A stretch of 64,000 bases of DNA, taken from positions 4,154,001-4,218,000 of the forward strand of contig OY744462.1 of NCBI GenBank assembly GCA_963556145.1. Direction: 5' to 3'. The position numbers and the translations under genes are program-made. The stretch comes from Hygrocybe punicea (lineage: Eukaryota; Basidiomycota; Agaricomycetes; Agaricales; Hygrophoraceae). This document shows, one piece after another, positions 1 through 64,000 of the stretch. Each line of letters opens with the position of its first letter. The stretch's first letter is position 1. Below the pieces are notes generated by a model. It worked only from the letters and a program-made list of their open reading frames with translations, was not told the origin of the DNA and did not search any database.

Positions 1-180
1 GCGTCAGGTTGCGTCGGGTTCGAACGTAGATTGCTAGAGACGTCGGGTTCGAGCGGATTCGCTAGATATCGATGTTACGGCCTCAGAGGGTCGAGGACCC
101 TCTACATCTCCTTGGGTCTTCTAATAGAGACCATCCGTGGTCGAGAATATGGGGTCTCCAAATGCGGGTCGCGAATGTGG

Positions 181-192
181 CCAATCACGTGA
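181..192 (+). promoter_or_regulatory. CCAAT box overlapping TCACGTGA palindrome upstream of antisense gene
   Basis: CCAAT (181-185) runs into TCACGTGA (185-192), an E-box-type palindrome, about 85-95 bp before the ATG at 276. In copy B the CCAAT is kept but the core CG has become TG, consistent with CpG decay. A promoter role for the antisense gene is inferred from position only. Confidence 0.4.
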
Positions 193-275
193 GCGGCCAA
201 ACAACGGCAAAGTAAAAAAATAAAAAATTTCTCGTTGTTGATCCGACCTTTCCTCTACACCATCACACGTTCACA

Positions 276-1724
276 ATGTCCCAAGTCTACGACAACTTCC
301 TCACTTTCGTCGAAAGCATCGAACCCGATGTCCGGGCGGACTACGAAGAGGCCGTCAACGTGGTCACCGTGTTTCATAGCGACGACCTCGTAACGATGGT
401 GGACGGCAACGAGGGGATGGCCCAACAATGGTTAAGCGGCCGCAAGAAGGCGCTGGTGAGTTTCCTTATTGACTACGCGTGTCCTAAGATAGCTCATGTC
501 GTCCCGCCAGCGTGCTTATAATGGAATCGTCGCGGAACTCCGAGCTGGTGGTACGAGGCCAGTAACGCCACCGTTATGGGCCGACCGCCAATCGTACGCC
601 AACGATGTCGAAGAGTGGCTGAAAGAAGTGGTGGACCGGGAGAGGCAGGAACAGGAAGAAGCCAGACGGCGGGCGGATGAAGAAGCGGCTACGCGGGAAG
701 AGGAGGCCAGACGGATGGCAGAGGCAAATGCACGAGCGGAGGCGGAGAAAAGGCGAAAGGCGGCAGAGGAAAGGCGGGAGCGGCTTAGAATAGAACAACA
801 CGAGCAGCACTGGAATCAAGAAGCGGACCGGGTTGAAAGGGATGGAGCCGCGTATCGGCGGTGGCTCAGCGAAGAACGGCGAGCTGAAGCAAACGCATCG
901 GTCGCGGGTGAACCAAGGACTGAGTCGATTCCGGAGGGCGAAGCCGCAGTTGAGCCAGAGGAAGGCCCCGTCGACCCGGCACCAGAGACACCGGCCGATG
1001 TAGAAGACGTAGATACGCCGGGCGTAGAGACCGGAGACTTGGCTGGTACGACGGTGAGTTCTTGTGTCGGTTCATTTGTTCTTTTAGTCACTGATCCTGG
1101 TAACAGTTCACCGGGCCGTTTCCCCTACAACCCTGCACCAACTGCGTCAAGGCGCAAGAGGCGTGTCGAGGCGTCACGGGCTACATGTGCGAACGATGCC
1201 GGAGGCTGAAGAAGAGATGTACTAACGCTACACACCGGACGGGCGGGGGTCGGCGCAAGGTGGATACCGGAAAGGGCAAAGAGGTCGCGGTCGGCACAAG
1301 GAAGCCGTTGTCGTTCACGACAAAGCCGATCTGCAGTAGGCCGGCCTGGGCCTCAACGAGCAAACTGCGGGTCGAGGATGTGGAATCGGTCGAGGACGAT
1401 GACGAAGACGAGGAAGAGTCGGAGGAAGAGCGGCCGACAAAAAGGCTTAGGGCGGCCTCAGCAGCAAACCCGTTTGTCTTGACGATGGAAAATTACGAGC
1501 AGGTGTCGGCGCAGCTGGCGGTCCTTACGGAGGAGCCGGGAGCCCTGGGCACCAACGTCAACCATCACCTCGCCCACTTCGGTCAAGAGTTCCAGCGGCT
1601 CCGCGTCGATCTCAAACAGTCGACCTCAAGGTTGGCGATGTTGAGGCGGGACTACGAGACCGGCCGCCTGTACATAGAAAAAATAACGAGCCTGTGTATA
1701 TATAAAAATATATTGTGTACATAA
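276..1724 (+). CDS. Retrotransposon-borne antisense gene with Zn(II)2Cys6-like cluster
   Basis: Three exons are supported: 276-455, 511-1053 and 1107-1724, joined by GT-AG introns of 55 and 53 bp that both fall between codons, giving about 446 residues. Exon 2 is a Glu/Arg/Ala-rich coiled coil followed by an acidic Pro-rich stretch. Exon 3 opens with six cysteines spaced C-X2-C-X6-C-X7-C-X2-C-X6-C with a basic RRLKKR run, the spacing of fungal Gal4-type binuclear zinc clusters. Unlike most Gal4-type proteins, the cluster is central and not N-terminal. A second acidic run and a helical C-terminus follow. The gene converges on the integrase gene. In copy B the ORF stops right after the conserved Arg-Leu, while here that stop is changed and the frame runs 11 codons further. 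A DNA-binding role is inferred from cysteine spacing. It could instead be a TE-associated protein of unknown role. Confidence 0.72.
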
Positions 1725-1757
1725 AAGATGTATCAGCTTGTTCACCCAGCTAAGGAA

Positions 1758-1769
1758 AGCCGATCGGCT
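1758..1769. promoter_or_regulatory. 12-bp perfect palindrome with CCG/CGG half sites
   Basis: AGCCGATCGGCT lies in the 142-bp gap between the stop codons of the antisense gene and the integrase, and is conserved exactly at 56242-56253 in copy B. CCG-N2-CGG resembles half sites bound by Zn2Cys6 proteins. It could equally be part of a shared 3' processing signal for the two convergent genes. Confidence 0.35.
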
Positions 1770-1866
1770 CCCAAAGACATAGGACTATTCGCATCATTCA
1801 TCATATCGTTAGAAAACTAAGAGGAACTAAATAAAATGGGGGTATAACGTGGACAGAATGAAATGC

Positions 1867-3066
1867 TTAATCGTCGTCGGGTGTGGAGTCTATAGAGGGC
1901 GGGTACGTCGGATCATCAAGATCGTTTGAATCGGTATCGTCGGCATCGGGGTATTGTAAGAAGTCGTCCAACGGTATCGATATTTTTGAGCGGGCGTGGT
2001 AGGGTACGACTCGGAAAGCGGCAAATCGAGATTTAGAAACCGCACCGTCGAGTTTGGCGAGTATGTAGGATCCGCCTTCTGTTTTCCTGATGACAACCAT
2101 GGGTCCAAAGTACCGCGGTTTTGCTTTACGATCGAGAGACATTTCGATACGTGAATTTTGGACGAGAATGAGGTTACCGGGTTCGAAGTCGTAAACTTTG
2201 ATCGTGTTGGCGTATTTCTGCTCGAATTGCCGGGCGGACGCAAGCCGAGATTTGGTAAGCTTTTCTTTGACCCGATCGAGGTCGGCTTCTCGTTTACGAA
2301 GTTGTCGGGCGCGGATGACTATGAGGTCGGTCGTAGACATCGTATCTTGCGTCGGAACCATGTACGTAGCTTCGGCAAAATTGAATGGAAACAGCGGTTC
2401 TACTCCGTGTGCGATGTAGTAGGACGAGTATCCGAGGCTTTTGTGTGTCGTGACCCGTTCGGCCCAAAATACGGAGTGGGTTACGGTGTGCCATTTCTTT
2501 TCATCTCCGTCACAACTTTTCATAATGGCCTCCCGGACATCTAGGTGGCGACGCTCAACGGGTCCGTTCGCTTGTGAGTTATAGGGCGAAATGCGGATGT
2601 GGCGGATACCGTAGCGGGAGGTGAGATAGTCGAGCGCTTCTACGAACGGCTTGCCGTTGTCGGTAACGATTTCTTCGAGAGCGCCCCAACGGCATAAGAT
2701 GTCTTCGAACAAGAACGTGCCGATGGTGGAGCCGGTCTCACGGCGTAACATGCGGAACTCAGGGTAGGCGGACAGGGAGCAACGGGCTTGGACGATGTAT
2801 CGATAGCCGCCGGATCGTGGCATAAACATTGTGTCGACATACGCTTTACGAAATAGTGAGGCCGGTGTAGCGACGGTGGGCGGAATGTGATGATAACGCA
2901 TTTGCCGTACTTGGCACTGATGGCAAGACTGGACGTACCACTTAACGTCGTGGTCGAGGTGCGGCCACCAAAAACGATTGAGTAGCCGAGCGCGGACGGA
3001 GAATATACCTTTGTGGCCAAGAGAGTCGTGAGCGTCTTTGAGTAACTGAAGCCGGCGGTCGGGTTA
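1867..3066 (-). pseudogene. Gypsy copy A integrase
   Basis: The minus-strand frame is open from the deletion junction near 3066 to the stop at 1867. It shows the N-terminal HHCC zinc-binding region (His pair in HDSLGHKG, then a Cys pair), with the position after the last Cys altered compared with copy B. The DDE core follows: Asp in VDTMF, Asp in VTDNG, and Glu in GPVERRH, with the HIRISPYNSQANG motif ahead of the Glu. The C-terminal part (EPGNLILVQN, then KPRYFGPMVVI) is the usual Gypsy integrase tail. The domain itself looks intact, but the 127-bp deletion just upstream puts it out of frame with RNase H, so it cannot be made as part of a normal polyprotein. Confidence 0.88.
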
Positions 3067-5394
3067 GATCTCGTAACCAGATCTCGACGAGAGCAAGATG
3101 AGCGTCGGCCGCGCGGGCTTTATCGGATCGCGGTATGTCAGAAACGGCTTCCTGATTTGTGTAGACGAGGACGGCGGGTAATTCTTGGAGTCGGTCGGCT
3201 GTGGCACGGCAGCGGCCGCATACGGCAATCGGCTTAGACGGTATGGGGACGGGTCGGTAGTTGACGACTTCCATAAAGAAACCGTAGGAGTGGTCGAGCC
3301 AATCGTCGGAGTCGTTGATCTCCTCGGGGTCTTCTGCAGTGCGGGGACGTCGGGAGAGTCCGTCGGGTGCACCGTGTGCGGAAGCGGGTACGTGAACGAG
3401 TCTAAAGTCAAATAAGAGCACGCCGGCTATCCATCGGTTGATCGTAGCATTGGGCTGAATGTCGGGGTTGTTGAGCATCCCTTTTATGTACTTCACGTCG
3501 ACTTCAACGGTGAGGTTGCGGACGCCGATAATGAAAATCCGATAGGCACGGAGGGCCCTGAAGAGACCGTAAAGCTCGAGCTTGGACTGAGAGTATCGGG
3601 CTTCGCGTTCGTTCCACGATATTGAACCAAAACGATTCGGATAGCGCTTTCCGTCGGCGCGGATTTGCATAAGAACGAAGCCGACTCTAAGAACAGATGA
3701 ATCGACGGCGAGAATCACTTCCCATTCACGCGTGTAGTCGATAGCGCGCAGCGCTGGCGACGTAATGACGGCGTTTTTGAGGTAGTCGACGGCAGTCTCT
3801 TCTTCTTCACCAAATTCGAAGGGTATACCTTTGCGGGTAAGACGGACGAGGGGTCGGGAGTGGAGCGAGAAGTCCTTGATAAAAATAAGCAAGACGCCGC
3901 AGATGCCGAGAAAGGCGCGAACTTCGGTGAGGTTGGTCGGCAGTGGCCAATCGCGAATCTTCTGTACTTTGGAGTCGTCGGCTACTCTTCCTTCGTATGT
4001 GCATCGGTGGCCAACAACGATGACTGAGGGTCGACACAACTCGAGTTTTTTGCCGTTGAAGGTACCGCCAACATAGCGGAAACGCTGGATGACGTGGTTG
4101 ACACCTTGGAAGTGCTCCCAAATGAAACATCGAATTGCCGGGTTCTTGGGTATAGTTTTGTAGGTACTGTCGGGTTGCTCGTAGCGGGTTGGAGGCCCTT
4201 TGACGGGAATATCGTCCATATACGGAACGGCAAGATGAGGGATTTCGTCACGGAGGATGTACGTGGAGTCACTGTGTAGGATCTGCGGGGAATTTGTGTA
4301 TCCCATAGCAATCCGCGTAAGTCGAAGCGTTCCGAGTGGAAACTGAAAGGTCATATAGTCCCGAGACGAGGGGTGGACGAGGCGTTGGTCGAAAGAGACG
4401 AAGAGGTCGAAGGAAGCGTAGCAAGAGTGGCCGCCAAAGGCCTCGGCCAAGTGCTCGGTCATAGGCGGTACGGCGGGATCGCGGATAGTGATGGCGTTAA
4501 GCAGCTGTAGATCGTGGACGATTCAAAGAGACTTCCCATCCTTTTTCAAAACGCAGAACCAGCGGGAGTGGTATGACAAATTCGAGGGTTCATAGGTACC
4601 GGCGTTAATTTTGTCTTTGATGATGCCGATGACTTCGTTAAGGATGCCGGGTGGGATTGGGATATTGCGATGGACCCACGGGTCGTGCGGTACGGTGGGA
4701 ATGTGGATCGGCGGGAAGTAGTCCGTATTGAACTGGCCTTTCTCGGATTCGTTCCAGGCGAAGGCGGCTTCTTGCGTTTTGATGATGTGGTGGCCGAGTT
4801 TCTCTTCCTCAGGCCAAAGGAATCCATCCGGGTTCATCGGCATCGCATTGTGTCGTTCCTGGGTATAGCGGGTGCTGGGTGTAAAGTCGGGCGGGTGAGT
4901 CAGGAGCATGGGTAAATCGGCTAGCGGGTCGCTGGTGATCTCGCGTATGATTTGGTATTCGTCGGGGAGAGTGGTAGAAATTGGGCAGATACGATCAGCT
5001 ACCTTCTTATACTTTTTCTTGGTAACGACTCCTTTTAGGTCCCTGGTAGGGGGGGTGGTATACGAGATATAAGTAGCGTGTTCAGTAGAGGCTTTGTTAC
5101 AAATATTCGAAGAAGAAATAGGTGATGCGGGAGCGGAGACGGAACAAGACGAAGGAAGGGTATCGGTAGTACGTATCTGATTTTGTACATTGGTCAACAA
5201 TGAAATGTACTGGGCGGCAGTCTGAGGCTGAGATGAAGAGAAATCTAAATCGATAGAAAAACATAAGTCCTCTTCTAGGGGAAACGGCAAAAGGGAAGCA
5301 TAGTTCGTGGTATAGGTGTGGTTGCTTTCGAGTGGCGGCTTCTCATCTCCCGGTGCGTCCTTCCCGAGAGGTATCTCTGGGTCCTCGACTTCTA
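3067..5394 (-). pseudogene. Gypsy copy A reverse transcriptase-RNase H
   Basis: The pol frame opens at the gag-pro stop by a -1 shift. It runs through a linker, the RT fingers (WFCVLKKDGKSL), palm with VPYMDD as the catalytic motif, connection, then RNase H with DSS, SKLELYGL and VEVD as probable acidic residues. A TGA at 4523-4525 sits where copy B has CGA (Arg), so it is a CpG C-to-T nonsense change. At about 3066 a 127-bp segment present in copy B (54826-54952) is missing, shifting the frame before integrase. There is no ATG near the start of the pol frame; the first codons after the shift are F-L-E-V. Confidence 0.88.
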
Positions 5395-5400
5395 AAAATC
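5392..5400 (-). other. Candidate -1 ribosomal frameshift site, gag-pro to pol
   Basis: The gag-pro frame ends GAT TTT TAG (minus strand, T run at 5394-5398). Slipping back one base on the T run gives F-L-E-V and continues openly into pol. Copy B keeps the arrangement (GGT TTT TAA at 52487-52495). No pol ATG is near. The signal is a simple T-run slip and not a perfect X-XXY-YYZ heptamer, and I have not folded the downstream RNA. Confidence 0.5.
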
Positions 5401-7830
5401 CGGTTTTCCGGTGTCGGACCGCTCTCGTCGGTTCTTTTGGTTGTGCTCGATGGTGGGCAAGGTGACGACGGTGCCGGTGTTTGGGTCCGTGATCGTGACT
5501 TGTTGTTCTCCGTTTTTATAATCCTTCGTAAGGGCCTCGGACAGCGTGAAGAACGGGCGGCCGATGAGGATCTCGTAGGGGGCGTCGTCGACGACTTGGA
5601 CTTGGAGGAAAAGATCGACGTTGCCAAAAGTGAATTTTAGGTTGGCGATCCGGCCGAGGGTGTCGTTGTCGCTTTTATTTGCCGACTGCATCTGCATCTT
5701 CATATTTTGGAGGCCGTAACCGAGTTTCTCCCAAATATCGCGTTGCATGCCGATGATCATGGAACCGTTGTCGAGGACGCACTCGAATACGAATTTTCCG
5801 TTGATGAGCGGGTAGACCGCACGGAGAGGGACTGAGTCGTGGCCGACGACAAGCGGGACGTTTTCCTCCCAGTGTTGACAAGCGCGAGTGGGGATTTCGG
5901 GTGCGTGAAAATGGAAGACCTCGACGTTGTTACTCTCGGCGGTGACCTTTTTCGACGTAGTGAGGTCCTTCATGTGACGGCGGGCGTTGGACGACATGGC
6001 CAAAAGTTCTCGCTGTGAAATGCAGACTTGAGAATCGAGCGCGCGGTCGATGACGGATTTGGCGATACCAGGATCTTCGATGGGGGCTTGGTAGCGGTAT
6101 TGGGGGTGCGATGCGGGAAGGTTCTGGGGAGTGCGCGGTACAAGGGCGGTCGGCTCGGTCGGCCGCGTGTTCGAAGGGGGGACTATGGTGATCGGCTGCT
6201 CGTTGATAGGTCTGGCCGTTTTCTCGGCGGGTTTCGCGGCGGGGACAGACGTGGAAGTGGTGGGCAGATTGGGAAACGTTTCTCTAGACTTGCCTTTCGC
6301 CTTTGATGGGATCTCTACACCGTCGAATCTAACCCGTTTACGAAGCCGCTGCACTTCGGCTTCCAGAACCTTAATCTGTTCGTTGTCGTTGTCGATGTCG
6401 GACGTCGTGGACTGAAAGATGTCGGCGTACTCAGTAGTGGCCTCTGGTTCATAGGTGGGTACTTCGACGGCGGAGACGAAGTTAGCTTTGACATGAGGCG
6501 GCGGGTCGCGTTGGAACGGTTCTGTGGGGTTGCCGGCAGGGGGAGCGCGGTTGCTGGGGTTCTGTGCGTGCCACGTGTCGAAGCGTTCCCTCATATTTTT
6601 GCCGACGATAGCCTTTGGAAGATACATTCCGTTAGGCAACACGATGCGGCCGTGCTCGTTCTTGCGGCATATCCCGTCTCGAGTGTACTGCTCGCAAATA
6701 GGACAATCGCGTATACGATGGAACGGGTCGTCGCAAAAGAGGCAGTTGAAGTTGGTGAAACCCTGTCCCGCGGTGGTCGGCTCAGCCCTATTTGCACACG
6801 GCTTTGGGGGGTTGTTGCGTTCGGTGAGGGCCTGTGTGAGGACGGCGAGTTGTTGCGAAACGAGACGAAATAGGTCGGATACGTTAGGTTCGACCGGTTC
6901 CGCTTTAGGAATGACCGGGTCATAGCGAGCGGGTGGCGGGTAGCGGGTGGCGGGTTCTATTGGAGTCGAGTACCGGATGGTGGCAGGCGATGTTGACGAT
7001 AGATGAGAGACGGTGGACGGTTCGGCCACAGTTCCGGCCAGTAGGAAGTGGGCGCAATTGTGGAAGTCCTGGAAGTCGTAAGGGTCGCTATGGAAATGGT
7101 TCGGTTTTTGGTACTGCAGACGGGTTTTGATGTCCTTTTTAAGCTCGACATGGAAGCCGTTCTCGTACGCGATGTTGCGTTCTCGGGGAGAGATCCGACC
7201 CTTGTCTAGAAGAAACCCTGAGATCCGGATGAACTCGCGGTAATATTCGCCAAGTTCGGCGTGGGTACGGATACCGTAAGCGGTTTGGGTGTGCGTAAGA
7301 CGGTCGAGATCCGCCATAGTGTACCGGTGATCGTCTTCCGTGCCCGGGTATAGCACAAGTACGCTCCTTTTGAATGCGGCATAATCGACGCCGGTCGCGC
7401 TAGGTAAACTTGCCCAAAGCTCGTAGTCACTAAGCGACGCGTAGCGCAGACTATGCTTGATGCGTCCTGCGTCGTCGAGAGCGGCATCGGCAGCAAGTAT
7501 CTCGACTTCTTCGAAGAAGCGGTTTAAATTGAGCGGGTTCCCGTCGAAGGTCGGGGCCGTGGAGTGACCGCGAGCGGGCATTTGTCGTGGAGTAACATGG
7601 GGAGCGGTAACGTGGGGAGCGGTCGAGGATCCAGAGGTCGAAGTCATTGTGGGTGGAAGGAGCTGAGATGTCGATGAAGCGGTTGTCGGGTGTACGATGA
7701 GCGGGTCGGGTAACGTGGGCGATGACGGCGTGGACGAAGACGAAGACGGGGACAATGACGATGACGGAGTTTTCGATGTCGAGAGCGAAGACGTGGACGG
7801 GGGTTCTAGTGAGGTCGAAGTCGGGGACAT
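5392..7830 (-). CDS. Gypsy copy A Gag-protease polyprotein
   Basis: This frame encodes 812 residues. Residues 1-90 are Ser/Thr/Pro-rich. About 95-290 form the capsid-like Gag core (PTFDGNPLNLNRFFEEVEIL, later YPGTEDDHRYT and ISPRERNIAYENGF). A CCHC knuckle, C-X2-C-X4-H-X4-C (CLFCDDPFHRIRDC), is near residue 370. A coiled coil with acidic tail near 500 and a Pro-rich linker follow. The C-terminal 150 residues are a retropepsin-like protease with LDNGS in place of the common D-[ST]-G, and a later ILIGRPFF. Gag binds the genomic RNA and forms the particle; the protease processes the polyprotein. The frame has no stop here, while copy B has a TGA just after the protease motif. Confidence 0.9.
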   Translation of the reverse strand: MSPTSTSLEPPSTSSLSTSKTPSSSLSPSSSSSTPSSPTLPDPLIVHPTTASSTSQLLPPTMTSTSGSSTAPHVTAPHVTPRQMPARGHSTAPTFDGNPLNLNRFFEEVEILAADAALDDAGRIKHSLRYASLSDYELWASLPSATGVDYAAFKRSVLVLYPGTEDDHRYTMADLDRLTHTQTAYGIRTHAELGEYYREFIRISGFLLDKGRISPRERNIAYENGFHVELKKDIKTRLQYQKPNHFHSDPYDFQDFHNCAHFLLAGTVAEPSTVSHLSSTSPATIRYSTPIEPATRYPPPARYDPVIPKAEPVEPNVSDLFRLVSQQLAVLTQALTERNNPPKPCANRAEPTTAGQGFTNFNCLFCDDPFHRIRDCPICEQYTRDGICRKNEHGRIVLPNGMYLPKAIVGKNMRERFDTWHAQNPSNRAPPAGNPTEPFQRDPPPHVKANFVSAVEVPTYEPEATTEYADIFQSTTSDIDNDNEQIKVLEAEVQRLRKRVRFDGVEIPSKAKGKSRETFPNLPTTSTSVPAAKPAEKTARPINEQPITIVPPSNTRPTEPTALVPRTPQNLPASHPQYRYQAPIEDPGIAKSVIDRALDSQVCISQRELLAMSSNARRHMKDLTTSKKVTAESNNVEVFHFHAPEIPTRACQHWEENVPLVVGHDSVPLRAVYPLINGKFVFECVLDNGSMIIGMQRDIWEKLGYGLQNMKMQMQSANKSDNDTLGRIANLKFTFGNVDLFLQVQVVDDAPYEILIGRPFFTLSEALTKDYKNGEQQVTITDPNTGTVVTLPTIEHNQKNRRERSDTGKPDF

Positions 7831-8281
7831 AGGCGATGCGGGTGTCGAACTGAGATCGGATGAGTTGGGTGTAATGGTAATTATCGGTATATCGACCGAT
7901 TTGAGACTGTCGGATGAAAGATATAGGGGGGTGTTTGACCCTGAGACGAGCGGGAGATTGTTATGTCGAGCGAGGTGGTCGGGTACTAGCTGGAAGAAGT
8001 CGTCGTCGATTGTCGGGTCGAAGGCGGCTAAAGAGAGTTCTTGTTGAAGAGTTCTTCGAGGAAGATCTCGAAGACGACGGTCAGAGGGAGGGATACGGGA
8101 AGAGGAAGCTATGGTGGTGCTAGACTATTCCTCGCGGTGGGCTCCAGATGTGGTGAATGCGGCCTGGGTAGGCGCGGATTCGTTGTGCGAGATCGTTGTC
8201 CCTGGGGTCAAAACCCAAAACTCTTCTTGTTTGTAACTATGTACACAAGCCACTATATAGGTACTGTATAGTATCTATAAA
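7831..8281. other. Gypsy copy A leader and junction with Helitron remnant
   Basis: Still GC- and CpG-rich, like the gag gene, up to about 8225, then the composition switches abruptly to AT-rich, CpG-poor sequence. I could not find an LTR end, a primer binding site or a target duplication here, so copy A may be 5' truncated. No separate gene is visible. Confidence 0.5.
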
Positions 8282-8421
8282 TGGACTGTGGTGAAGAAAT
8301 GGTGAAGTGGGATTGTAAAGAAGATAAGGTAAACTGTAACAATGGAAAATAAGAGAATACGCACACAGAGAGATATCAATCTCTACAGCGCAATCAACAC
8401 ATTCCTGCAAACTCACAGTCT

Positions 8422-10200
8422 ATGTCACACAAAACATATACTGATCTCAATGAAAATGATGTGATGATTGTGGACCAATTACACTTGATGCAAACTTTCA
8501 GAGCTGAAAATGCACAGAGACAACAGCTAATCAATGCTACAGTTAGAAAATTCAGCTTGAACACTGAGCAGAAAAGAGCCTTTAGGATTATTGCAAATCA
8601 TGCTTCATCTCCCAGTAGTGAGCAGTTGAAAATGAATATTGCTGGAATGGCTGGCACTGGAAAATCACAAGTCATCAAAGCTGTTGTTGATTTCTTTGAG
8701 AATGTACATGAGTCTCACAGATTTGTTATTCTTGGTCCCACTGGTACATCTGCAGCTCTGCAAAATGGCTCAACTTATCACTACTTCCTGGGCATCAATC
8801 CAAACATGTCAAATAAAAATGAAGCAATGGGTATTGCTCAGCTCAAAGGTAGACTTGAAGGAGTTGACTATATTTTTATTGATGAAGTCTCAATGCTGTC
8901 TTGTCATGATCTCTATAAAATCAGTGCCAGACTAGCTAAAGCTTTGAACATACATGACATCCCATTTGGTGGAATCACCATGATATTTGCTGGAGACTTT
9001 GCTCAGTTACCACCAGTTGGAGGTGCACCATTGTGCAGTGGAACAGTTGGCACTCAGATCAGATCTGCATTGACAACACACTCTCAGGAAACTGCATTTG
9101 GAAAAGCACTCTGGCATCAAGTGACCACAGTTGTGATTCTCAGAGAAAACATGAGACAGAGAACCCAAACAGCTGAGGATGCATTGTTCAGAACTGCCCT
9201 TGTCAACATGTGCTATGGCAAATGTACTGCACAGGACATTCAATTTTTGAGAACCAGAATTGCAGGCAAGTGTCCAGACCAGCCCAATGTTGCCTCTGAG
9301 AAGTTTAGAAATGTTCCTATCATATGTGGCATTCACTCACAGAAGGATCAGATTAATCTTCTTGGATGTGAAAGATTTGCTTCTGACACAAACCAGAACT
9401 TGACCAACTTTTATTCCATTGACAAGTGGGGAAAAGACAAGGATTCTGAGAGAAACAAGTCTAAATCTAAAGCAATACATCAATCCAGTGACATAGACTT
9501 TGACACACAAAGAGAGATATGGAAAGTGCGACATGCTGCAACTGATAACTTTGCTGGAAAACTCTCCTTATGTCTTGGTATGCCTGTGATGCTTCACATC
9601 AATGATGCCACTGAACTCTGCATTACAAAAGGACAAGAGGGATTTGTTGTTGGCTGGCAGTCAATGAAAGCAAGTCATGGCAAAAGAGTACTTGACACCT
9701 TGTTTGTTGAACTAGACAAACCTCCAAAGCTGGTGCAGATTCCTGGACTGCCTGACAATGTAGTGCCCATTGTAAAAAGCACAAAGACAATTCAGTGTAT
9801 ATTTCCCAGTGACCTGAAGGAATCCATTGAGAGACAACAAGTCTGCATGCTTCCTAACTTTGCAATGACTGCTCATGCTGCTCAAGGGAAAACACGTCCA
9901 TTTAATGTTGTCCATTTAAACAGTTGCTTCAATCACATGTCATATTATTTATCATAGTCTAGAAGTGCTTCTACAGCTGGAACTGTGATAATTCAAGGCT
10001 TTGATACTAAAGTAATCACTAGAGGATGTTCTGGATATCTTAGACAAGAATTTAGAGAACTAGAATTGCTTGATGAGATTACAAGGATCAGATATGAAGG
10101 TGCTTTACCTGATTACATTCGAGCTGGTACATGCTCTGTTATGCTCAGAAGCTTTCAACAGTGGAAGGGAATTCACTATGTTCCTAAATGTAGCATTTGA
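8422..10200 (+). pseudogene. PIF1-family helicase domain of Helitron-type element
   Basis: The helicase core shows Walker A GMAGTGKS (about residue 78), Walker B IFIDEVSML (about 150), GDFAQLPP, LRENMRQ, and the C-terminal TAHAAQGKTRP and SRSAS motifs. This 5'-to-3' helicase would unwind DNA during rolling-circle transposition. One in-frame TAG at 9955-9957 interrupts the protein before SRSASTAGT, and reading then resumes in the same frame to 10200. The Rep endonuclease that should be fused upstream is missing. Protein similarity to the helicase at 18215-21484 is clear, but many positions differ, so these are different families or old relatives. Confidence 0.85.
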
Positions 10201-10303
10201 ACAACTAAGAGATCACCTTAGAACTACACTGCATAACATGAATCCCACAGACTTTCCTAGAGGAACAATAGGCATCAGTGTTGCCAATCTGGCCATGAAG
10301 TTG

Positions 10304-11123
10304 TTTACAGCCATTTGCATAATTCTTGGCAGTAAATGCACTTTTTTCAATCAATTAAGAAATATGGACTTGGTGGAATTTCCAATGCTGAATCTTGTAT
10401 CTCATGAAATACTGCATGGATTGAGATGGGTATAAAGGGAAAGTTGTACTATTCTTGAAGGGCTATCTGCTCCTGTAATTATATTTAGAACAATATTTAG
10501 TGGATGATGAGTTGTAGATGAAACAAGAGGTAAACCAGTACTTTTTAACACCCAAAATGATATTGTCAAATTATGGCATCAAATGAGCTCCTATGAAGAA
10601 GATTGCAGGGAGAAAATTGTCCATTTTTTCAAGGGCTAGAAGTACATATACCGTGTTTTTCTTTATTTTTGTTCTGTGAGTCCATATTTATGATTCTTGT
10701 GGTATTTCACTCCCATGTAGACAAACATAATATAGATGCATTATAGACTCACGGAACAAAAATAAAGAAAAGCATGGTATATGTACTTCTAGCCCTTGAA
10801 AAAATGGACAATTTTCTCCCTGCAATCTTCTTCATAGGAGCTCATTTGATGCCATAATTTGACAATATCATTTTGGGTGTTAAAAAATACTGGTTTACCT
10901 CTTGTTTCGTCTACAACTCATCATCTACTAAATATTGTTCTAAATATAATTACAGGAGCAGATAGCCCTTCAAGAATAGTACAACTTTCCCTTTATACCC
11001 ATCTCAATCCATGCAGTATTTCATGAGATACAAGATTCAGCATTGGAAATTCCACCAAGTCCATATTTCTTAATTGATTGAAAAAGTGCATTTACTGCCA
11101 AGAATTATGCAAACGGCTGTAAA
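10304..11123. repeat. 820-bp foldback element with 379-bp inverted arms
   Basis: The arms 10304-10682 and 10745-11123 are near-perfect inverted copies starting TTTACAGCC, around a 62-bp spacer. The few differences I checked are C/T transitions. It lies inside the protease-like domain of the helicase element. No target duplication is evident. No ORF of its own. Confidence 0.85.
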
Positions 11124-11127
11124 GTCA

Positions 11128-11500
11128 CACTGGATGCAAGCCATAGTATTTCAACTCAAAATATCTTGAAGTTATCTTGAAATTAATCCATGTTACTTTA
11201 ATACATCATTGTAAGGAAAAGTTTAAAAACATTTTGAATAATGTCAGTTCATTTTGAAGGAAGTTATAATAAAAATATCTTGAGTGCTATCTTAAAAGAA
11301 ATACAATTTCACAGTCTTTGAACATCTTTCTTTTCTTATAATTTTTATCATATCTTCATCATACCTTTTTCAGAAATATACCAACAATATACACTATATA
11401 TTTAAATGTTCTTTGCAAATGACATGTTAAAATAATATGGATTAATTTCCAAACAATTTCAAGATATCTTTATTAGAAATATTATGGCTTGCATCCAGTG
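11128..11500 (-). mobile_element. CACTG-type MITE, copy 1
   Basis: The termini are CACTGGATGCAAGCCATA and its inverse, flanked by TCA on both sides (11125-11127 and 11501-11503), a 3-bp target duplication. The interior is AT-rich without ORF. It matches 40248-40621 in reverse orientation. CACTG ends with 3-bp duplications fit the CACTA/CMC superfamily, but no transposase is present to prove it. Confidence 0.85.
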
Positions 11501-12006
11501 TCAATGACATTGTAGCCTCTTCTCAACATGAACGTTCTCAATGTGACTTTGCAGAAGAATCCATTGATGATAGACTAGGCTATGTGTTGCATGCTGATGA
11601 CACTATTAAACAGTCTACCATGAATTGGATTGATACCTTGTCACAGAAAACCAATAGAAGATGTCCTGATTGCAACAGCAGAATGAATCAACTGGTATTT
11701 TATAATGAAGCACCACATATTCTTATTCTAGAGTATCCATTTAAAAACATTGAAACCAGTCATAGATTAGAATTTGTTTCAGAGACTGACACAAAGACAT
11801 TAGAACTTAGAGGCATTGTATATCATGGTCAATATCATTTCACATCACATATTATTACTGTACAGAAACAAGTATGGTATCATGATGGAATGATTACAGG
11901 CAACCCTTGTTCCAGAGACACTGACCTTACACAACTTTCAGACCATGATATCAGACACTGTAAAAATAGAAACCTAGTATTAGCTATTTATGCTCAGAGT
12001 CTTTGA

Positions 12007-12440
12007 GCATCCTCCTTGAGGTCAAGCACGGCTCTGTTGTGTAGCATTTAAGGTCATGGAGAAGTAGGGTTGAGCAAATGTGAGTTAATTGTCACCACAC
12101 TGTTTGGGGGGCAGTTGTGTTTGGCAGTTGACTTGTTGCTCCCTGAGTAATTGCTTCATGGTTGAGAGTGTTGCATGATGGTGCAACACAGGGGAGATGG
12201 CAGGTAGAGAGGAGGTTGATGAAGAATCAAGACACTCTATGTAGATTTCTTTTATGCTAATGTAGATGTTGCAGAGGTGGGAGGTGGGCTTATTAGATCA
12301 ATATGCAATATACAACACATGCTATGTGTCTTATGCCATATTTAACATCCTTTATGCAATTTTCTTAATTCAGCAACAAAGTGGGGAGGAGGAAAAAAGA
12401 ACTTGTTCATGCCATGCGCAGCACTGGCCCACTAGACAAG
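12007..12440 (+). other. 3' tail and hairpin terminus of the helicase element
   Basis: This non-coding tail resembles 61835-62220 closely. It ends with GCCATGCGCAGCACTGGC, able to fold into a short hairpin, then CCACTAG (12432-12435) and ACAAG, matching the layout of Helitron 3' ends. The real last base may be the CTAG or the ACAAG. Confidence 0.6.
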
Positions 12441-13400
12441 TTTGGAAGTGCCACTCCAGCAGGAGCAGTGGCAGTGGCAGTGGTGGGAGATGGTGGGGTA
12501 GCAGGTCTGGGCTCCAATCTTTTTGACTTTTTGAGTGCTTGGTCAGCTTTGAAAAGATTGGAAGTGATTGGGTTTTTTTCAAATGATGCTGAGCTATTCT
12601 TGATTGCTGTTGCCCAAACAAGAAGTCAAGGACGAGTGAGTTCAAAGTGGAGGTTGCTAGCATGGTGATGGAAGCATGAAATTGAGGGATGCACAGCACA
12701 CATGCCAGTCAGGTACTTTTGAGCAAGTTGTGTCACAAGATCCTCAATAACATTGTCAAGTTTCTGCTTTTTGAGGGTCAGACTGTTCTGGAAGTCGTCA
12801 TTGTATTCATCAATGCCAGTGGCCTGAGATGAACTGGGAATTGCACCAGCAGTTGCTGTCCAGGGCTAGAAACAATCAGTATTTCATTTTCACTAGATGA
12901 GAGACACTTACAAGTGCTGGGACATCTGTCTTTAGTAGTTGCATACAAGGAGCATGTAAGGATGAGTCTTGCAAGCAAGAACTTGTTTGATTATTGAGAG
13001 GAACCCAACATTTGTTTGAAGAGGAAACCAGGGACCACTGGCAGGCTTGAGCCAGTGCCATTCAAAGGTTGTAATGGCAAGGTTTGTGAGTTTTGATTGA
13101 AGCATGTCAGAGTTGGTTGAGAGAAACTCCTTCCAGGTGATGTCAGAGTGGACATCAATGGGGCCTATTGAGATGTGATTCCGCTTCTTGTTTGTGTTGA
13201 GCCATACAAACACATTTAGATGGCTGCTGTATTTTGAGAAGAAGTTTGAAAGTATGGACAGCTTGCTCAGGAATGGTTGGAGTAGCAGGTGCAGTGGAAG
13301 CAGCAGATGCAGTGGGGGCAGGCACAGTGGGAGTAGGAGGAAGAGTAGGAGCCTCCAGCTGGTAAGCTGGCGACAGTGCTTCTACATCCATGAAGAAGAA
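12441..13400 (-). pseudogene. Hypothetical protein pseudogene, two exon pieces
   Basis: On the minus strand exon-like reading starts at 13391 with an Ala/Pro-rich N-terminus. It changes frame near 13200, then reads WKEFLSTNSDMLQSKL and TFEWHWLKPASGPW to about 12910. A GT-AG intron of about 46 bp precedes a second piece (LKKQKLDNVIEDLVTQLAQ, then HHASNLHFELTRPWLLVWA) ending in an Ala/Pro-rich tail near 12445, where the Helitron 3' end begins. I recognise this only as a protein type common in mushroom genomes with no known function. The Helitron-type element appears to have inserted in, or truncated, this gene. Confidence 0.55.
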
Positions 13401-13492
13401 GAGAAAAAGTGTAATTAGGAGTTTACTCTATTCTAGGCTGAGTTGGCAAGTGACAGTTCCTATCAATATATATATATATATTTTTTTTGAAA

Positions 13493-16400
13493 ATGGCACA
13501 GTCAAGCATTTCTGAATCCACTGTAAGTACACCACAAAGCTCATTACTGAGGGAGGTTCCTGTTCCTAATCCAGGTGGCACCCCTACTGGGACCCTGAAA
13601 AAGGAGCTCTGCATATACGGGGCTATAGGCCTGCTATCCACACTTCCCCACCCCAAATCCCCCCAAAAGTTTATCCATAAGCCCACCCCTAACACAATCA
13701 CAGAAATGAGCCTACGTAATTGGGCCACCCCCATCGACGGCACCTCAAAATCCAAAAAAGGCAAACAACCGCAAGCCAATACATCAACCCACCAACCTGC
13801 CAGAACCACCAGAACCTCGTCCAATATAGAAAATAACGTCCCCAGTATCATTCTGGAAACCACCGAACCGGACACCCTTCAAGAAGCAATCAATTACCTC
13901 CTCGCCAACTCCCTCCTCTCCCCTGATCACAACTACAGTATATCCGCATTCACTGGAATCCTCTGACAACTGGCAGCTTTGGACAGCATTCACACCCTCC
14001 CCACAACGGCCACTACCCTCCAATCCATGGCCATAGCTCTAGACTCAATAGACTTCACCACAAAATCTGACACACTCGCCAACTCCGTGGCCTCCGCCCT
14101 CAAATCCCAAACGGATGACATCCACACATCAATCGGAATAGCTATAGCTCCCATTCTAGATGGCATCTCTTCTAAAATCACTGACCTCCAATCCTGCCTT
14201 CTAGAAACGAGAGATCAACTCCAACAATCTACTGCGAGCCTTGTCAAAACCTCCACCTCGATCGAATCCACCACCTCTTCATACAAGAATGCAGTCCTCG
14301 CTCACACGACACAGGCCTCCCTCAGCAATATAGACCCCCTGTTACGGATCGCTTCTGCAGCGGGCTCCGGCAACAATCAACTTAACTAGGGATCAGATTC
14401 CAGAGGAGAGAAGAGCAGTTTTCATTGTTGCTTACAGCTAAGACAACACTGCTAAGAGGGGGGGTCAAGGTCTAATGTCATTGCGAGCCGTGGGGGTTAA
14501 ACAAGATGAGTCTGCCCCAAGAACCAGACTAAACGTAAAGAAAGGAAAAGAAGAAAAAGTCCGAACCAACAACAAGAACAGTATATATAGTGACTGGTCT
14601 TGAGGGGAGGTAAATAGAAATACAACCATGAAGCCACAACATGTCCAACTCTACCATGTGTTCACCATGAGGCGTACATGAGGTGTCCTCATGTCGATGT
14701 TCTCGCGATCCAACTGGAGGCCCGGGTGTCGTTGAGGATAGAAGAGGTCCGGATGACTCGGATGATTTGTCATCGGATCATGTGACATGCAGAATTGCCA
14801 ATTCGGGGTCTACACTTGCTGTAACGGGCAAGTGCACAGTTTGGCAAGTGTACTGCATGGTCGGGTCAAAGATGGGTATTGTCCAGTGTGGGGTTGGTGA
14901 TGAGAGTGTCTTGAGGTGGTGTGGATGTAGCGGCAAGGTTGGTATGAAAGAAAATGAAGGAATGTATAAAGGAAAAAACCAACTAGGACAGTGGGCTAGT
15001 CGAGATCAGACATGTGAACAGCACAAGCTGTACCGGATGACAATGTCTGTGTTGATGACGTATCGAGGAGCGATGTCTTGTCCTGTTTGTGGAACAAGAA
15101 GGTCCACTTGATGTCGGTATTCGTCCAAGAAAGGGTATCATTGTAAACGAGTGTGGGAGGTATCGAGATTATAGATGGAAAAGGATATATGAATGTGGGT
15201 CCAGGTTTCGAGTCATGGCATGAGTGACAAGCTGTGGGAACAAGTCGTTGGGTACTGCATTGAAGCGGTGTTGTGCGAACAATATGCGATAGGGGTTGGT
15301 TCACTGTTTGGGAAGTCGTATGGTCTGTGGTTGAAGTCCAAAAGAATGTGCTTCAGCAATGGTCAGATTAGGGAGAACAGTGAAATGTCCCGTGATCGAG
15401 AATTGTCCAGGGCATGCGTGCAGGTGAGGAATGTCGTTGGATCATCAGGGAGGATAATGGTAGGCACGGAATACGAAAGTGGAAACCATATATCCGGGAA
15501 TGGCAATTGTCAATTACGTGTCAAGATATTGTTGAGGTGGAAGTCAGAAGTATCAATGGCGGAAGGGTTTCGATGCCAATGCCAAAGATAGATCATAACA
15601 AAGTAGAAACCGATCAGGAAGGTGATGGCAATGCTGCCAATGACAATTACAGTAATGAGCTGTGTCAGGAGCACAGCCATTGTGAATCGGTTTGTCGTGG
15701 GATGAAGTCAACAATATGTCAGGGCGAGGGAAAAGACAATAGCGATGATGTCCATCGGCAAGGAGACTATTCGGGTACAGCAAGGTAATGTGGGGATGTG
15801 TCCATGGTCGGTCTGGATTGTTCTGGAAGAAGAAAGGAAGAAAAGAGAACAAGGACAAGAATAAACAACAATGTCCAAAAGAAGACAAAAGGTAAAGGGG
15901 AATGAAAAAGGAAGGTATGGTAAAGTGGAATCGTCATCGTGGGTAGTGGAGTCGGAATTGGAGTTGCGGAGTTGAAGAATGTAACACCCCCATATTAAAG
16001 CCAAAGAACAACTACAAGCACGGCAAATCCTCCTTGACGTAAATGACTCCCCGGAAACCAAAAAAGCCCTGGACATCAGCCTCTCAAAACTCACGGAAAA
16101 GGCCAACCATGCGCTAAGCTCCATGACATCACTGTCCAACTACAAATTCATGGCCACCATGAAGCTCAGGAATGGAGGCATATTATTAGAAGCGAATTCC
16201 GACCAAATCCCCACCTGGTTACAAGACGACACCCGGCTCACCACATTCCTATCCACCTTCAGTCACAGAGCCTCCATCAAGAGGCAAAATTACACGATCA
16301 TAGCTTACTTTGTCCCACTAATCTTTGATCCAGACGTGCCCAATCACCTCAGGGAAATTGAGGAAACCAATGAACTCCCCCCGCATTCCATCATCCATGC

Positions 16401-17037
16401 AAACTGGATCAAACTGAAAGAATGTCATTCAGCAAACCAGACATGTGGTCACGCCATATTCTCTTTGGACTCACCCAACACTGCTAACCTAGTTCTTTCC
16501 AAAGGTTTCTTTGTATGTCACAAGAGAATCAACACTGGCAAATGCAAAAAGGAACCCCTCCACTGCCTCCGTTGCCATCAATGGAACCACACCGCATCCC
16601 GCTGTCCAGCCGACATCGACACATGCGGCACTTGTGGCGACCAACACAGAACGTCGAACTGTTGCAACAAAAATCAACTCTTCTGCATGCCCTGCAAACA
16701 AAAGGGTCACGCCACATGGGACCGTAACTGCCCCACCTTCCTACTAAAATGCAAAGAAACAGATGCTCGCAACCCCGAAAATTTACTACCTTTCTACCCC
16801 CCAGCCGAGCCATGGACCCAAAACCCCTCTCATCCCTATGCCCCCACACCACCCTCCGTTAACACCAGACCAATACATACAAACCCACCCAGACTACACT
16901 CCCCATTCCCCCTCCCCCTGCTGTCCCCAGCTTCCCGCCACTACTCTCCACCCCCCTCCATCTTCGACCAGCCACCCCCCCCTCGACCCGAAATCATCGT
17001 AACAGATCCAGACCCCCCCTACGCCAATCCACTCTAA
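13493..17037 (+). pseudogene. LINE ORF1 (Gag-like nucleic-acid binding protein)
   Basis: ATG at 13493 follows an AT/T-rich stretch. Reading runs to 14385, resumes after the TTAA insert at 15999 with A-K-E-Q-L-Q-A-R, and ends at TAA 17035-17037. A coiled coil spans the insert site. The C-terminal half carries three zinc knuckles: CLRCHQWNHTASRC, CGTCGDQHRTSNC and CMPCKQKGHATWDRNC, followed by a very Pro-rich tail. ORF1 proteins of fungal LINEs coat the element RNA. A TGA at 13964-13966 (I-L-stop-Q-L) interrupts the frame and could be a CGA-to-TGA change. Confidence 0.82.
14386..15994. mobile_element. 1,609-bp insertion flanked by TTAA, family unknown
   Basis: TTAA lies at 14382-14385 and 15995-15998. 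Deleting the insert and one TTAA restores Q-L-K-A-K-E-Q in LINE ORF1. No credible ORF is inside. The minus strand has a TATATATA near 14585 and a TGTTAC close to its start, so a decayed solo LTR is possible. The ends (CTAGGG..., ...CCCCCATA) do not match each other well enough to call TIRs, so a piggyBac link through TTAA is weak. Confidence 0.6.
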
Positions 17038-17038
17038 A

Positions 17039-17085
17039 CTAGTGGGGTGTGGGCCATTGCTTTGCATGGCATGTTACTTGTCCCT
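17039..17085 (-). other. Helentron 3' terminus: ATIR, hairpin and CTAG
   Basis: On the minus strand: GGGACAAGTAAC, AT, then GCCATGCAAAGCAATGGC (GCCAT/ATGGC stem, extended by GC pairs around a bulge), 10 bases, and CTAG at 17042-17039, followed by host TTTAG. The same block closes the nested element at 24219. Confidence 0.8.
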
Positions 17086-17107
17086 TCTTTTAGCAAGAGA
17101 ACACATA

Positions 17108-18103
17108 TTAAGATTGAGCATATATAAACAGTACAGCATTATTACCATTACATGACAATAAATTAATATTTGAAAAGTCATCTATATCACCTTCATTAAT
17201 ACAAATTGATCTGGTTGATATACCATCATGAAACCATACCATACTGTTGATGAATATGCGGGCAGTAAAATGTGCATCACCAAAGTACACAATTCCTCTC
17301 AATGTGTAAGCAGTGGATATGTCATCAATTGACAAGTTTATAACTTGACTAATTATTAAATTCTCAATAGAGTCAACTGTAAACATGATTAGAGGTGGAA
17401 TTTTGTTAAATGCAATAAATTTAGTAATCTCTCCCCAACACAATTGACATTTGTGCCGTTGTCTATTAACTATGATTTGAGCAAGACATGTTGAGATTGT
17501 TCCAGAAAATGAATATGAACAATGAAAGATGGCGTCATATCTATCATTTTCCAGAATGGTTATGTTTTCACAATTGATACATTTAAGACAAGTTGAAGTC
17601 ATTGGTTCATTTGCTTTCATTATATAATGGGCCAAATCACTTATGGCAATGCCAACTTGACCATAAGGAAATATTTCGGGTTTATCTTGATGCAATAAAT
17701 GTCTGATTGTATTTCTAACTGTTTCTAAATCTGTTGTGTGATTCTTGGATCGTTTGAATCCTAAGCTCAAAATCTTTAATATTTCATTGATGCTATTGAA
17801 TCTTTTTTTCCAACTTGATGGATCTTCATTCCATATTGCTAGTAATATTGTAAAGAGTGAATCATAAGCACAGCTCCAATCTTGCGCATCCCATATAAAC
17901 CCTTTTGGTTCATTTAATTCAATAGTACTTGTTTTTCGTCTTTTTTTCACTATGGAAGATGAACTTACAACTTGTTGTAATTTTTGTTTTTTATTTTGCA
18001 ATACATTGGCCGTCGAATTTTTATGAGTGACAGTGATTGGAACAGTTCCTTTTGCAGGAACAAAGTTGAGGTTTCTGAAATCTGCCTTTTGATTTTTGTT
18101 CAT
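17108..18103 (-). CDS. Helentron accessory ORF, USP/C19-like cysteine protease
   Basis: This encodes 331 residues, uninterrupted. A Lys-rich N-terminus is followed by WDAQDWSCAYDSLFTILLA (about residues 90-110), where the Cys would be the nucleophile. Two CxxC pairs (CLKCINC and a later CQLC) could bind zinc. LRGIVYFGDAHFTARI provides a candidate catalytic His, and MVWFHDGI a candidate Asp. This Cys...His...Asp order and the LRG-YFG-HFTA pattern resemble ubiquitin-specific peptidases, but similarity is distant. It lies just downstream of the helicase gene and near the 3' terminus, the same order as at 8422-12006. Published Helentrons can carry OTU-type cysteine proteases; a C19-like one would be a parallel. 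Function is inferred. Confidence 0.65.
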   Translation of the reverse strand: MNKNQKADFRNLNFVPAKGTVPITVTHKNSTANVLQNKKQKLQQVVSSSSIVKKRRKTSTIELNEPKGFIWDAQDWSCAYDSLFTILLAIWNEDPSSWKKRFNSINEILKILSLGFKRSKNHTTDLETVRNTIRHLLHQDKPEIFPYGQVGIAISDLAHYIMKANEPMTSTCLKCINCENITILENDRYDAIFHCSYSFSGTISTCLAQIIVNRQRHKCQLCWGEITKFIAFNKIPPLIMFTVDSIENLIISQVINLSIDDISTAYTLRGIVYFGDAHFTARIFINSMVWFHDGISTRSICINEGDIDDFSNINLLSCNGNNAVLFIYAQS

Positions 18104-21100
18104 AGGTTTAATTAATTGCCATGGAGAGGGCTGTGTTGTGTATTGATTTAGTTGCTCCGTGGCTTTCCATGCGATAGCATGATGAATGTTTTTTGGAATA
18201 TATGACTTTCCTTTCTATTTTCTAAATTGATCAATGATAGAATTTCGCTGATCTCCCTTGACATGGTCTGGTAAGAGTCCTTGATATTTCAGTTTGGTAA
18301 TCTCATCAAGCAGTTCTAATTCTCTGAATTCCTGCCTGAGATATCCAGAAGCACCCCCAGTAATTACTTTAGGATCAAAGCCTTGCATGATGATAGTTCC
18401 TGCTGCAGAAGCACTTCTTGATAAGCAAGTATAATAGGATTGGTGGTTTCTACAACTACTGAGGTCAACTACATTGTTAGGACGAGTACGTCCTTGACAT
18501 GCATAATCAGTCATTGCAAAATTAGGTAGTACCAACACTTGTTCTCTTGACAAAGATATCACATCATCATTGGGTAATGAGCACATGGTGGAAGTGACAT
18601 GTTTTGTAATCGGCACAACATTTTCAGGAAGTCCTTCTATGTTAATTTTTTTTGGAGGATTCAATAATCTGACAAATAAAGTGTCCAGTACAGTTTGTTG
18701 CTCAGGACCTATTGCACTCTGCCAACCCACAACTATGCCCTCTGCTCCTTTGGTAATGCAGCACTCTGTTGCATCATTGTTCCTCAGCATCACTGGCATG
18801 CCTACACATAAGTCCAATCTTCCTGGTATATGATCAGAGGATGATGCATGTGGTTGGCTCCAAAGTAGCTTTTGGAGTGAAGGTTCCAATATCTTTGTGT
18901 GTCGAATAGGATCCAAAATTGTTGACATGTGATGAGATTTTCTTTTGCTATTGGAACTAGTAGGATCATTCCATCTGTCTATGGAATAGAATGATGTTAA
19001 TGGTCTCCTATTTTCAGCAGCAAAACATTGAATACCAAGTTCATTGATTTTGTCTTTTTGTGCATTCAATGCAGTTATAACTGACACATTCCTGAATTTC
19101 TTTTGGGCTAATTTTGGATCATTTGGACCTTTTCCTGCAACACGAGTACGAAGAAATGCAATATCTTTGGGAGTACATGCTTTGTATCTCATGTTTTCCA
19201 AAGCAAGCCTCAGTTGGACATCTTCTTCTGACTGATTGGTTTGTCTCATATTTTCACGTAATATAACAACTGTTGTTATTTGATGCCAAAGAGCTTTGCC
19301 TATAGCCGCTTCCTGATTTGCTATAGTTTGACTGGAATTGATTTGGACACCACTCATAGCTGGTGGAAGTTGGCCAAAATCTCCTGCAAATATCATATTA
19401 ATGCCACCAAAGGGTTCATCATAAACACCACGTGCTTTTGCACACTGAGCACTGATTTTATACATATCTCTGCAAGATAACATTGACACCTCATCAATGA
19501 AAATGTAATCCACACCATCAAGATTGGCACGTACTTGTGCAAGGGAACGAGATGATCCTCCCTGATTAATTCCAAGAATAGAGTGATATGTGGATCCATT
19601 TACAAGGGCAGCAGCACCACCGGTTGGTGCAAGAACCACAAATCGATGATTTTCGTTGTGTTTACCAAAAAAACTAGTCAATGCTTTGATGACTTGTGAT
19701 TTCCCTGTGCCTGCCATCCCACCAAGATACATGCGTAGCTTATCAGAACCGTTAATCAAGGTAGAGTGATTTGCAATGATATGAAATGCTCTCTTTTGGT
19801 CAGTGTTCAACTTGTAATCATTGATAGTTACATCAATAAGATGACAATCAGCTCTGTTTGCAGGAATAAACATATGGTTGATGTATGCTGCATCCACTAT
19901 CTTGACATCATTATATTGAAAATTTCCCAATTTATTTATGGTTGCTGTGTTTGTTGGTAAATTTTTATTTCTGTCATCGATGATTTCCTTTTTCTTTGCA
20001 AGGACTGCAGTTCTCCACAATTTTGCTGATTGTACTACAGGTGGTTCTATAGGTATCAACGGTCCTATATCTAGGGTACCATCAATACAATCATCGAGCC
20101 ACCCTGACCTTTTCAAAGTTCTTTCAGCTATCAGCATTTGATCTTTCCTCTTTTGTCCTTTTTGACCAAGTTTCAGGAGTATTTCCGTGTCATTATTGTC
20201 TTCATCAATATTGTTGTTGAAGTCGTCGCCATTAAATGCAAATTCAGCATTGTGCATGTCATCCAGTTCATCAAGACCGTTTGAGGTTGCCCATGAATAC
20301 CTTATATTTGCAGTATTATTCTTCTGACGTTTAGCAGAGAAATCATCTCTTGCATCCAAACATTCATACCGCAGACCAAAGTATTTCATGATCTCTAGTT
20401 CTCTTTTAGAAAACTCGTGGTCTATAAAAGCATTATCCCATGTTTGTAATTTACTTTTGAGTTCTTTGCCACTTCTCCATGGCTTGAAAAACGTTAACAT
20501 TGTACAACAATAATATTCTCGATCACCACGGTCAGCCCTTGGCAAAGTGTTTGGAATAAAATTAGGAACTATGAAAGGATCATTCCCTTTCATTTTGGCA
20601 TGGTGGGTAAGATATTGTGGATGATTGGGATGTAAAGTATAATCATTTTCAAATTTTGTCAATTTATTAAGATCAACTTCATTTGTTTTATCAGCTATTT
20701 CTGTGCCTGCATGTCTATTCAAACTATCAGGTTTTGGAATTTCATCTATCTCCATGAGTATATCATTATCAACGACATCAGACAAGTTGTCATCACTGGA
20801 ATAGTCAACATTAGTAGGTTCAGTGCAAGAGTCAGACAAATCATCACAGCCTAGATTGTCAAAAATTTGGTTTTGCACTGGTTCTTTTCTGGCCCTTTTG
20901 GTCTTTGTTTTGGTGCGTCTTTTCTTTGGTTCCATAGTGGCAAGACGTATCCAGTCATACAGTGATACATTATCATACAAGGCGGGTCTGAACATATAAT
21001 TATTTACTTTGGAAAGTCCAATGTATGCGCCATTATTCTTACCAATAACAACCTTTTGTGCATTATTTTGGTCTTCACATATATTAGGAATTTCTTCATC

Positions 21101-21537
21101 AGACCATGCACTGATAACCTCTTTAACATAAGATCTCCAAAAGAATGGCACGAATTTATGACTGGTGTAGTGATCAGGATTTCCAAGGACATATAATGAA
21201 GCCATTGGAGCACCAATTTCCATTTTGGAGGTGAGTGAATTGACTATTTGTGTAAACAGCTTTCTGACTTTGTCTTTTCTTTTCAGGTCGCCACCAATCA
21301 TTTCGGAATTCTTATCAAAAATACTTTTTATCACTTCAAAAATGCTATAGGTCTTCAAGGAGAATTTTGTAATATAATCTGTTATGTATGCAACTATGGC
21401 CTTTATAGCAGTACCTGATAATAAGCTGGTCACATCAGAATTGCATCGTAGCATATATGTAACTTCAGGTGTCACCGTGTTCATCCAAGGTTCACCATGC
21501 TTGAGGTTGAGAGCACCAGTGTTAGGTTCTACAAAAG

Positions 21538-24219
21538 TTACGAGTCCCTATAAGGGAATCGTTTCTATACGGTGGATTTTTCAATTCAGGGTCACACTCT
21601 AATTTGCCAAGCCGTGGGAACAAAATTTCCAAACTGTGGGAACAATTTTGAAGCCCTGGGAATAACTATGAAACCGTGTGACTGGGCGGAGTTGAGTGTG
21701 AGAATTTGTTGTCCCAATCAGCAAGAACAATAAGGAAGCCGGATCACAGCTGCCTAGATCACATATGCCAATTTGGGAATAGATACTGTTATAGCATGGT
21801 TGCATCGCAGTTGCAAGCCGCAAATGTTTGACAACTTTGTACAACTATTGAATGCATTGGTAGTGCAATGGAATGGTTAAATGCAAACAGTGCACACTTG
21901 TTGAACATGCTGAGCAGTGTTCCACAAGGGTTCAGCAGGTTTCCCAGGTTGAGTCTGATGCATTGTCTGTGCACAAACATTTGTACGAATAGTATATTGC
22001 ATGTAACTACAATGTAGGGACATATACTGAGTTTGTTAGAATTGTTAATAAAGTGAACAGTGCACCCTTGTCGAACAGGCCAAACAGTGTTCGACAACTG
22101 TTCGACAGGTGTCCCAGCTTTAGTCTGGGGCATTGCAGATGCACAAACACTTTTACGAACAATGTATTGTATGTATCTTGGATGTAGTTACATGTACTGA
22201 GTTTATTAGAATTGTTAATAATGTGAACAGTGCACCCTTGTCGAACAGGCCGAACAGTGTTTGACAACCCTTCGACAGGTGTCCCAGCCCCACTCTGCAG
22301 CTTTGCCATTGCAGACAGAATTGTACAAACAACATACTGCATGTATCTGCAAGGTAGCAACATTTAATCTCTGCATCAGAATTTCTAATAATGCAAATAG
22401 TGTTCACTTGTCAAACATGCCGAACACTGTTCGACAACCATTTGGCAGGTGTGACATCCTCAATCTGGGGCTTTGCCATTGCAGACACAATTGTACAGAC
22501 AAAATATCACATGTCTATTTGATGTAGCTACATCCACTATGTCCTTTGGAATTATAGCAATACAAACATTGTTCACCAGGTGTCCCAGGCCATTGCAATT
22601 GCACAAACAATTGAAAAACTTCTATATTGCATGTTTCTGTGCTGTAGCTATATCTACTTTCAATGCACATCATACACAATACATGATCAATCCTTGTCAT
22701 CTAGGCTGATCACTGTTCAGCCAATCATTAGGCCAATGTCTCCGGTACAGTATCAGCCATTGCAGTACAACAGACACTGTCTGTTCTATAAATTCAATGT
22801 GTGTATGCGACCCATATATGTGTTATGTTTGCTGGAATTGGTTCAGGTGTGCAATGCTCATCAAACTGTTTGACAGGAAAATTGCCTCACCAGCTTTATT
22901 CAATCCAAGGCATTGCCACTGCACAAGCTGAACCAGGCATACTGTCAATTCAGGTACTCATCAAAACCAGCAATCTTATAAAATTTGTTGCAATAGAAGT
23001 GCAGTTGGTATCATTGTACATGGGATTATTTCTACAGTACTAACAGGAGGTTGTTCTTGACCTGACAAATAATGCAGATACTAAGAATTTCTAGATATAA
23101 TTACTAAATTTCAACTTGAATATGTATGTTCTTCACCACACCATAATGACTGTGTCATCAATAAATTCAAAAATTAAAAGTGAATATATATAAAATTGAC
23201 ATTGTACATCTCAGCTGAGAGTGTTAATGAGCCATTTTTTGTAGTGTCAAAGTAAAACCCCGTACTATGTCAGCAAACCTGTGCAATTTGAATTATCAAA
23301 TATATGAACATGATGGTATCAATAACAATCTAAACTGAAGTGGATCTGGTATAAATTACAGAGTAAATATGACTAATGATAAAGTAGTGAATTAGTTATA
23401 TATATGAACACTACAAACTTGATATGAAAGATGCTAATTTACAATCTGATATTGGGTTATGACAAATTGTAAGGAACAGGATATAATCAATTATAAAATG
23501 TATATCATTGTAGTATGGTGTCAGAATAGTATCTGAATATCATCAGTATGTGATAATACAGGAAATATCTATCATAGGAGGGTAACAATGCTGTATGATT
23601 GGTATACTGTACCATTTCGGTTAATTCACTGGTAAATGTGACCTGTGACACTGCCAGTGAAATAGTCAATTCATCATATTTAGTAGTGATGCGTGACATG
23701 TGGCAAAATTATCCAAGTCACATTCAACCATGTTAGCACTAGATATCCTGATTGATATCATCCAAGGTCATCTACCCAACCCAAACCTACATTGCTGTTG
23801 GAAAAACAAAAACAAACAATATCGTATAATCAAAATCTTTGTGTTAATTCTTATTCATGCTTTGAAATTTTACTTCCAACTGTTTTTAAATTTGTTCTTG
23901 AAAATATTTCAGAAATGTTGACCACCACAAGTTGCACAACTAACACTTTCATGGTGTGCCACATCCACAAAGAATATCAAAAGTTTGAAGAAATTTGTAA
24001 ATCCAGAAAGAAGATCTCTATTTCAAACAATTAAAAATTGCAAATTTGTTGACAGGGTTGTGTTTTTAGGATGTTATATAAACAGTATTTTTTGTTTGTA
24101 GAAAGAAAGGACATATATCAGTAGTAATAATGCTGCAGTATTTATATATAATGGATGTTCTCATTGCCAAAGAGGGACGAGTAACTTGCCATGCAAAGCA
24201 ATGGCCCACACCCCACTAG
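21538..24219 (+). mobile_element. 2,682-bp non-autonomous Helentron nested in Rep-helicase
   Basis: It begins TTACGAGTCCCTATAAGGG and ends GGGACGAGTAAC, hairpin GCCATGCAAAGCAATGGC, CCACACCCCACTAG, sharing both termini with the 22-kb element. It sits between the HUH motif and the Tyr motif codons: removing it gives F-Q-Q-T-F-V-E in frame. It has no credible ORF; the left third is a subterminal repeat array and the rest is AT-rich. Flanks are G and TTTG. It is presumably mobilised by a Rep-helicase of the same family. Confidence 0.9.
21840..22720 (+). repeat. Subterminal repeat array of nested Helentron (about 170-bp units)
   Basis: About five degenerate units follow each other, each with a TTGTCGAACA...CGAACAGTGTTCGACAA core, GACAGGTGTCCCAG, and GCATGTATCT. 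Units in the 22-kb element (38000-38760) are homologous and in the same orientation relative to the terminus. Confidence 0.75.
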
Positions 24220-27200
24220 TTTGTTGAAAGATATCACGGGGAAATCGTCGTTTACATTCACCTTTCGAATTAAGACAGTATGGCTTTTTTTTGCCATCAT
24301 GCCTGTTATGTACATTTAATCGCAATAAAAGATCATCTACAACATCTTGAAACCTTTGCCACCATGTTGATCTTTTGTTGTGATATTGACAATTCATGGA
24401 ACAATTATATGATGGTGGATCTGGCATGACACATGTTGGTGGTTGATATTCAGGTTTCGACATTGTCTGTTCCATTTTCTGTGATACCTCATCTTTAGAA
24501 CCTGTCATGAATTGTCCTACACACAAACTTTCCAAATATTCCACTAATCTTTTCTGAAAGTCAGAATTTTCACCCATAATTTTGTCACGTATTTCCTGAG
24601 GTGTAAGGCATCCCTTTATCCACAACAGCATATGAAGATGCAAGGTAAGACGTCCTTGTTCCTCTACTGTTGCATAATAACCTGATGTGTTTCCATACAG
24701 GCCAGGATGAGATTCATTTATTCCTAATATATGTTTGATGAACATTTCAGTAGTAAAGTGAAAAAAGCGGGCTCCAGCAACTGGATTGTTTGCAATTAGT
24801 TTGTAACAATCCTGGGGTAGACGTAGTTTAGGATAAAACTTTTCTTTGTTGTCAGCATAATATAAGCATAGTGGGTGATTGATGTCTGCAGGTGCAAAAG
24901 TGATAAACCAAGTTGGAGCACCAATATAGGATATCAGAGACCAAATCTCATTTCACATGTATTTCTTGTTAGTAATTGAACCTTTGACCTGACCAGCTAC
25001 GTGATCCAGATCAGAAATGAGTTTATAGCATGCTTTCTCTTCCGATGTATCTGGTTTGACTCTATCACCTCTAGATAATCTCTTAGAGAGATCATCCAAA
25101 ACAGCTGTATTGATATTCATCAGGCGATCTGCGATATCGTTGAAATTATGTTTATTAGTCAACAAATATCCTCCGGTTGTACTGTCCTTGATTTGTTCTT
25201 GATTGAATGCAATCAATGGAAAATAGGGATCAGTTTGAAATCTTTTGTCATGGTACATCAGAAGATGCCTTTTGTGCATCATATCACTGATGCTTAAAAC
25301 ATCCTTGTCAATGCTGCTAATACCACCCAAGCCATATGGAAATAGGCAGGGGAACATCATAGGATATAACTGAGGATTATTAAAGAACGATTCTGGATTT
25401 CTAGCATGGCTTATGGCAAGAACACCACCATGGTCATCTATCAAGTGCTTGGTTGCTCTAGCTATTAATGCCTTTGGACTTGTAATATCTAGATTTTCGC
25501 CAGTTACCCCACTAACAACAAAGGGACAAGGCCCATCTTCAACACCATCTTCCTCTTCATTGTCAAATGCACTAGTGGCTTCCGGTTCCTTATTTGTGTC
25601 TGCTGGTCGATATGCAACCACAACAGGAATTCCATGATCTGGATATTGTGCTAGATTTTCATAGGAGATATCTAAATCATAGTAATCCATGTGATTCAAT
25701 TTCAGCCATTCTAAAGCTGCAGAAACTCGCCTTCGGCGAACCAATAAAGGCGTTCGCTCCATGTCTTCTGGAGTTGGTCTGGCAGGACCAGTGAAAATAA
25801 ACGCTAGCACTTCATCAAGTTCTTTAATTGTTGGAGGCAACCGTTGATATATCTTTGGTGTTGGGTTTTGAAACATGATGGCATTTGCTTTCATTTTATG
25901 CATCCCAGAGGAGACACGAACAATACATTTGTTGTGACGAACACGGGCAATCAAAAGTTGTTCAGCAAATGTTAGATTTTGAAGTTGTGCAGGAATTCTT
26001 CCCATCCAAAGTCCATTCGCCAAAGCATATTTGGGAGTTTGGCCTTTATTCAGACTGAGCACACATGGTTTGCATATCCATTTACATGTGTCATCTAGCA
26101 CTGGACCTTTGATATCCTCTATTGGATCAGAACAATGATATCGTTCACATCTTGTGATTCCCATATTGTCTCTAGTTAATATTTTCAGATTAACCTTCGT
26201 CTTTGACAATAAAGACATGTTTTTCAATGCAACCAATTGACCACATACAGCACACCCACTTTCTTGGAAACATTCAGGTGATGTATCTCTGCACCAGTTG
26301 CTGATTATGGTTTCCTTCAATTCAATAGATGGAGGAGGAGGAGGAAATAATTGCTCATCTGACTTGTCCAATTCTTCTTTCATTTGAGCCTGAGTTTCTT
26401 CTTTGCCGCACTCATATGTTTCTGTCATTTTTTGTCTTCTGTACCACTGTCTACACAGGTCTTTATGTGATTTAATATCATGCACATGAAAAATAGAAAC
26501 ATGAGTATCACAAGCTGAACAATTATGCCTCATTAATGCCACAGATAGATCTTGTCCATGTAATCTTCGTAATGTCTTTGACAAATATATACCATGTATT
26601 GTTGTTATTTCACCAATATCCTTCACTGTCAAATTTGGCAGAAGTTCATGTAAAGGCATTTTAACACATGCATATGTTTTTCTATCTTCATATAAAGTGT
26701 TGGCTGTTTGTTCATCAATATGCCCCACATATTCGAATAATATGTCAGAATCATGGTTGATATTATTAGACGGTAGCATAAAAGATTGAAGAAAGCTAAA
26801 CTTGAATGTTGGTATTCGTTTACCACCACCAATGTAGTCATATCTATGAACGAAATTTATATATAAAGATTTAAACAAGTGTCCGAATAAATTCAAATTG
26901 AACACAATTATGTTTGAACGGCTATGCCGTATTATGAAACATAGTGTGGTCCACAGCAACGTTGCATGTGATAGAGAACTAGTAATACAATGAAATAAAT
27001 ATGTTTTGAAATCATGTCGTCTCAATAGCGATCGCATGAGCAATGCTTTGATCATTTTACAACAACATTGGACAGTGATAGGTTTGAGAAGACAATACAA
27101 AGCAAAGAGATATTTAGGAGGTAAGAAATATGTTCTGGCATATTGAATAGAACGTATTCGCATTTTGAAGGCGCTATTTTTAAATGTAGTCCAAACGAAT

Positions 27201-27508
27201 AATGGATCGACTGTCAAGTTATCTTTTGTGTCTTTTGTTATTCCAATGATCTTTACATATAGTGTTGCATTTATTTGCATCAATATTGTTGCATCGCCCT
27301 GATCTGGGGCCAACTCATGTTCTATGAGTTTTCTTTGAAAAACACCCAATTCTTGGGTCAAGGTCGATATCACAGGACAGGAAATTGGTTCAGGAGAGAT
27401 ATACATAAGTTTGTCTTGGCATAGTTGTGGAAATAATGTTGCATTTGCAAGGAAATATAGATAAGTCAAACATGCAATGCAGACACGGATGATGTTGTGG
27501 GGATTCAT

Positions 27509-28497
27509 GAGGATTTGTGACAGTAAGAGGAAACACTGCCCATTTAACTAGTCAAGTGGTTCGGATCATGAATAACAATTAACACAATGGGATTGATCAT
27601 ATGACATTATATTATTTGTAAGCTTTTCCCAAAACACCATAAGGCGTGCCTGAATCTTTAGAAATCTGTGTTTACTTTTTTTATTCCATTCTATGTTCCT
27701 GTGACATGCCTTGATACAGGCCAAAAATGCATCTGTATCATGAATAGCTGCCTTACGATCTTATTAGGGGTCTGGCTGACAAGACATTGATCCAACCAAC
27801 TGAGACAAAACAGGTATTGAAGTTGAACAACCAGGCTGTTTGACAACTGTGCATATTTGACAATTACTTGGTAATTCGTGGAAATTATCATTGCTCTTCA
27901 TCCTTGTCAGAAATACATTGTCATTTTTATGGAGCTGTACGTATCATTCCCACACAAGTATACTGTATTATTCCGGTACCAAATAGTCATAGCTCCCCTT
28001 GGAGTGACAGCTATATCTTCCACTACAAGAGGGGGTTTTGTTACTCTTGTATCATTGTATCCTCATTTAATAGGTCCATAAAGTTCGCGATTCTGGTTTC
28101 TTACATATATTCAATTTTAATTTTCGTTAGCCCGAACCTAAGTCATCTCAGGTTGTCCTTCTCAGGTTGAGTGAGTCGGTAGTTGTACTATGAACTGAAC
28201 TGAAAGTAATGCATTCACCAGGATATATTTTAGACAAACAGATTTTCAGTCAACAAGATTGATGCCTTACGTTGTATCTATGCTTACTATCATGCTCAAT
28301 TCTTATGGTCATACAGTAACACAAGTCATTTTTAACAGAGCAAAAAGAAGTACATATATAGACACTGTAGCGATGTATGAGGAGGACATTTGAGGGCACA
28401 TGTTTCCAGAAATCAACGACTGGGATAAAGTCGTTTTAGTCAAATATAATGAATACTCCACAAAAAGAAGGACTTACTCCTTCGAAATTAAGGCCCG
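27509..28497. other. AT-rich spacer inside Helentron
   Basis: Between the Rep ATG and the last exon of the cargo gene at 28498-30409. I see only short frames and no motif; it may contain the Rep promoter. Confidence 0.4.
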
Positions 28498-30409
28498 GGA
28501 TCCAGTTTGGATGTCGACAGCTTGGGAGATGAAGGCCTCGTTTGGCTCGGAGGAATCGAGAGTAGGATTTCGGGTGGAACGATGTTGCTCCAATCCACGT
28601 CCATCGATGAAGCGCTGGGCTCCACAGGGGTCGATGATTGGTGGCGTGACGATGCACGCGTATTGGGACGGAATCCTAGGACGTTAAGAAGATCAGAATT
28701 GGAATAGATACAGACATGTGATGTTGAAACACATACCCGGAGTCGGTGACTTCTTCGGTGGCTTCACCAGTTTGAGCTTCTCTGCAATAATGCCCGCTTG
28801 CTCCAAAGCGACATCTAGCTTCCTCCTCTTTGTTATCTCGCCGTCCTCGTGATCACTGCTGAGAGACTCTTGTTTTGGTTCGGGAGGTCCATCGTCGTTG
28901 TGCATGATTGCATCGTGATCGACATCCAACAACCCGACCCACTCTGTTCCTACAGCGTCGAACTTCGGGGATTCCAGTGGAACATCAACCGGCTCGGAGG
29001 AGATGGGTGGTTTAACTTCCACTGTCAATTTTTCGGATTCCGATTTCTTGTATCCGTGCGACGGCCCAATTTCGACAGCGACTGCGATATGTCAGTGCAT
29101 TAATCATAGCAACGTGAGCAATGTACGCATTTGAGCCTTGGACCGCTTCTTCTTTACCGGGGCTAAGTCTTCCTCCATCTTTACGTCGTCTATACATGAA
29201 TAAATGTGTTGGATTATCGTTTTGATATTCGGAATTCAATAACTCACCGTCATCGTCGTCCTCGGCTTTGGACTTGATTGTACGTTCTGTCATGAAGAAG
29301 GGTTTTCATGTATGACAATCACAGACAATGAAAGTACTTACTGGACTTGGGTTTGGGCTTGGGCTTCTTTTTGTCCTTCTCGGACGAATTGTCTGCGCCA
29401 CCTGAATATTCAGTACATCTATACGCCGGTATGGTAGAAAATTTGTACAAACCAGCGGAAGATGTCTTCTGTTTTTTGACCGATTTTGACTTGGCTTTGC
29501 CCTTGCCCTTGCCCTCGGGAACCAGCCCCTCTGCAAATGTATTATATCATTAGCACAATCACATATGTAATTCTAGATCATACCTTCATCATCGTCCGCC
29601 ACATCGGCATCGACGAGGACACTATGTCCTTTACACCAAGCAATAACCTGACCGATTATTTCGAGCTTTGTGGCGTCCGGAAGCCCACCGAACGACCAAT
29701 TTGCAGAGGTTCCGCTGTGCCATGCTGGCACAGATTCGTCGTATTTCGCCCAATCTATGATGCCAGACGTCATAATCCATTTGTCTGCCAATGCGTATAT
29801 ATACTCACCGAGGTCCTCTGGCATGGTCTCGGTGCTAACAGCGCCATGTTGAATTAATGCCGATGGAGAATGCTTGCCGACATAAAACTCTTTGAGGAGC
29901 CAATCGTCGAAGATCGTGCTTCACCAGTCACGGGTAACCTCGTTGGCCCGTTTTGCGACCAAAACCTCTGCCCAAATTTCGTCCATGACGGTGTTGGTAT
30001 ACTTGAGGTAATCCCGAAGTAAATCAGTCCCTTCCTTATCGTTTTTGACGTAGTCCGGCGAGTAGTTGGGTGCCTTGTTGTATGCGATGGCTGTTGTCGC
30101 ATAGATGTACATATCCATTTGATAAATCAAGCGATGGAGCGGTTCCTCGTATCGTTCGGGGATTTCGCGCCATAACTCACCTCGGGCGGTGGCATCGTGG
30201 GGGTGTGTCTTCAGTACATAGAGATTACGAGAAAATACGGGAATGGTGCCGGATTCCTTGTTGGGTGCCGGAATCTTGGGTGGGACCATGTACTGGATTT
30301 GGAAGATGCGATGTAGCTCCTGCAGCTTTTTGGGCGGCGCAGCAGGCCAGTACTTGAAGGCGGCGGGATTGACAGCGGGAGTCGAGGTTTTGACGACTGG
30401 CAAGGACAT
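28498..30409 (-). pseudogene. Cargo gene: hypothetical protein, multi-exon, one nonsense codon
   Basis: The reading starts at ATG 30409 (MSLPVVKTSTPAVNP). It runs to a TGA at 29921-29923 flanked by R-D-W and S-T-I-F-D-D-W in one continuous frame, and ends exon 1 at 29584. Five or more short GT-AG introns follow (first 29583-29532), the rest encoding Lys/Glu/Ser-rich, probably disordered sequence, ending at TAA 28498-28500. The first part has an ordered look (KYWPAAPPKKLQELHRIFQI, later GELWREIPERYEEPLHRL). I recognise it as a mushroom-type hypothetical protein but cannot give a function. Inside the Helentron it is apparent cargo. Apart from the TGA, splice sites and frames look well kept. Confidence 0.6.
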
Positions 30410-30789
30410 GGTAGATGAAATAAAAGTTTTTTGGTCGACGTGTGAGGCGATTTGAGAGCAAAAGAAAAGGGCGGATTTATTACTCAACGCTCCAGACTAT
30501 GAATACGGATGTCACGACCACGTGACCAGATCAATCACCACATGTTCTACCTCATGTTCGGCTTCTTTGCATGCATAAACAACAGATCTATTTATTTATG
30601 TTTTTGATGTGGCTCGAGCTTAGAAGTTGTCCAAAGCTAGTAATTGCACGCAGAAAACCGACATGTGCAGCGTATGGAATATTTTCCAGTTGGTAAGGCG
30701 ATAAATCGAGTTAATTCGTTCGATGAATATTCACGGACTGGTCCGTTGATGGAAAAGCACAACAAGTCTGACTTGTTGGATGGATGTAG

Positions 30790-31260
30790 AAGGACTAGAT
30801 ATACTACAACAAACATGTTGTTTGGTGTGTTCGGTCACCGGACATGTTTGGTGGATGTCAATGTACGACTAGATATACTACACCGAACACATCGAACATG
30901 TTCGGTGTGTTCGGTGGAGATGTTTGGTGGATGTCAACCAACGGTTGTGACTAGATATATCACACCGAACACATCGAACATGTTCGGTGTGTTCGGTGGA
31001 CATGTTCGGTCAACGTTGGTGAACCAATATTACCAGATATATGACGCCGAACAAATCAAACATGTTCGATGTGTTCGGTGTGGTATATCCGGTCACAACC
31101 ATTGGTTGACATCCACCGAACATCTCCACCGAACACACCGAACATGTTCGATGTGTTTGGTGTAGTATATCTCCTCATAATGGTTGGTTGACATCCACCG
31201 AACATCTCCACCGAACACACCGAACACGTCCGATCTGTTCGGTGGATATTGCTCTTTCAA
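30790..31260. repeat. Array of palindromic CCGAACA/TGTTCGG repeats
   Basis: Imperfect units of about 110-120 bp contain ACCGAACACATCGAACATGT and its inverse, with ACTAGATATACTACACCGAA spacers. The right-hand units are inverted relative to the left, so the whole array could form large hairpins. Lies between two divergent cargo genes. CGAACA motifs also occur in the subterminal arrays. Confidence 0.75.
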
Positions 31261-31497
31261 GACATTTAAATGATTCCATTGCTGATCAACGTGTTTGGCA
31301 CGTGTTCGTTGTTTTATCATTGCCACTCTTGTCAGGTGACATAATTCCGACGTCTTATAATTAGAAGGTTTGTGGAATCGTCACCACCCGCTATCAACCA
31401 CCCTGAAAGTAATCAATCATTAAGGTATTGATGTATTAATGATATCTGTGTCTGTTCCTCATACCACCCATCCGAAATCCTGCCTAGGTCCACAAAC

Positions 31498-33320
31498 ATG
31501 CCATATAAGAAGGAACTTGGTTATGAACTTTGCATGCACATCTGCCCTGGTCGAAAATGCGACTCTCCAAAAACGAAATGTCTTTTGTGGAAGAAGGAAG
31601 GCAACTCCTGCCAAAGACATGTCGGATCCGCACACCAACATCCCAAATGCATTTCATCTGGAATTTGTCCGCAGTCGGTATGTCTTGGTCGCAACATACG
31701 TGGAAATTCGCAGGGTGTCCGCAATGCGACGGCCGCGGAACTCGATCTCCTTCCACGCAAAAGGCTATCATCCGACTCTGAGATGGAAACATCATCTGAC
31801 TGTGAAATGGAACCGCCAACCACCATAAGCAACAATGAACGCCGTATAACCACATTAAGCAACAATGACGGCCGTGTTTTCAAAATCCTTTTTATCCTTG
31901 ACCCAACAACTCGTATCGCGAGCAAAGCCGCAGCCATTAACGATCTTGCATTCGTCACCACGACCATATCCGACATCGAACTCGATACCATTGCCCATCT
32001 TGATGGTTACGTCCATATCATCAAGTCATACAAGAGTCGCTATTCAGCATGTATTCAAGAATGGGTAATGTCTATTGTTTAATTTGTGGATTGTTGATAC
32101 TGAAACGTATTTCACAACAAACAGGTTTATATCGGAATGCGACTACATCATGAGGATGGAGCCCGGCGCTTCAATGTCAAATACATATTTTGGCCCGAGT
32201 TCCTTCATGCAATACTTCGCCATCAAGACAAAGGCAATACGTGGCAAAAGTTCGCATCGGCAGATTGTGTATTTGGTGGTGTGGATATGGGAATGTCATA
32301 CATGTAAGATTGACATCGCTTTAATTAATTCTGCTCCATTTTCGCTGCATTATACTGATGTCTTGACAGCGGTAACCAATATGGATTGACACTGGAAAAT
32401 GTGTCAATTTTCATGACTGGCATGGACGAACTCTGTCGAACGGCACACATCTGGCCGCCTCCGAAGCAGATGAACACGGTCCATTCAAAATGGATACAAA
32501 ATCAAAACTTGCTTCATGTCGCTTTGAATGTAACGCATATGATACGCCCTCAAGCAAAATTATTAAACGATGGCGACCAATTCCCACCGAATATTGTCTT
32601 GAAATGGACACACAGCAACACCGGTCATCACGTCCTATTACCTGGCGACACCAAGCGAAATTGGGAATACATGCGCAATAACTGTGAGGTTCCAGGTTCA
32701 CGTTGGTTTGGGCAAACGTACATCGAACCACTGAGTAAGATGGGCGAATGGCGTGTGTTTCTAGTTGGTGGAAAGGTCGTGTATATGGTGCACACCCTGT
32801 ACAACAAGGAAAGCAAGTCCTGGAAGTGGGATATTGTCTCAAGTTTCTATACCTTGGATGAGTTAAGGTGAGTGCCCTTCATTTTCACTTGTCATATCAT
32901 ATGCATGATTGTCTTAACTTTGTCAGAATATTTCAAACGCAGGGGACTCTATTGAAGATGGTGGCGTGCAATCCGGACAGGGGCGCCATTTCTATTCGAG
33001 AGCAAGGCAGAAACGAGTTCTTCGACTTTGTCCAAAAGACCTACGAAGGGCTTTATGCGATAGAGTCCAATATGGTTGGTGGAAAACCATCGATGAGTGT
33101 TTTTTGCCGTATGGACATATCGCTCATTGTGGATTCCAAAACGGATACTGTGGCCTATTTCGTGAACGAGGTGGAACGTTATCACACATGCAGCCTCTGG
33201 TCGAACATGAAGTCAGGTCCGAAATCCGTTCGAGCACCCATTGGCTCATTAGCAGACACTTTTGCAGGGGTTTTCTATAAATGGTTGATTGACATCAAAG
33301 GTCCATACTCATATTTGTAA
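31498..33320 (+). CDS. Cargo gene: hypothetical protein, possible ATP-grasp-like C-terminus
   Basis: Four exons, 31498-32064, 32125-32303, 32370-32867 and 32927-33320, join in frame across 59-66-bp GT-AG introns to give 545 residues without a stop. The N-terminus is Cys/His-rich (CMHICPGRKC, CQRHVGSAHQHPKC), probably zinc-binding. A Ser/Asp/Glu linker follows. The C-terminal half contains RWFGQTYIEPL, GEWRVFLVGGKVV, and DISLIVD...YFVNEVER, which resembles the metal- and nucleotide-binding end of ATP-grasp enzymes, a tentative call. The last intron acceptor was chosen at 32926 because the alternative AG at 32942 gives an immediate stop. It lies in the Helentron, convergent with the gene at 33783-35803. 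An intact spliced structure suggests recent capture or selection. Confidence 0.75.
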
Positions 33321-33900
33321 TATTATCTGTACAGTCAATGGATTGGTTCGCGTTTATTTCACAAAACAGACATAAGATACAAATATAAATGATGCTAAGT
33401 GGAGCAATCATTTCGGCACTCCCAAGACCATGACCCATTGCACATTGAGTGAAATGCTCTTCATCATGTCATCTACACGCTTGAATGTATTGATGGTGTG
33501 TCCAACAACGACACAGGATCCTGCAGGGATATTGTGCAGGAAGATGGGTAGTTGCGGTATTTTATAAATGGCTTGTAGACATTACAAATGTATACTCATA
33601 TTTTTGAACTTCACTTGTACATTAGTCAACTTTAAATGTCACAAATCGGATCTCATGTCTGAGAGGCACGAAACGCTTTGATTTCAATGGTAGGTACATT
33701 ACAAATTCAAGGCAACATAAAGAGAATTGGCAATAGGCCACGCTGCATGGCACACTAGTTTCATGACGAGAAAGACGACAAGTTAATGAGAGACGCCCAA
33801 TACCATCACCCACTGCACATTTAGGGAAATACTCTTCAACAAATCATCAGAGCGTTTGAAGGTATTGATCGTGTGGCCGACCACAACGCACGATTCTGCA
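33270..33900. repeat. Tandem duplication of the convergent gene ends
   Basis: 33270-33540 and 33545-33900 are diverged copies. Each has the 3' end of the plus-strand gene (TTTTATAAATGG...CATACTCATATTT) and the last-exon end of the minus-strand gene (GTTGTTGGACACACC-like, coding C-V-V-V-G-H-T-I-N-T-F-K). The copy next to 33320 is a non-functional remnant of the minus-strand gene's last exon. Confidence 0.65.
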
Positions 33901-35803
33901 GGAACATCGCCTGGAAAGTGGGGGAGTTTCTGAAGTATTTTGAGGGTGTCGGTAAAGTCCGTTTTAACTTTCCGGGCATCATAGATTGGGACTATGAATA
34001 CAGGCATCAAAAACGAAACCAAGGACATTGTGTGAGAGAGAATAAAACTAACCAATGTCATGGAATGACAGCGCAGTCTTTTGGTAAGATGGAGCGGGAC
34101 CTCGAGTAAAAGGACTAGACTGCATGAATTTCGAAGAGGAAGCTTCTATTGAATATGAGTAAGGATTGATAACAGAGCATTGAATGTATACTCACTGCTA
34201 GGAGATGCATCCATCCCACTTGCCGCTGTCGTCGAGAAGGACAGAAAGTCCTTATATAGTTGTGCACGAAATTCCGCCTCACCAGTGACCATTCCAATGG
34301 CGCCAACATACTGCTCCCATTCTCCTGAGAGTAAAGCCCCTTGGATGACTTTGATCGGTTTCGTGTTCCCACCAACTTTTGGCTCATCAAGGAAGCATGA
34401 ATCGACTAGAATGACAGAAGTGAAGATCGTTGGGATGGCACCAGCAACGGAGTGGAAGAAACTACGCCCAAATGCTCCAGTAGAGATATTGGCAGGATCG
34501 TCACGAGAAAGATTTGAGTACTTGCCAGATCGAACAAAGGTCACTGTGGAAAACAGCAAACTGTTATGCGATGTGAATTGTCTTTAACCATAAAGTCCTA
34601 GCTGACAGCTTACTTTTGGTTGACCTTGCGAATGTTGCTGATAACATCGCTGTACTGAGGATTGCCATTCCCTATAGCACTAGACCAAGATACCATGGCC
34701 GCTGCCCTATTCAATATTAAGCATTGCTTAAGAAGATAAAACCGAATAGTTACTTGATGTTGACACAGTCCTTATATGTATCGACCAACTGAGGGTCTCT
34801 TGTACCAATGTTGGACTCATCCGTGTTTGGAGAGCGTATGCTAAAGCAAGGACATCAATTAAAAAAATAATAGACAGATGTAATGTACCTGGTGATTTGG
34901 TTTTGTGCATATGTCACAGCTCCATCATCGCTACTGGAAACATTGTCGTCACTGATATCATGAAGACGGGTAGTCTTTGTGACTTTGGAGGAAATCGCCT
35001 TCATGGTTTTGATGGATGTATCAGAGTTGCTGATCATTTATTAATATATGAAGGACAAGAATCATATGAAGTATCATACCGAAGACCATTATCTGCATTT
35101 GATTTCTTAGAACCGAATTCGAGTTTTGCGATAGGCCTACAACATGTCTAACATATGACCAATTATTCAATTTCCAACTCACATGAATGTTTCGTCGCTG
35201 TCGTCATCCTCATCATGTAATTGATGCTGGTTTGACTTTGTCTTCTTCGATGGAGAAGAGAATTTACTATGTAAAGCGATTAAAGAATACACAAATATAA
35301 AAGACATTATTTAGAGCTACTGACCTGTCTTCGTCTTCCTCTGAAGCATGCCGCCTTTTACCGCTGAATATAAAGAATATTAGTTTGCATGAACAGTATA
35401 AATTGAACTTGCAAACCTTGCTCTATTGGTGGTCTTCCTGGACCGCCTATATTACTGAAGTAAATCACTAGTATCTGAAAATACAATTCATGAGACACAC
35501 CTCATAGACGAGACGGGTTTGGCAATGCTAGCGACGCTATGAACACTAATAACGTCTTCGTCTTCGGAGTTGGCAATACTACTGGTGGCTTAGTCATGGT
35601 GGATGAATCAGAATATTGGAATAAACACGTACACTTCATCATCGACAAGCTTGGTGGTGGTGACCTTCTTACCCTTCCTAGAAACAACAGTATGACCTTT
35701 ATTCAGAACGAGCAGCAATACATGAAAATAAATATACATACGAAACGGCGCTTGATCGAGCTTTGGACTGAGTCTTCACATTCACAGACTTCTTAGGGGC
35801 CAT
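33783..35803 (-). CDS. Cargo gene: hypothetical protein with many short exons
   Basis: ATG at 35803 starts a Lys/Ser-rich exon (MAPKKSVNVKTQSKARSS). It is followed by several exons of 35-90 bp, each bounded by GT-AG, that encode alternating basic and acidic disordered sequence down to about 34800. The best supported exons are 34196-34543 (AFGRSFFHSVAGAIPTIFTS, later FLSFSTTAASGMDASPS) and the last, 33783-33991 (PIYDARKVKTDFTDTLKILQ to WVMVLGVSH, TAA). Not every splice junction was checked for phase, so the full protein is uncertain. I recall this only as a mushroom hypothetical protein. It is one of four non-transposon genes in the Helentron. Confidence 0.6.
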
Positions 35804-36706
35804 TGCAAAGATAAGAGCTTTAGGGCGAGGAATGAATCTGTGCGAGATATCGTAGATGAATGAAGGGTCGGATGTGGACGATACCATTGCGCTCTCATCG
35901 CTATTTAAGTACACTGAGACAGATCGAATACAATAAAGAACTCGTTTATGGAGATCACACCGGCAGGTATGAAAACTACATCTGTTGATGGTTTGAAGGA
36001 AAACTATTCAGATCATAGCGCCATAAAAATGAAAAGAATCAGGGACATTCCCCATGATGTAGAACCCATGATTGACCAGCTGTTACGCTCAGCATCATCC
36101 AACAACATGGATATGGATTACTGGTATGGAGAATAATCAAACACTAAGTCTAATTAGGATTTTGGAATGTAGAACAGCTGTCACCACATGGAACTGATCA
36201 TAAGATCATAACACAGCCAAATCGGAAATAGAAGTTTATGTGACATATTTACTCATTTCCAAACAAATACAAACATCGGATCAACTATACTGACAGTTGC
36301 ATCGGAAACAAATCATTCTGAATGGATAGGGGTTTCCTTTTAATGCTGTACAATAAGGAGGTCAAGCATGACGATAGCTGTCGATGTATATCCTGTCCTA
36401 TAAAATGGAGAAAAACAATAAGAATCTATTGAGAAGATCTGCAACACAAGAATGCAAACACCATACAGACATCACAAGTTCATGGAGGATGAACATGATG
36501 CACTGCCATAATCTCGATGACGATCGAAAACGATTCATGATAAAACAGTCGAAAATTGCATTTGAATTATAAATCCCACTTCCACTTTGCAAATGGACAC
36601 CTATTACGATTTCAAAAGCGCATGTCAGTCCATATACCACTGAAGGCATTCATACATTCAACTCTACTTTACAGCTGAACATTTAAGTAATCTCATATCG
36701 ACACGG
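35804..36706. other. Intergenic spacer between divergent cargo genes
   Basis: Contains a 62-codon plus-strand frame at 35948-36136 and a 62-codon frame at 36384-36572 with no recognisable domain or flanking splice signals. Probably the shared promoter region of the two divergent genes. Confidence 0.4.
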
Positions 36707-37768
36707 ATGGACAATGATGACAGTCAACTCGCCAATGCTACAAATGTATGTTCAAATTTTACGATGTATGCTGTGTTTCATTACATTTGCAGATTTCGAA
36801 TATCAATGTAGTTCATAATGACTCACCAAATTGCTGGAAACTTACACGGCCGAGTACTGATACCACCGAGCATGAAGAACTTGTCTTAAGCTTACAGGCG
36901 ATATTGGTGGCCAAAGACCTACCACCAATCACCAGCAGGTATATTGTTCCATCACATAAATCGTAAACAATTGATATACATATATTTTCCAGACCACCCG
37001 AACGTCGAACACCATTTCTTCGTCAGAGCATCCTTATAGCAGGTCTCAACATACCACTGTTCGAATCGTACCTTGACAACCTCCGCATCTTACATCAGAA
37101 ACTGGCCCGTACTTTCCCAGAACGTGCAATGCTGGACTTCACGTCATCCACCTATATCGAATACACTGCATTATCTATTGGCACCCGATACTTCACCGAT
37201 CGCCGACATGACAATGTTTCATACCATATTCCATTCGAACACAACGTCGATCCCAAAGGTATCCTGTCATCCATGAGCAATACTCGATACTTCCATGGGA
37301 CGGATAATGAGGTCCTTTATTTCAAGTTAACATCAGACGGAGGCCGGCATTGGTGAGTGCTCAGCACAACAATAGTTTGACCATTGATAATGATATAGAT
37401 GACAGCTTTGTACCTGCCAGTCCAACTTGCTTCAGGATTGGTGACATTGTAGAAGTCCAGATGACGGTATCGGTGGTTTCAGTCAAGAACGACAAATTTA
37501 AGATGATACTCAATCTGCGCTCATTAGCGCTGGTCAACAGCGAGTTTACTGAGGTACCAGACATATCTAATAATTCAATGAATAATAACTAATGTACATC
37601 CAGAATGCAACAATAGGTCGAATGAAGGCACCTCATCCTGCTCTCAATACAATGACCAGGATTAATATCAAACGTAATGTGGGTTATGTCCAGTTGACAG
37701 ATGATGGTGAAGATGTCATAGAAACCCGAAGACGTTTGACAAACCTCAGGATGAATGAAACCGATTGA
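36707..37768 (+). CDS. Cargo gene: hypothetical protein, five exons
   Basis: Exons 36707-36745, 36793-36938, 36993-37352, 37406-37553 and 37604-37768 splice through 47-54-bp GT-AG introns into 285 residues with no stop. The middle has KLARTFPERAMLDFTSSTYI. Exon 4 encodes CFRIGDIVEVQMTVSVVSVK and KMILNLRSLALV, a probable small beta-barrel. The C-terminus is basic then acidic (RRRLTNLRMNETD). The exon 4 motif is one I associate with an uncharacterised mushroom family. It is the cargo gene nearest the Helentron 5' end and is complete in every frame I checked, so it may be expressed. Confidence 0.75.
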
Positions 37769-37999
37769 CATCCATTATCATTACGTCGTACACTCACATG
37801 TTTGCAATCACACATCATAATCCATGAATACCAATTTTATATGATATTATTTTCTGCAATACGTTCACAAGTGAAATAACAACACAAATGGTTTCAAGAA
37901 GTGACTAGATAACTGAGTATTATTTAATTATATAAAGTCCTCATCAGTTTCCTGTTTGCATTATTAATATATTCAAAGCACGTTAAATTTTAATACATC

Positions 38000-38760
38000 G
38001 CAAAAATGTTTGATATGTTGTTTATACAATGGTTTGTGCAAGGGCAATGCTGCAGATTCATGCTGGGACATCTGTTGAACGCTTATCAAACGGTGTTAAA
38101 ACCGGCCTGTTCACACAATTATTCACTGTTTGTATTATCAACAATTCCAATGCACATATTAAATCTTGCTACATCACAGATACATCCAGTATATTGTTCG
38201 TACAATTGTTTCAGCAAATGCAATGCTGCAGGGTAATCCTGAGACAGCTGCCAAACACTTGTCGAACAGTGTTCGGCCTGTTCGACAAGTATTCTCTATT
38301 TGCATTATTAATAATTCTAATGCACATAGTACATGTAGCTACATCACAGATACATCCAGTATGTTGCTTATACAATTGTTTCTGTGAGGACAATGCCCTG
38401 GATCAAAGCTGGGACACCTGCCGAACACTTGTTGAACAGTGTTCGACCTGTTCGACAAGTACCCACTGCTTGAATTGTTAGTAATTCTAATACTCATTGT
38501 ACTTGTAGCTACATCACAGATACATTGAATACAATGTTCATACAATTGTTTGTGACAAGGCAATGCTGCAGATTGAAACTGGGACACTGGCCGAACACTT
38601 GTCGAACACTGTTCAGCCTGTTCGACAAGTACCCACTGCTTGCATTATTAGTAATTCTAATACACATTGTACTTGTAGCTATATCACAGATACACCGAAT
38701 ACATTGTTCTTATAATTGTTTTGGCAAAATCAATGCCTCAGATTCAAGGTGCACACACGT
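38000..38760 (-). repeat. Subterminal repeat array of the 22-kb Helentron (about 171-bp units)
   Basis: The phrase AGCTACATCACAGATACA recurs near 38166, 38337, 38508 and 38676, a period of about 171 bp. Each unit holds CCGAACACTTGTCGAACA and GTTCGACCTGTTCGACAAGT. The units correspond to those at 21840-22720 in the nested element. Confidence 0.8.
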
Positions 38761-39202
38761 AATTCCAATGCATCCAGCAAAATATATGTATCTGCAGACA
38801 CACATTTCACATATGGTTCATCCTGTGTCTACCACACAGAAAATATACCTAGGAAACTCATTGAACACTGAACACTGTTCAGCCCATTCACCTCATCTAT
38901 ATTTCAAAAGGTGCACATTACACTACCAATGCAGTCCGTTATGTCAATAAAGCTGTCAAGCAAAGACGTTGCAACACTACCTATTCCAAAATTGGCAACT
39001 GTGATCTGGGAACCTGTGATCAAGCCGCCTTATTGTTCTTGCTTATTGGGACACCAAATTCTCATAGTTACAAAGTCAGCAGTCACACGGTTTCAAAACT
39101 ATTCCCAGGGCTTCAAAATTGTTCCCACAGTTTGCAAAGATTGTTCCCACGGCTTGGCAAATTAGAGTCTGACCCTGAGTTGAAAAATCCACTGTATAGA
39201 AC

Positions 39203-39225
39203 GATTCCCTTATAGGGACTCGTAA
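39203..39225 (-). other. Helentron 5' terminus
   Basis: Minus strand reads TTACGAGTCCCTATAAGGGA. The next about 60 bases are nearly the same at 21538-21610, fixing the end by comparison. A short CCCTATAAGGG palindrome lies 9 bases in. Confidence 0.8.
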
Positions 39226-39379
39226 CATCACCAACCCGCCCCTCAGCCAAAACACCACCCCCTCTGCCCCTCTCTCCTGGTTCGACGACACAACGCCTCT
39301 CCCCCCCTTCCCCCCACCCCCATACCCCTCAACGACGTCCACACAATCAGCATACCTCCCCCCATAGCACCGTCGCCTC

Positions 39380-41160
39380 ATGCCTGAACAACCCGCTCCG
39401 CATCCCATACACTTAAACATCTGGCAGATCAACCTCAACAAATCTGCAAAAGTGCACTGGGACCTCATCAATTCTATGATACACACCAAATGCGACCTCC
39501 TTCTACTACAAGAACCATATTTTGACTACTACGGCAACACCAAAGCCACCCACAATTGGAGGGTAATCTACCCCTCTGACCGTCTCACCTCCAACACACC
39601 AGTCTGATCCATCATCCTAGTCAATGTCAGACTCAACACAAACTCGTGGGAACAAATAAAAATCAACGGCTCCAACGACCTCACGGGCATTCGCGTCAAA
39701 GGACCCCTAGGCAACCTCGCCCTCTTCAACATCTACAACGATTGCCTCCACTCCAACACCCTCAACACTCTGCACCTATTCGCCAGGACACATGAAGCAA
39801 CTCTACATCGTTGTGAGAATGATCACATGTTCTGGTGTAGCGACTTTAACAGACATCACCCACTCTGGGACAAGGAATGCAACCACCATCTTTTCACTAC
39901 CAACACCCTCGCCCAAGCCTGTCACCTCATAGAAGCTATCACCGACTGTGATATGATGATGGCACTACCTAAGGACCTACCTACCCTCGAATCCATGGTC
40001 ACAAAAAACTGGACCAGAACCGATAACGTGTTGTGCACAGTGAAATCCATCTACCTCATTTCCGTCTGCGACACCAAACCAGAACTTCGGCCCACAGGCA
40101 CTGACCACATCCCCATCCTGACTACCATTGCTCTTCCCCCCCAGATAAAAGCTAACATCCCCACATGCAACTTCCGCCTAGTCAATTGGGACAACTTCAG
40201 GGACCAACTTAATACTCACCTGATGCACCTCCCCCTGCCCACACAAACACTGGATGCAAGCCATAACATTTCTGATAAAAATATCATTGAATTATTGTGA
40301 AATTAATCCATATTATTTTAACATGTCATTTACAGAAAACATTAAGATATATAGTGTATATTTTTTGTATATTTCTGAAAAAGGTATGATAAAGATATGA
40401 TAAACATTATAAGAAAAGAAAAGATGTTCAAAGACTGTGAAGTTGTATTTCTTTTAAGGTAGCACTCAAGATATTTTTATGATAACTTCCTTTAAAATAA
40501 ACAGAAATTATTCAAAATGTTTTTAAACTTTTTCTTACAATGATGTGTTAAAGTAACATGGATTAATTTCAAGATAACTTCAAGATATTTTGAGTAGAAA
40601 TATTATGGCTTGCATCCAGTGAAATCACTTCACAGGTACAGCTCGACAACACCATTTCAGGCCTCACTACGGCCATACAATCGTCCATCGAGCTTGCGAT
40701 TCTCCTTTTGGCCCCCTGTCCCCACTCAAAGCGCTGGTGGACCCCACACCTGAACCAGCTCAAACAAAACAAAAACAGGCTAAGTCGTCTATCATACAAA
40801 TTTCACCTAGACAACACTCACCCAAGCCACAAAGAACACAAAACAGCACGTAATCACTATGGTGCCGAAATCCTAAAAGCCAAAGAAAGACACTGGGCCG
40901 CATTTCTCAATGATGCTAAGGACCACAACATCTGGACTATAAACAAATGTATATCAAATCCCATAAGCGACTACTCCAGAGGAGACGGCGGCAAATCAGC
41001 CATCCCCACTTTAGAATACACCCTCCCAAGCGGCCTCACAGCATACGCCACATCCAACGAGGACAAAAGCCATGCTATAGCCAAATCATTTTTCTCCCTG
41101 CCACCCTCACACTCCTCCATGCCACCCAATTATAACTACCCTCCCCGCATACTGTTCTCC
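39380..41160 (+). pseudogene. LINE ORF2 endonuclease part (reverse transcriptase missing)
   Basis: ATG 39380 starts an EEP/APE-type endonuclease. Visible motifs are WQINLNKS (Asn), LLLQEPYFD (catalytic Glu), FWCSDFNRHHPLWD (Asp and Asn) and RPTGTDHIPIL (TDH, in place of SDH). This nuclease nicks target DNA for target-primed reverse transcription. A TGA at 39605-39607 interrupts the frame. A MITE at 40248-40621 splits it; removing the MITE and one AAA restores P-T-Q-I-T-S-Q. Reading continues to HLNQLKQNKNRLSRLSYK, the usual linker before the RT, and stops about 41150 at the junction with a Helitron remnant. Confidence 0.82.
40248..40621 (+). mobile_element. CACTG-type MITE, copy 2
   Basis: Ends CACTGGATGCAAGCCATAA and its inverse, flanked by AAA at 40245-40247 and 40622-40624. 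It matches 11128-11500 in the opposite orientation across its whole length with scattered substitutions. It contains no coding sequence. Confidence 0.88.
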
Positions 41161-44071
41161 AAGAGGCTACATGCAAGGCAAATGGCCTTGTAAGTTGGAT
41201 AAGTGATACCAGAAATTTTGTTTAGATCGTCCCAATCCAATGCACCCTTGACCATGGTGAGAAGTGTCCTGAGGTAAAACCTCTCTCCTGCAGATGGGTA
41301 AACCCAGGTCAACCTTGCTATGGCAAAACCTTTTTGATGAATGGTCCAAACTTTGTCTTCTTGTTCCAAATGAAATGCTGGGGGAAATCCTGATAGGTGT
41401 GATTGACAGCATCAGGCAGCAACTGGTTTGCCTTGAACCAACCCATGAGCTCAGTTGATTTGTTAGCGGCATGGTCTGCAATAAACTCTGCATCATCCTC
41501 TTCTTTAAAGAAAATGGTCTGCTGATCCTTGAGGTGGACAGGAAGACGATACATGGTAGGACTCTCCTCATGCATGGAGAACTTGAATATGTGCCAGCAA
41601 GCTTCTGGAGGTCCAATGTAACAACCATCAATATACTCCTGTATTCATTGATTTCTGCATTGCCATTCTGCTCCACAGCCAAAGTTGCCAAATCATGCCG
41701 CTTGTATATGTACTTGTGGATATACTTGATGGCCTTAATGGAAGCACATATATTGATATTGATGTGGCAGTTGTAATGTGCAGAAAGGTATGCATGCAGA
41801 CAACTCCGGATGGAGCAGAGTTCATCAGAGGATCAGAGGTGCGAACTCTTGAAGTAGGTTAACTACTTCCTTAAGCCATACTGAGTTAGTCCAGAGGTCC
41901 AGACTAAGGACGGAGGATACTGAGCTTAAGGCAAAGCCTTAAGTTTGAGAGCAAAGGAGACAGAGGGTACTCAACTCAATTTTCAGAACAAAGATCCAGA
42001 ACATAGTAGTTCTAGCTTATATACTAGTAAACTAATTGTTATGTCCTTGGTGATGAAAAGATAATAGGAACTCCAGCAGAAGTACTGGAGTTTGGAGAAA
42101 GATAAAAGGGACAAAAGGTTACTACTTACAGTGACAAGTAAACAAAAGGGAGGAGACAGATAGGAGTACAAAAGAAGATAAGATAGGAATGAAATGGAGA
42201 AGTCTGGAGTGAAGATGGCTGGAGTTCATCGGAGTACATCAGAGTACATCGGAGTTGCATGAATATGACAGTTGTAAGGGATGACATCATGATTGTCAAA
42301 GACATGACCCTTGCTGTTGGTGAAGGTGCGACTATTGTTGGGTCTGGTATACTCTGGGTAACCATCATCTTCAAAGTGGGTCTCTGCAGAAAAGGTCTTT
42401 GGATAATGCTTGAGGAGATGCATGTGAGGCAAACCCCACTTCTGGAATTCGACTGTGTAAACCAATCCTGCAACCTCTCCAAAGAGACCCCCTCTGACCT
42501 CCTTCAACAGTGCCTTCATCTTCTGGTAGAAGACTCATGCGATGATGTCTGGGTGATCATAAGCTGTTTGATGTCCTAAAGGTGTACCTAGACCATTGTT
42601 GACCTCTTTGCCATATTTCAACAGCTCTTCTTGAATCTCTGGCCAATTTGGATTGCAGGTCATTGTCAGAAAGAGATCTGGCTTCTGACAGTATCTGCTG
42701 ATGGCCATTGAATCTTGAAACAGCTAGAACATGTGGCAAGCACTGCCAGCATGTGTAGAGGGAAGAATTATGTGTGTTTGGACTTGTTCAAGATCGACAG
42801 GACCATCATCTGCATTGTGGACAGCATTGGCAACCCGCTGGTACAAATCAGCTCTGATATCCTTCTGATGGGTCTTGAGCCAAAAGAGCTCTGAGCCTTC
42901 TACAGAAGACCAAGCATCGACAACATACTGCTGTAACAGCTGACCACCACGAAATAGTGTGTCAGGTTCTGGATCATGAAGAGGGGTGTGGAGTAGAAGC
43001 CTTTGGTGGAGTCTGTAGGCATGGTAGCACCACTGAGTGACATGCTCGGTGTGGAATTGACCTCTGGGTCCAGGAAGTGAAGGAATGCTGTCATGCCAGC
43101 CTTGCTCTCCATTTGGAAAGAGAAGAACATAGTGGAGTGGCCAGTAGACAGGATTTAGATGACTGATCCTTTTGAGGGCACTACCTTGATCAGGAGTCTT
43201 GAGAAGCAAAATGATCTCCCTGTGAAGGTTGACCTCCTCTTCTCCACTTTCTGGTATGATTGTAGCAACCTCCTCCACTGTGGGCAAGTTGTAGCGATGG
43301 CAATCTGCATTGGGCTGCAGGACCAAGCAAGCCTGAACATTTCCATGTTCCTCTGGAGGCTTGTTCATCATGAGCCGAAATGCATGCTGATAGAGAGGGA
43401 TGAATGGGTTTGCAGCATTAAGCATCATCTGGAGATCAGACATGATGGTGGGATCCAGGTTTGGATTGTGAGCATTATGTGTGACAAGAGCAGCTTGTGG
43501 GTCATGGATGTAGGGCTGGGTGTAAGCAGGCTGTACACAATTTCGTGGAATGAGAATGCCAATATTGTGATGCATGTCACCATGCATGCGGAAGCAATAA
43601 GGACTGGCACATTGGAGGACAGTCATGTTGAGCTGAACAGCAATGGAGGTGAAGGGAAAATGTGGCATTGTACTGGTGTATGTGTTCCCTCAAGGCAGGT
43701 GTGTGAGGATTGCTTTCTGTGAGAAGATGTCTCAAGGTGGCAGGGGGATATGGCAAAGGCTCCAAGTGAATCTGTCCCTGAAGACAGCACATGCCAAACC
43801 TTGGATGGACTTGAGAAGACCCTGAGAGGTGTTCTGTGATGAAGTGAAGAGCACCACAGTGAGAACACACCACATCCATCCTCTTAATGCTGAAGTGAAC
43901 TGGTGGCTCGACATATAGTTGTTGACCCTTTTGCACTTGTTGTTGTGCTTGTAATGCTAGTGCATCTGGCTGAGCCAGTGCCACCAATTCATCATGAACA
44001 GCATTGTTCTGTTCATGTGCTTCCACATGAGTCTCTGCTCTAATGTCCTGATTCTGTATTTCCTCTAGCAC
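41150..44071 (-). pseudogene. Helitron Rep N-terminal and HUH nuclease domain
   Basis: Reading from 44071 gives KRMDVVCSHCGALHF and RFGMCCLQGQI, the zinc-finger-like Helitron N-terminus. The frame shifts near 43640 and continues with RISHLNPVYWPLHYVLLFPN and on to 42724. After further shifts comes WGLPHMHLL, the HUH motif, then NNSRTFTNSKGHVFDN and V-I-P-Y-N, where the LTR is inserted. C-H-I-N resumes after it, followed by KYIHKYIYKRHD, the Rep tyrosine motif. The end region RFYLRTLLTMVKGALDWDDL is also typical. At least three frame changes make it a pseudogene. Confidence 0.82.
41775..42270 (-). mobile_element. Solo LTR, Copia-like, inside Helitron Rep
   Basis: On the minus strand it begins TGTCATATTCATGCAACTCC and is the same repeat as 46279-46791 and 58690-59220. 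It lies between codons of Y-N and C-H in Rep. GTTGT flanks both sides (41770-41774, 42271-42275), part of a match of up to 7 bp, which makes the exact LTR end uncertain by two bases. Confidence 0.8.
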
Positions 44072-44139
44072 AACCTCCTGTGATGTCCTCTGCAGGTCCT
44101 CTTGATGCTGCTGGTGTGAGTGCTCTTCAAGTAGTCTCC

Positions 44140-44440
44140 GCTCTTGCTGCCCTCCTTAATCCTGCTACATGTACTTCAAGCAATCTCAATCTCTGTAGCT
44201 CCTCTCAATGGTGCTGATGTGATTGCACTTCAAGCAATCTCAACCTCCGCTGCTCTACTTGATGTTGCTCATGTGAATGCCTTTCAAGTAGTCTCAGCCT
44301 TTGCTGCTCTACTTGATGCTGCTTGTGTGAATGCTCTTCAAGCATTCTCAGTCTTCGCCACTCCTCTTGATGTTGCAGATGTCACTGGACTTCAAGCAGT
44401 CTCATCATCTCCTGCTCCTCTTGACATTGTTTGAATGAAT
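44140..44440 (-). repeat. 54-bp coding-type tandem repeat (Gln/Leu/Arg-rich)
   Basis: On the minus strand each unit encodes something like HSHEQHQVEQQRLRLLER, about five units with stops in some. It would be a coiled coil at the N-terminus of the Helitron protein. Gln-rich sequence continues up to about 45000. Confidence 0.6.
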
Positions 44441-45200
44441 GTTCTTCTTCCAACTGTCTTGCCAATTGTGTCTCTCTGGTAAGATGTGACATCTGCTGCT
44501 CTTTATGCAGTTGGGCCAGTCATTCTGCTTCCAACTGTTGTGCAAGATGTTTTCATTTGGCATCATCCAGGTTTTTCTGCTGCCAATGTTCTTCTTGAAG
44601 AATAGCCTGATGTTGGCATTCCCAAAGACTTTGCTCCTCCTGCTAATGCAGTTAGTGCAATCGTTCTTCTTCAGCCTGCTTGGCAAGAAGATCCTGTTCT
44701 GCCAACTATTGGTACTCTGCATTAAATTGGTGTTGCCATTGGTCATCAACAACAAATTGGTCCTGATGTCCAGACTTTTTCCTTGCACATCTGGCCTTCA
44801 GTTCCTTGTAGCGACTTGTCATAGGTGGCTGATGTGCAGCATTAAAATCTGTAGGCCTGGCAGGTCACTGCTGATTTGTTTGTCCACATTGTCTGACCTG
44901 TTCAGCATGCATCTGTTCAAAACCCTGGCACAACTCCTCCTCCCAGTTTCTTGGAGGTAGAAGGTTAGACGACACGGGTGGAGCCTCTCTTCCTGAAGGC
45001 TGCTGCTGCTGCTGATAATAGGCCACTCATCTGTCATGATGTGCAATTTGATGTCTTGGCAAGCCAGGATAAACATCCACTGGAACTGGCCAATGATGAT
45101 TATTGTGGGTCAACAGGGACTGAGGATGGCATGCCAAAGTTTGGCTGAATGATCGGAGGCTGACGGTTATATGTTCTTTGTTGATGAATGGAAGGAGATG

Positions 45201-45564
45201 TCATCTGTAGTCTTTGCAGCCTTTCTTGCTCTCCTTCACCCTGATGGTCCCTTTCAGGAGTTTGCTGAGGATCAGCATGATGCTGTGAAAAACTGGACCA
45301 AATATCAGCAGTCCACTTTCATGTCCAAGTGAATCCAACACCCACATAACATTTATATATTCAATCCCATCCACTTCTTCATAAAGGGGGTGATTCATAG
45401 GATTCCTGAATGGCCCAATTTGTGAGCAAGCCAAATTCATAGATGCACCATTTCATTGCAATGCTCACATTTTTTAATGCCAACCAATAGCTCAAATTGT
45501 GGGGGAGAATGTGTTTGCAGTTTCCAATATAATGTTCAAAGCAAATGTGCCAGCTGAATGCCAA
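45201..45564 (-). pseudogene. Hypothetical protein fragment
   Basis: Two overlapping frames (45564-45379 then 45440-45201) read HICFEHYIGNCKHILPHNLS, then VMWVLDSLGHESGLLIFGPV. The frame shift occurs about 45400-45440. It looks like one decayed protein fragment of unknown function, possibly TE cargo. Confidence 0.35.
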
Positions 45565-46120
45565 TTGTTGCTCTCACTCTCCCCCACATAGAAAGAATTT
45601 GGTCATGTTTGGTCATGGTGTGATGAAACTCACGCGAGGCGTGTGCAACTATGTCCACTATTTTCGCTTACCAAAAGTACAGCCACTTATGTCACTCAAT
45701 TGCAATAACCAAACATATCATTAGGGTTGCCCTATGAAGCATAATGTGGCTGCGCAAACACGGCTAAGAGACAAAATGCAACAAAATGTGAGCATACGTG
45801 AGATACATGAAAAAATGCGACCATAACCGATCCTCCCATGCCATAGACCCCCTTTCCTCCCTTTCTTTTAGATGGTAGCTTCATCCAAAGTTTTGTACAT
45901 GATGAATGTGTTGTGTGAATTACTAATGACTTGTCATTCTGGAATCCAGTAACCAATTGTAGTGTGAAATGTTGTTTGTATTCACTGCATATGCTACATC
46001 CTGTAACATATTATTGACACTGTCCACAGCCTGATTTAATCAGTTCCAGTTGTTTCCACCCTTTCTGGTGCTCTTTCCTTTCCCTTTCAGCCCTTGCCCT
46101 TCCTTTCCACCACATCTAGA

Positions 46121-46278
46121 TTAGCATTCCTTTGCCATATGTCTCTTCTTGTGACAGTTGAAGCATTTCATCTTGGAATCAGCTGCTTTATTACCCTTTC
46201 CGTTGTACATTCCAGTGAACCTCCCATGCATGGTGCCATTGTTTGAATCTCCGCTGCACTCATGGTGCCTGCAGTCTT
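46121..46278 (-). pseudogene. Retrotransposon Gag zinc-knuckle fragment
   Basis: The minus-strand frame ends with CFNCHKKRHMAKEC, a C-X2-C-X4-H-X4-C knuckle typical of Copia or Gypsy Gag. It is cut at 46278 by the LTR that lies in the opposite orientation, so the LTR probably inserted into an older Gag sequence. The neighbouring 45600-46120 shows no gene. Confidence 0.6.
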
Positions 46279-46791
46279 TGTCATATTCATGCAACTCCAA
46301 TGAACTCCAATGACCTCTGATGACCTCTGGCCATCTCCACTCTAGACTTTTCCATTTCATTTCTATCTTATCTCATCTTCTTTTACACTCCTATCTGTCT
46401 CCTCCCTTTTGTTTACTTGTCACTGTATGTAGCAACATTGTGTCTCTTTTATCTTCCTCCAAACTCCAGTACTCCTTCCGGAGTTCCTATTATCTCTTTG
46501 TTAATAAGGACATAACAATGAGTTTACTAGTATATAAGCTAGAACTACTATGTCCTGTATCTTTGTTCTGAAAATTGACTAGAGTACTCTGTGTCTCCTT
46601 CACTCTCAAACTTAAGGCTTTGCCTTAAGCTCACTATCCTCTGTCCTTAGTCCAGACCTCCAGACTAACTCTGCTCCACTTCGTGCCTACTCAGTATGGC
46701 TTAAGGAAGTAGTTAACCTACTTCAAGAGTTCACACCTCCAATCCTCCGATGAACTCCACTCTGTCCGGAGTTGTCTGTATGACTCTAACA
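46279..46791 (+). mobile_element. Solo LTR, Copia-like, 513 bp
   Basis: Starts TGTCATATTCATGCAACTCC and ends GACTCTAACA, so TGT...ACA termini. The flanks GTCTT and GTATT differ by one base and may be the target duplication. It has a TATATAAG near 46530. It is the best preserved of three near-full copies plus one fragment. Confidence 0.8.
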
Positions 46792-48210
46792 GTATTTTCA
46801 GAACAACCCTTGAGTTGTACTTTGTGATCAGTGCTACTAATCCATGTTTCATTTATAGATTACCAAAGACTATAAGCCTTGCACTTTTATCTTATAGTAA
46901 CTCCACACCCTTCTGCTGGATCTCTGTTTGTCCATAACAGTTTTCCTTTCATTCATTACCTCACAAAATGCTTCACAACTTCACCCTTTCATTTTCTCCT
47001 TCATCCATTTGTTACCTTTCCTTTTTACTCCCAAATCTCTTTATTCCAACTCCTTATTTAAGTCCTCCACATTTGTTTTGTCCTTCAGAGATTCCTCCGA
47101 TGCTCATATTGCTCCAATCCCCATTTCCAACCCTTCTTCTCATCTCCCTCCTTCTGGTAGTCTTGCCACTTATGATCCCCCCCTACAATCCTTCATGACA
47201 CCATTGGTCCTGCTCCTCCAGAGTATCTCCTTATTCTCCAATCATTTCTGATGGACTCAGGACTTGCCTCCTCACCTCCTGACCCCTTTTCCACTCTTCT
47301 ATCTCTCTTACCCTCATAAAAAAAAACATCATTGCTATGAAGCCATTGCGAAGTGGCTGCCACATTCATCCACGGAAATTCCATTGGATTCATTCCGTTT
47401 CTGCAGATCTGGATACAGCAATTGTCTTACCATTATGGCACTCCATTGAGTGTAGGTCAGAGTTGCATCATTTTCTATTCTTCTGTATATGTCTGTCTCC
47501 TAATGCAACTCTGGTACTCTGTACCAACTCCAGTGCTTTTGAGCACAACTCTGTCCCTTCAGTCTGGTATCCATTCCTCTCCAGTTTTTATGGAGATCTG
47601 TTCAAGGACTTTCACTCCTGGGTATGTTTGGTTGTAAGGGCTTTCAATTGTTGAAAGTTAACCCGCCCGAGTATCCTGGTTGTGATATCTCCTTACTCTG
47701 TTCCCCTTCTGGGACCCTCTGCAGCCTCTTCCAAAACCTCTGGCATCTCTGGCATCTCCAGTTTACCTTTCCACTGTTGGACTACCTACTGGCTGTCATG
47801 CTTGCTGGCCGGAGTTCCTTGTCTGTTTTAATTTTGTTCTCCAATTTTTATCTGAGTAAGCTTGGAGCTATGCCCATTCTCTTGCTTTACACTGGGACAT
47901 CTATGCCAAAGGGGAGATGGCAACTACACCACAGCCAATACTTAGAGTTTCCACCCTGTTTCCAGGCTGGAACAATGGGCTTCATCGATCAGCGCTAATT
48001 CCCTCGAAAAGGTTGTCCTTGGTGCCAGATTTACCTTGGACTCCATTCTGACATAATCTGTGGGCTTTGGGTTGATTCTGTTGCTTCTGGACATAATGCC
48101 TCTGACCCAAATCCTTGCTGGTCAATTGACAATTTAGGTTTTTATGCCTTGAGGATTGTTCCAGACTTTCCTCCTACTTATCCTGTGAAACCGGGCCTGT
48201 GGACCTGCAT
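46792..48210. other. Degenerate sequence without a clear gene
   Basis: Several plus-strand frames (for example 47337-47654 and 47624-47998) look like pieces of decayed coding sequence but carry no motif I can name. CG dinucleotides are rare. The segment ends at the 5' LTR of the next element. Confidence 0.4.
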
Positions 48211-48357
48211 TGGAGTGGTTGTGCCTGGTACATCGCGTGACCAGACCTGTAGTTAGTAAGCAGTTCCCGATGTAGTAGTTAGTCCATCCATCCCATCTAT
48301 CCGCCTGTCCCTTCGAGTCCTGCGTGAGCCCCTGAGAGGTCCCTTGGGACCTCTCCA
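48211..48357 (+). repeat. 5' LTR of the non-autonomous element
   Basis: Same length as the downstream copy, with about one difference in ten, many of them transitions at CG sites (GTACATCGCG against GCACATCACA). The following bases (ACATGGTGAGG) give no obvious tRNA match. Confidence 0.65.
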
Positions 48358-49958
48358 ACATGGTGAGGAGAGTGTCTTCGACTCACTGATGCTTTCTTTT
48401 TGTCTTTCTTGGCTGGTTTTTTTTGCGAGACAACCTTTTTTCGGCCTCACCACCCACTGCTGCGCAACCACACATTTTCTCTTCACTCATGGTCATACAA
48501 CACTCAAATTACCCCCCAGTGCACATGTTCAACCCAATAGGGCCCTGTGTCATGTTGACCCAAAAAACACACCCGCAACCCTTCTCAGCACCTAAGCGGC
48601 AGGCCACATCACTTTTTTCGACCCCCCAAATTTTCACTTTCCCTAGACCCAGCCATGTCCAGATGTCCCCCTGCAACTTCATTCAACGTTCTGCAGCCCC
48701 GCATTCCCCATCAGGATCCCACATAGTCCACTACTGCGAGTTTTGGACAACCCAACAAAAATCGCAGCGCCACCACACAGACCCTGTTTTTTTCATGCAC
48801 CCTGGACCCAAAATGCATGCATTTGACTCCCCACACCCTCGGCTCATCTGCCAGAACCCCCCATCATGCCTTGTCGTCTCAAACGAACTGCCCTGCACCC
48901 TTTGGTCACCTCATGGATCTGGAACGTCACCATGGTTAGACCCCCCGTTTCTTGTCACCCCCACCCCTACACAGACCCATTCGACCTCCCATGCCCTCAT
49001 TCCACCAGCCAGGACCCCCTGTTCCCCTCCATTGTGCCAAATGAACCCCCACCATCGTTTCCAGACAGCCAGGCCACACGCCATGTCACCATCGTGCGGC
49101 CCCGTTCTGGCAACATAGCCAGCCCCAGGTCAACTCACGAAGCTCACGACCCACCCATTCACCATCCCGGAGCACCCCACCTTCCCCCAACACCGCGAAT
49201 GGACTGTGCCCACCATTCCCAGAATCTCACCATGTTCCACCACGTCACCACCCCCCGGCCGGTTTCTTGCACCATACTCACCCCCGTAAGCCCTCGTTCA
49301 GCTCCCCATGACCTTGTTCTTGGCCCTGGCAACTGCCCCAACCCATAGGGACCCAAACGAGTCACCCCAGCCCCCTGCACGCCCCCATTCAGCGCCATAC
49401 ACCCCCTGTTGACCCAGATGAACCACCACGATCCCCTTCGCGTGATATGCCAACCCCCTTGCGTCAAGACACTATGCCCTTGTTAGTACAACCCTATGCT
49501 CCGTCATTATTATAGCTTTTATCCTAGCCTCATTCCCCATTCCCCCCAAATCTGGATGTCAATTAAAGTCTACCTACAAGCCACCACTACACTTGATCAC
49601 ACACCTGTTCACCCTGTTTCCACCAACACCGTTACATTTTCGACCACCAACTTTTGCACTGCACCGGGCATTTGCTGGATGATTCAAGCATTTTTGGATC
49701 TTGCGTTGCAAGCCCTAACCCTTGCGAGGGAGGCATTCGGAGAGTTTGAGAGAGGAGTTCTATAGAGTCTGGTCATCTACCACCTCCTGCATGAGGACAA
49801 GTACCCGCTTCACAATATAAGGCCATGGCCTTGACTTGGGGCATTCTGAGGGTCTGGGAGTTGTGACTTTAGAGTTCCTTGGTCAGTTTTGTTTGTTTTG
49901 TGTTCTTTTTTTGTAGCAGTATGGCGATGAGGGCATCGCCATGAGGAGGAGGGCCACT

Positions 49959-50105
49959 TGGAGTGGTTGTGCCTGGCACATCACATGACCAGACCCTTGG
50001 TCAGTAGGCAGTTCCTGATGTAGTAGTTAGTCCATCCATCCCATCTATCTGCCTTTCCCTTCGAGTCCCACAAGAGCCCCCAAGAGGTCCCTCGGTACCT
50101 CTCCA
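49959..50105 (+). repeat. 3' LTR of the non-autonomous element
   Basis: Direct copy of 48211-48357. Flanking bases GCAT (5') and GCGT (3') could be a decayed target duplication. Confidence 0.65.
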
Positions 50106-50391
50106 GCGTGTCTTTTCCCCTCTCCCAAATTTTCTCCTACCTCCCTCTCCCTCTCCTCCTCCTCCAGCTTGAAGTCCTTGGATACTCAGGTTAGTTCTCA
50201 GAGTTCATACATCCTTCATCTCCTGGAGCAATCATGTCAGAGCTGCTCCACTTGGTGAGCAGCTTACCAGTGGACTTCTCCATGGGCTCCACTCTGTAAT
50301 ACTCCAATCCGGACTTCTCTTCTTCCTTCCTCCTTTTCCTTGCTTCCCCTTCTTCCTTGCTTCCTCTTCTGCCCTTTCCATTCCTCTTCTG

Positions 50392-50446
<55 letters not shown>
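50392..50446. repeat. (CTTT)n microsatellite
   Basis: About 14 uninterrupted CTTT units inside a long pyrimidine-rich stretch (50280-50560). The surrounding 50106-50767 region has no recognisable gene. Confidence 0.95.
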
Positions 50447-50447
<1 letters not shown>

Positions 50448-50767
50448 ATCTTTTTCCATCCATCCTTTTACTTCCCCCATCCCTGTTCTGCTTTCTTCCA
50501 GCTTTTTCCACCCATCTCCATTCTGGTTCCGGTTCCTTCCTTCCTTCTCCACCCTCTTCCATCCTTCCTCTGTGCCTCCTCCACTTGCTTTGCCCTTGAC
50601 TCGGCATACTTATGTTCCATTTCCTTGATGGGGTTGGCAATGTCTTGGGAGGATGGCATATTTTTGTGGAGATGTTCCTGCATCCAGGAGTTGCTCACCA
50701 GAACCCTGTTTCTGACTCTGGTCCAAATCTCCTCTATTCCTAAAAGCATCTCATGGGTTTGATGCTA

Positions 50768-50855
50768 AGGGGGAGATACTGTCATATTTGTGCAACTCCG
50801 ATGTACTCTGGTGTACTCCAATGAACTCAAATGTACTCCAATGAACTCCAATGTA
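50768..50855 (+). mobile_element. Polypurine tract and start of a Copia-like LTR
   Basis: AAGGGGGAGATAC runs into TGTCATATTTGTGCAACTCC at 50780, the start of the LTR family of 46279-46791. ACTCCAATGAACTCC-type repeats follow to about 50855, where the sequence changes. It shows that this LTR family was preceded by a proper polypurine tract, so it belonged to a real retrotransposon. Confidence 0.6.
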
Positions 50856-51320
50856 CTCCATACTCAAGGATCTGATCAATTGCATTGAGTCATCCTCCTC
50901 GACTGCAAGATCTGTAGCACATGAATCCATCAGTAAATCATTCCCACTCTGGATCATCACGTACTGGCACAAAACCTACGACATCCACGACAACCAACAA
51001 CTTTGGAAGCAGGCGGATCGGACCCTGCAGGCTCTTCGTACACAAGGTGCTGGCAGCCTAGAGCTGGTGGACCAGGTCTACAAGGCATTAGCCTGGTTGC
51101 CGCGGTCTGGATCTGTCCAGGGCTTCAGTGATGGGGGCAACATCATACAACTGCATCAATACATCACGTCAGACTGGCTTCATACAGTCCACGAAAATCA
51201 AATGCTTGATCTGCTCAGACATGACATCAACAATCACCGAGCTGATTCAACGGAGATCACGATTCAAGACACATACTTTCTTGAAGCTCTTTGTCAGACC
51301 TTTCGTGACCGCAAGCACCG
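50856..51320 (+). pseudogene. Fragment of a Ulp1-protease-associated hypothetical gene
   Basis: An open frame from 50851 encodes WHKTYDIHDNQQLWKQADRT, then WLHTVHENQMLDLLRHDINN. This N-terminal pattern is one I associate with transposon-linked mushroom proteins that carry a Ulp1-like protease further on. The protease itself is not here: at about 51320 the sequence becomes Gypsy gag. Recognition is from memory of the family style and is tentative. Confidence 0.4.
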
Positions 51321-52495
51321 CATGGCATGCACAGAACCCTGGCAACCGCGCTCCCCCTGCCCGCAACCCCACAGAACCATTCCAACGCAACCTGCCGCCT
51401 CATGTCAAAACTAACTTCATCTCCGCCGTCGAAGTACCGACTTATGAATCAGAGGTCACCACTGAGTACGCCGACATCTTTCAGTCCACGACGTCTGACA
51501 TCGACAATGACAATGAACAGATTAAGGTTCTGGAAGCCGAAGTGCAGCGGCTTCGTAAACAGGTTAGATTCAACAGCGTAGAAATCCCCTCTAAAGTGAA
51601 AGGCAAGTCTAGAGAGATGTATCCCAATCCGCCCGCCGCTTCCACGTCCATCCCCGCCGAGAAACCCGCTGAGAAAACGGCCAGACCTATCAATGAGCAG
51701 CCGATCACCATAGTCCCCCCTTCGAACACACGGCTGACCGAGCCGACCGCCTTCATGCCGTGCACTCCCCAGAACCTTCCCGCGTCGCACCCCCAGTACC
51801 GCTACCAGGCCCCCATCGAAGATCCCGGTATCGCCAAATCCGTCATCGACCGCGTGCTCGATTCTCAAGTCTGCATTTCGCAGCGAGAACTTTTGGCCAT
51901 GTCGTCCGACGCCCGCCGTCACATGAAGGACCTTACTACTTTGAAAAAGGTCACTGCCGAGAGTAACAACGTCGAGGTCTTCCATTTCCACGCACCCGAA
52001 ATCCCTACCTGTGCCTGCCAACATTGTCAGGAGAACGTCCCGCTCGTCATCGGCCGGGACTCAGTCCCTCTTCGTGCAGTCTACCCGCTCATCAACGGCA
52101 AGTTCGTATTTGAGTGCGTCCTCGACAACGGCTCTATGATCATCGGCATGTGACGCGACATCTGGGAAAAACTCGGTTACGGCCTCCAAAATATGAAGAT
52201 GCGGATGCAGTCGGCAAATAAAAGCGACAACGACACCCTCGGCCGGATTGCCAACCTAAAATTCACTTTTGGCGACATCGATCTTTTCCTCCAAGTCCAA
52301 GTCGTCGACGACGCCCCCTATGAGATTCTCATCGGCCGCCCATTCTTCACGCTTTCCGAGGCCCTTATGAAAAACGGAGAGCAACAAGTCACAATCACGG
52401 ATCCAAACACCGGCGCCGTCGTCACCTTGCCCACCATCGAGCACAACCAGAAGAACCGACGAGAGCGGTCTGACACCGGAAAGCCGGGTTTTTAA
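51321..52495 (+). pseudogene. Gypsy copy B Gag-protease, C-terminal part
   Basis: It aligns with the last 380 or so residues of copy A Gag-protease: Pro-rich linker, NPTEPFQR, coiled coil, then protease with LDNGS. TGA at 52151-52153 follows G-M where copy A has CAA (Gln); both are explained by an ancestral CGA. The frame continues to the shared stop at 52493-52495. A 9-bp indel distinguishes the copies (LTKDYKNGEQ in A, LMKNGEQ in B). Confidence 0.88.
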
Positions 52496-54952
52496 AAGTC
52501 AAGGACCCAGAGATACCTCTTGGGAAGGACACACCGGGAGATGAGAAGCTGCCACTCGAAAGCAACCACACCCATACCACGAACTATGCTTCCCTTTTGC
52601 CGTTTCCCCTAGAAGAGGACTTATGTTTTTCTATCGATTTAGATTTCTCTTCATCTCAGCCTCAGACTGCCGCCCAGTACATTTCATTGTTGACCAATGT
52701 ACAAAATCAGATACGTACTACCGATACCCTTCCTTCGTCTTGTTCCGTCTCCGCTCCCGCATCACCTATTTCTTCTTCGAATATTTGTAACAAAGCCCCT
52801 ACTGAACACGCTACTTATATCTCATATACCACCCCCCCTACCAGGGACCTAAAAGGAGTCGTCACCAAGAAAAAGTATAGGAAGGTAGCCGATCGTATCC
52901 ACCCAATTTCTACCACTCTCACCGACGAATACCGAATCATACGCGAGATCACCGGCGACCCGCTAGCCGATTTACCCATGCTCCTGACTCACCCGCCCGA
53001 CTTTACACCCAGCACCCGCTATACCCAGGAATGACACAATGCGATGCCGATGAACCCGGATGGATTCCTTTGGCCTGAGGAAGAGAAACTTGGCCACCAC
53101 ATCATCAAAATGCAAGAAGCCGCTTTCACCTGGAATGAATCCGAGAAAGGCCAGTTCAACACGGACTACTTCCCGCCGATCCACATTCCCACCATTCCCC
53201 ACGACCCGTGGGTCCATCAAAATATCCCAATCTCACCCGGCATCCTTAACGAAGTCATTGGCATCATCAAAGACAAAATTAACGCCGGTACCTATGAACC
53301 CTCGAATTCGTCATACTGCTCCCGCTGGTTCTGCGTTTTGAAAAAGGATGGGAAGTCTCTTCGAATCGTCCACGATCTACAGCCGCTTAATGCCGTCACT
53401 ATCCGCGATCCCGCCGTACCGCCCATGACTGAGCACTTGGCTGAGGCCTTTGGCGGCCACTCTTGCTACGCTGCTTTCGACCTCTTCGTCTCTTTCGACC
53501 AATGCCTTGTCCACGCCTCGTCTCGGGACTATATGACGTTTCAGTCTCCACTTGGAACGCTTCGACTTACGCGGATCGCTATGGGATACACAAATTCCCC
53601 ACAGATCCTACACAGTGACTCCACGTACATCCTCTGTGACGAAATCCCTCTTCTTGCCGTTCCGTATATGGACGATATTCCCGTCAAAGGGCCTCCAACC
53701 TGCTACGAGCAACCTGACGGTACCTACGAGACCATACCCGAGAACCCGGCAATCTGACGTTTTATTTGGGAGCACTTCCAAGGTGTCAACCGCATCATCC
53801 AGCGTTTCCGCTATGTCGGCGGTACCTTCAATGGCAAGAAACTCGAGTTGTGTCGACCCTCAGTCATCGTTGTTGGACACCGATGCACATACGAAGGACA
53901 AGTAGCCGACGAGTCCAAAGTGCAGAAGATTCACGATTGGCCTATACCGACCAACCTCACTGAAGTTCGGGCCTTCCTTGGTATCTGCGGCGTCTTGCGC
54001 ATTTTTATCAAAGACCTCTCGCTCCACTCCCGACCCCTCATCCGCCTTACCCGCAAAGGGACACCCTTCGAATTTGGCGAAGAAGAAGAGACTGCCGTCG
54101 ACTACCTCAAAAATGCCGTCATCACATCACCAGCACTACGCGCTATCGACTACACGCATGAATGGGAAGTTATTCTCGCCGTTGATTCCTCTGTCCTTGG
54201 CATCGGCTTCGTTCTCATGCAAATCTGCGCGGACGGAAAACGCTATCCGAATCATTTTGGTTCAATATCGTGGAACGAACGCGAAGCCCGATACTCTCAG
54301 TCCAAGCTCGAGCTTTACAGTCTCTTCAGGGCCCTCCACACCTACCGGATTTTCATTATCAGCGTCTGCAACCTCACCGTTGAAGTCGACACGAAGTACA
54401 TAAAAGGGATGCTCAACAACCCCGACATTCAGCCCAATGTAACGATCAACAGATGGATAGCCGGCATGCTCTTATTTGATTTTAGACTCATTCACGTACC
54501 CGCTTCCGCACACGGTGCACCCGACGGACTCTCCAGACGCCCCCGTGCTGCAGAAGACCCCGAGGAGATCGACAACTCCGACAATTGGCTCGACCACTCC
54601 TACGGTTTCTTTATGGAAGTCATCAACTACCAACCCATCCCGACACCATCTAAGCCGATTGCCGTATGTGGCCGCTGCCATGCCACAGCCGACCGACTCC
54701 ACGAGTTACCCGCCGTCCTCGTCTACACAAATCAGGAAGCCGTTTCTGACATACCGCGATCCGATAAAGCCTGCGCGGCCGACGCTCATCTTGCTCTCAT
54801 CGAGACCTGGTTACGAGATCTAACCTGACCCGCGAACTTCACGGATGATGAGTACCGTCTGTTCCTGAGATACTCCCTTGAGTTATTCGTCACCGATAAC
54901 AAGCTTTGGCGCAAAGACCATCATGGAAAACACAAACTCATCATACCGCCCC
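52489..54952 (+). pseudogene. Gypsy copy B reverse transcriptase-RNase H
   Basis: Same order as copy A, with VPYMDD at the RT active site and RNase H acidic residues (VDSSVLG, SKLELYSL, VEVDTK). TGA codons at 53032-53034, 53755-53757 and 54826-54828 each replace an Arg codon CGA of copy A or of its inferred ancestor. The segment 54826-54952 is absent from copy A. A C-run at 54948-54953 seems one base short, because PPP-DRQLQLLKDAH needs an extra C to join the integrase frame. Confidence 0.86.
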
Positions 54953-56147
54953 CGACCGTCAGCTTCAATTACTCAAAGATGCTCACGACTCTCTCGGCCA
55001 CAAAGGTATATTCTCCGTCCACGCCCGGCTGCTCGATCATTTCTGGTGGCCGCACCTTGACCATGACATTAAGTGGTACGTCCAGTCTTGTCATCAGTGC
55101 CAAGTATGCCAAATGCGTTATCACCACATTCCGCCGACCGTCGCTACACCGGCCTCGCTATTTCGTAAAGCGCATGTCGACACAATGTTTATGCCACGAT
55201 CCGGCGGCTATCGATACATTGTCCAAGCCCATTGCTCCCTGTCCGCCTACCCTGAGTTCCGCATGTTACGCCGTGAGACCGGCTCCACCATCGGCACGTT
55301 CTTGTTCGAGGATATCTTATGCCGTTGGGGCACTCTCGAAGAAATCATTACCAACAACAGCAGGCCATTCGTAGAAGTGCTCGACTATCTCGCCTCCCAC
55401 TATGGTATCCGGCACATCCGCATTTCACCCTATAACTCACAAGCGAATGGACCTGTTGAGTGTCGCCACCTAGATGTCTGGGAGGCCATCATGAACAGTT
55501 GTGACGGAGATGAAAAGAAATGGCATACTGTAACCCACTCCGTATTTTGGGCCGAACGGGTCACTACACACAAAAGCCTTGGATACTCATCCTACTACAT
55601 TGCACATGGAGTAGAACCACTTTTTCCATTCGATTTTGCTGAAGCTACGTACATGGTTCCGACGCAAGATACAATGTCTACGACTGACCTCATTGTCATC
55701 TGCGCCCGACAACTTCATAAACGAGAAGCCAACCTCGATCGGGTCAAAGAAAAGCTTACCAAATCTTGGCTTGCGTCCACCCGGCAATTCGAGCAGAAAT
55801 ACGCCAACACGATCAAAGTTTTCGACTTCGAACCCGGTAACCTGGTTCTCGTCCGAAATTCATGTATCGAAATGTCTCTCAATCGTAAAGCAAAGCCACG
55901 GTACTTTGGACGCATGGTTGTCATCAGGAAAACAGAAGGTGGATCCTACATACTCGCCAAACTCGACGGTGCGGTTTCCAAATCCCAATTTGCCGCTTTC
56001 CGAGTCATACCCTACCACGCCCGTTTGAAGATATTGATACCGTTGGATGATTTCTTACAATACCCCGATACCGAAGACTCCGAGTCAAGCAATTTAGATG
56101 ACCCGACATACCCGCCCTCCATAGACTTGTCACCCGACGATGATTAG
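54953..56147 (+). pseudogene. Gypsy copy B integrase, catalytic Asp lost
   Basis: The frame includes HDSLGHKG and CHQCQVC (HHCC domain, complete here), VDTMFM (first Asp), then ITNNS where copy A has VTDNG, so the second catalytic Asp is Asn (GAC to AAC, a CpG-type G-to-A). The Glu in GPVECRH remains. The tail is otherwise open to TAG 56145-56147. Without the DDE Asp this integrase should not cut or join DNA. Confidence 0.88.
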
Positions 56148-56241
56148 GCGTTTCCCTTATCTACCCCGTGACCTCTAGTGTATATTGTTCCTTTATTTTT
56201 CTGACGGTGACGAATGATGCGAATAGTCCTATGTCTTCGGG

Positions 56242-56253
56242 AGCCGATCGGCT
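56242..56253. promoter_or_regulatory. 12-bp palindrome, copy B
   Basis: AGCCGATCGGCT identical to 1758-1769, in the gap between integrase and the antisense gene. Both CG dinucleotides are kept in both copies although neighbouring CpGs have decayed. Confidence 0.35.
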
Positions 56254-56338
56254 TTCCTTAGCTGGGTGAACAAGCTGACACGTCTTTTATGTACACGATA
56301 TATTTTTTTATATACACGGGCTCGTTAATTTTTTTTAT

Positions 56339-57734
56339 TTACAGGCGGCCGGTCTCGTAGTCCCGCCTCAACATCGCCAACCTTGAGGTTGACCGTTCGA
56401 GATCGACGCAGAGCTGCTGGAACTCTTGACCGAAGTGGACGAGGTGACGGTTGATGTTGGTGCCCAGGGCTCCCAGCTCCTCTGTAAGGACCGCCAGCCA
56501 CGCCGACACCTGCTCGTAATTCTCCATCATCAAGACAAACGGGTTTGCTACCGAGGCCGCCCTAAGCCTTTTTGTCGGCCGCTCTTCCTCCGACTCTTCC
56601 TCGTCTTCGTCATCGTCCTCGACCGATTCCACATCCTCGACCCGTGGTTTGCTCGTTGAGGCCCGGGCAGGCCTACTGCAGATCGGCTTTGTCGTGAATG
56701 ACAATGGCTTCCTCATGCCCACCGCAACCTCTTTGCCCTTTCCGGTATCCACCTTGCGCCGACCCCCACCCGTTCGGTGTGTAGCATTAGTACATCTTTT
56801 CTTCAGCCTCTGGCATCGTTTGCACACATAGCCCGTGACGCCTCGACACGCCTCTTGAGCCTTGACGCAGTTGGTGCAGGCTTGAAGGGGAAACGGCCCG
56901 GTGAACTGTTACTAGGATCAGTGACTAAAGAACAAATGAACTGACACAGGAACTCACCGTCGTACCAGCCAAATCTCCGATATTTACGCCCGGCATATCT
57001 ACGTCTTCTACATTGGCCAGTGTCTCTGGTGCCGGGTTGACGGGGCCTTCCTCTGGCTCAACTGCAACTTCGCCTTCCGGAATCGACTCAGTCCCTGGTT
57101 CACCCGCGACCAATGCATTTGCTTCAGCTCACCATTCCTCGCTGAGCTGCCACCAATATGCGGCTCCATCCCTTTCAACCGGTCCGCTTCTTGAGTCCAG
57201 TGCTGCCCGTGCTGTTCTATTCTAAGCCGCTCCTGCCTTTCCTCTGCCACCTTTTGCCTTTTCTCCGCCTCTGCTTCTGCCTTTGCCTCTGCCAACCGTC
57301 TGGCCTCCTCTTCCCACATAGCCGCTTCCTCATCCGCCTGCCATCTAGCTTCTTCCTTTTCCTGCCTCTCTCGGTCCGCTGCTTCTTTCAGCCACTCTTC
57401 GACATCGTTAGCGTATGATTGGTGGTCGGCCCATAGCGGTGGCGTTACTGGCCTCATACCACCAGCTCGGAGTTCTGCGACGATTCCATGATAAGCACGC
57501 TAGTGGGACGACATGAGCTATCTTAGGACATGCATAATCAATCGGGAAACTCACCAGCGCTTTCTTGCGGCTGCTTACCCATTGCTGGGCCATCCCCTCG
57601 TTGCCGTCTACCATTGTAACGAGATCGTCGCTGTGAAACATGGTGACCATGTTAACAGCCTCTTCGTAGTCTGCCCAGACATCGGGTTCGATGCTTTCGA
57701 CGAAGGCGAGGAAATTGTCGTAGATTTGGGACAT
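56339..57734 (-). pseudogene. Antisense zinc-cluster gene, copy B
   Basis: Exon 1 57734-57555, intron 57554-57500, exon 2 from 57499, intron 2 ending at 56906, exon 3 56905-56339. The six cysteines of the C-X2-C-X6-C-X7-C-X2-C-X6-C cluster are all kept, and exon 3 stays open to TAA at 56339. Exon 2 is broken: one G is missing near 57180 (GGG to GG compared with copy A), and a TGA nearby replaces CGA. So the coiled coil and zinc cluster are no longer joined. Splice sites remain GT-AG. Confidence 0.72.
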
Positions 57735-58689
57735 GGTGGGCGTGTGATGGTGTAGAGGAAAGGTCGGATCAACAACGAGATTTTTTATATATTTTTACTG
57801 TGCAGTTGTTTGGTCACTCATGTGATTGGCCACACTTGCGACCTGCATTTGGAGACCCCATATTCTCGACCACGGATGGTCTCTATTAGAAGACCCAAGG
57901 AGATGTAGAGGGTCCTCGACCCTCTGAGGCCGTAACATTGATATCTCGCGAATCCGCTCGAACCCGACATCTCTAGCAATCTACGCTCGAACCCGACGCA
58001 ACCCGACGCAACCCAATGCATATCGACTAGCACGGCCACTCACATACCTGGTCGGTCCATCTCCTAAACTCACGGAACTTCAAATATCAAAGATAGATCT
58101 CATCAGACTGAGATCCCAACATCGGACTTGCCTTATTCGTGCCTAGCGTCTCCCTTATGGAGATACAGTAAAGTATATTACATCTTTTACGGTTTTTATA
58201 TCTTCCACCCATTTTCCCTGTCATGGTCACCTCGCAACCCTCTTCCTACTTCCCCATTTTTATTCTCCTTTGTTTCCTCTCATCGGCTGAGGACTCTCGT
58301 CCAAATCTAGGTACAGAAATTTGTAGTATAAAAACGGTGCCCAAGCGCCATCTCTGAATAAGAAACCAGTTCCCCCGTTTCCTCTCTCTGAGAATCAGCC
58401 TCTCAGTAAAATCCATCGCACATACTACTCGTTGGTTTCCTCAACGCTCTCCCCGTCCTTCTACCGTCTTAATCTCTACGTCTCTCGTCACCCGACACCC
58501 GACCCACCATACCCAACACCATCGGCTTCGACCGGCCTCGATAGATTTCAGTAGTTTACTCGGCAGCTTCTTACCATTTATATCCTATCATCTTACTGAA
58601 GCTCGCTAGACTATTCCTTGTCACTTTCACGCTGACTACCACAGGCTTAGGATTACTGTTCTGCAGCCACCCCGACCTCGCCTTTACAC
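57735..58689 (+). other. Promoter side of antisense gene and probable 3' LTR of copy B
   Basis: 57735-58020 corresponds to 1-275 of copy A. Further on, TATAAAA at 58327-58333 followed by a pyrimidine-rich stretch and many CTCTC tracts looks like LTR promoter and R/U5 sequence. I could not define TG...CA ends. A Copia-like LTR begins at 58690. Confidence 0.45.
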
Positions 58690-59220
58690 CATGCAACTCC
58701 GAAGGATTCCGATGAAACTCCACTCCGGACTTTTCCGCCATTTTATCTTATCTTATCCTCTCACATATGTTATTGTTCCTTTCCCTTGTTACACTCTATT
58801 CTTCTTCATCTCTGTTTCTCCAGACTCCTATCCATCCCTTCCCTTTGTTTACTTGTCATCATACATAGCAACCTTTTCTTCCTTCTATCTTTCTCCAAAC
58901 TCCAGTTCCCCTTCCGGAGTACTTATTATTTCTACATTACTGAGGACATAACAATTGGCTTACCAAGTATATAAGTTAGAACCACAATGTCCTGTAACTC
59001 TGTTCTGAAAATCAACTTGAGTTCCCCTCATTCTCAAACTTAGGGCTTTGCCTTAAGCTCACTATCAGTCTCCATCTTTAGTCCAAATCTCCAGACTAAC
59101 TCCACTCTGTCTGCTTGTGCTTACTCAGTACGACTTAAGGAAGTAGCAAAACTACTTCAAGAGTTTGCACCTCCAGTCCTCTGACAACTCCATTCCATCC
59201 AGAGTTGCATGCCTCTAACA
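58690..59220 (+). mobile_element. Copia-like LTR copy, 5' end altered
   Basis: Matches 46279-46791 from CATGCAACTCC to CCTCTAACA, including the GTTTACTTGTCA, GAGGACATAACAATTGG and AAACTTAGGGCTTTGCCTTA blocks. The first nine bases of the family are changed. No target duplication seen. Confidence 0.75.
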
Positions 59221-59690
59221 CCAGCTTACATTGGCTGAGAGATAGTTAGTAGATGATGTATTCTATGTCCAGCAACAGTTCCATGACCATTCTGGCAGTA
59301 TTTTACATTTTATGAACAAATGCCAAAAAACTTCGGCATGAACCTCGGTGTTAGCTGTGCATTGAAACCATGAGTCCAGCCAGCTTACATTTGCTGACAG
59401 ACAGTTAGTATGCAATGGGCTCTATGTACACCAACAGTTCCATGAGCTATCCAGAGGTATTTGATGTGTTATGAATAAAGGCCACAAAACATTGGCATCA
59501 ACCTCAGCATTAGCTTTTCAGTTGAACCATGGGTCCAGCTGGCTTACATTTGCTGAGAGACAGTTGGTATACAATGGGCTGTATGTGCACCAACAGCTTC
59601 ATGCACTTTCTGACAACCTACAATCAAACATTGGCCTCAACCTCGGCATTGGCATCAGCATCAGCATCAGTATTGGCATCAGCATCGTGG
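59221..59690. repeat. Tandem repeat, about 157-bp unit, three copies
   Basis: CCAGCTTACATT-GCTGA-AGA-AGTTA begins at 59221, 59380 and 59534. Each unit ends with a CCTCGG-TTAGC block. No coding potential is apparent. Confidence 0.75.
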
Positions 59691-60235
59691 TGAGTCCAGT
59701 GTTGGTTGGTTGGACAAATGTTCACTGCCCAACCTGTGCGAATACAGATGTAAATGTAGTAGCAAATGCTGCTTTGCCAATGCTAAGACTGATGCCAAGG
59801 CCAGTGCCAATGCTGATGTTGAGCTGATGTTCATGCTTGGGCTAATACGGCAGCTGCTGCTAAAAATAATTCTGACTCCAATGGCATTGTGATGACCCTT
59901 CAGCAAGTATGTTTATTAGAATGCTAATGTTGACACTATACTGATGCCGATGCCAGGGCTGATGCTGATGCCAAGGTTTATGCCTATGCCCATTCTCATG
60001 TCATTACTGCCACTGTTTCTAATGTCTATATGGCATCCAATGCCTGTGTATAACCTCTTAACCATGGCATTGATGAGACTGATTGAGGATGCCAATGCCC
60101 ATGCCAATGCCAATGCTGATGTGAACACCGATGCCGATGTGAACACTGATGTCAGTGGGAACACCAATGCTGATGCAAATGCTGATGCTGCAGTGAACAC
60201 TGATACCGCTGCCAATCACAAGGAAGTGTATCAAT
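59640..60235. repeat. Low-complexity minisatellite of GATGCCAATGCTGAT type
   Basis: Short units of 6-18 bp (GCATCAGCATCAG; GCCAATGCTGATG) run irregularly to 60235. The frames across it (e.g. 59944-60237) are repeat translations and not a gene. Confidence 0.8.
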
Positions 60236-60239
60236 GATA

Positions 60240-60540
60240 TCTCATTTGCTGCAGGGTGTTACATGAGTAACAATGGCCCCCTCAGAACCTTGGCGCAATG
60301 GTCTGAGACTGGTAACAATACCCCTGAAAAACCTCAGCCCAACCGTTGTCATGATCCAAAAAGGATTTGGATCAAAACATAGCAGTATGCTGTCACTAGT
60401 CAAAATCCCTACAGCACACACAATGTTACAAGGACCATTCATACTGAAGCACCCCCATCTGCATATGGAGTAGAGAGGAATACCATTATCTGCCCATAGG
60501 ACACACACATGAAACCCTTATCTATACAAGGGACATGCAA
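60240..60540. repeat. Dispersed repeat shared with 63840-64000
   Basis: GGTCTGAGAC-GGTAACAATACCCC followed by AACCTCAGCCCA appears here and two times near 63885-63990. The window end cuts the second block. Nature unknown; possibly an end of another element. Confidence 0.55.
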
Positions 60541-60859
60541 GGAAATCCTTATCTACAGAAGGGACATACAAGAAAACCGTTATCTATGCAGAGGATATGA
60601 AGGAATACCCTTATCTTAACTGATAAGGCCCCCAAAAACATCTTATCAGAGGCCAAAGAAGCACAAGAAGCACAGCCACATCCTTATCTCCAATCATAGA
60701 GATAACACATGCCACCCATCATTTCCCGATCAAGAAACACATCATATTTCACATCAATTGATCAAATACAGCCCAGCCCTGATCTTATCTTTTTCTTAAC
60801 TGATTACGAGTTCTTTTAATTTATTAAAAGACTCGTTCTTTATCAGACCTGGTTCAGTG

Positions 60860-61640
60860 AGGGTTCGTAATTAATTAATTAATTAATTGATTAATTGATA
60901 AAGTTGATCGCCTATAGACAAAATTTTTTTAGGTAACAGATATGATTCTACTTCTGATACTGGAAAATCAGATACAGTTGGGGCCATGTGTGGACAAGCT
61001 TACATAAGCATCCCAATATGGGTTGGTGCAAAAAAGACAAATTACCTTCCAATTATATTCAAAATATTCGTACTGGTCTCAATTCTTATCAGAATCAGCT
61101 GAAAATTGAACTGCTGACTAAGATTATCATTTCGGGTCAGGTGTGACAGTGACATGTGACCAATCTAACCATATAAGGCAAATTTTGATATTATATAGCA
61201 AATTTTCTACTGATCACAATGGTGACAGTCACATATGACCAGTCTAAACATATATGGTAATTTTGTGTAATATATGCTAAATCACATACTGCTCATCATA
61301 TTTATTACATAAATGCAATTATATTCAAAATATTTATACTGACCTCAATTCTTATCAGATTCAGCTGAAAATTAAACTCTTGACTAATATAACCATTTCG
61401 GTCAAGGTGTGACAGTTACATGTGACCGCTCTAACCATATAAGGCAATTTCTGATATTGTATAGCAAATTTTTTACTGATCATAACGATGACAGTCACAT
61501 GTGACCAGTCTAACCATATAAGGCAATTTTACATCAAATATGCTAAATTTTGAGGTGATCACAGGAGTTATAGTCACATGTGACCACTGTTACTATATAT
61601 GGAAATATCAGCCATATAAGCAGAAATTAGTGTAATTCAG
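60860..61640. repeat. TTAA microsatellite and AT-rich 267-bp tandem duplication
   Basis: (TTAA)n at about 60868-60900. CAATTATATTCAAAATATT starts at 61049 and again at 61316. Each unit includes GACAGT-ACATGTGACC and ACCATATAAGGCAA, which also recur at 61495-61590. No gene seen. Confidence 0.75.
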
Positions 61641-61779
61641 ATGATATAATGATATTTTTACTTAAAACATATAATTCAATGTGATATCACTGTATATATT
61701 ATATGCTAATTATATATTTCTAGTAAAATCACTTATCGATATTCATAACAATCATCCAAATAAAAATCCAATGACAGAA

Positions 61780-62220
61780 ACAAGACTTTGTTCATGCCAT
61801 ATGCAACATTGGCCCACTCAAGCACAGCTATCTTCATGTCATCATCTGTTGTGCAGCAAGGTTATGGAGAAGTAAGGTTGAGCAAATGTAAGTCAATTGT
61901 TATCATACTGCTTAAAGGCAGTTGTATGTGACAGTTGACGTGTTGCTTGCTTTTTTGGCTGAGAATAATGCATAATGATGAAGCAAAGAAGACATGACAG
62001 TGGGAGAGGAGGTTGAGACAGGCTATGCAGTTTTATTTTTTCTACATTTTATGTTGCTATGGTGAGAGGTGGGCTTATTAATATATAATATATGCTATAT
62101 GTCTTATATCACATGTAACATGCTTTATGCAATTTAATATTATTATTTACTTCATCATGAAAGTGAGGAGGGGAAAAAAAGAACTCGTTCATGCCATGCG
62201 CAGCACTGGCCCACTAAACA
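61780..62220 (+). mobile_element. Helitron-type 3' tail, non-autonomous copy
   Basis: It parallels 12007-12440 and ends GTTCATGCCATGCGCAGCACTGGCCC-split as at 12405-12435, then ACTAAACAAG. A related terminus (TTTGTTCATGCCATATGCAACA) lies at 61786, so two tails may be arranged in tandem. No 5' end found. Confidence 0.6.
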
Positions 62221-62427
62221 AGTAAGGATACACACATGGCATGGCATCAATTGATAAGGAAGCACAGCCTCAGGAAGATGATTCTAGATGCACACCCTGG
62301 CACAGCTCTTGCCTTTGATTCACACACCCAAGATTAGACCAGCAGCATGACTCACTCCCATAAAATGTGACTCATTGGTCTATCCATGACAAATTATGAC
62401 CCTTATGACATGTTCATGACCCCCCAT

Positions 62428-63727
62428 TGTTGGGAATAGTGGCTGAATAGTTGCGGAAAGGATTAGTAATCCATATCACGTGACCCTGGAACTCAAACCC
62501 ACCTGTCTAATGAATAATGCTGAAGCGCAGCATGTATTCTACTCACCACAGGAAACTTCTAGTAGACTTAGCTAGTAGTATAAAAGCCCTCTCAGAGAGA
62601 GGCAAATATAATTCATTCCACACAAAATAACTTAGCGGTCAACAACCACTGCAAACTATATATTCCAATACCCATGACTCATTATGACAAGCCATGACTC
62701 ATTATGACAAGCCATGACTCATTATGATGATTTCTGACTCATTATGCCCCCTCCTTTGATTATAGTACCTATGTGACTCATTAATTGACTCTGTATGAGT
62801 CACAAACCCATACCTTCCTTTCTTATGATTTCTTATGAGTCATAACCCCCCAATGCCCTTCATTATTATGACTCCTTATGAGTCATAAACCTATGCCTCT
62901 CCCTTATATGACTCCGTATGAGTCATAACCTATGCTTAACTCCTGCTGTAGAATAGGTATATATAGAGCCCAGTTTCTGCTGGAGATGGCCCAGTCACAG
63001 GACAGTCCCTCTCCCAGATTCTGATTCACCCCTCTGTATTTGTTTGTATTACCTACTTTGGTAGTAGCTAGTACCCAAATACCAATTGCAGTTCAAGTCA
63101 TCATTCATTTGTCTAAGGATTATCAATCTCAGATATATTGATACTCCCTTATTACTTGTTTGATATATATTCTTTGTATTCTGTCATGTAGTACAGTCAC
63201 ATTCAATTTCTTTCAAGTTCTATTGGTCATCACCAAAAATATCCCAGTACTTTATTCTGCACTAGTAGCCAATGTCTGTTTGAAGCTTTGGAATAAAGTC
63301 CGATATCTTGATCATCAATCCTACTTGCATATTGTTCAGTTCATTCATTCTGTACATAGTATTTTGTCACACCTCCCTTTGTTTGACATCTACTGTTACA
63401 CTCGCCCATCGCCCATTGTCTATCACCCATCATCCATCATCTATCGCTCATCTCTGTTGTACCTCTGCTCATTGTATACTTGCTACTTGTATACTTGACT
63501 GTTGTACACTCGTTCATCTTATACTGTTCATACTTGCTTGAGTTATTATCTGCTTATACTCTTGCATACCTCTTGTCACTCAAAGTCTTTACCTTTAGTA
63601 GGGAAGACCTCACTGTTCACTCATTCTCTATAAGTCATACATCTGACTTATATTATTGTCAAGTATTTGTTGTATCCCTCAAAGCTAACCTTTGATAGGA
63701 TTCACACCACAACCCAACCACCCAACA
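62428..63727 (+). mobile_element. Candidate 1.3-kb LTR with TGTTGGG...CCCAACA ends
   Basis: Perfect 7-bp inverted termini at 62428-62434 and 63721-63727, and GGTATATATAGAGCCCAG at about 62954 as a TATA promoter. Flanks CCCAT and GGAAT do not match, so this could be a 5' LTR whose body lies beyond the window, or a solo LTR in which the duplication has decayed. Short frames within it (e.g. 63160-63498) are not genes. Confidence 0.5.
62670..62745. repeat. 20-bp minisatellite CATGACTCATTATGACAAGC
   Basis: Three head-to-tail units and a fourth degenerate one. ATGACTC(A/C)(T/G)TATGA motifs continue to about 62930, so the array overlaps the upstream promoter part of the candidate LTR. Confidence 0.85.
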
Positions 63728-64000
63728 GGAATAACCCAGAGTTATTAAAGAGCTAAATCCTTGATCCCAAAGGACAACAAGGTAATTTCCTGATCAATGA
63801 TGCACTCTGGAAACCCTTGGTGTGGATTTGTTCAAACACTTCCCATGCAAAACACCGTCTGAGACAGGCAACAAGAATTTTGGCCCAACAGTCTGAGACA
63901 GGTAACAATGCCCCTGAAGTACTTTGGCCCAATGGTCTGAGACAGGTAACAATACCCCAGCAGAACTTCAGCCCACCCATCCAACATCATAACTATGACA

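Follow-up and report, generated by a model that had tools for sequence, protein, structure and literature searches.

Whether the genes borne by a Helitron are passengers or parts of its machinery is a question raised by a locus of Hygrocybe punicea, where four spliced genes lie between the 5′-end of a 22-kb rolling-circle element and its Rep gene, and the family to which this element belongs makes the question testable. The window is the whole stretch of 64,000 nucleotides analyzed here (contig OY744462.1, positions 4,154,001 to 4,218,000), and its features are summarized in Table 1. The most probable reading, to which we assign a probability of roughly 0.8, is a high-copy Helitron2/Helentron-like transposon of about 19.5 kb, the usual set of which consists of a RepHel of about 2600 residues and four spliced accessory genes owned by the element. 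Such a family, each end of which occurs some 350 times within a single genome and the complete spliced genes of which are under selection, is the subject of the following analysis.

Table 1. Features of the rolling-circle element in the window
Feature	Position	Strand	Size or structure	Remarks
Whole rolling-circle element	17039..39225	-	22,187 bp	LINE empty sites (12/12 loci aligned) and other copies
3′-end	17039..17088	-	...CACACCCCACTAG, weak palindrome	Inner asymmetric-repeat half at 17074-17084; 38-mer matched 351 times, control 0
RepHel gene	17108..27547	-	DUF6570, Helitron_like_N, PIF1	Broken here by in-frame stops and nested insert
RepHel C-terminal extension	17108..18214	-		Cys/His motifs, protease-like by eye
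Nested shorter sibling	21538..24219	+		Same termini, opposite orientation, within Rep region
Gene 1	28488..30409	-	About 8 exons	N-terminal domain without assigned family, charged low-complexity tail; model partly by hand
82-bp minisatellite	30770..31244	.	Direct and inverted orientation	In the interval from gene 1 to gene 2; copy-to-copy variation
Gene 2	31498..33320	+	545 residues	Exons 31498-32064, 32125-32303, 32370-32867, 32927-33320
Chimera junction	33554/33555 (region 33400..33615)	.		Truncated gene 3 type B tail, then truncated gene 2 type B tail
Gene 3	33783..35803	-	About 10 exons by script	C-terminal half conserved, without assigned family; uncertain start
Gene 4	36593..37768	+	306 residues, 6 exons	Exons 36593-36623, 36675-36745, 36793-36938, 36993-37352, 37406-37553, 37604-37768
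5′-subterminal tandem repeats	37952..38751	.	Repeats of about 170 bp each	Also in nested sibling
5′-end	39200..39225	-	TTACGAGTCCCTATAAGGGAATCGTT, strong hairpin	Outer asymmetric-repeat half; 21-mer matched 360 times, control 0

The first-pass annotation had placed the element between 17039 and 39225 and had proposed that it interrupts a LINE between its ORFs. Both proposals were confirmed. The stop codon of LINE ORF1 (TAA, 17035-17037) lies one base short of the element, and to the right there is an endonuclease-RT ORF (Pfam Exo_endo_phos_2). When LINE loci were fetched and aligned, the empty site consisted of CTCTAAA followed directly by [CT]ATCACC in 12 of 12 loci; in the filled site, CTAG...CTCGTAA sits between these two halves. 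Because an A flanks the element on both sides, each border may be shifted by up to two bases. A target-site duplication was absent from the 12 LINE empty sites and from all nine copies in which the Rep site is retained, with two A or T border bases assigned to the element and not to a duplication because other copies share just one base. The asymmetric inverted repeats described before were found again: TTACGAGTCCC at the 5′-end agrees by eye in 9 of 11 bases with TTACTTGTCCC, which lies 36 bp inside the 3′-end. For the 3′-end, a hairpin and a CTAG terminus had been claimed. The CTAG is present, but the fold of the hairpin does not exceed chance, since 67 of 200 shuffles were equally good (z -0.30), and it is the 5′-hairpin that is strong (z -3.93; 0 of 200 shuffles).

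These termini flank many other elements. In the 92.2-Mb genome, the left terminus (38-mer) matched 351 places and the right terminus (21-mer) 360, and the reversed controls gave no match. For 48 out of 100 left ends on the list, a listed right end lies on the same strand at a distance of no more than 40 kb, and in 26 of these pairs the spacing was 18.0-20.8 kb, most often near 19.5 kb. The window copy corresponds to such a canonical element of 19.5 kb plus a nested sibling of 2,682 bp. This sibling was absent from all nine other fetched copies that hold its site, seven of which read AAAAGTTTGTTG, with E4 and E9 one base off; the insertion site itself is missing from copy E8. The size had been called unusual for a rolling-circle element, and it is: in the part of a review that covers fungal Helitrons (PMC6431247), these measure 6-7 kb, growing to 14 kb.

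As to classification, two traits of the Helitron superfamily were found, namely a RepHel combining Rep (Helitron_like_N) with a PIF1-type helicase, and insertion without target-site duplication. From the canonical Helitron1 pattern (5′ TC, 3′ CTRR, A^T insertion) the element departs except for its 3′ CTAG: it begins at the 5′-end with (T)TACGAG, and insertion at the two empty sites was, according to the register chosen, G^T or T^T and not A^T. Among the traits of Helitron2 (asymmetric repeat, two end hairpins, no endonuclease), we observed the repeat by eye (9/11), the 5′-hairpin (z -3.93) with a 3′-counterpart at chance level (z -0.30), and found no endonuclease. Helentrons in the strict sense carry an AP endonuclease fused to RepHel; within the 2594-codon RepHel ORF, no match to an endonuclease family reached E 1. 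Regarding the TT insertion of Helentrons, both empty sites hold TTT, so that T^T is possible and G^T as well; TT precedes ACGAG in 9 of 9 printed 5′-junctions, and among the printed 3′-junctions a T follows CTAG in the 10 that belong to elements and in 7 others. Of the OTU and RPA accessories of Helentrons, the sole trace was a weak OB match (MEIOB, E 0.061) in a relative of gene 4, and neither the C-terminal extension nor gene 4 itself was matched by Pfam. Judged by ends and domains, on which the Helitron2/Helentron placement rests, the termini are Helitron2/Helentron-like. The earlier label of a Helentron-like rolling-circle element holds for this kind and not for a strict Helentron, since no AP endonuclease was found.

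The RepHel gene of the window copy contains in-frame stops near 18215 and 24953. Copy E10, on the other hand, carries one uninterrupted ORF of 2594 codons without introns, in which Helitron_like_N (PF14214, E 2e-32) and the PIF1-type domain (PF05970, E 8e-21) were detected. The C-terminal extension of RepHel matched no Pfam family and nothing significantly in PDB. The ORF is open in 1 of 11 copies, and dN/dS ranged from 0.25 to 0.57 among close copies and was 0.27 against the more divergent E9. Since constraint on RepHel is weak and the ORF is rarely open, most sampled copies look dead.

Four multi-exon genes between the 5′-end and Rep had been annotated as non-transposon genes. Their number and position stood, but the label was not supported, since 7 of 10 copies share them and they evolve under purifying selection. 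The open spliced gene of 545 residues (gene 2) was borne out. A gene of 285 residues reads as claimed, but an extra upstream exon that is matched in a divergent lineage extends it to 306 residues (gene 4). Gene 1, the leftmost, has an in-frame stop near 29920 in the window copy. The script used for spliced genes sometimes invented introns to bypass stops, and it was relied on solely where models agreed between copies. When divergent lineages of the element were compared (NG86), pS and pN were 0.78 and 0.19 for gene 4 (305 codons; dS saturated), 0.73 and 0.22 for gene 2 (536 codons), and 0.69 and 0.11 for the core of gene 3 (213 codons); for gene 1, dN/dS was 0.12 and 0.20 in two pairs. Thus, comparison of lineages within this genome shows that the four genes are under purifying selection. 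Because synonymous change in genes 2, 3, and 4 is near saturation and amino-acid change is limited, they look long kept by the element. Judging from these sequences, the four spliced genes look like the element's own and not like randomly captured host genes.

Purifying selection shows use but not the beneficiary, and relatives of gene 4 occur in several Agaricomycetes. Both observations would also fit a cluster of host genes that was captured once, long ago, and was kept for host benefit or by hitch-hiking and not for transposition. We consider this scenario unlikely since three observations suggest element-borne genes. The genome contains 180 gene 2-gene 3 junctions, and the relatives of gene 4 include a 19-member cluster from Piloderma, which may be borne by elements as well. 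Moreover, when the existence of the genes apart from the element was checked on five contigs with a complete list of exact right ends, a right terminus lay downstream of gene 4, the rightmost gene, in all 22 testable cases, at a distance of up to 4.2 kb in 21 of them and of 12.1 kb in one. The genome search for gene 4 scored the best 40 of 176 candidates, and a divergent host copy outside elements could escape it.

Genes 3 and 4 exist in A and B forms that differ by about 30-34% at the DNA level, compared with about 1% over the greater part of the Rep half. If diverged paralogs had been captured twice independently, with selection acting partly in host genomes before capture, such a pattern might result. 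However, four unrelated genes are arranged alike in both forms, in order as well as in orientation, gene 4 has six exons in both, and their 5′-ends are related; their uneven divergence is accounted for by recombination between lineages, as seen at 33554; we therefore regard two captures as improbable. At this position, two lineages meet in the window-type element, which is a chimera with 2 bp of microhomology at the joint. Its junction occurs 22 times, as against 105 and 53 occurrences of the parental junctions. Element lineages reshuffle the four genes between them, and this chimera provides a natural record of element recombination. Thirteen of 14 testable window-type junctions lie 5-7.5 kb from a listed right end, as compared with 0.34% of random positions. 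For 19 of 53 type-E5 and 9 of 23 type-E4 junctions tested, no listed right end was found within 25 kb. For annotation pipelines, some 180 copies of gene blocks could be miscounted as host genes.

The locus had also been suggested as a possible recurrent gene-moving vehicle, other copies of which might carry the same or different cargo. Recurrence is evident, but neither varied nor foreign cargo was supported: all four genes, in the same order, are present in 7 of 10 fetched copies and recur in divergent lineages, and no other gene set was seen among the ten. In the remaining three, gene 1 is truncated (E10), genes 2-4 alone are present with gene 4 interrupted (E8), or RepHel and both ends are retained with none of the four genes (E9); either the accessory genes are dispensable or E9 is a passenger. 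Of the longer copies, one of 29.6 kb was partly opened, and it owes its extra length to a Gypsy insertion and not to other genes. Introns in the accessory genes and none in the open RepHel ORF, the annotation of their relatives as hypothetical proteins in fungal genomes, and copy E9 would be compatible with host genes recently taken up as passive cargo. In view of the shared gene set, the strong purifying selection between lineages, and the Gypsy insertion, we reject a recent capture of varied cargo, and for the copies sampled a gene-capture vehicle is largely refuted and very improbable. Two independent insertions or an assembly artefact, which the nested and mosaic structure might suggest, can be dismissed, since empty sites were found at the LINE and at the Rep locus and 48 same-strand end pairs lie within 40 kb, mostly near 19.5 kb.

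For the transposon with its own accessory genes, we propose the following mechanism. RepHel would nick and copy the element by the chemistry of the Helitron family, as its Rep and helicase domains, the ends and the empty sites suggest, and the copy would insert at a T-rich site without target-site duplication. The accessory genes most likely help the element to be replicated, handled in the nucleus, or expressed; gene 4 would encode a putative single-strand DNA binding protein and gene 2 a putative ATP-grasp ligase-like enzyme. Both assignments are weak because the Pfam matches fall below curated cut-offs. New versions may originate from jumps of replication or repair from one element copy to another at tiny homologies, as the observed junction suggests, and the window copy belongs to one such chimeric type.

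Gene 2 has a Cys-rich N-terminus and a possible ATP-grasp C-terminus (weak match); the full-length type-B protein gave no ATP-grasp match at E up to 10 and weak unrelated ones instead. Gene 4 itself gave no Pfam match, and the possible OB fold goes back to the single weak match of its relative. None of the four accessory genes significantly matched RPA or OTU families, and PDB sequence searches yielded nothing significant. AlphaFold2 models were of low confidence (pLDDT 46.4 for gene 4 relatives, 36.4 for a gene 2 relative), and Foldseek searches with them, which gave no match at E 0.001, are uninformative.

Among known systems, FoHeli/Helitron2 of Fusarium oxysporum shares a RepHel without endonuclease, an asymmetric terminal inverted repeat, and a terminal hairpin, and Helitron2 elements generally insert at T runs; according to the sections considered, FoHelis measure about 5-11 kb and have no RPA-like gene (PMC5148889), whereas the present element has 19.5 kb and four accessory genes. 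Helentrons resemble it in their large RepHel with C-terminal extension, their T-flanked insertion, and their possession of accessory genes, known as RPA and OTU protease (PMC4067079, PMC6431247, in the parts concerned); in our element, by contrast, no AP endonuclease was found and the four accessory genes gave no significant RPA or OTU match. HELPO1 of Pleurotus ostreatus is a basidiomycete Helitron, all intact copies of which bear between one and four genes that are linked to the element and have no known origin, and in several further basidiomycetes capB adjoins RepHel and points in the same direction. It differs in its length (1.5-13.7 kb), its AT insertion, and its cap genes, which are located downstream of RepHel and presented as captured genes (PMC4289320). 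The sections concerned contain neither a selection test nor a chimera junction. Beyond HELPO1, the nearest precedent, titles and abstract openings of the open-licence PMC literature indicated no fixed multi-gene module in a basidiomycete Helitron. Gene-capturing Helitrons of maize are also large (up to 39 kb) and gene-bearing, but carry gene fragments, unlike the complete, constrained, and shared set found here; capture of full-length host genes is called exceptionally rare in the same review (PMC6431247, relevant parts). As a tentative extension, the family might represent a distinct class of multi-gene rolling-circle replicons, an Agaricomycete Helitron2/Helentron lineage with a stable set, phage-like module swaps at microhomologies, and spread between species as a unit.

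Genes 2 and 3 have one relative each in the protein collection. A viral origin visible in IMG/VR was rejected, as scans with gene 2 and gene 4 alignments returned no relative and relatives of genes 2-4 were unmatched in PHROGs. In the PHROGs search, the families hit by RepHel were helicase, exonuclease V, and an unknown one.

For the empty-site search, both flanks of the interrupted LINE were joined and used as query against the genome (92.2 Mb, 42 contigs). We found 14 full-length matches at 88-96% and two weaker long matches (78% and 66%). Twelve of the full-length matches were fetched, and in all 12 aligned loci the site CTCTAAA|[CT]ATCACC was uninterrupted. The insertion point is located one base past the stop codon of LINE ORF1, upstream of the endonuclease ORF. 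Since an A is present at both borders, the element ends are uncertain by up to two bases, and within this shift the empty sites confirm the borders and the LINE interruption proposed in the first-pass annotation. The nested sibling, a 2,682-bp shorter element with the same termini but opposite orientation within the Rep region, was missing from all nine other fetched copies that hold its site (the ten other fetched copies are called E1-E10). Here, the empty site was AAAAGTTTGTTG in seven copies and differed by one base in E4 and E9; E8 lacks the site. The minus-strand insert can be read as TTACGAG...CTAG, as TACGAG...CTAGT or with a further shift, and it lies at a TTT; because of this ambiguous register the target is either G^T or T^T.

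Coordinates of the element, its copies and neighbouring features (window positions unless a contig is named; the window corresponds to C2:4154001-4218000)
Feature	Position	Strand	Remark
Element	17039-39225	-	5' end right, 3' end left
Left border	17039		CTAG
Right border	ending 39225		CTCGTAA
RepHel (Rep/helicase gene)	17108-27547	-	
Nested sibling	21538-24219		
Genes 1-4	28488-37768		spliced accessory genes
Minisatellite	30770-31244		between genes 1 and 2
Gypsy family, two copies	1-8151; 51319-58009		opposite orientation
PIF1 helicase remnant	8353-11122		
AT-rich repeat	40248-40621; 11127-11501		second position is second copy
Helitron remnant	41167-46782		
Helitron_like_N of this remnant	42724-43689	-	
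Inverted repeats of this remnant	41.8-42.3 kb; 46.3-46.8 kb		
29.6-kb copy	C1:2838980-2868624		
E9	C2:78463-88739		L025-L026
E10, left end L028	C3:7339206		

The termini recur at other elements. The left-end 38-mer (up to 3 mismatches) gave 351 genomic matches and the right-end 21-mer (up to 2 mismatches) 360, with none for either reversed control. Pairing was carried out with 100 listed left ends of the 351 and 113 listed right ends, 13 of which were added from another search. A same-strand partner within 80 kb was found for 52 of the 100 listed left ends; the other 48 had no listed partner, partly because only some of the matched ends are listed. Among the listed ends, 48 pairs were less than 40 kb apart and 26 of these span 18.0-20.8 kb.

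A vehicle moving variable cargo was not supported among the ten fetched copies (E6 is incomplete at its left end): the complete four-gene set was the same in seven of them and no other gene set was seen. E1, E2, E3 and E7 are 97-99% identical to the window copy along almost their entire length (90% at the right end of E3), differing from it by the nested insert and the minisatellite. The four-gene set is likewise complete in E4, E5 and E6, where certain blocks are just 66-92% identical. E10 has genes 2-4 and a truncated gene 1, and E8, with an internal deletion, keeps genes 2-4, gene 4 being broken by about 0.56 kb. E9 (10.3 kb) has RepHel and both ends but none of genes 1-4; it may have lost these genes by deletion, or it may represent a state that preceded their gain. 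In the 20 kb viewed of the 29.6-kb copy, the usual genes were present and Rep was interrupted by a Gypsy element, 6.6 kb of which fell within the viewed part; the copy length implies about 10 kb in total. The main exon of gene 4 yielded 176 first-look candidates in the genome, and for 28 of the best 40 scored, a listed right end followed within 15 kb downstream. On five contigs with a complete list of exact right ends, supplemented with those of a second search, a right end was present downstream of gene 4 in 22/22 cases (21 within 4.2 kb).

Comparing the two divergent lineages of the accessory genes (A and B), we observed synonymous change near saturation and modest protein change: pS 0.775 and pN 0.192 for gene 4 (305 codons, dS not computable), 0.726 and 0.218 for gene 2 (dN/dS 0.10, 536 codons), 0.691 and 0.105 for the gene 3 core (dN/dS 0.06, 213 codons), the ratios resting on saturated dS and on hand- and script-made exon models. 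At low divergence, gene 1 gave dN/dS values of 0.20 (E1-E4, 262 codons) and 0.12 (E1-E5, 186 codons). Judged by selection, genes 1-4 look like the element's own genes. For RepHel, the ratio was 0.25-0.57 among close copies and 0.27 against E9, as would be expected if many recent copies were dead; the uninterrupted 2594-codon ORF was present in E10 alone (1/11 copies).

The window copy matches the E5 parental type through 33555 and the E4 parental type from 33554 onward, GC being the sole sequence common to both parents and the product at the crossover. Between its genes 2 and 3 we found a truncated B-type gene 3 tail and a truncated B-type gene 2 tail. Longer versions of both are present as genes in E5 and E4, and thus the window type is derived. 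Junction-spanning patterns occurred 22 (window type), 105 (E5 type) and 53 (E4 type) times in the genome (controls 0). The junction matches located on the same five contigs (window type, 14 of 22; E5 type, 53 of 100 listed; E4 type, 23 of 53) were compared with the exact right ends of the main search plus three from a second one. A same-strand right end was listed within 25 kb for 14/14, 34/53 and 14/23 junctions, respectively (random positions 2.9%), and at 5-7.5 kb for 13/14, 32/53 and 12/23 (random positions 0.34%). Junctions without a listed right end may have mismatched right ends, outside the exact list, or be truncated.

RepHel involves DUF6570, Helitron_like_N and PIF1 domains. Its C-terminal extension holds the pattern CAYDS...HFTARIF, which by eye we take to resemble a deubiquitinase-type cysteine protease; no library match to the extension backed this reading. 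In gene 2, the motifs GEWRVF..GG and RMDI...NEVER (NEIER in one) are common to three sequences. Its ATP-grasp matches were all under the curated cut-offs (GSH-S_ATP, E 0.016, one exon), as were those of its relative P0015 (RimK, E 0.018; R2K_3, E 0.14), and for the type-B protein, searched at full length, weak metallothionein and winged-helix matches were obtained but none to ATP-grasp. Neither gene 1 nor gene 4 itself had a Pfam match. Gene 4 has 14 relatives, the named ones in Piloderma, Coprinopsis, Hypsizygus, Collybia, Pluteus and Flammula, and one relative gave a weak OB-fold match (E 0.061). Such protein relatives and the shortness of the introns suggest that the source is an agaricomycete. 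Gene 3 has a single relative, in Piloderma.

The element's domain content, its CTAG end and 5' hairpin, an asymmetric repeat read by eye and its T-rich insertion site are compatible with the Helitron2/Helentron branch of PMC5148889 and PMC4067079 (excerpts). An AP endonuclease, the defining feature of Helentrons, was sought in the 2594-codon RepHel ORF and not found, and in this the element differs from Helentrons. Among the open-licence PMC papers searched, HELPO1 (up to 13.7 kb; PMC4289320) comes closest as a basidiomycete element with linked genes: each intact copy carries one to four cap genes, read by the authors as captured, and capB also lies next to a RepHel of matching orientation in several further species. 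Thus, a fungal Helitron accompanied by conserved genes is not new as such. The four-gene set of the present family is spliced, conserved, reshuffled and common to element lineages. The present family also exceeds the upper range of 14 kb for fungal Helitrons in the excerpted review (PMC6431247), which describes capture of full-length host genes as exceptionally rare.

Several neighbouring sequences were also observed. The two Gypsy copies in the window are 91-94% identical, and their family also interrupts Rep in the 29.6-kb copy. The PIF1 remnant belongs to a related but diverged Helitron and is adjoined by a 344-bp palindrome (arms 98% complementary, 55 bp apart) resembling the B-type 5' region. 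The AT-rich repeat has inverted arms, interrupts the LINE with its first copy and looks like a small non-autonomous element. The minisatellite (82-bp unit, both orientations, CCGAACA/TGTTCGG-rich) differs in length among element copies. At the L028 end of E10, the left terminus borders without a gap on the truncated right end of a second copy (GTATAGAACGA|CTAG), an arrangement resembling an end-to-end junction of two elements.
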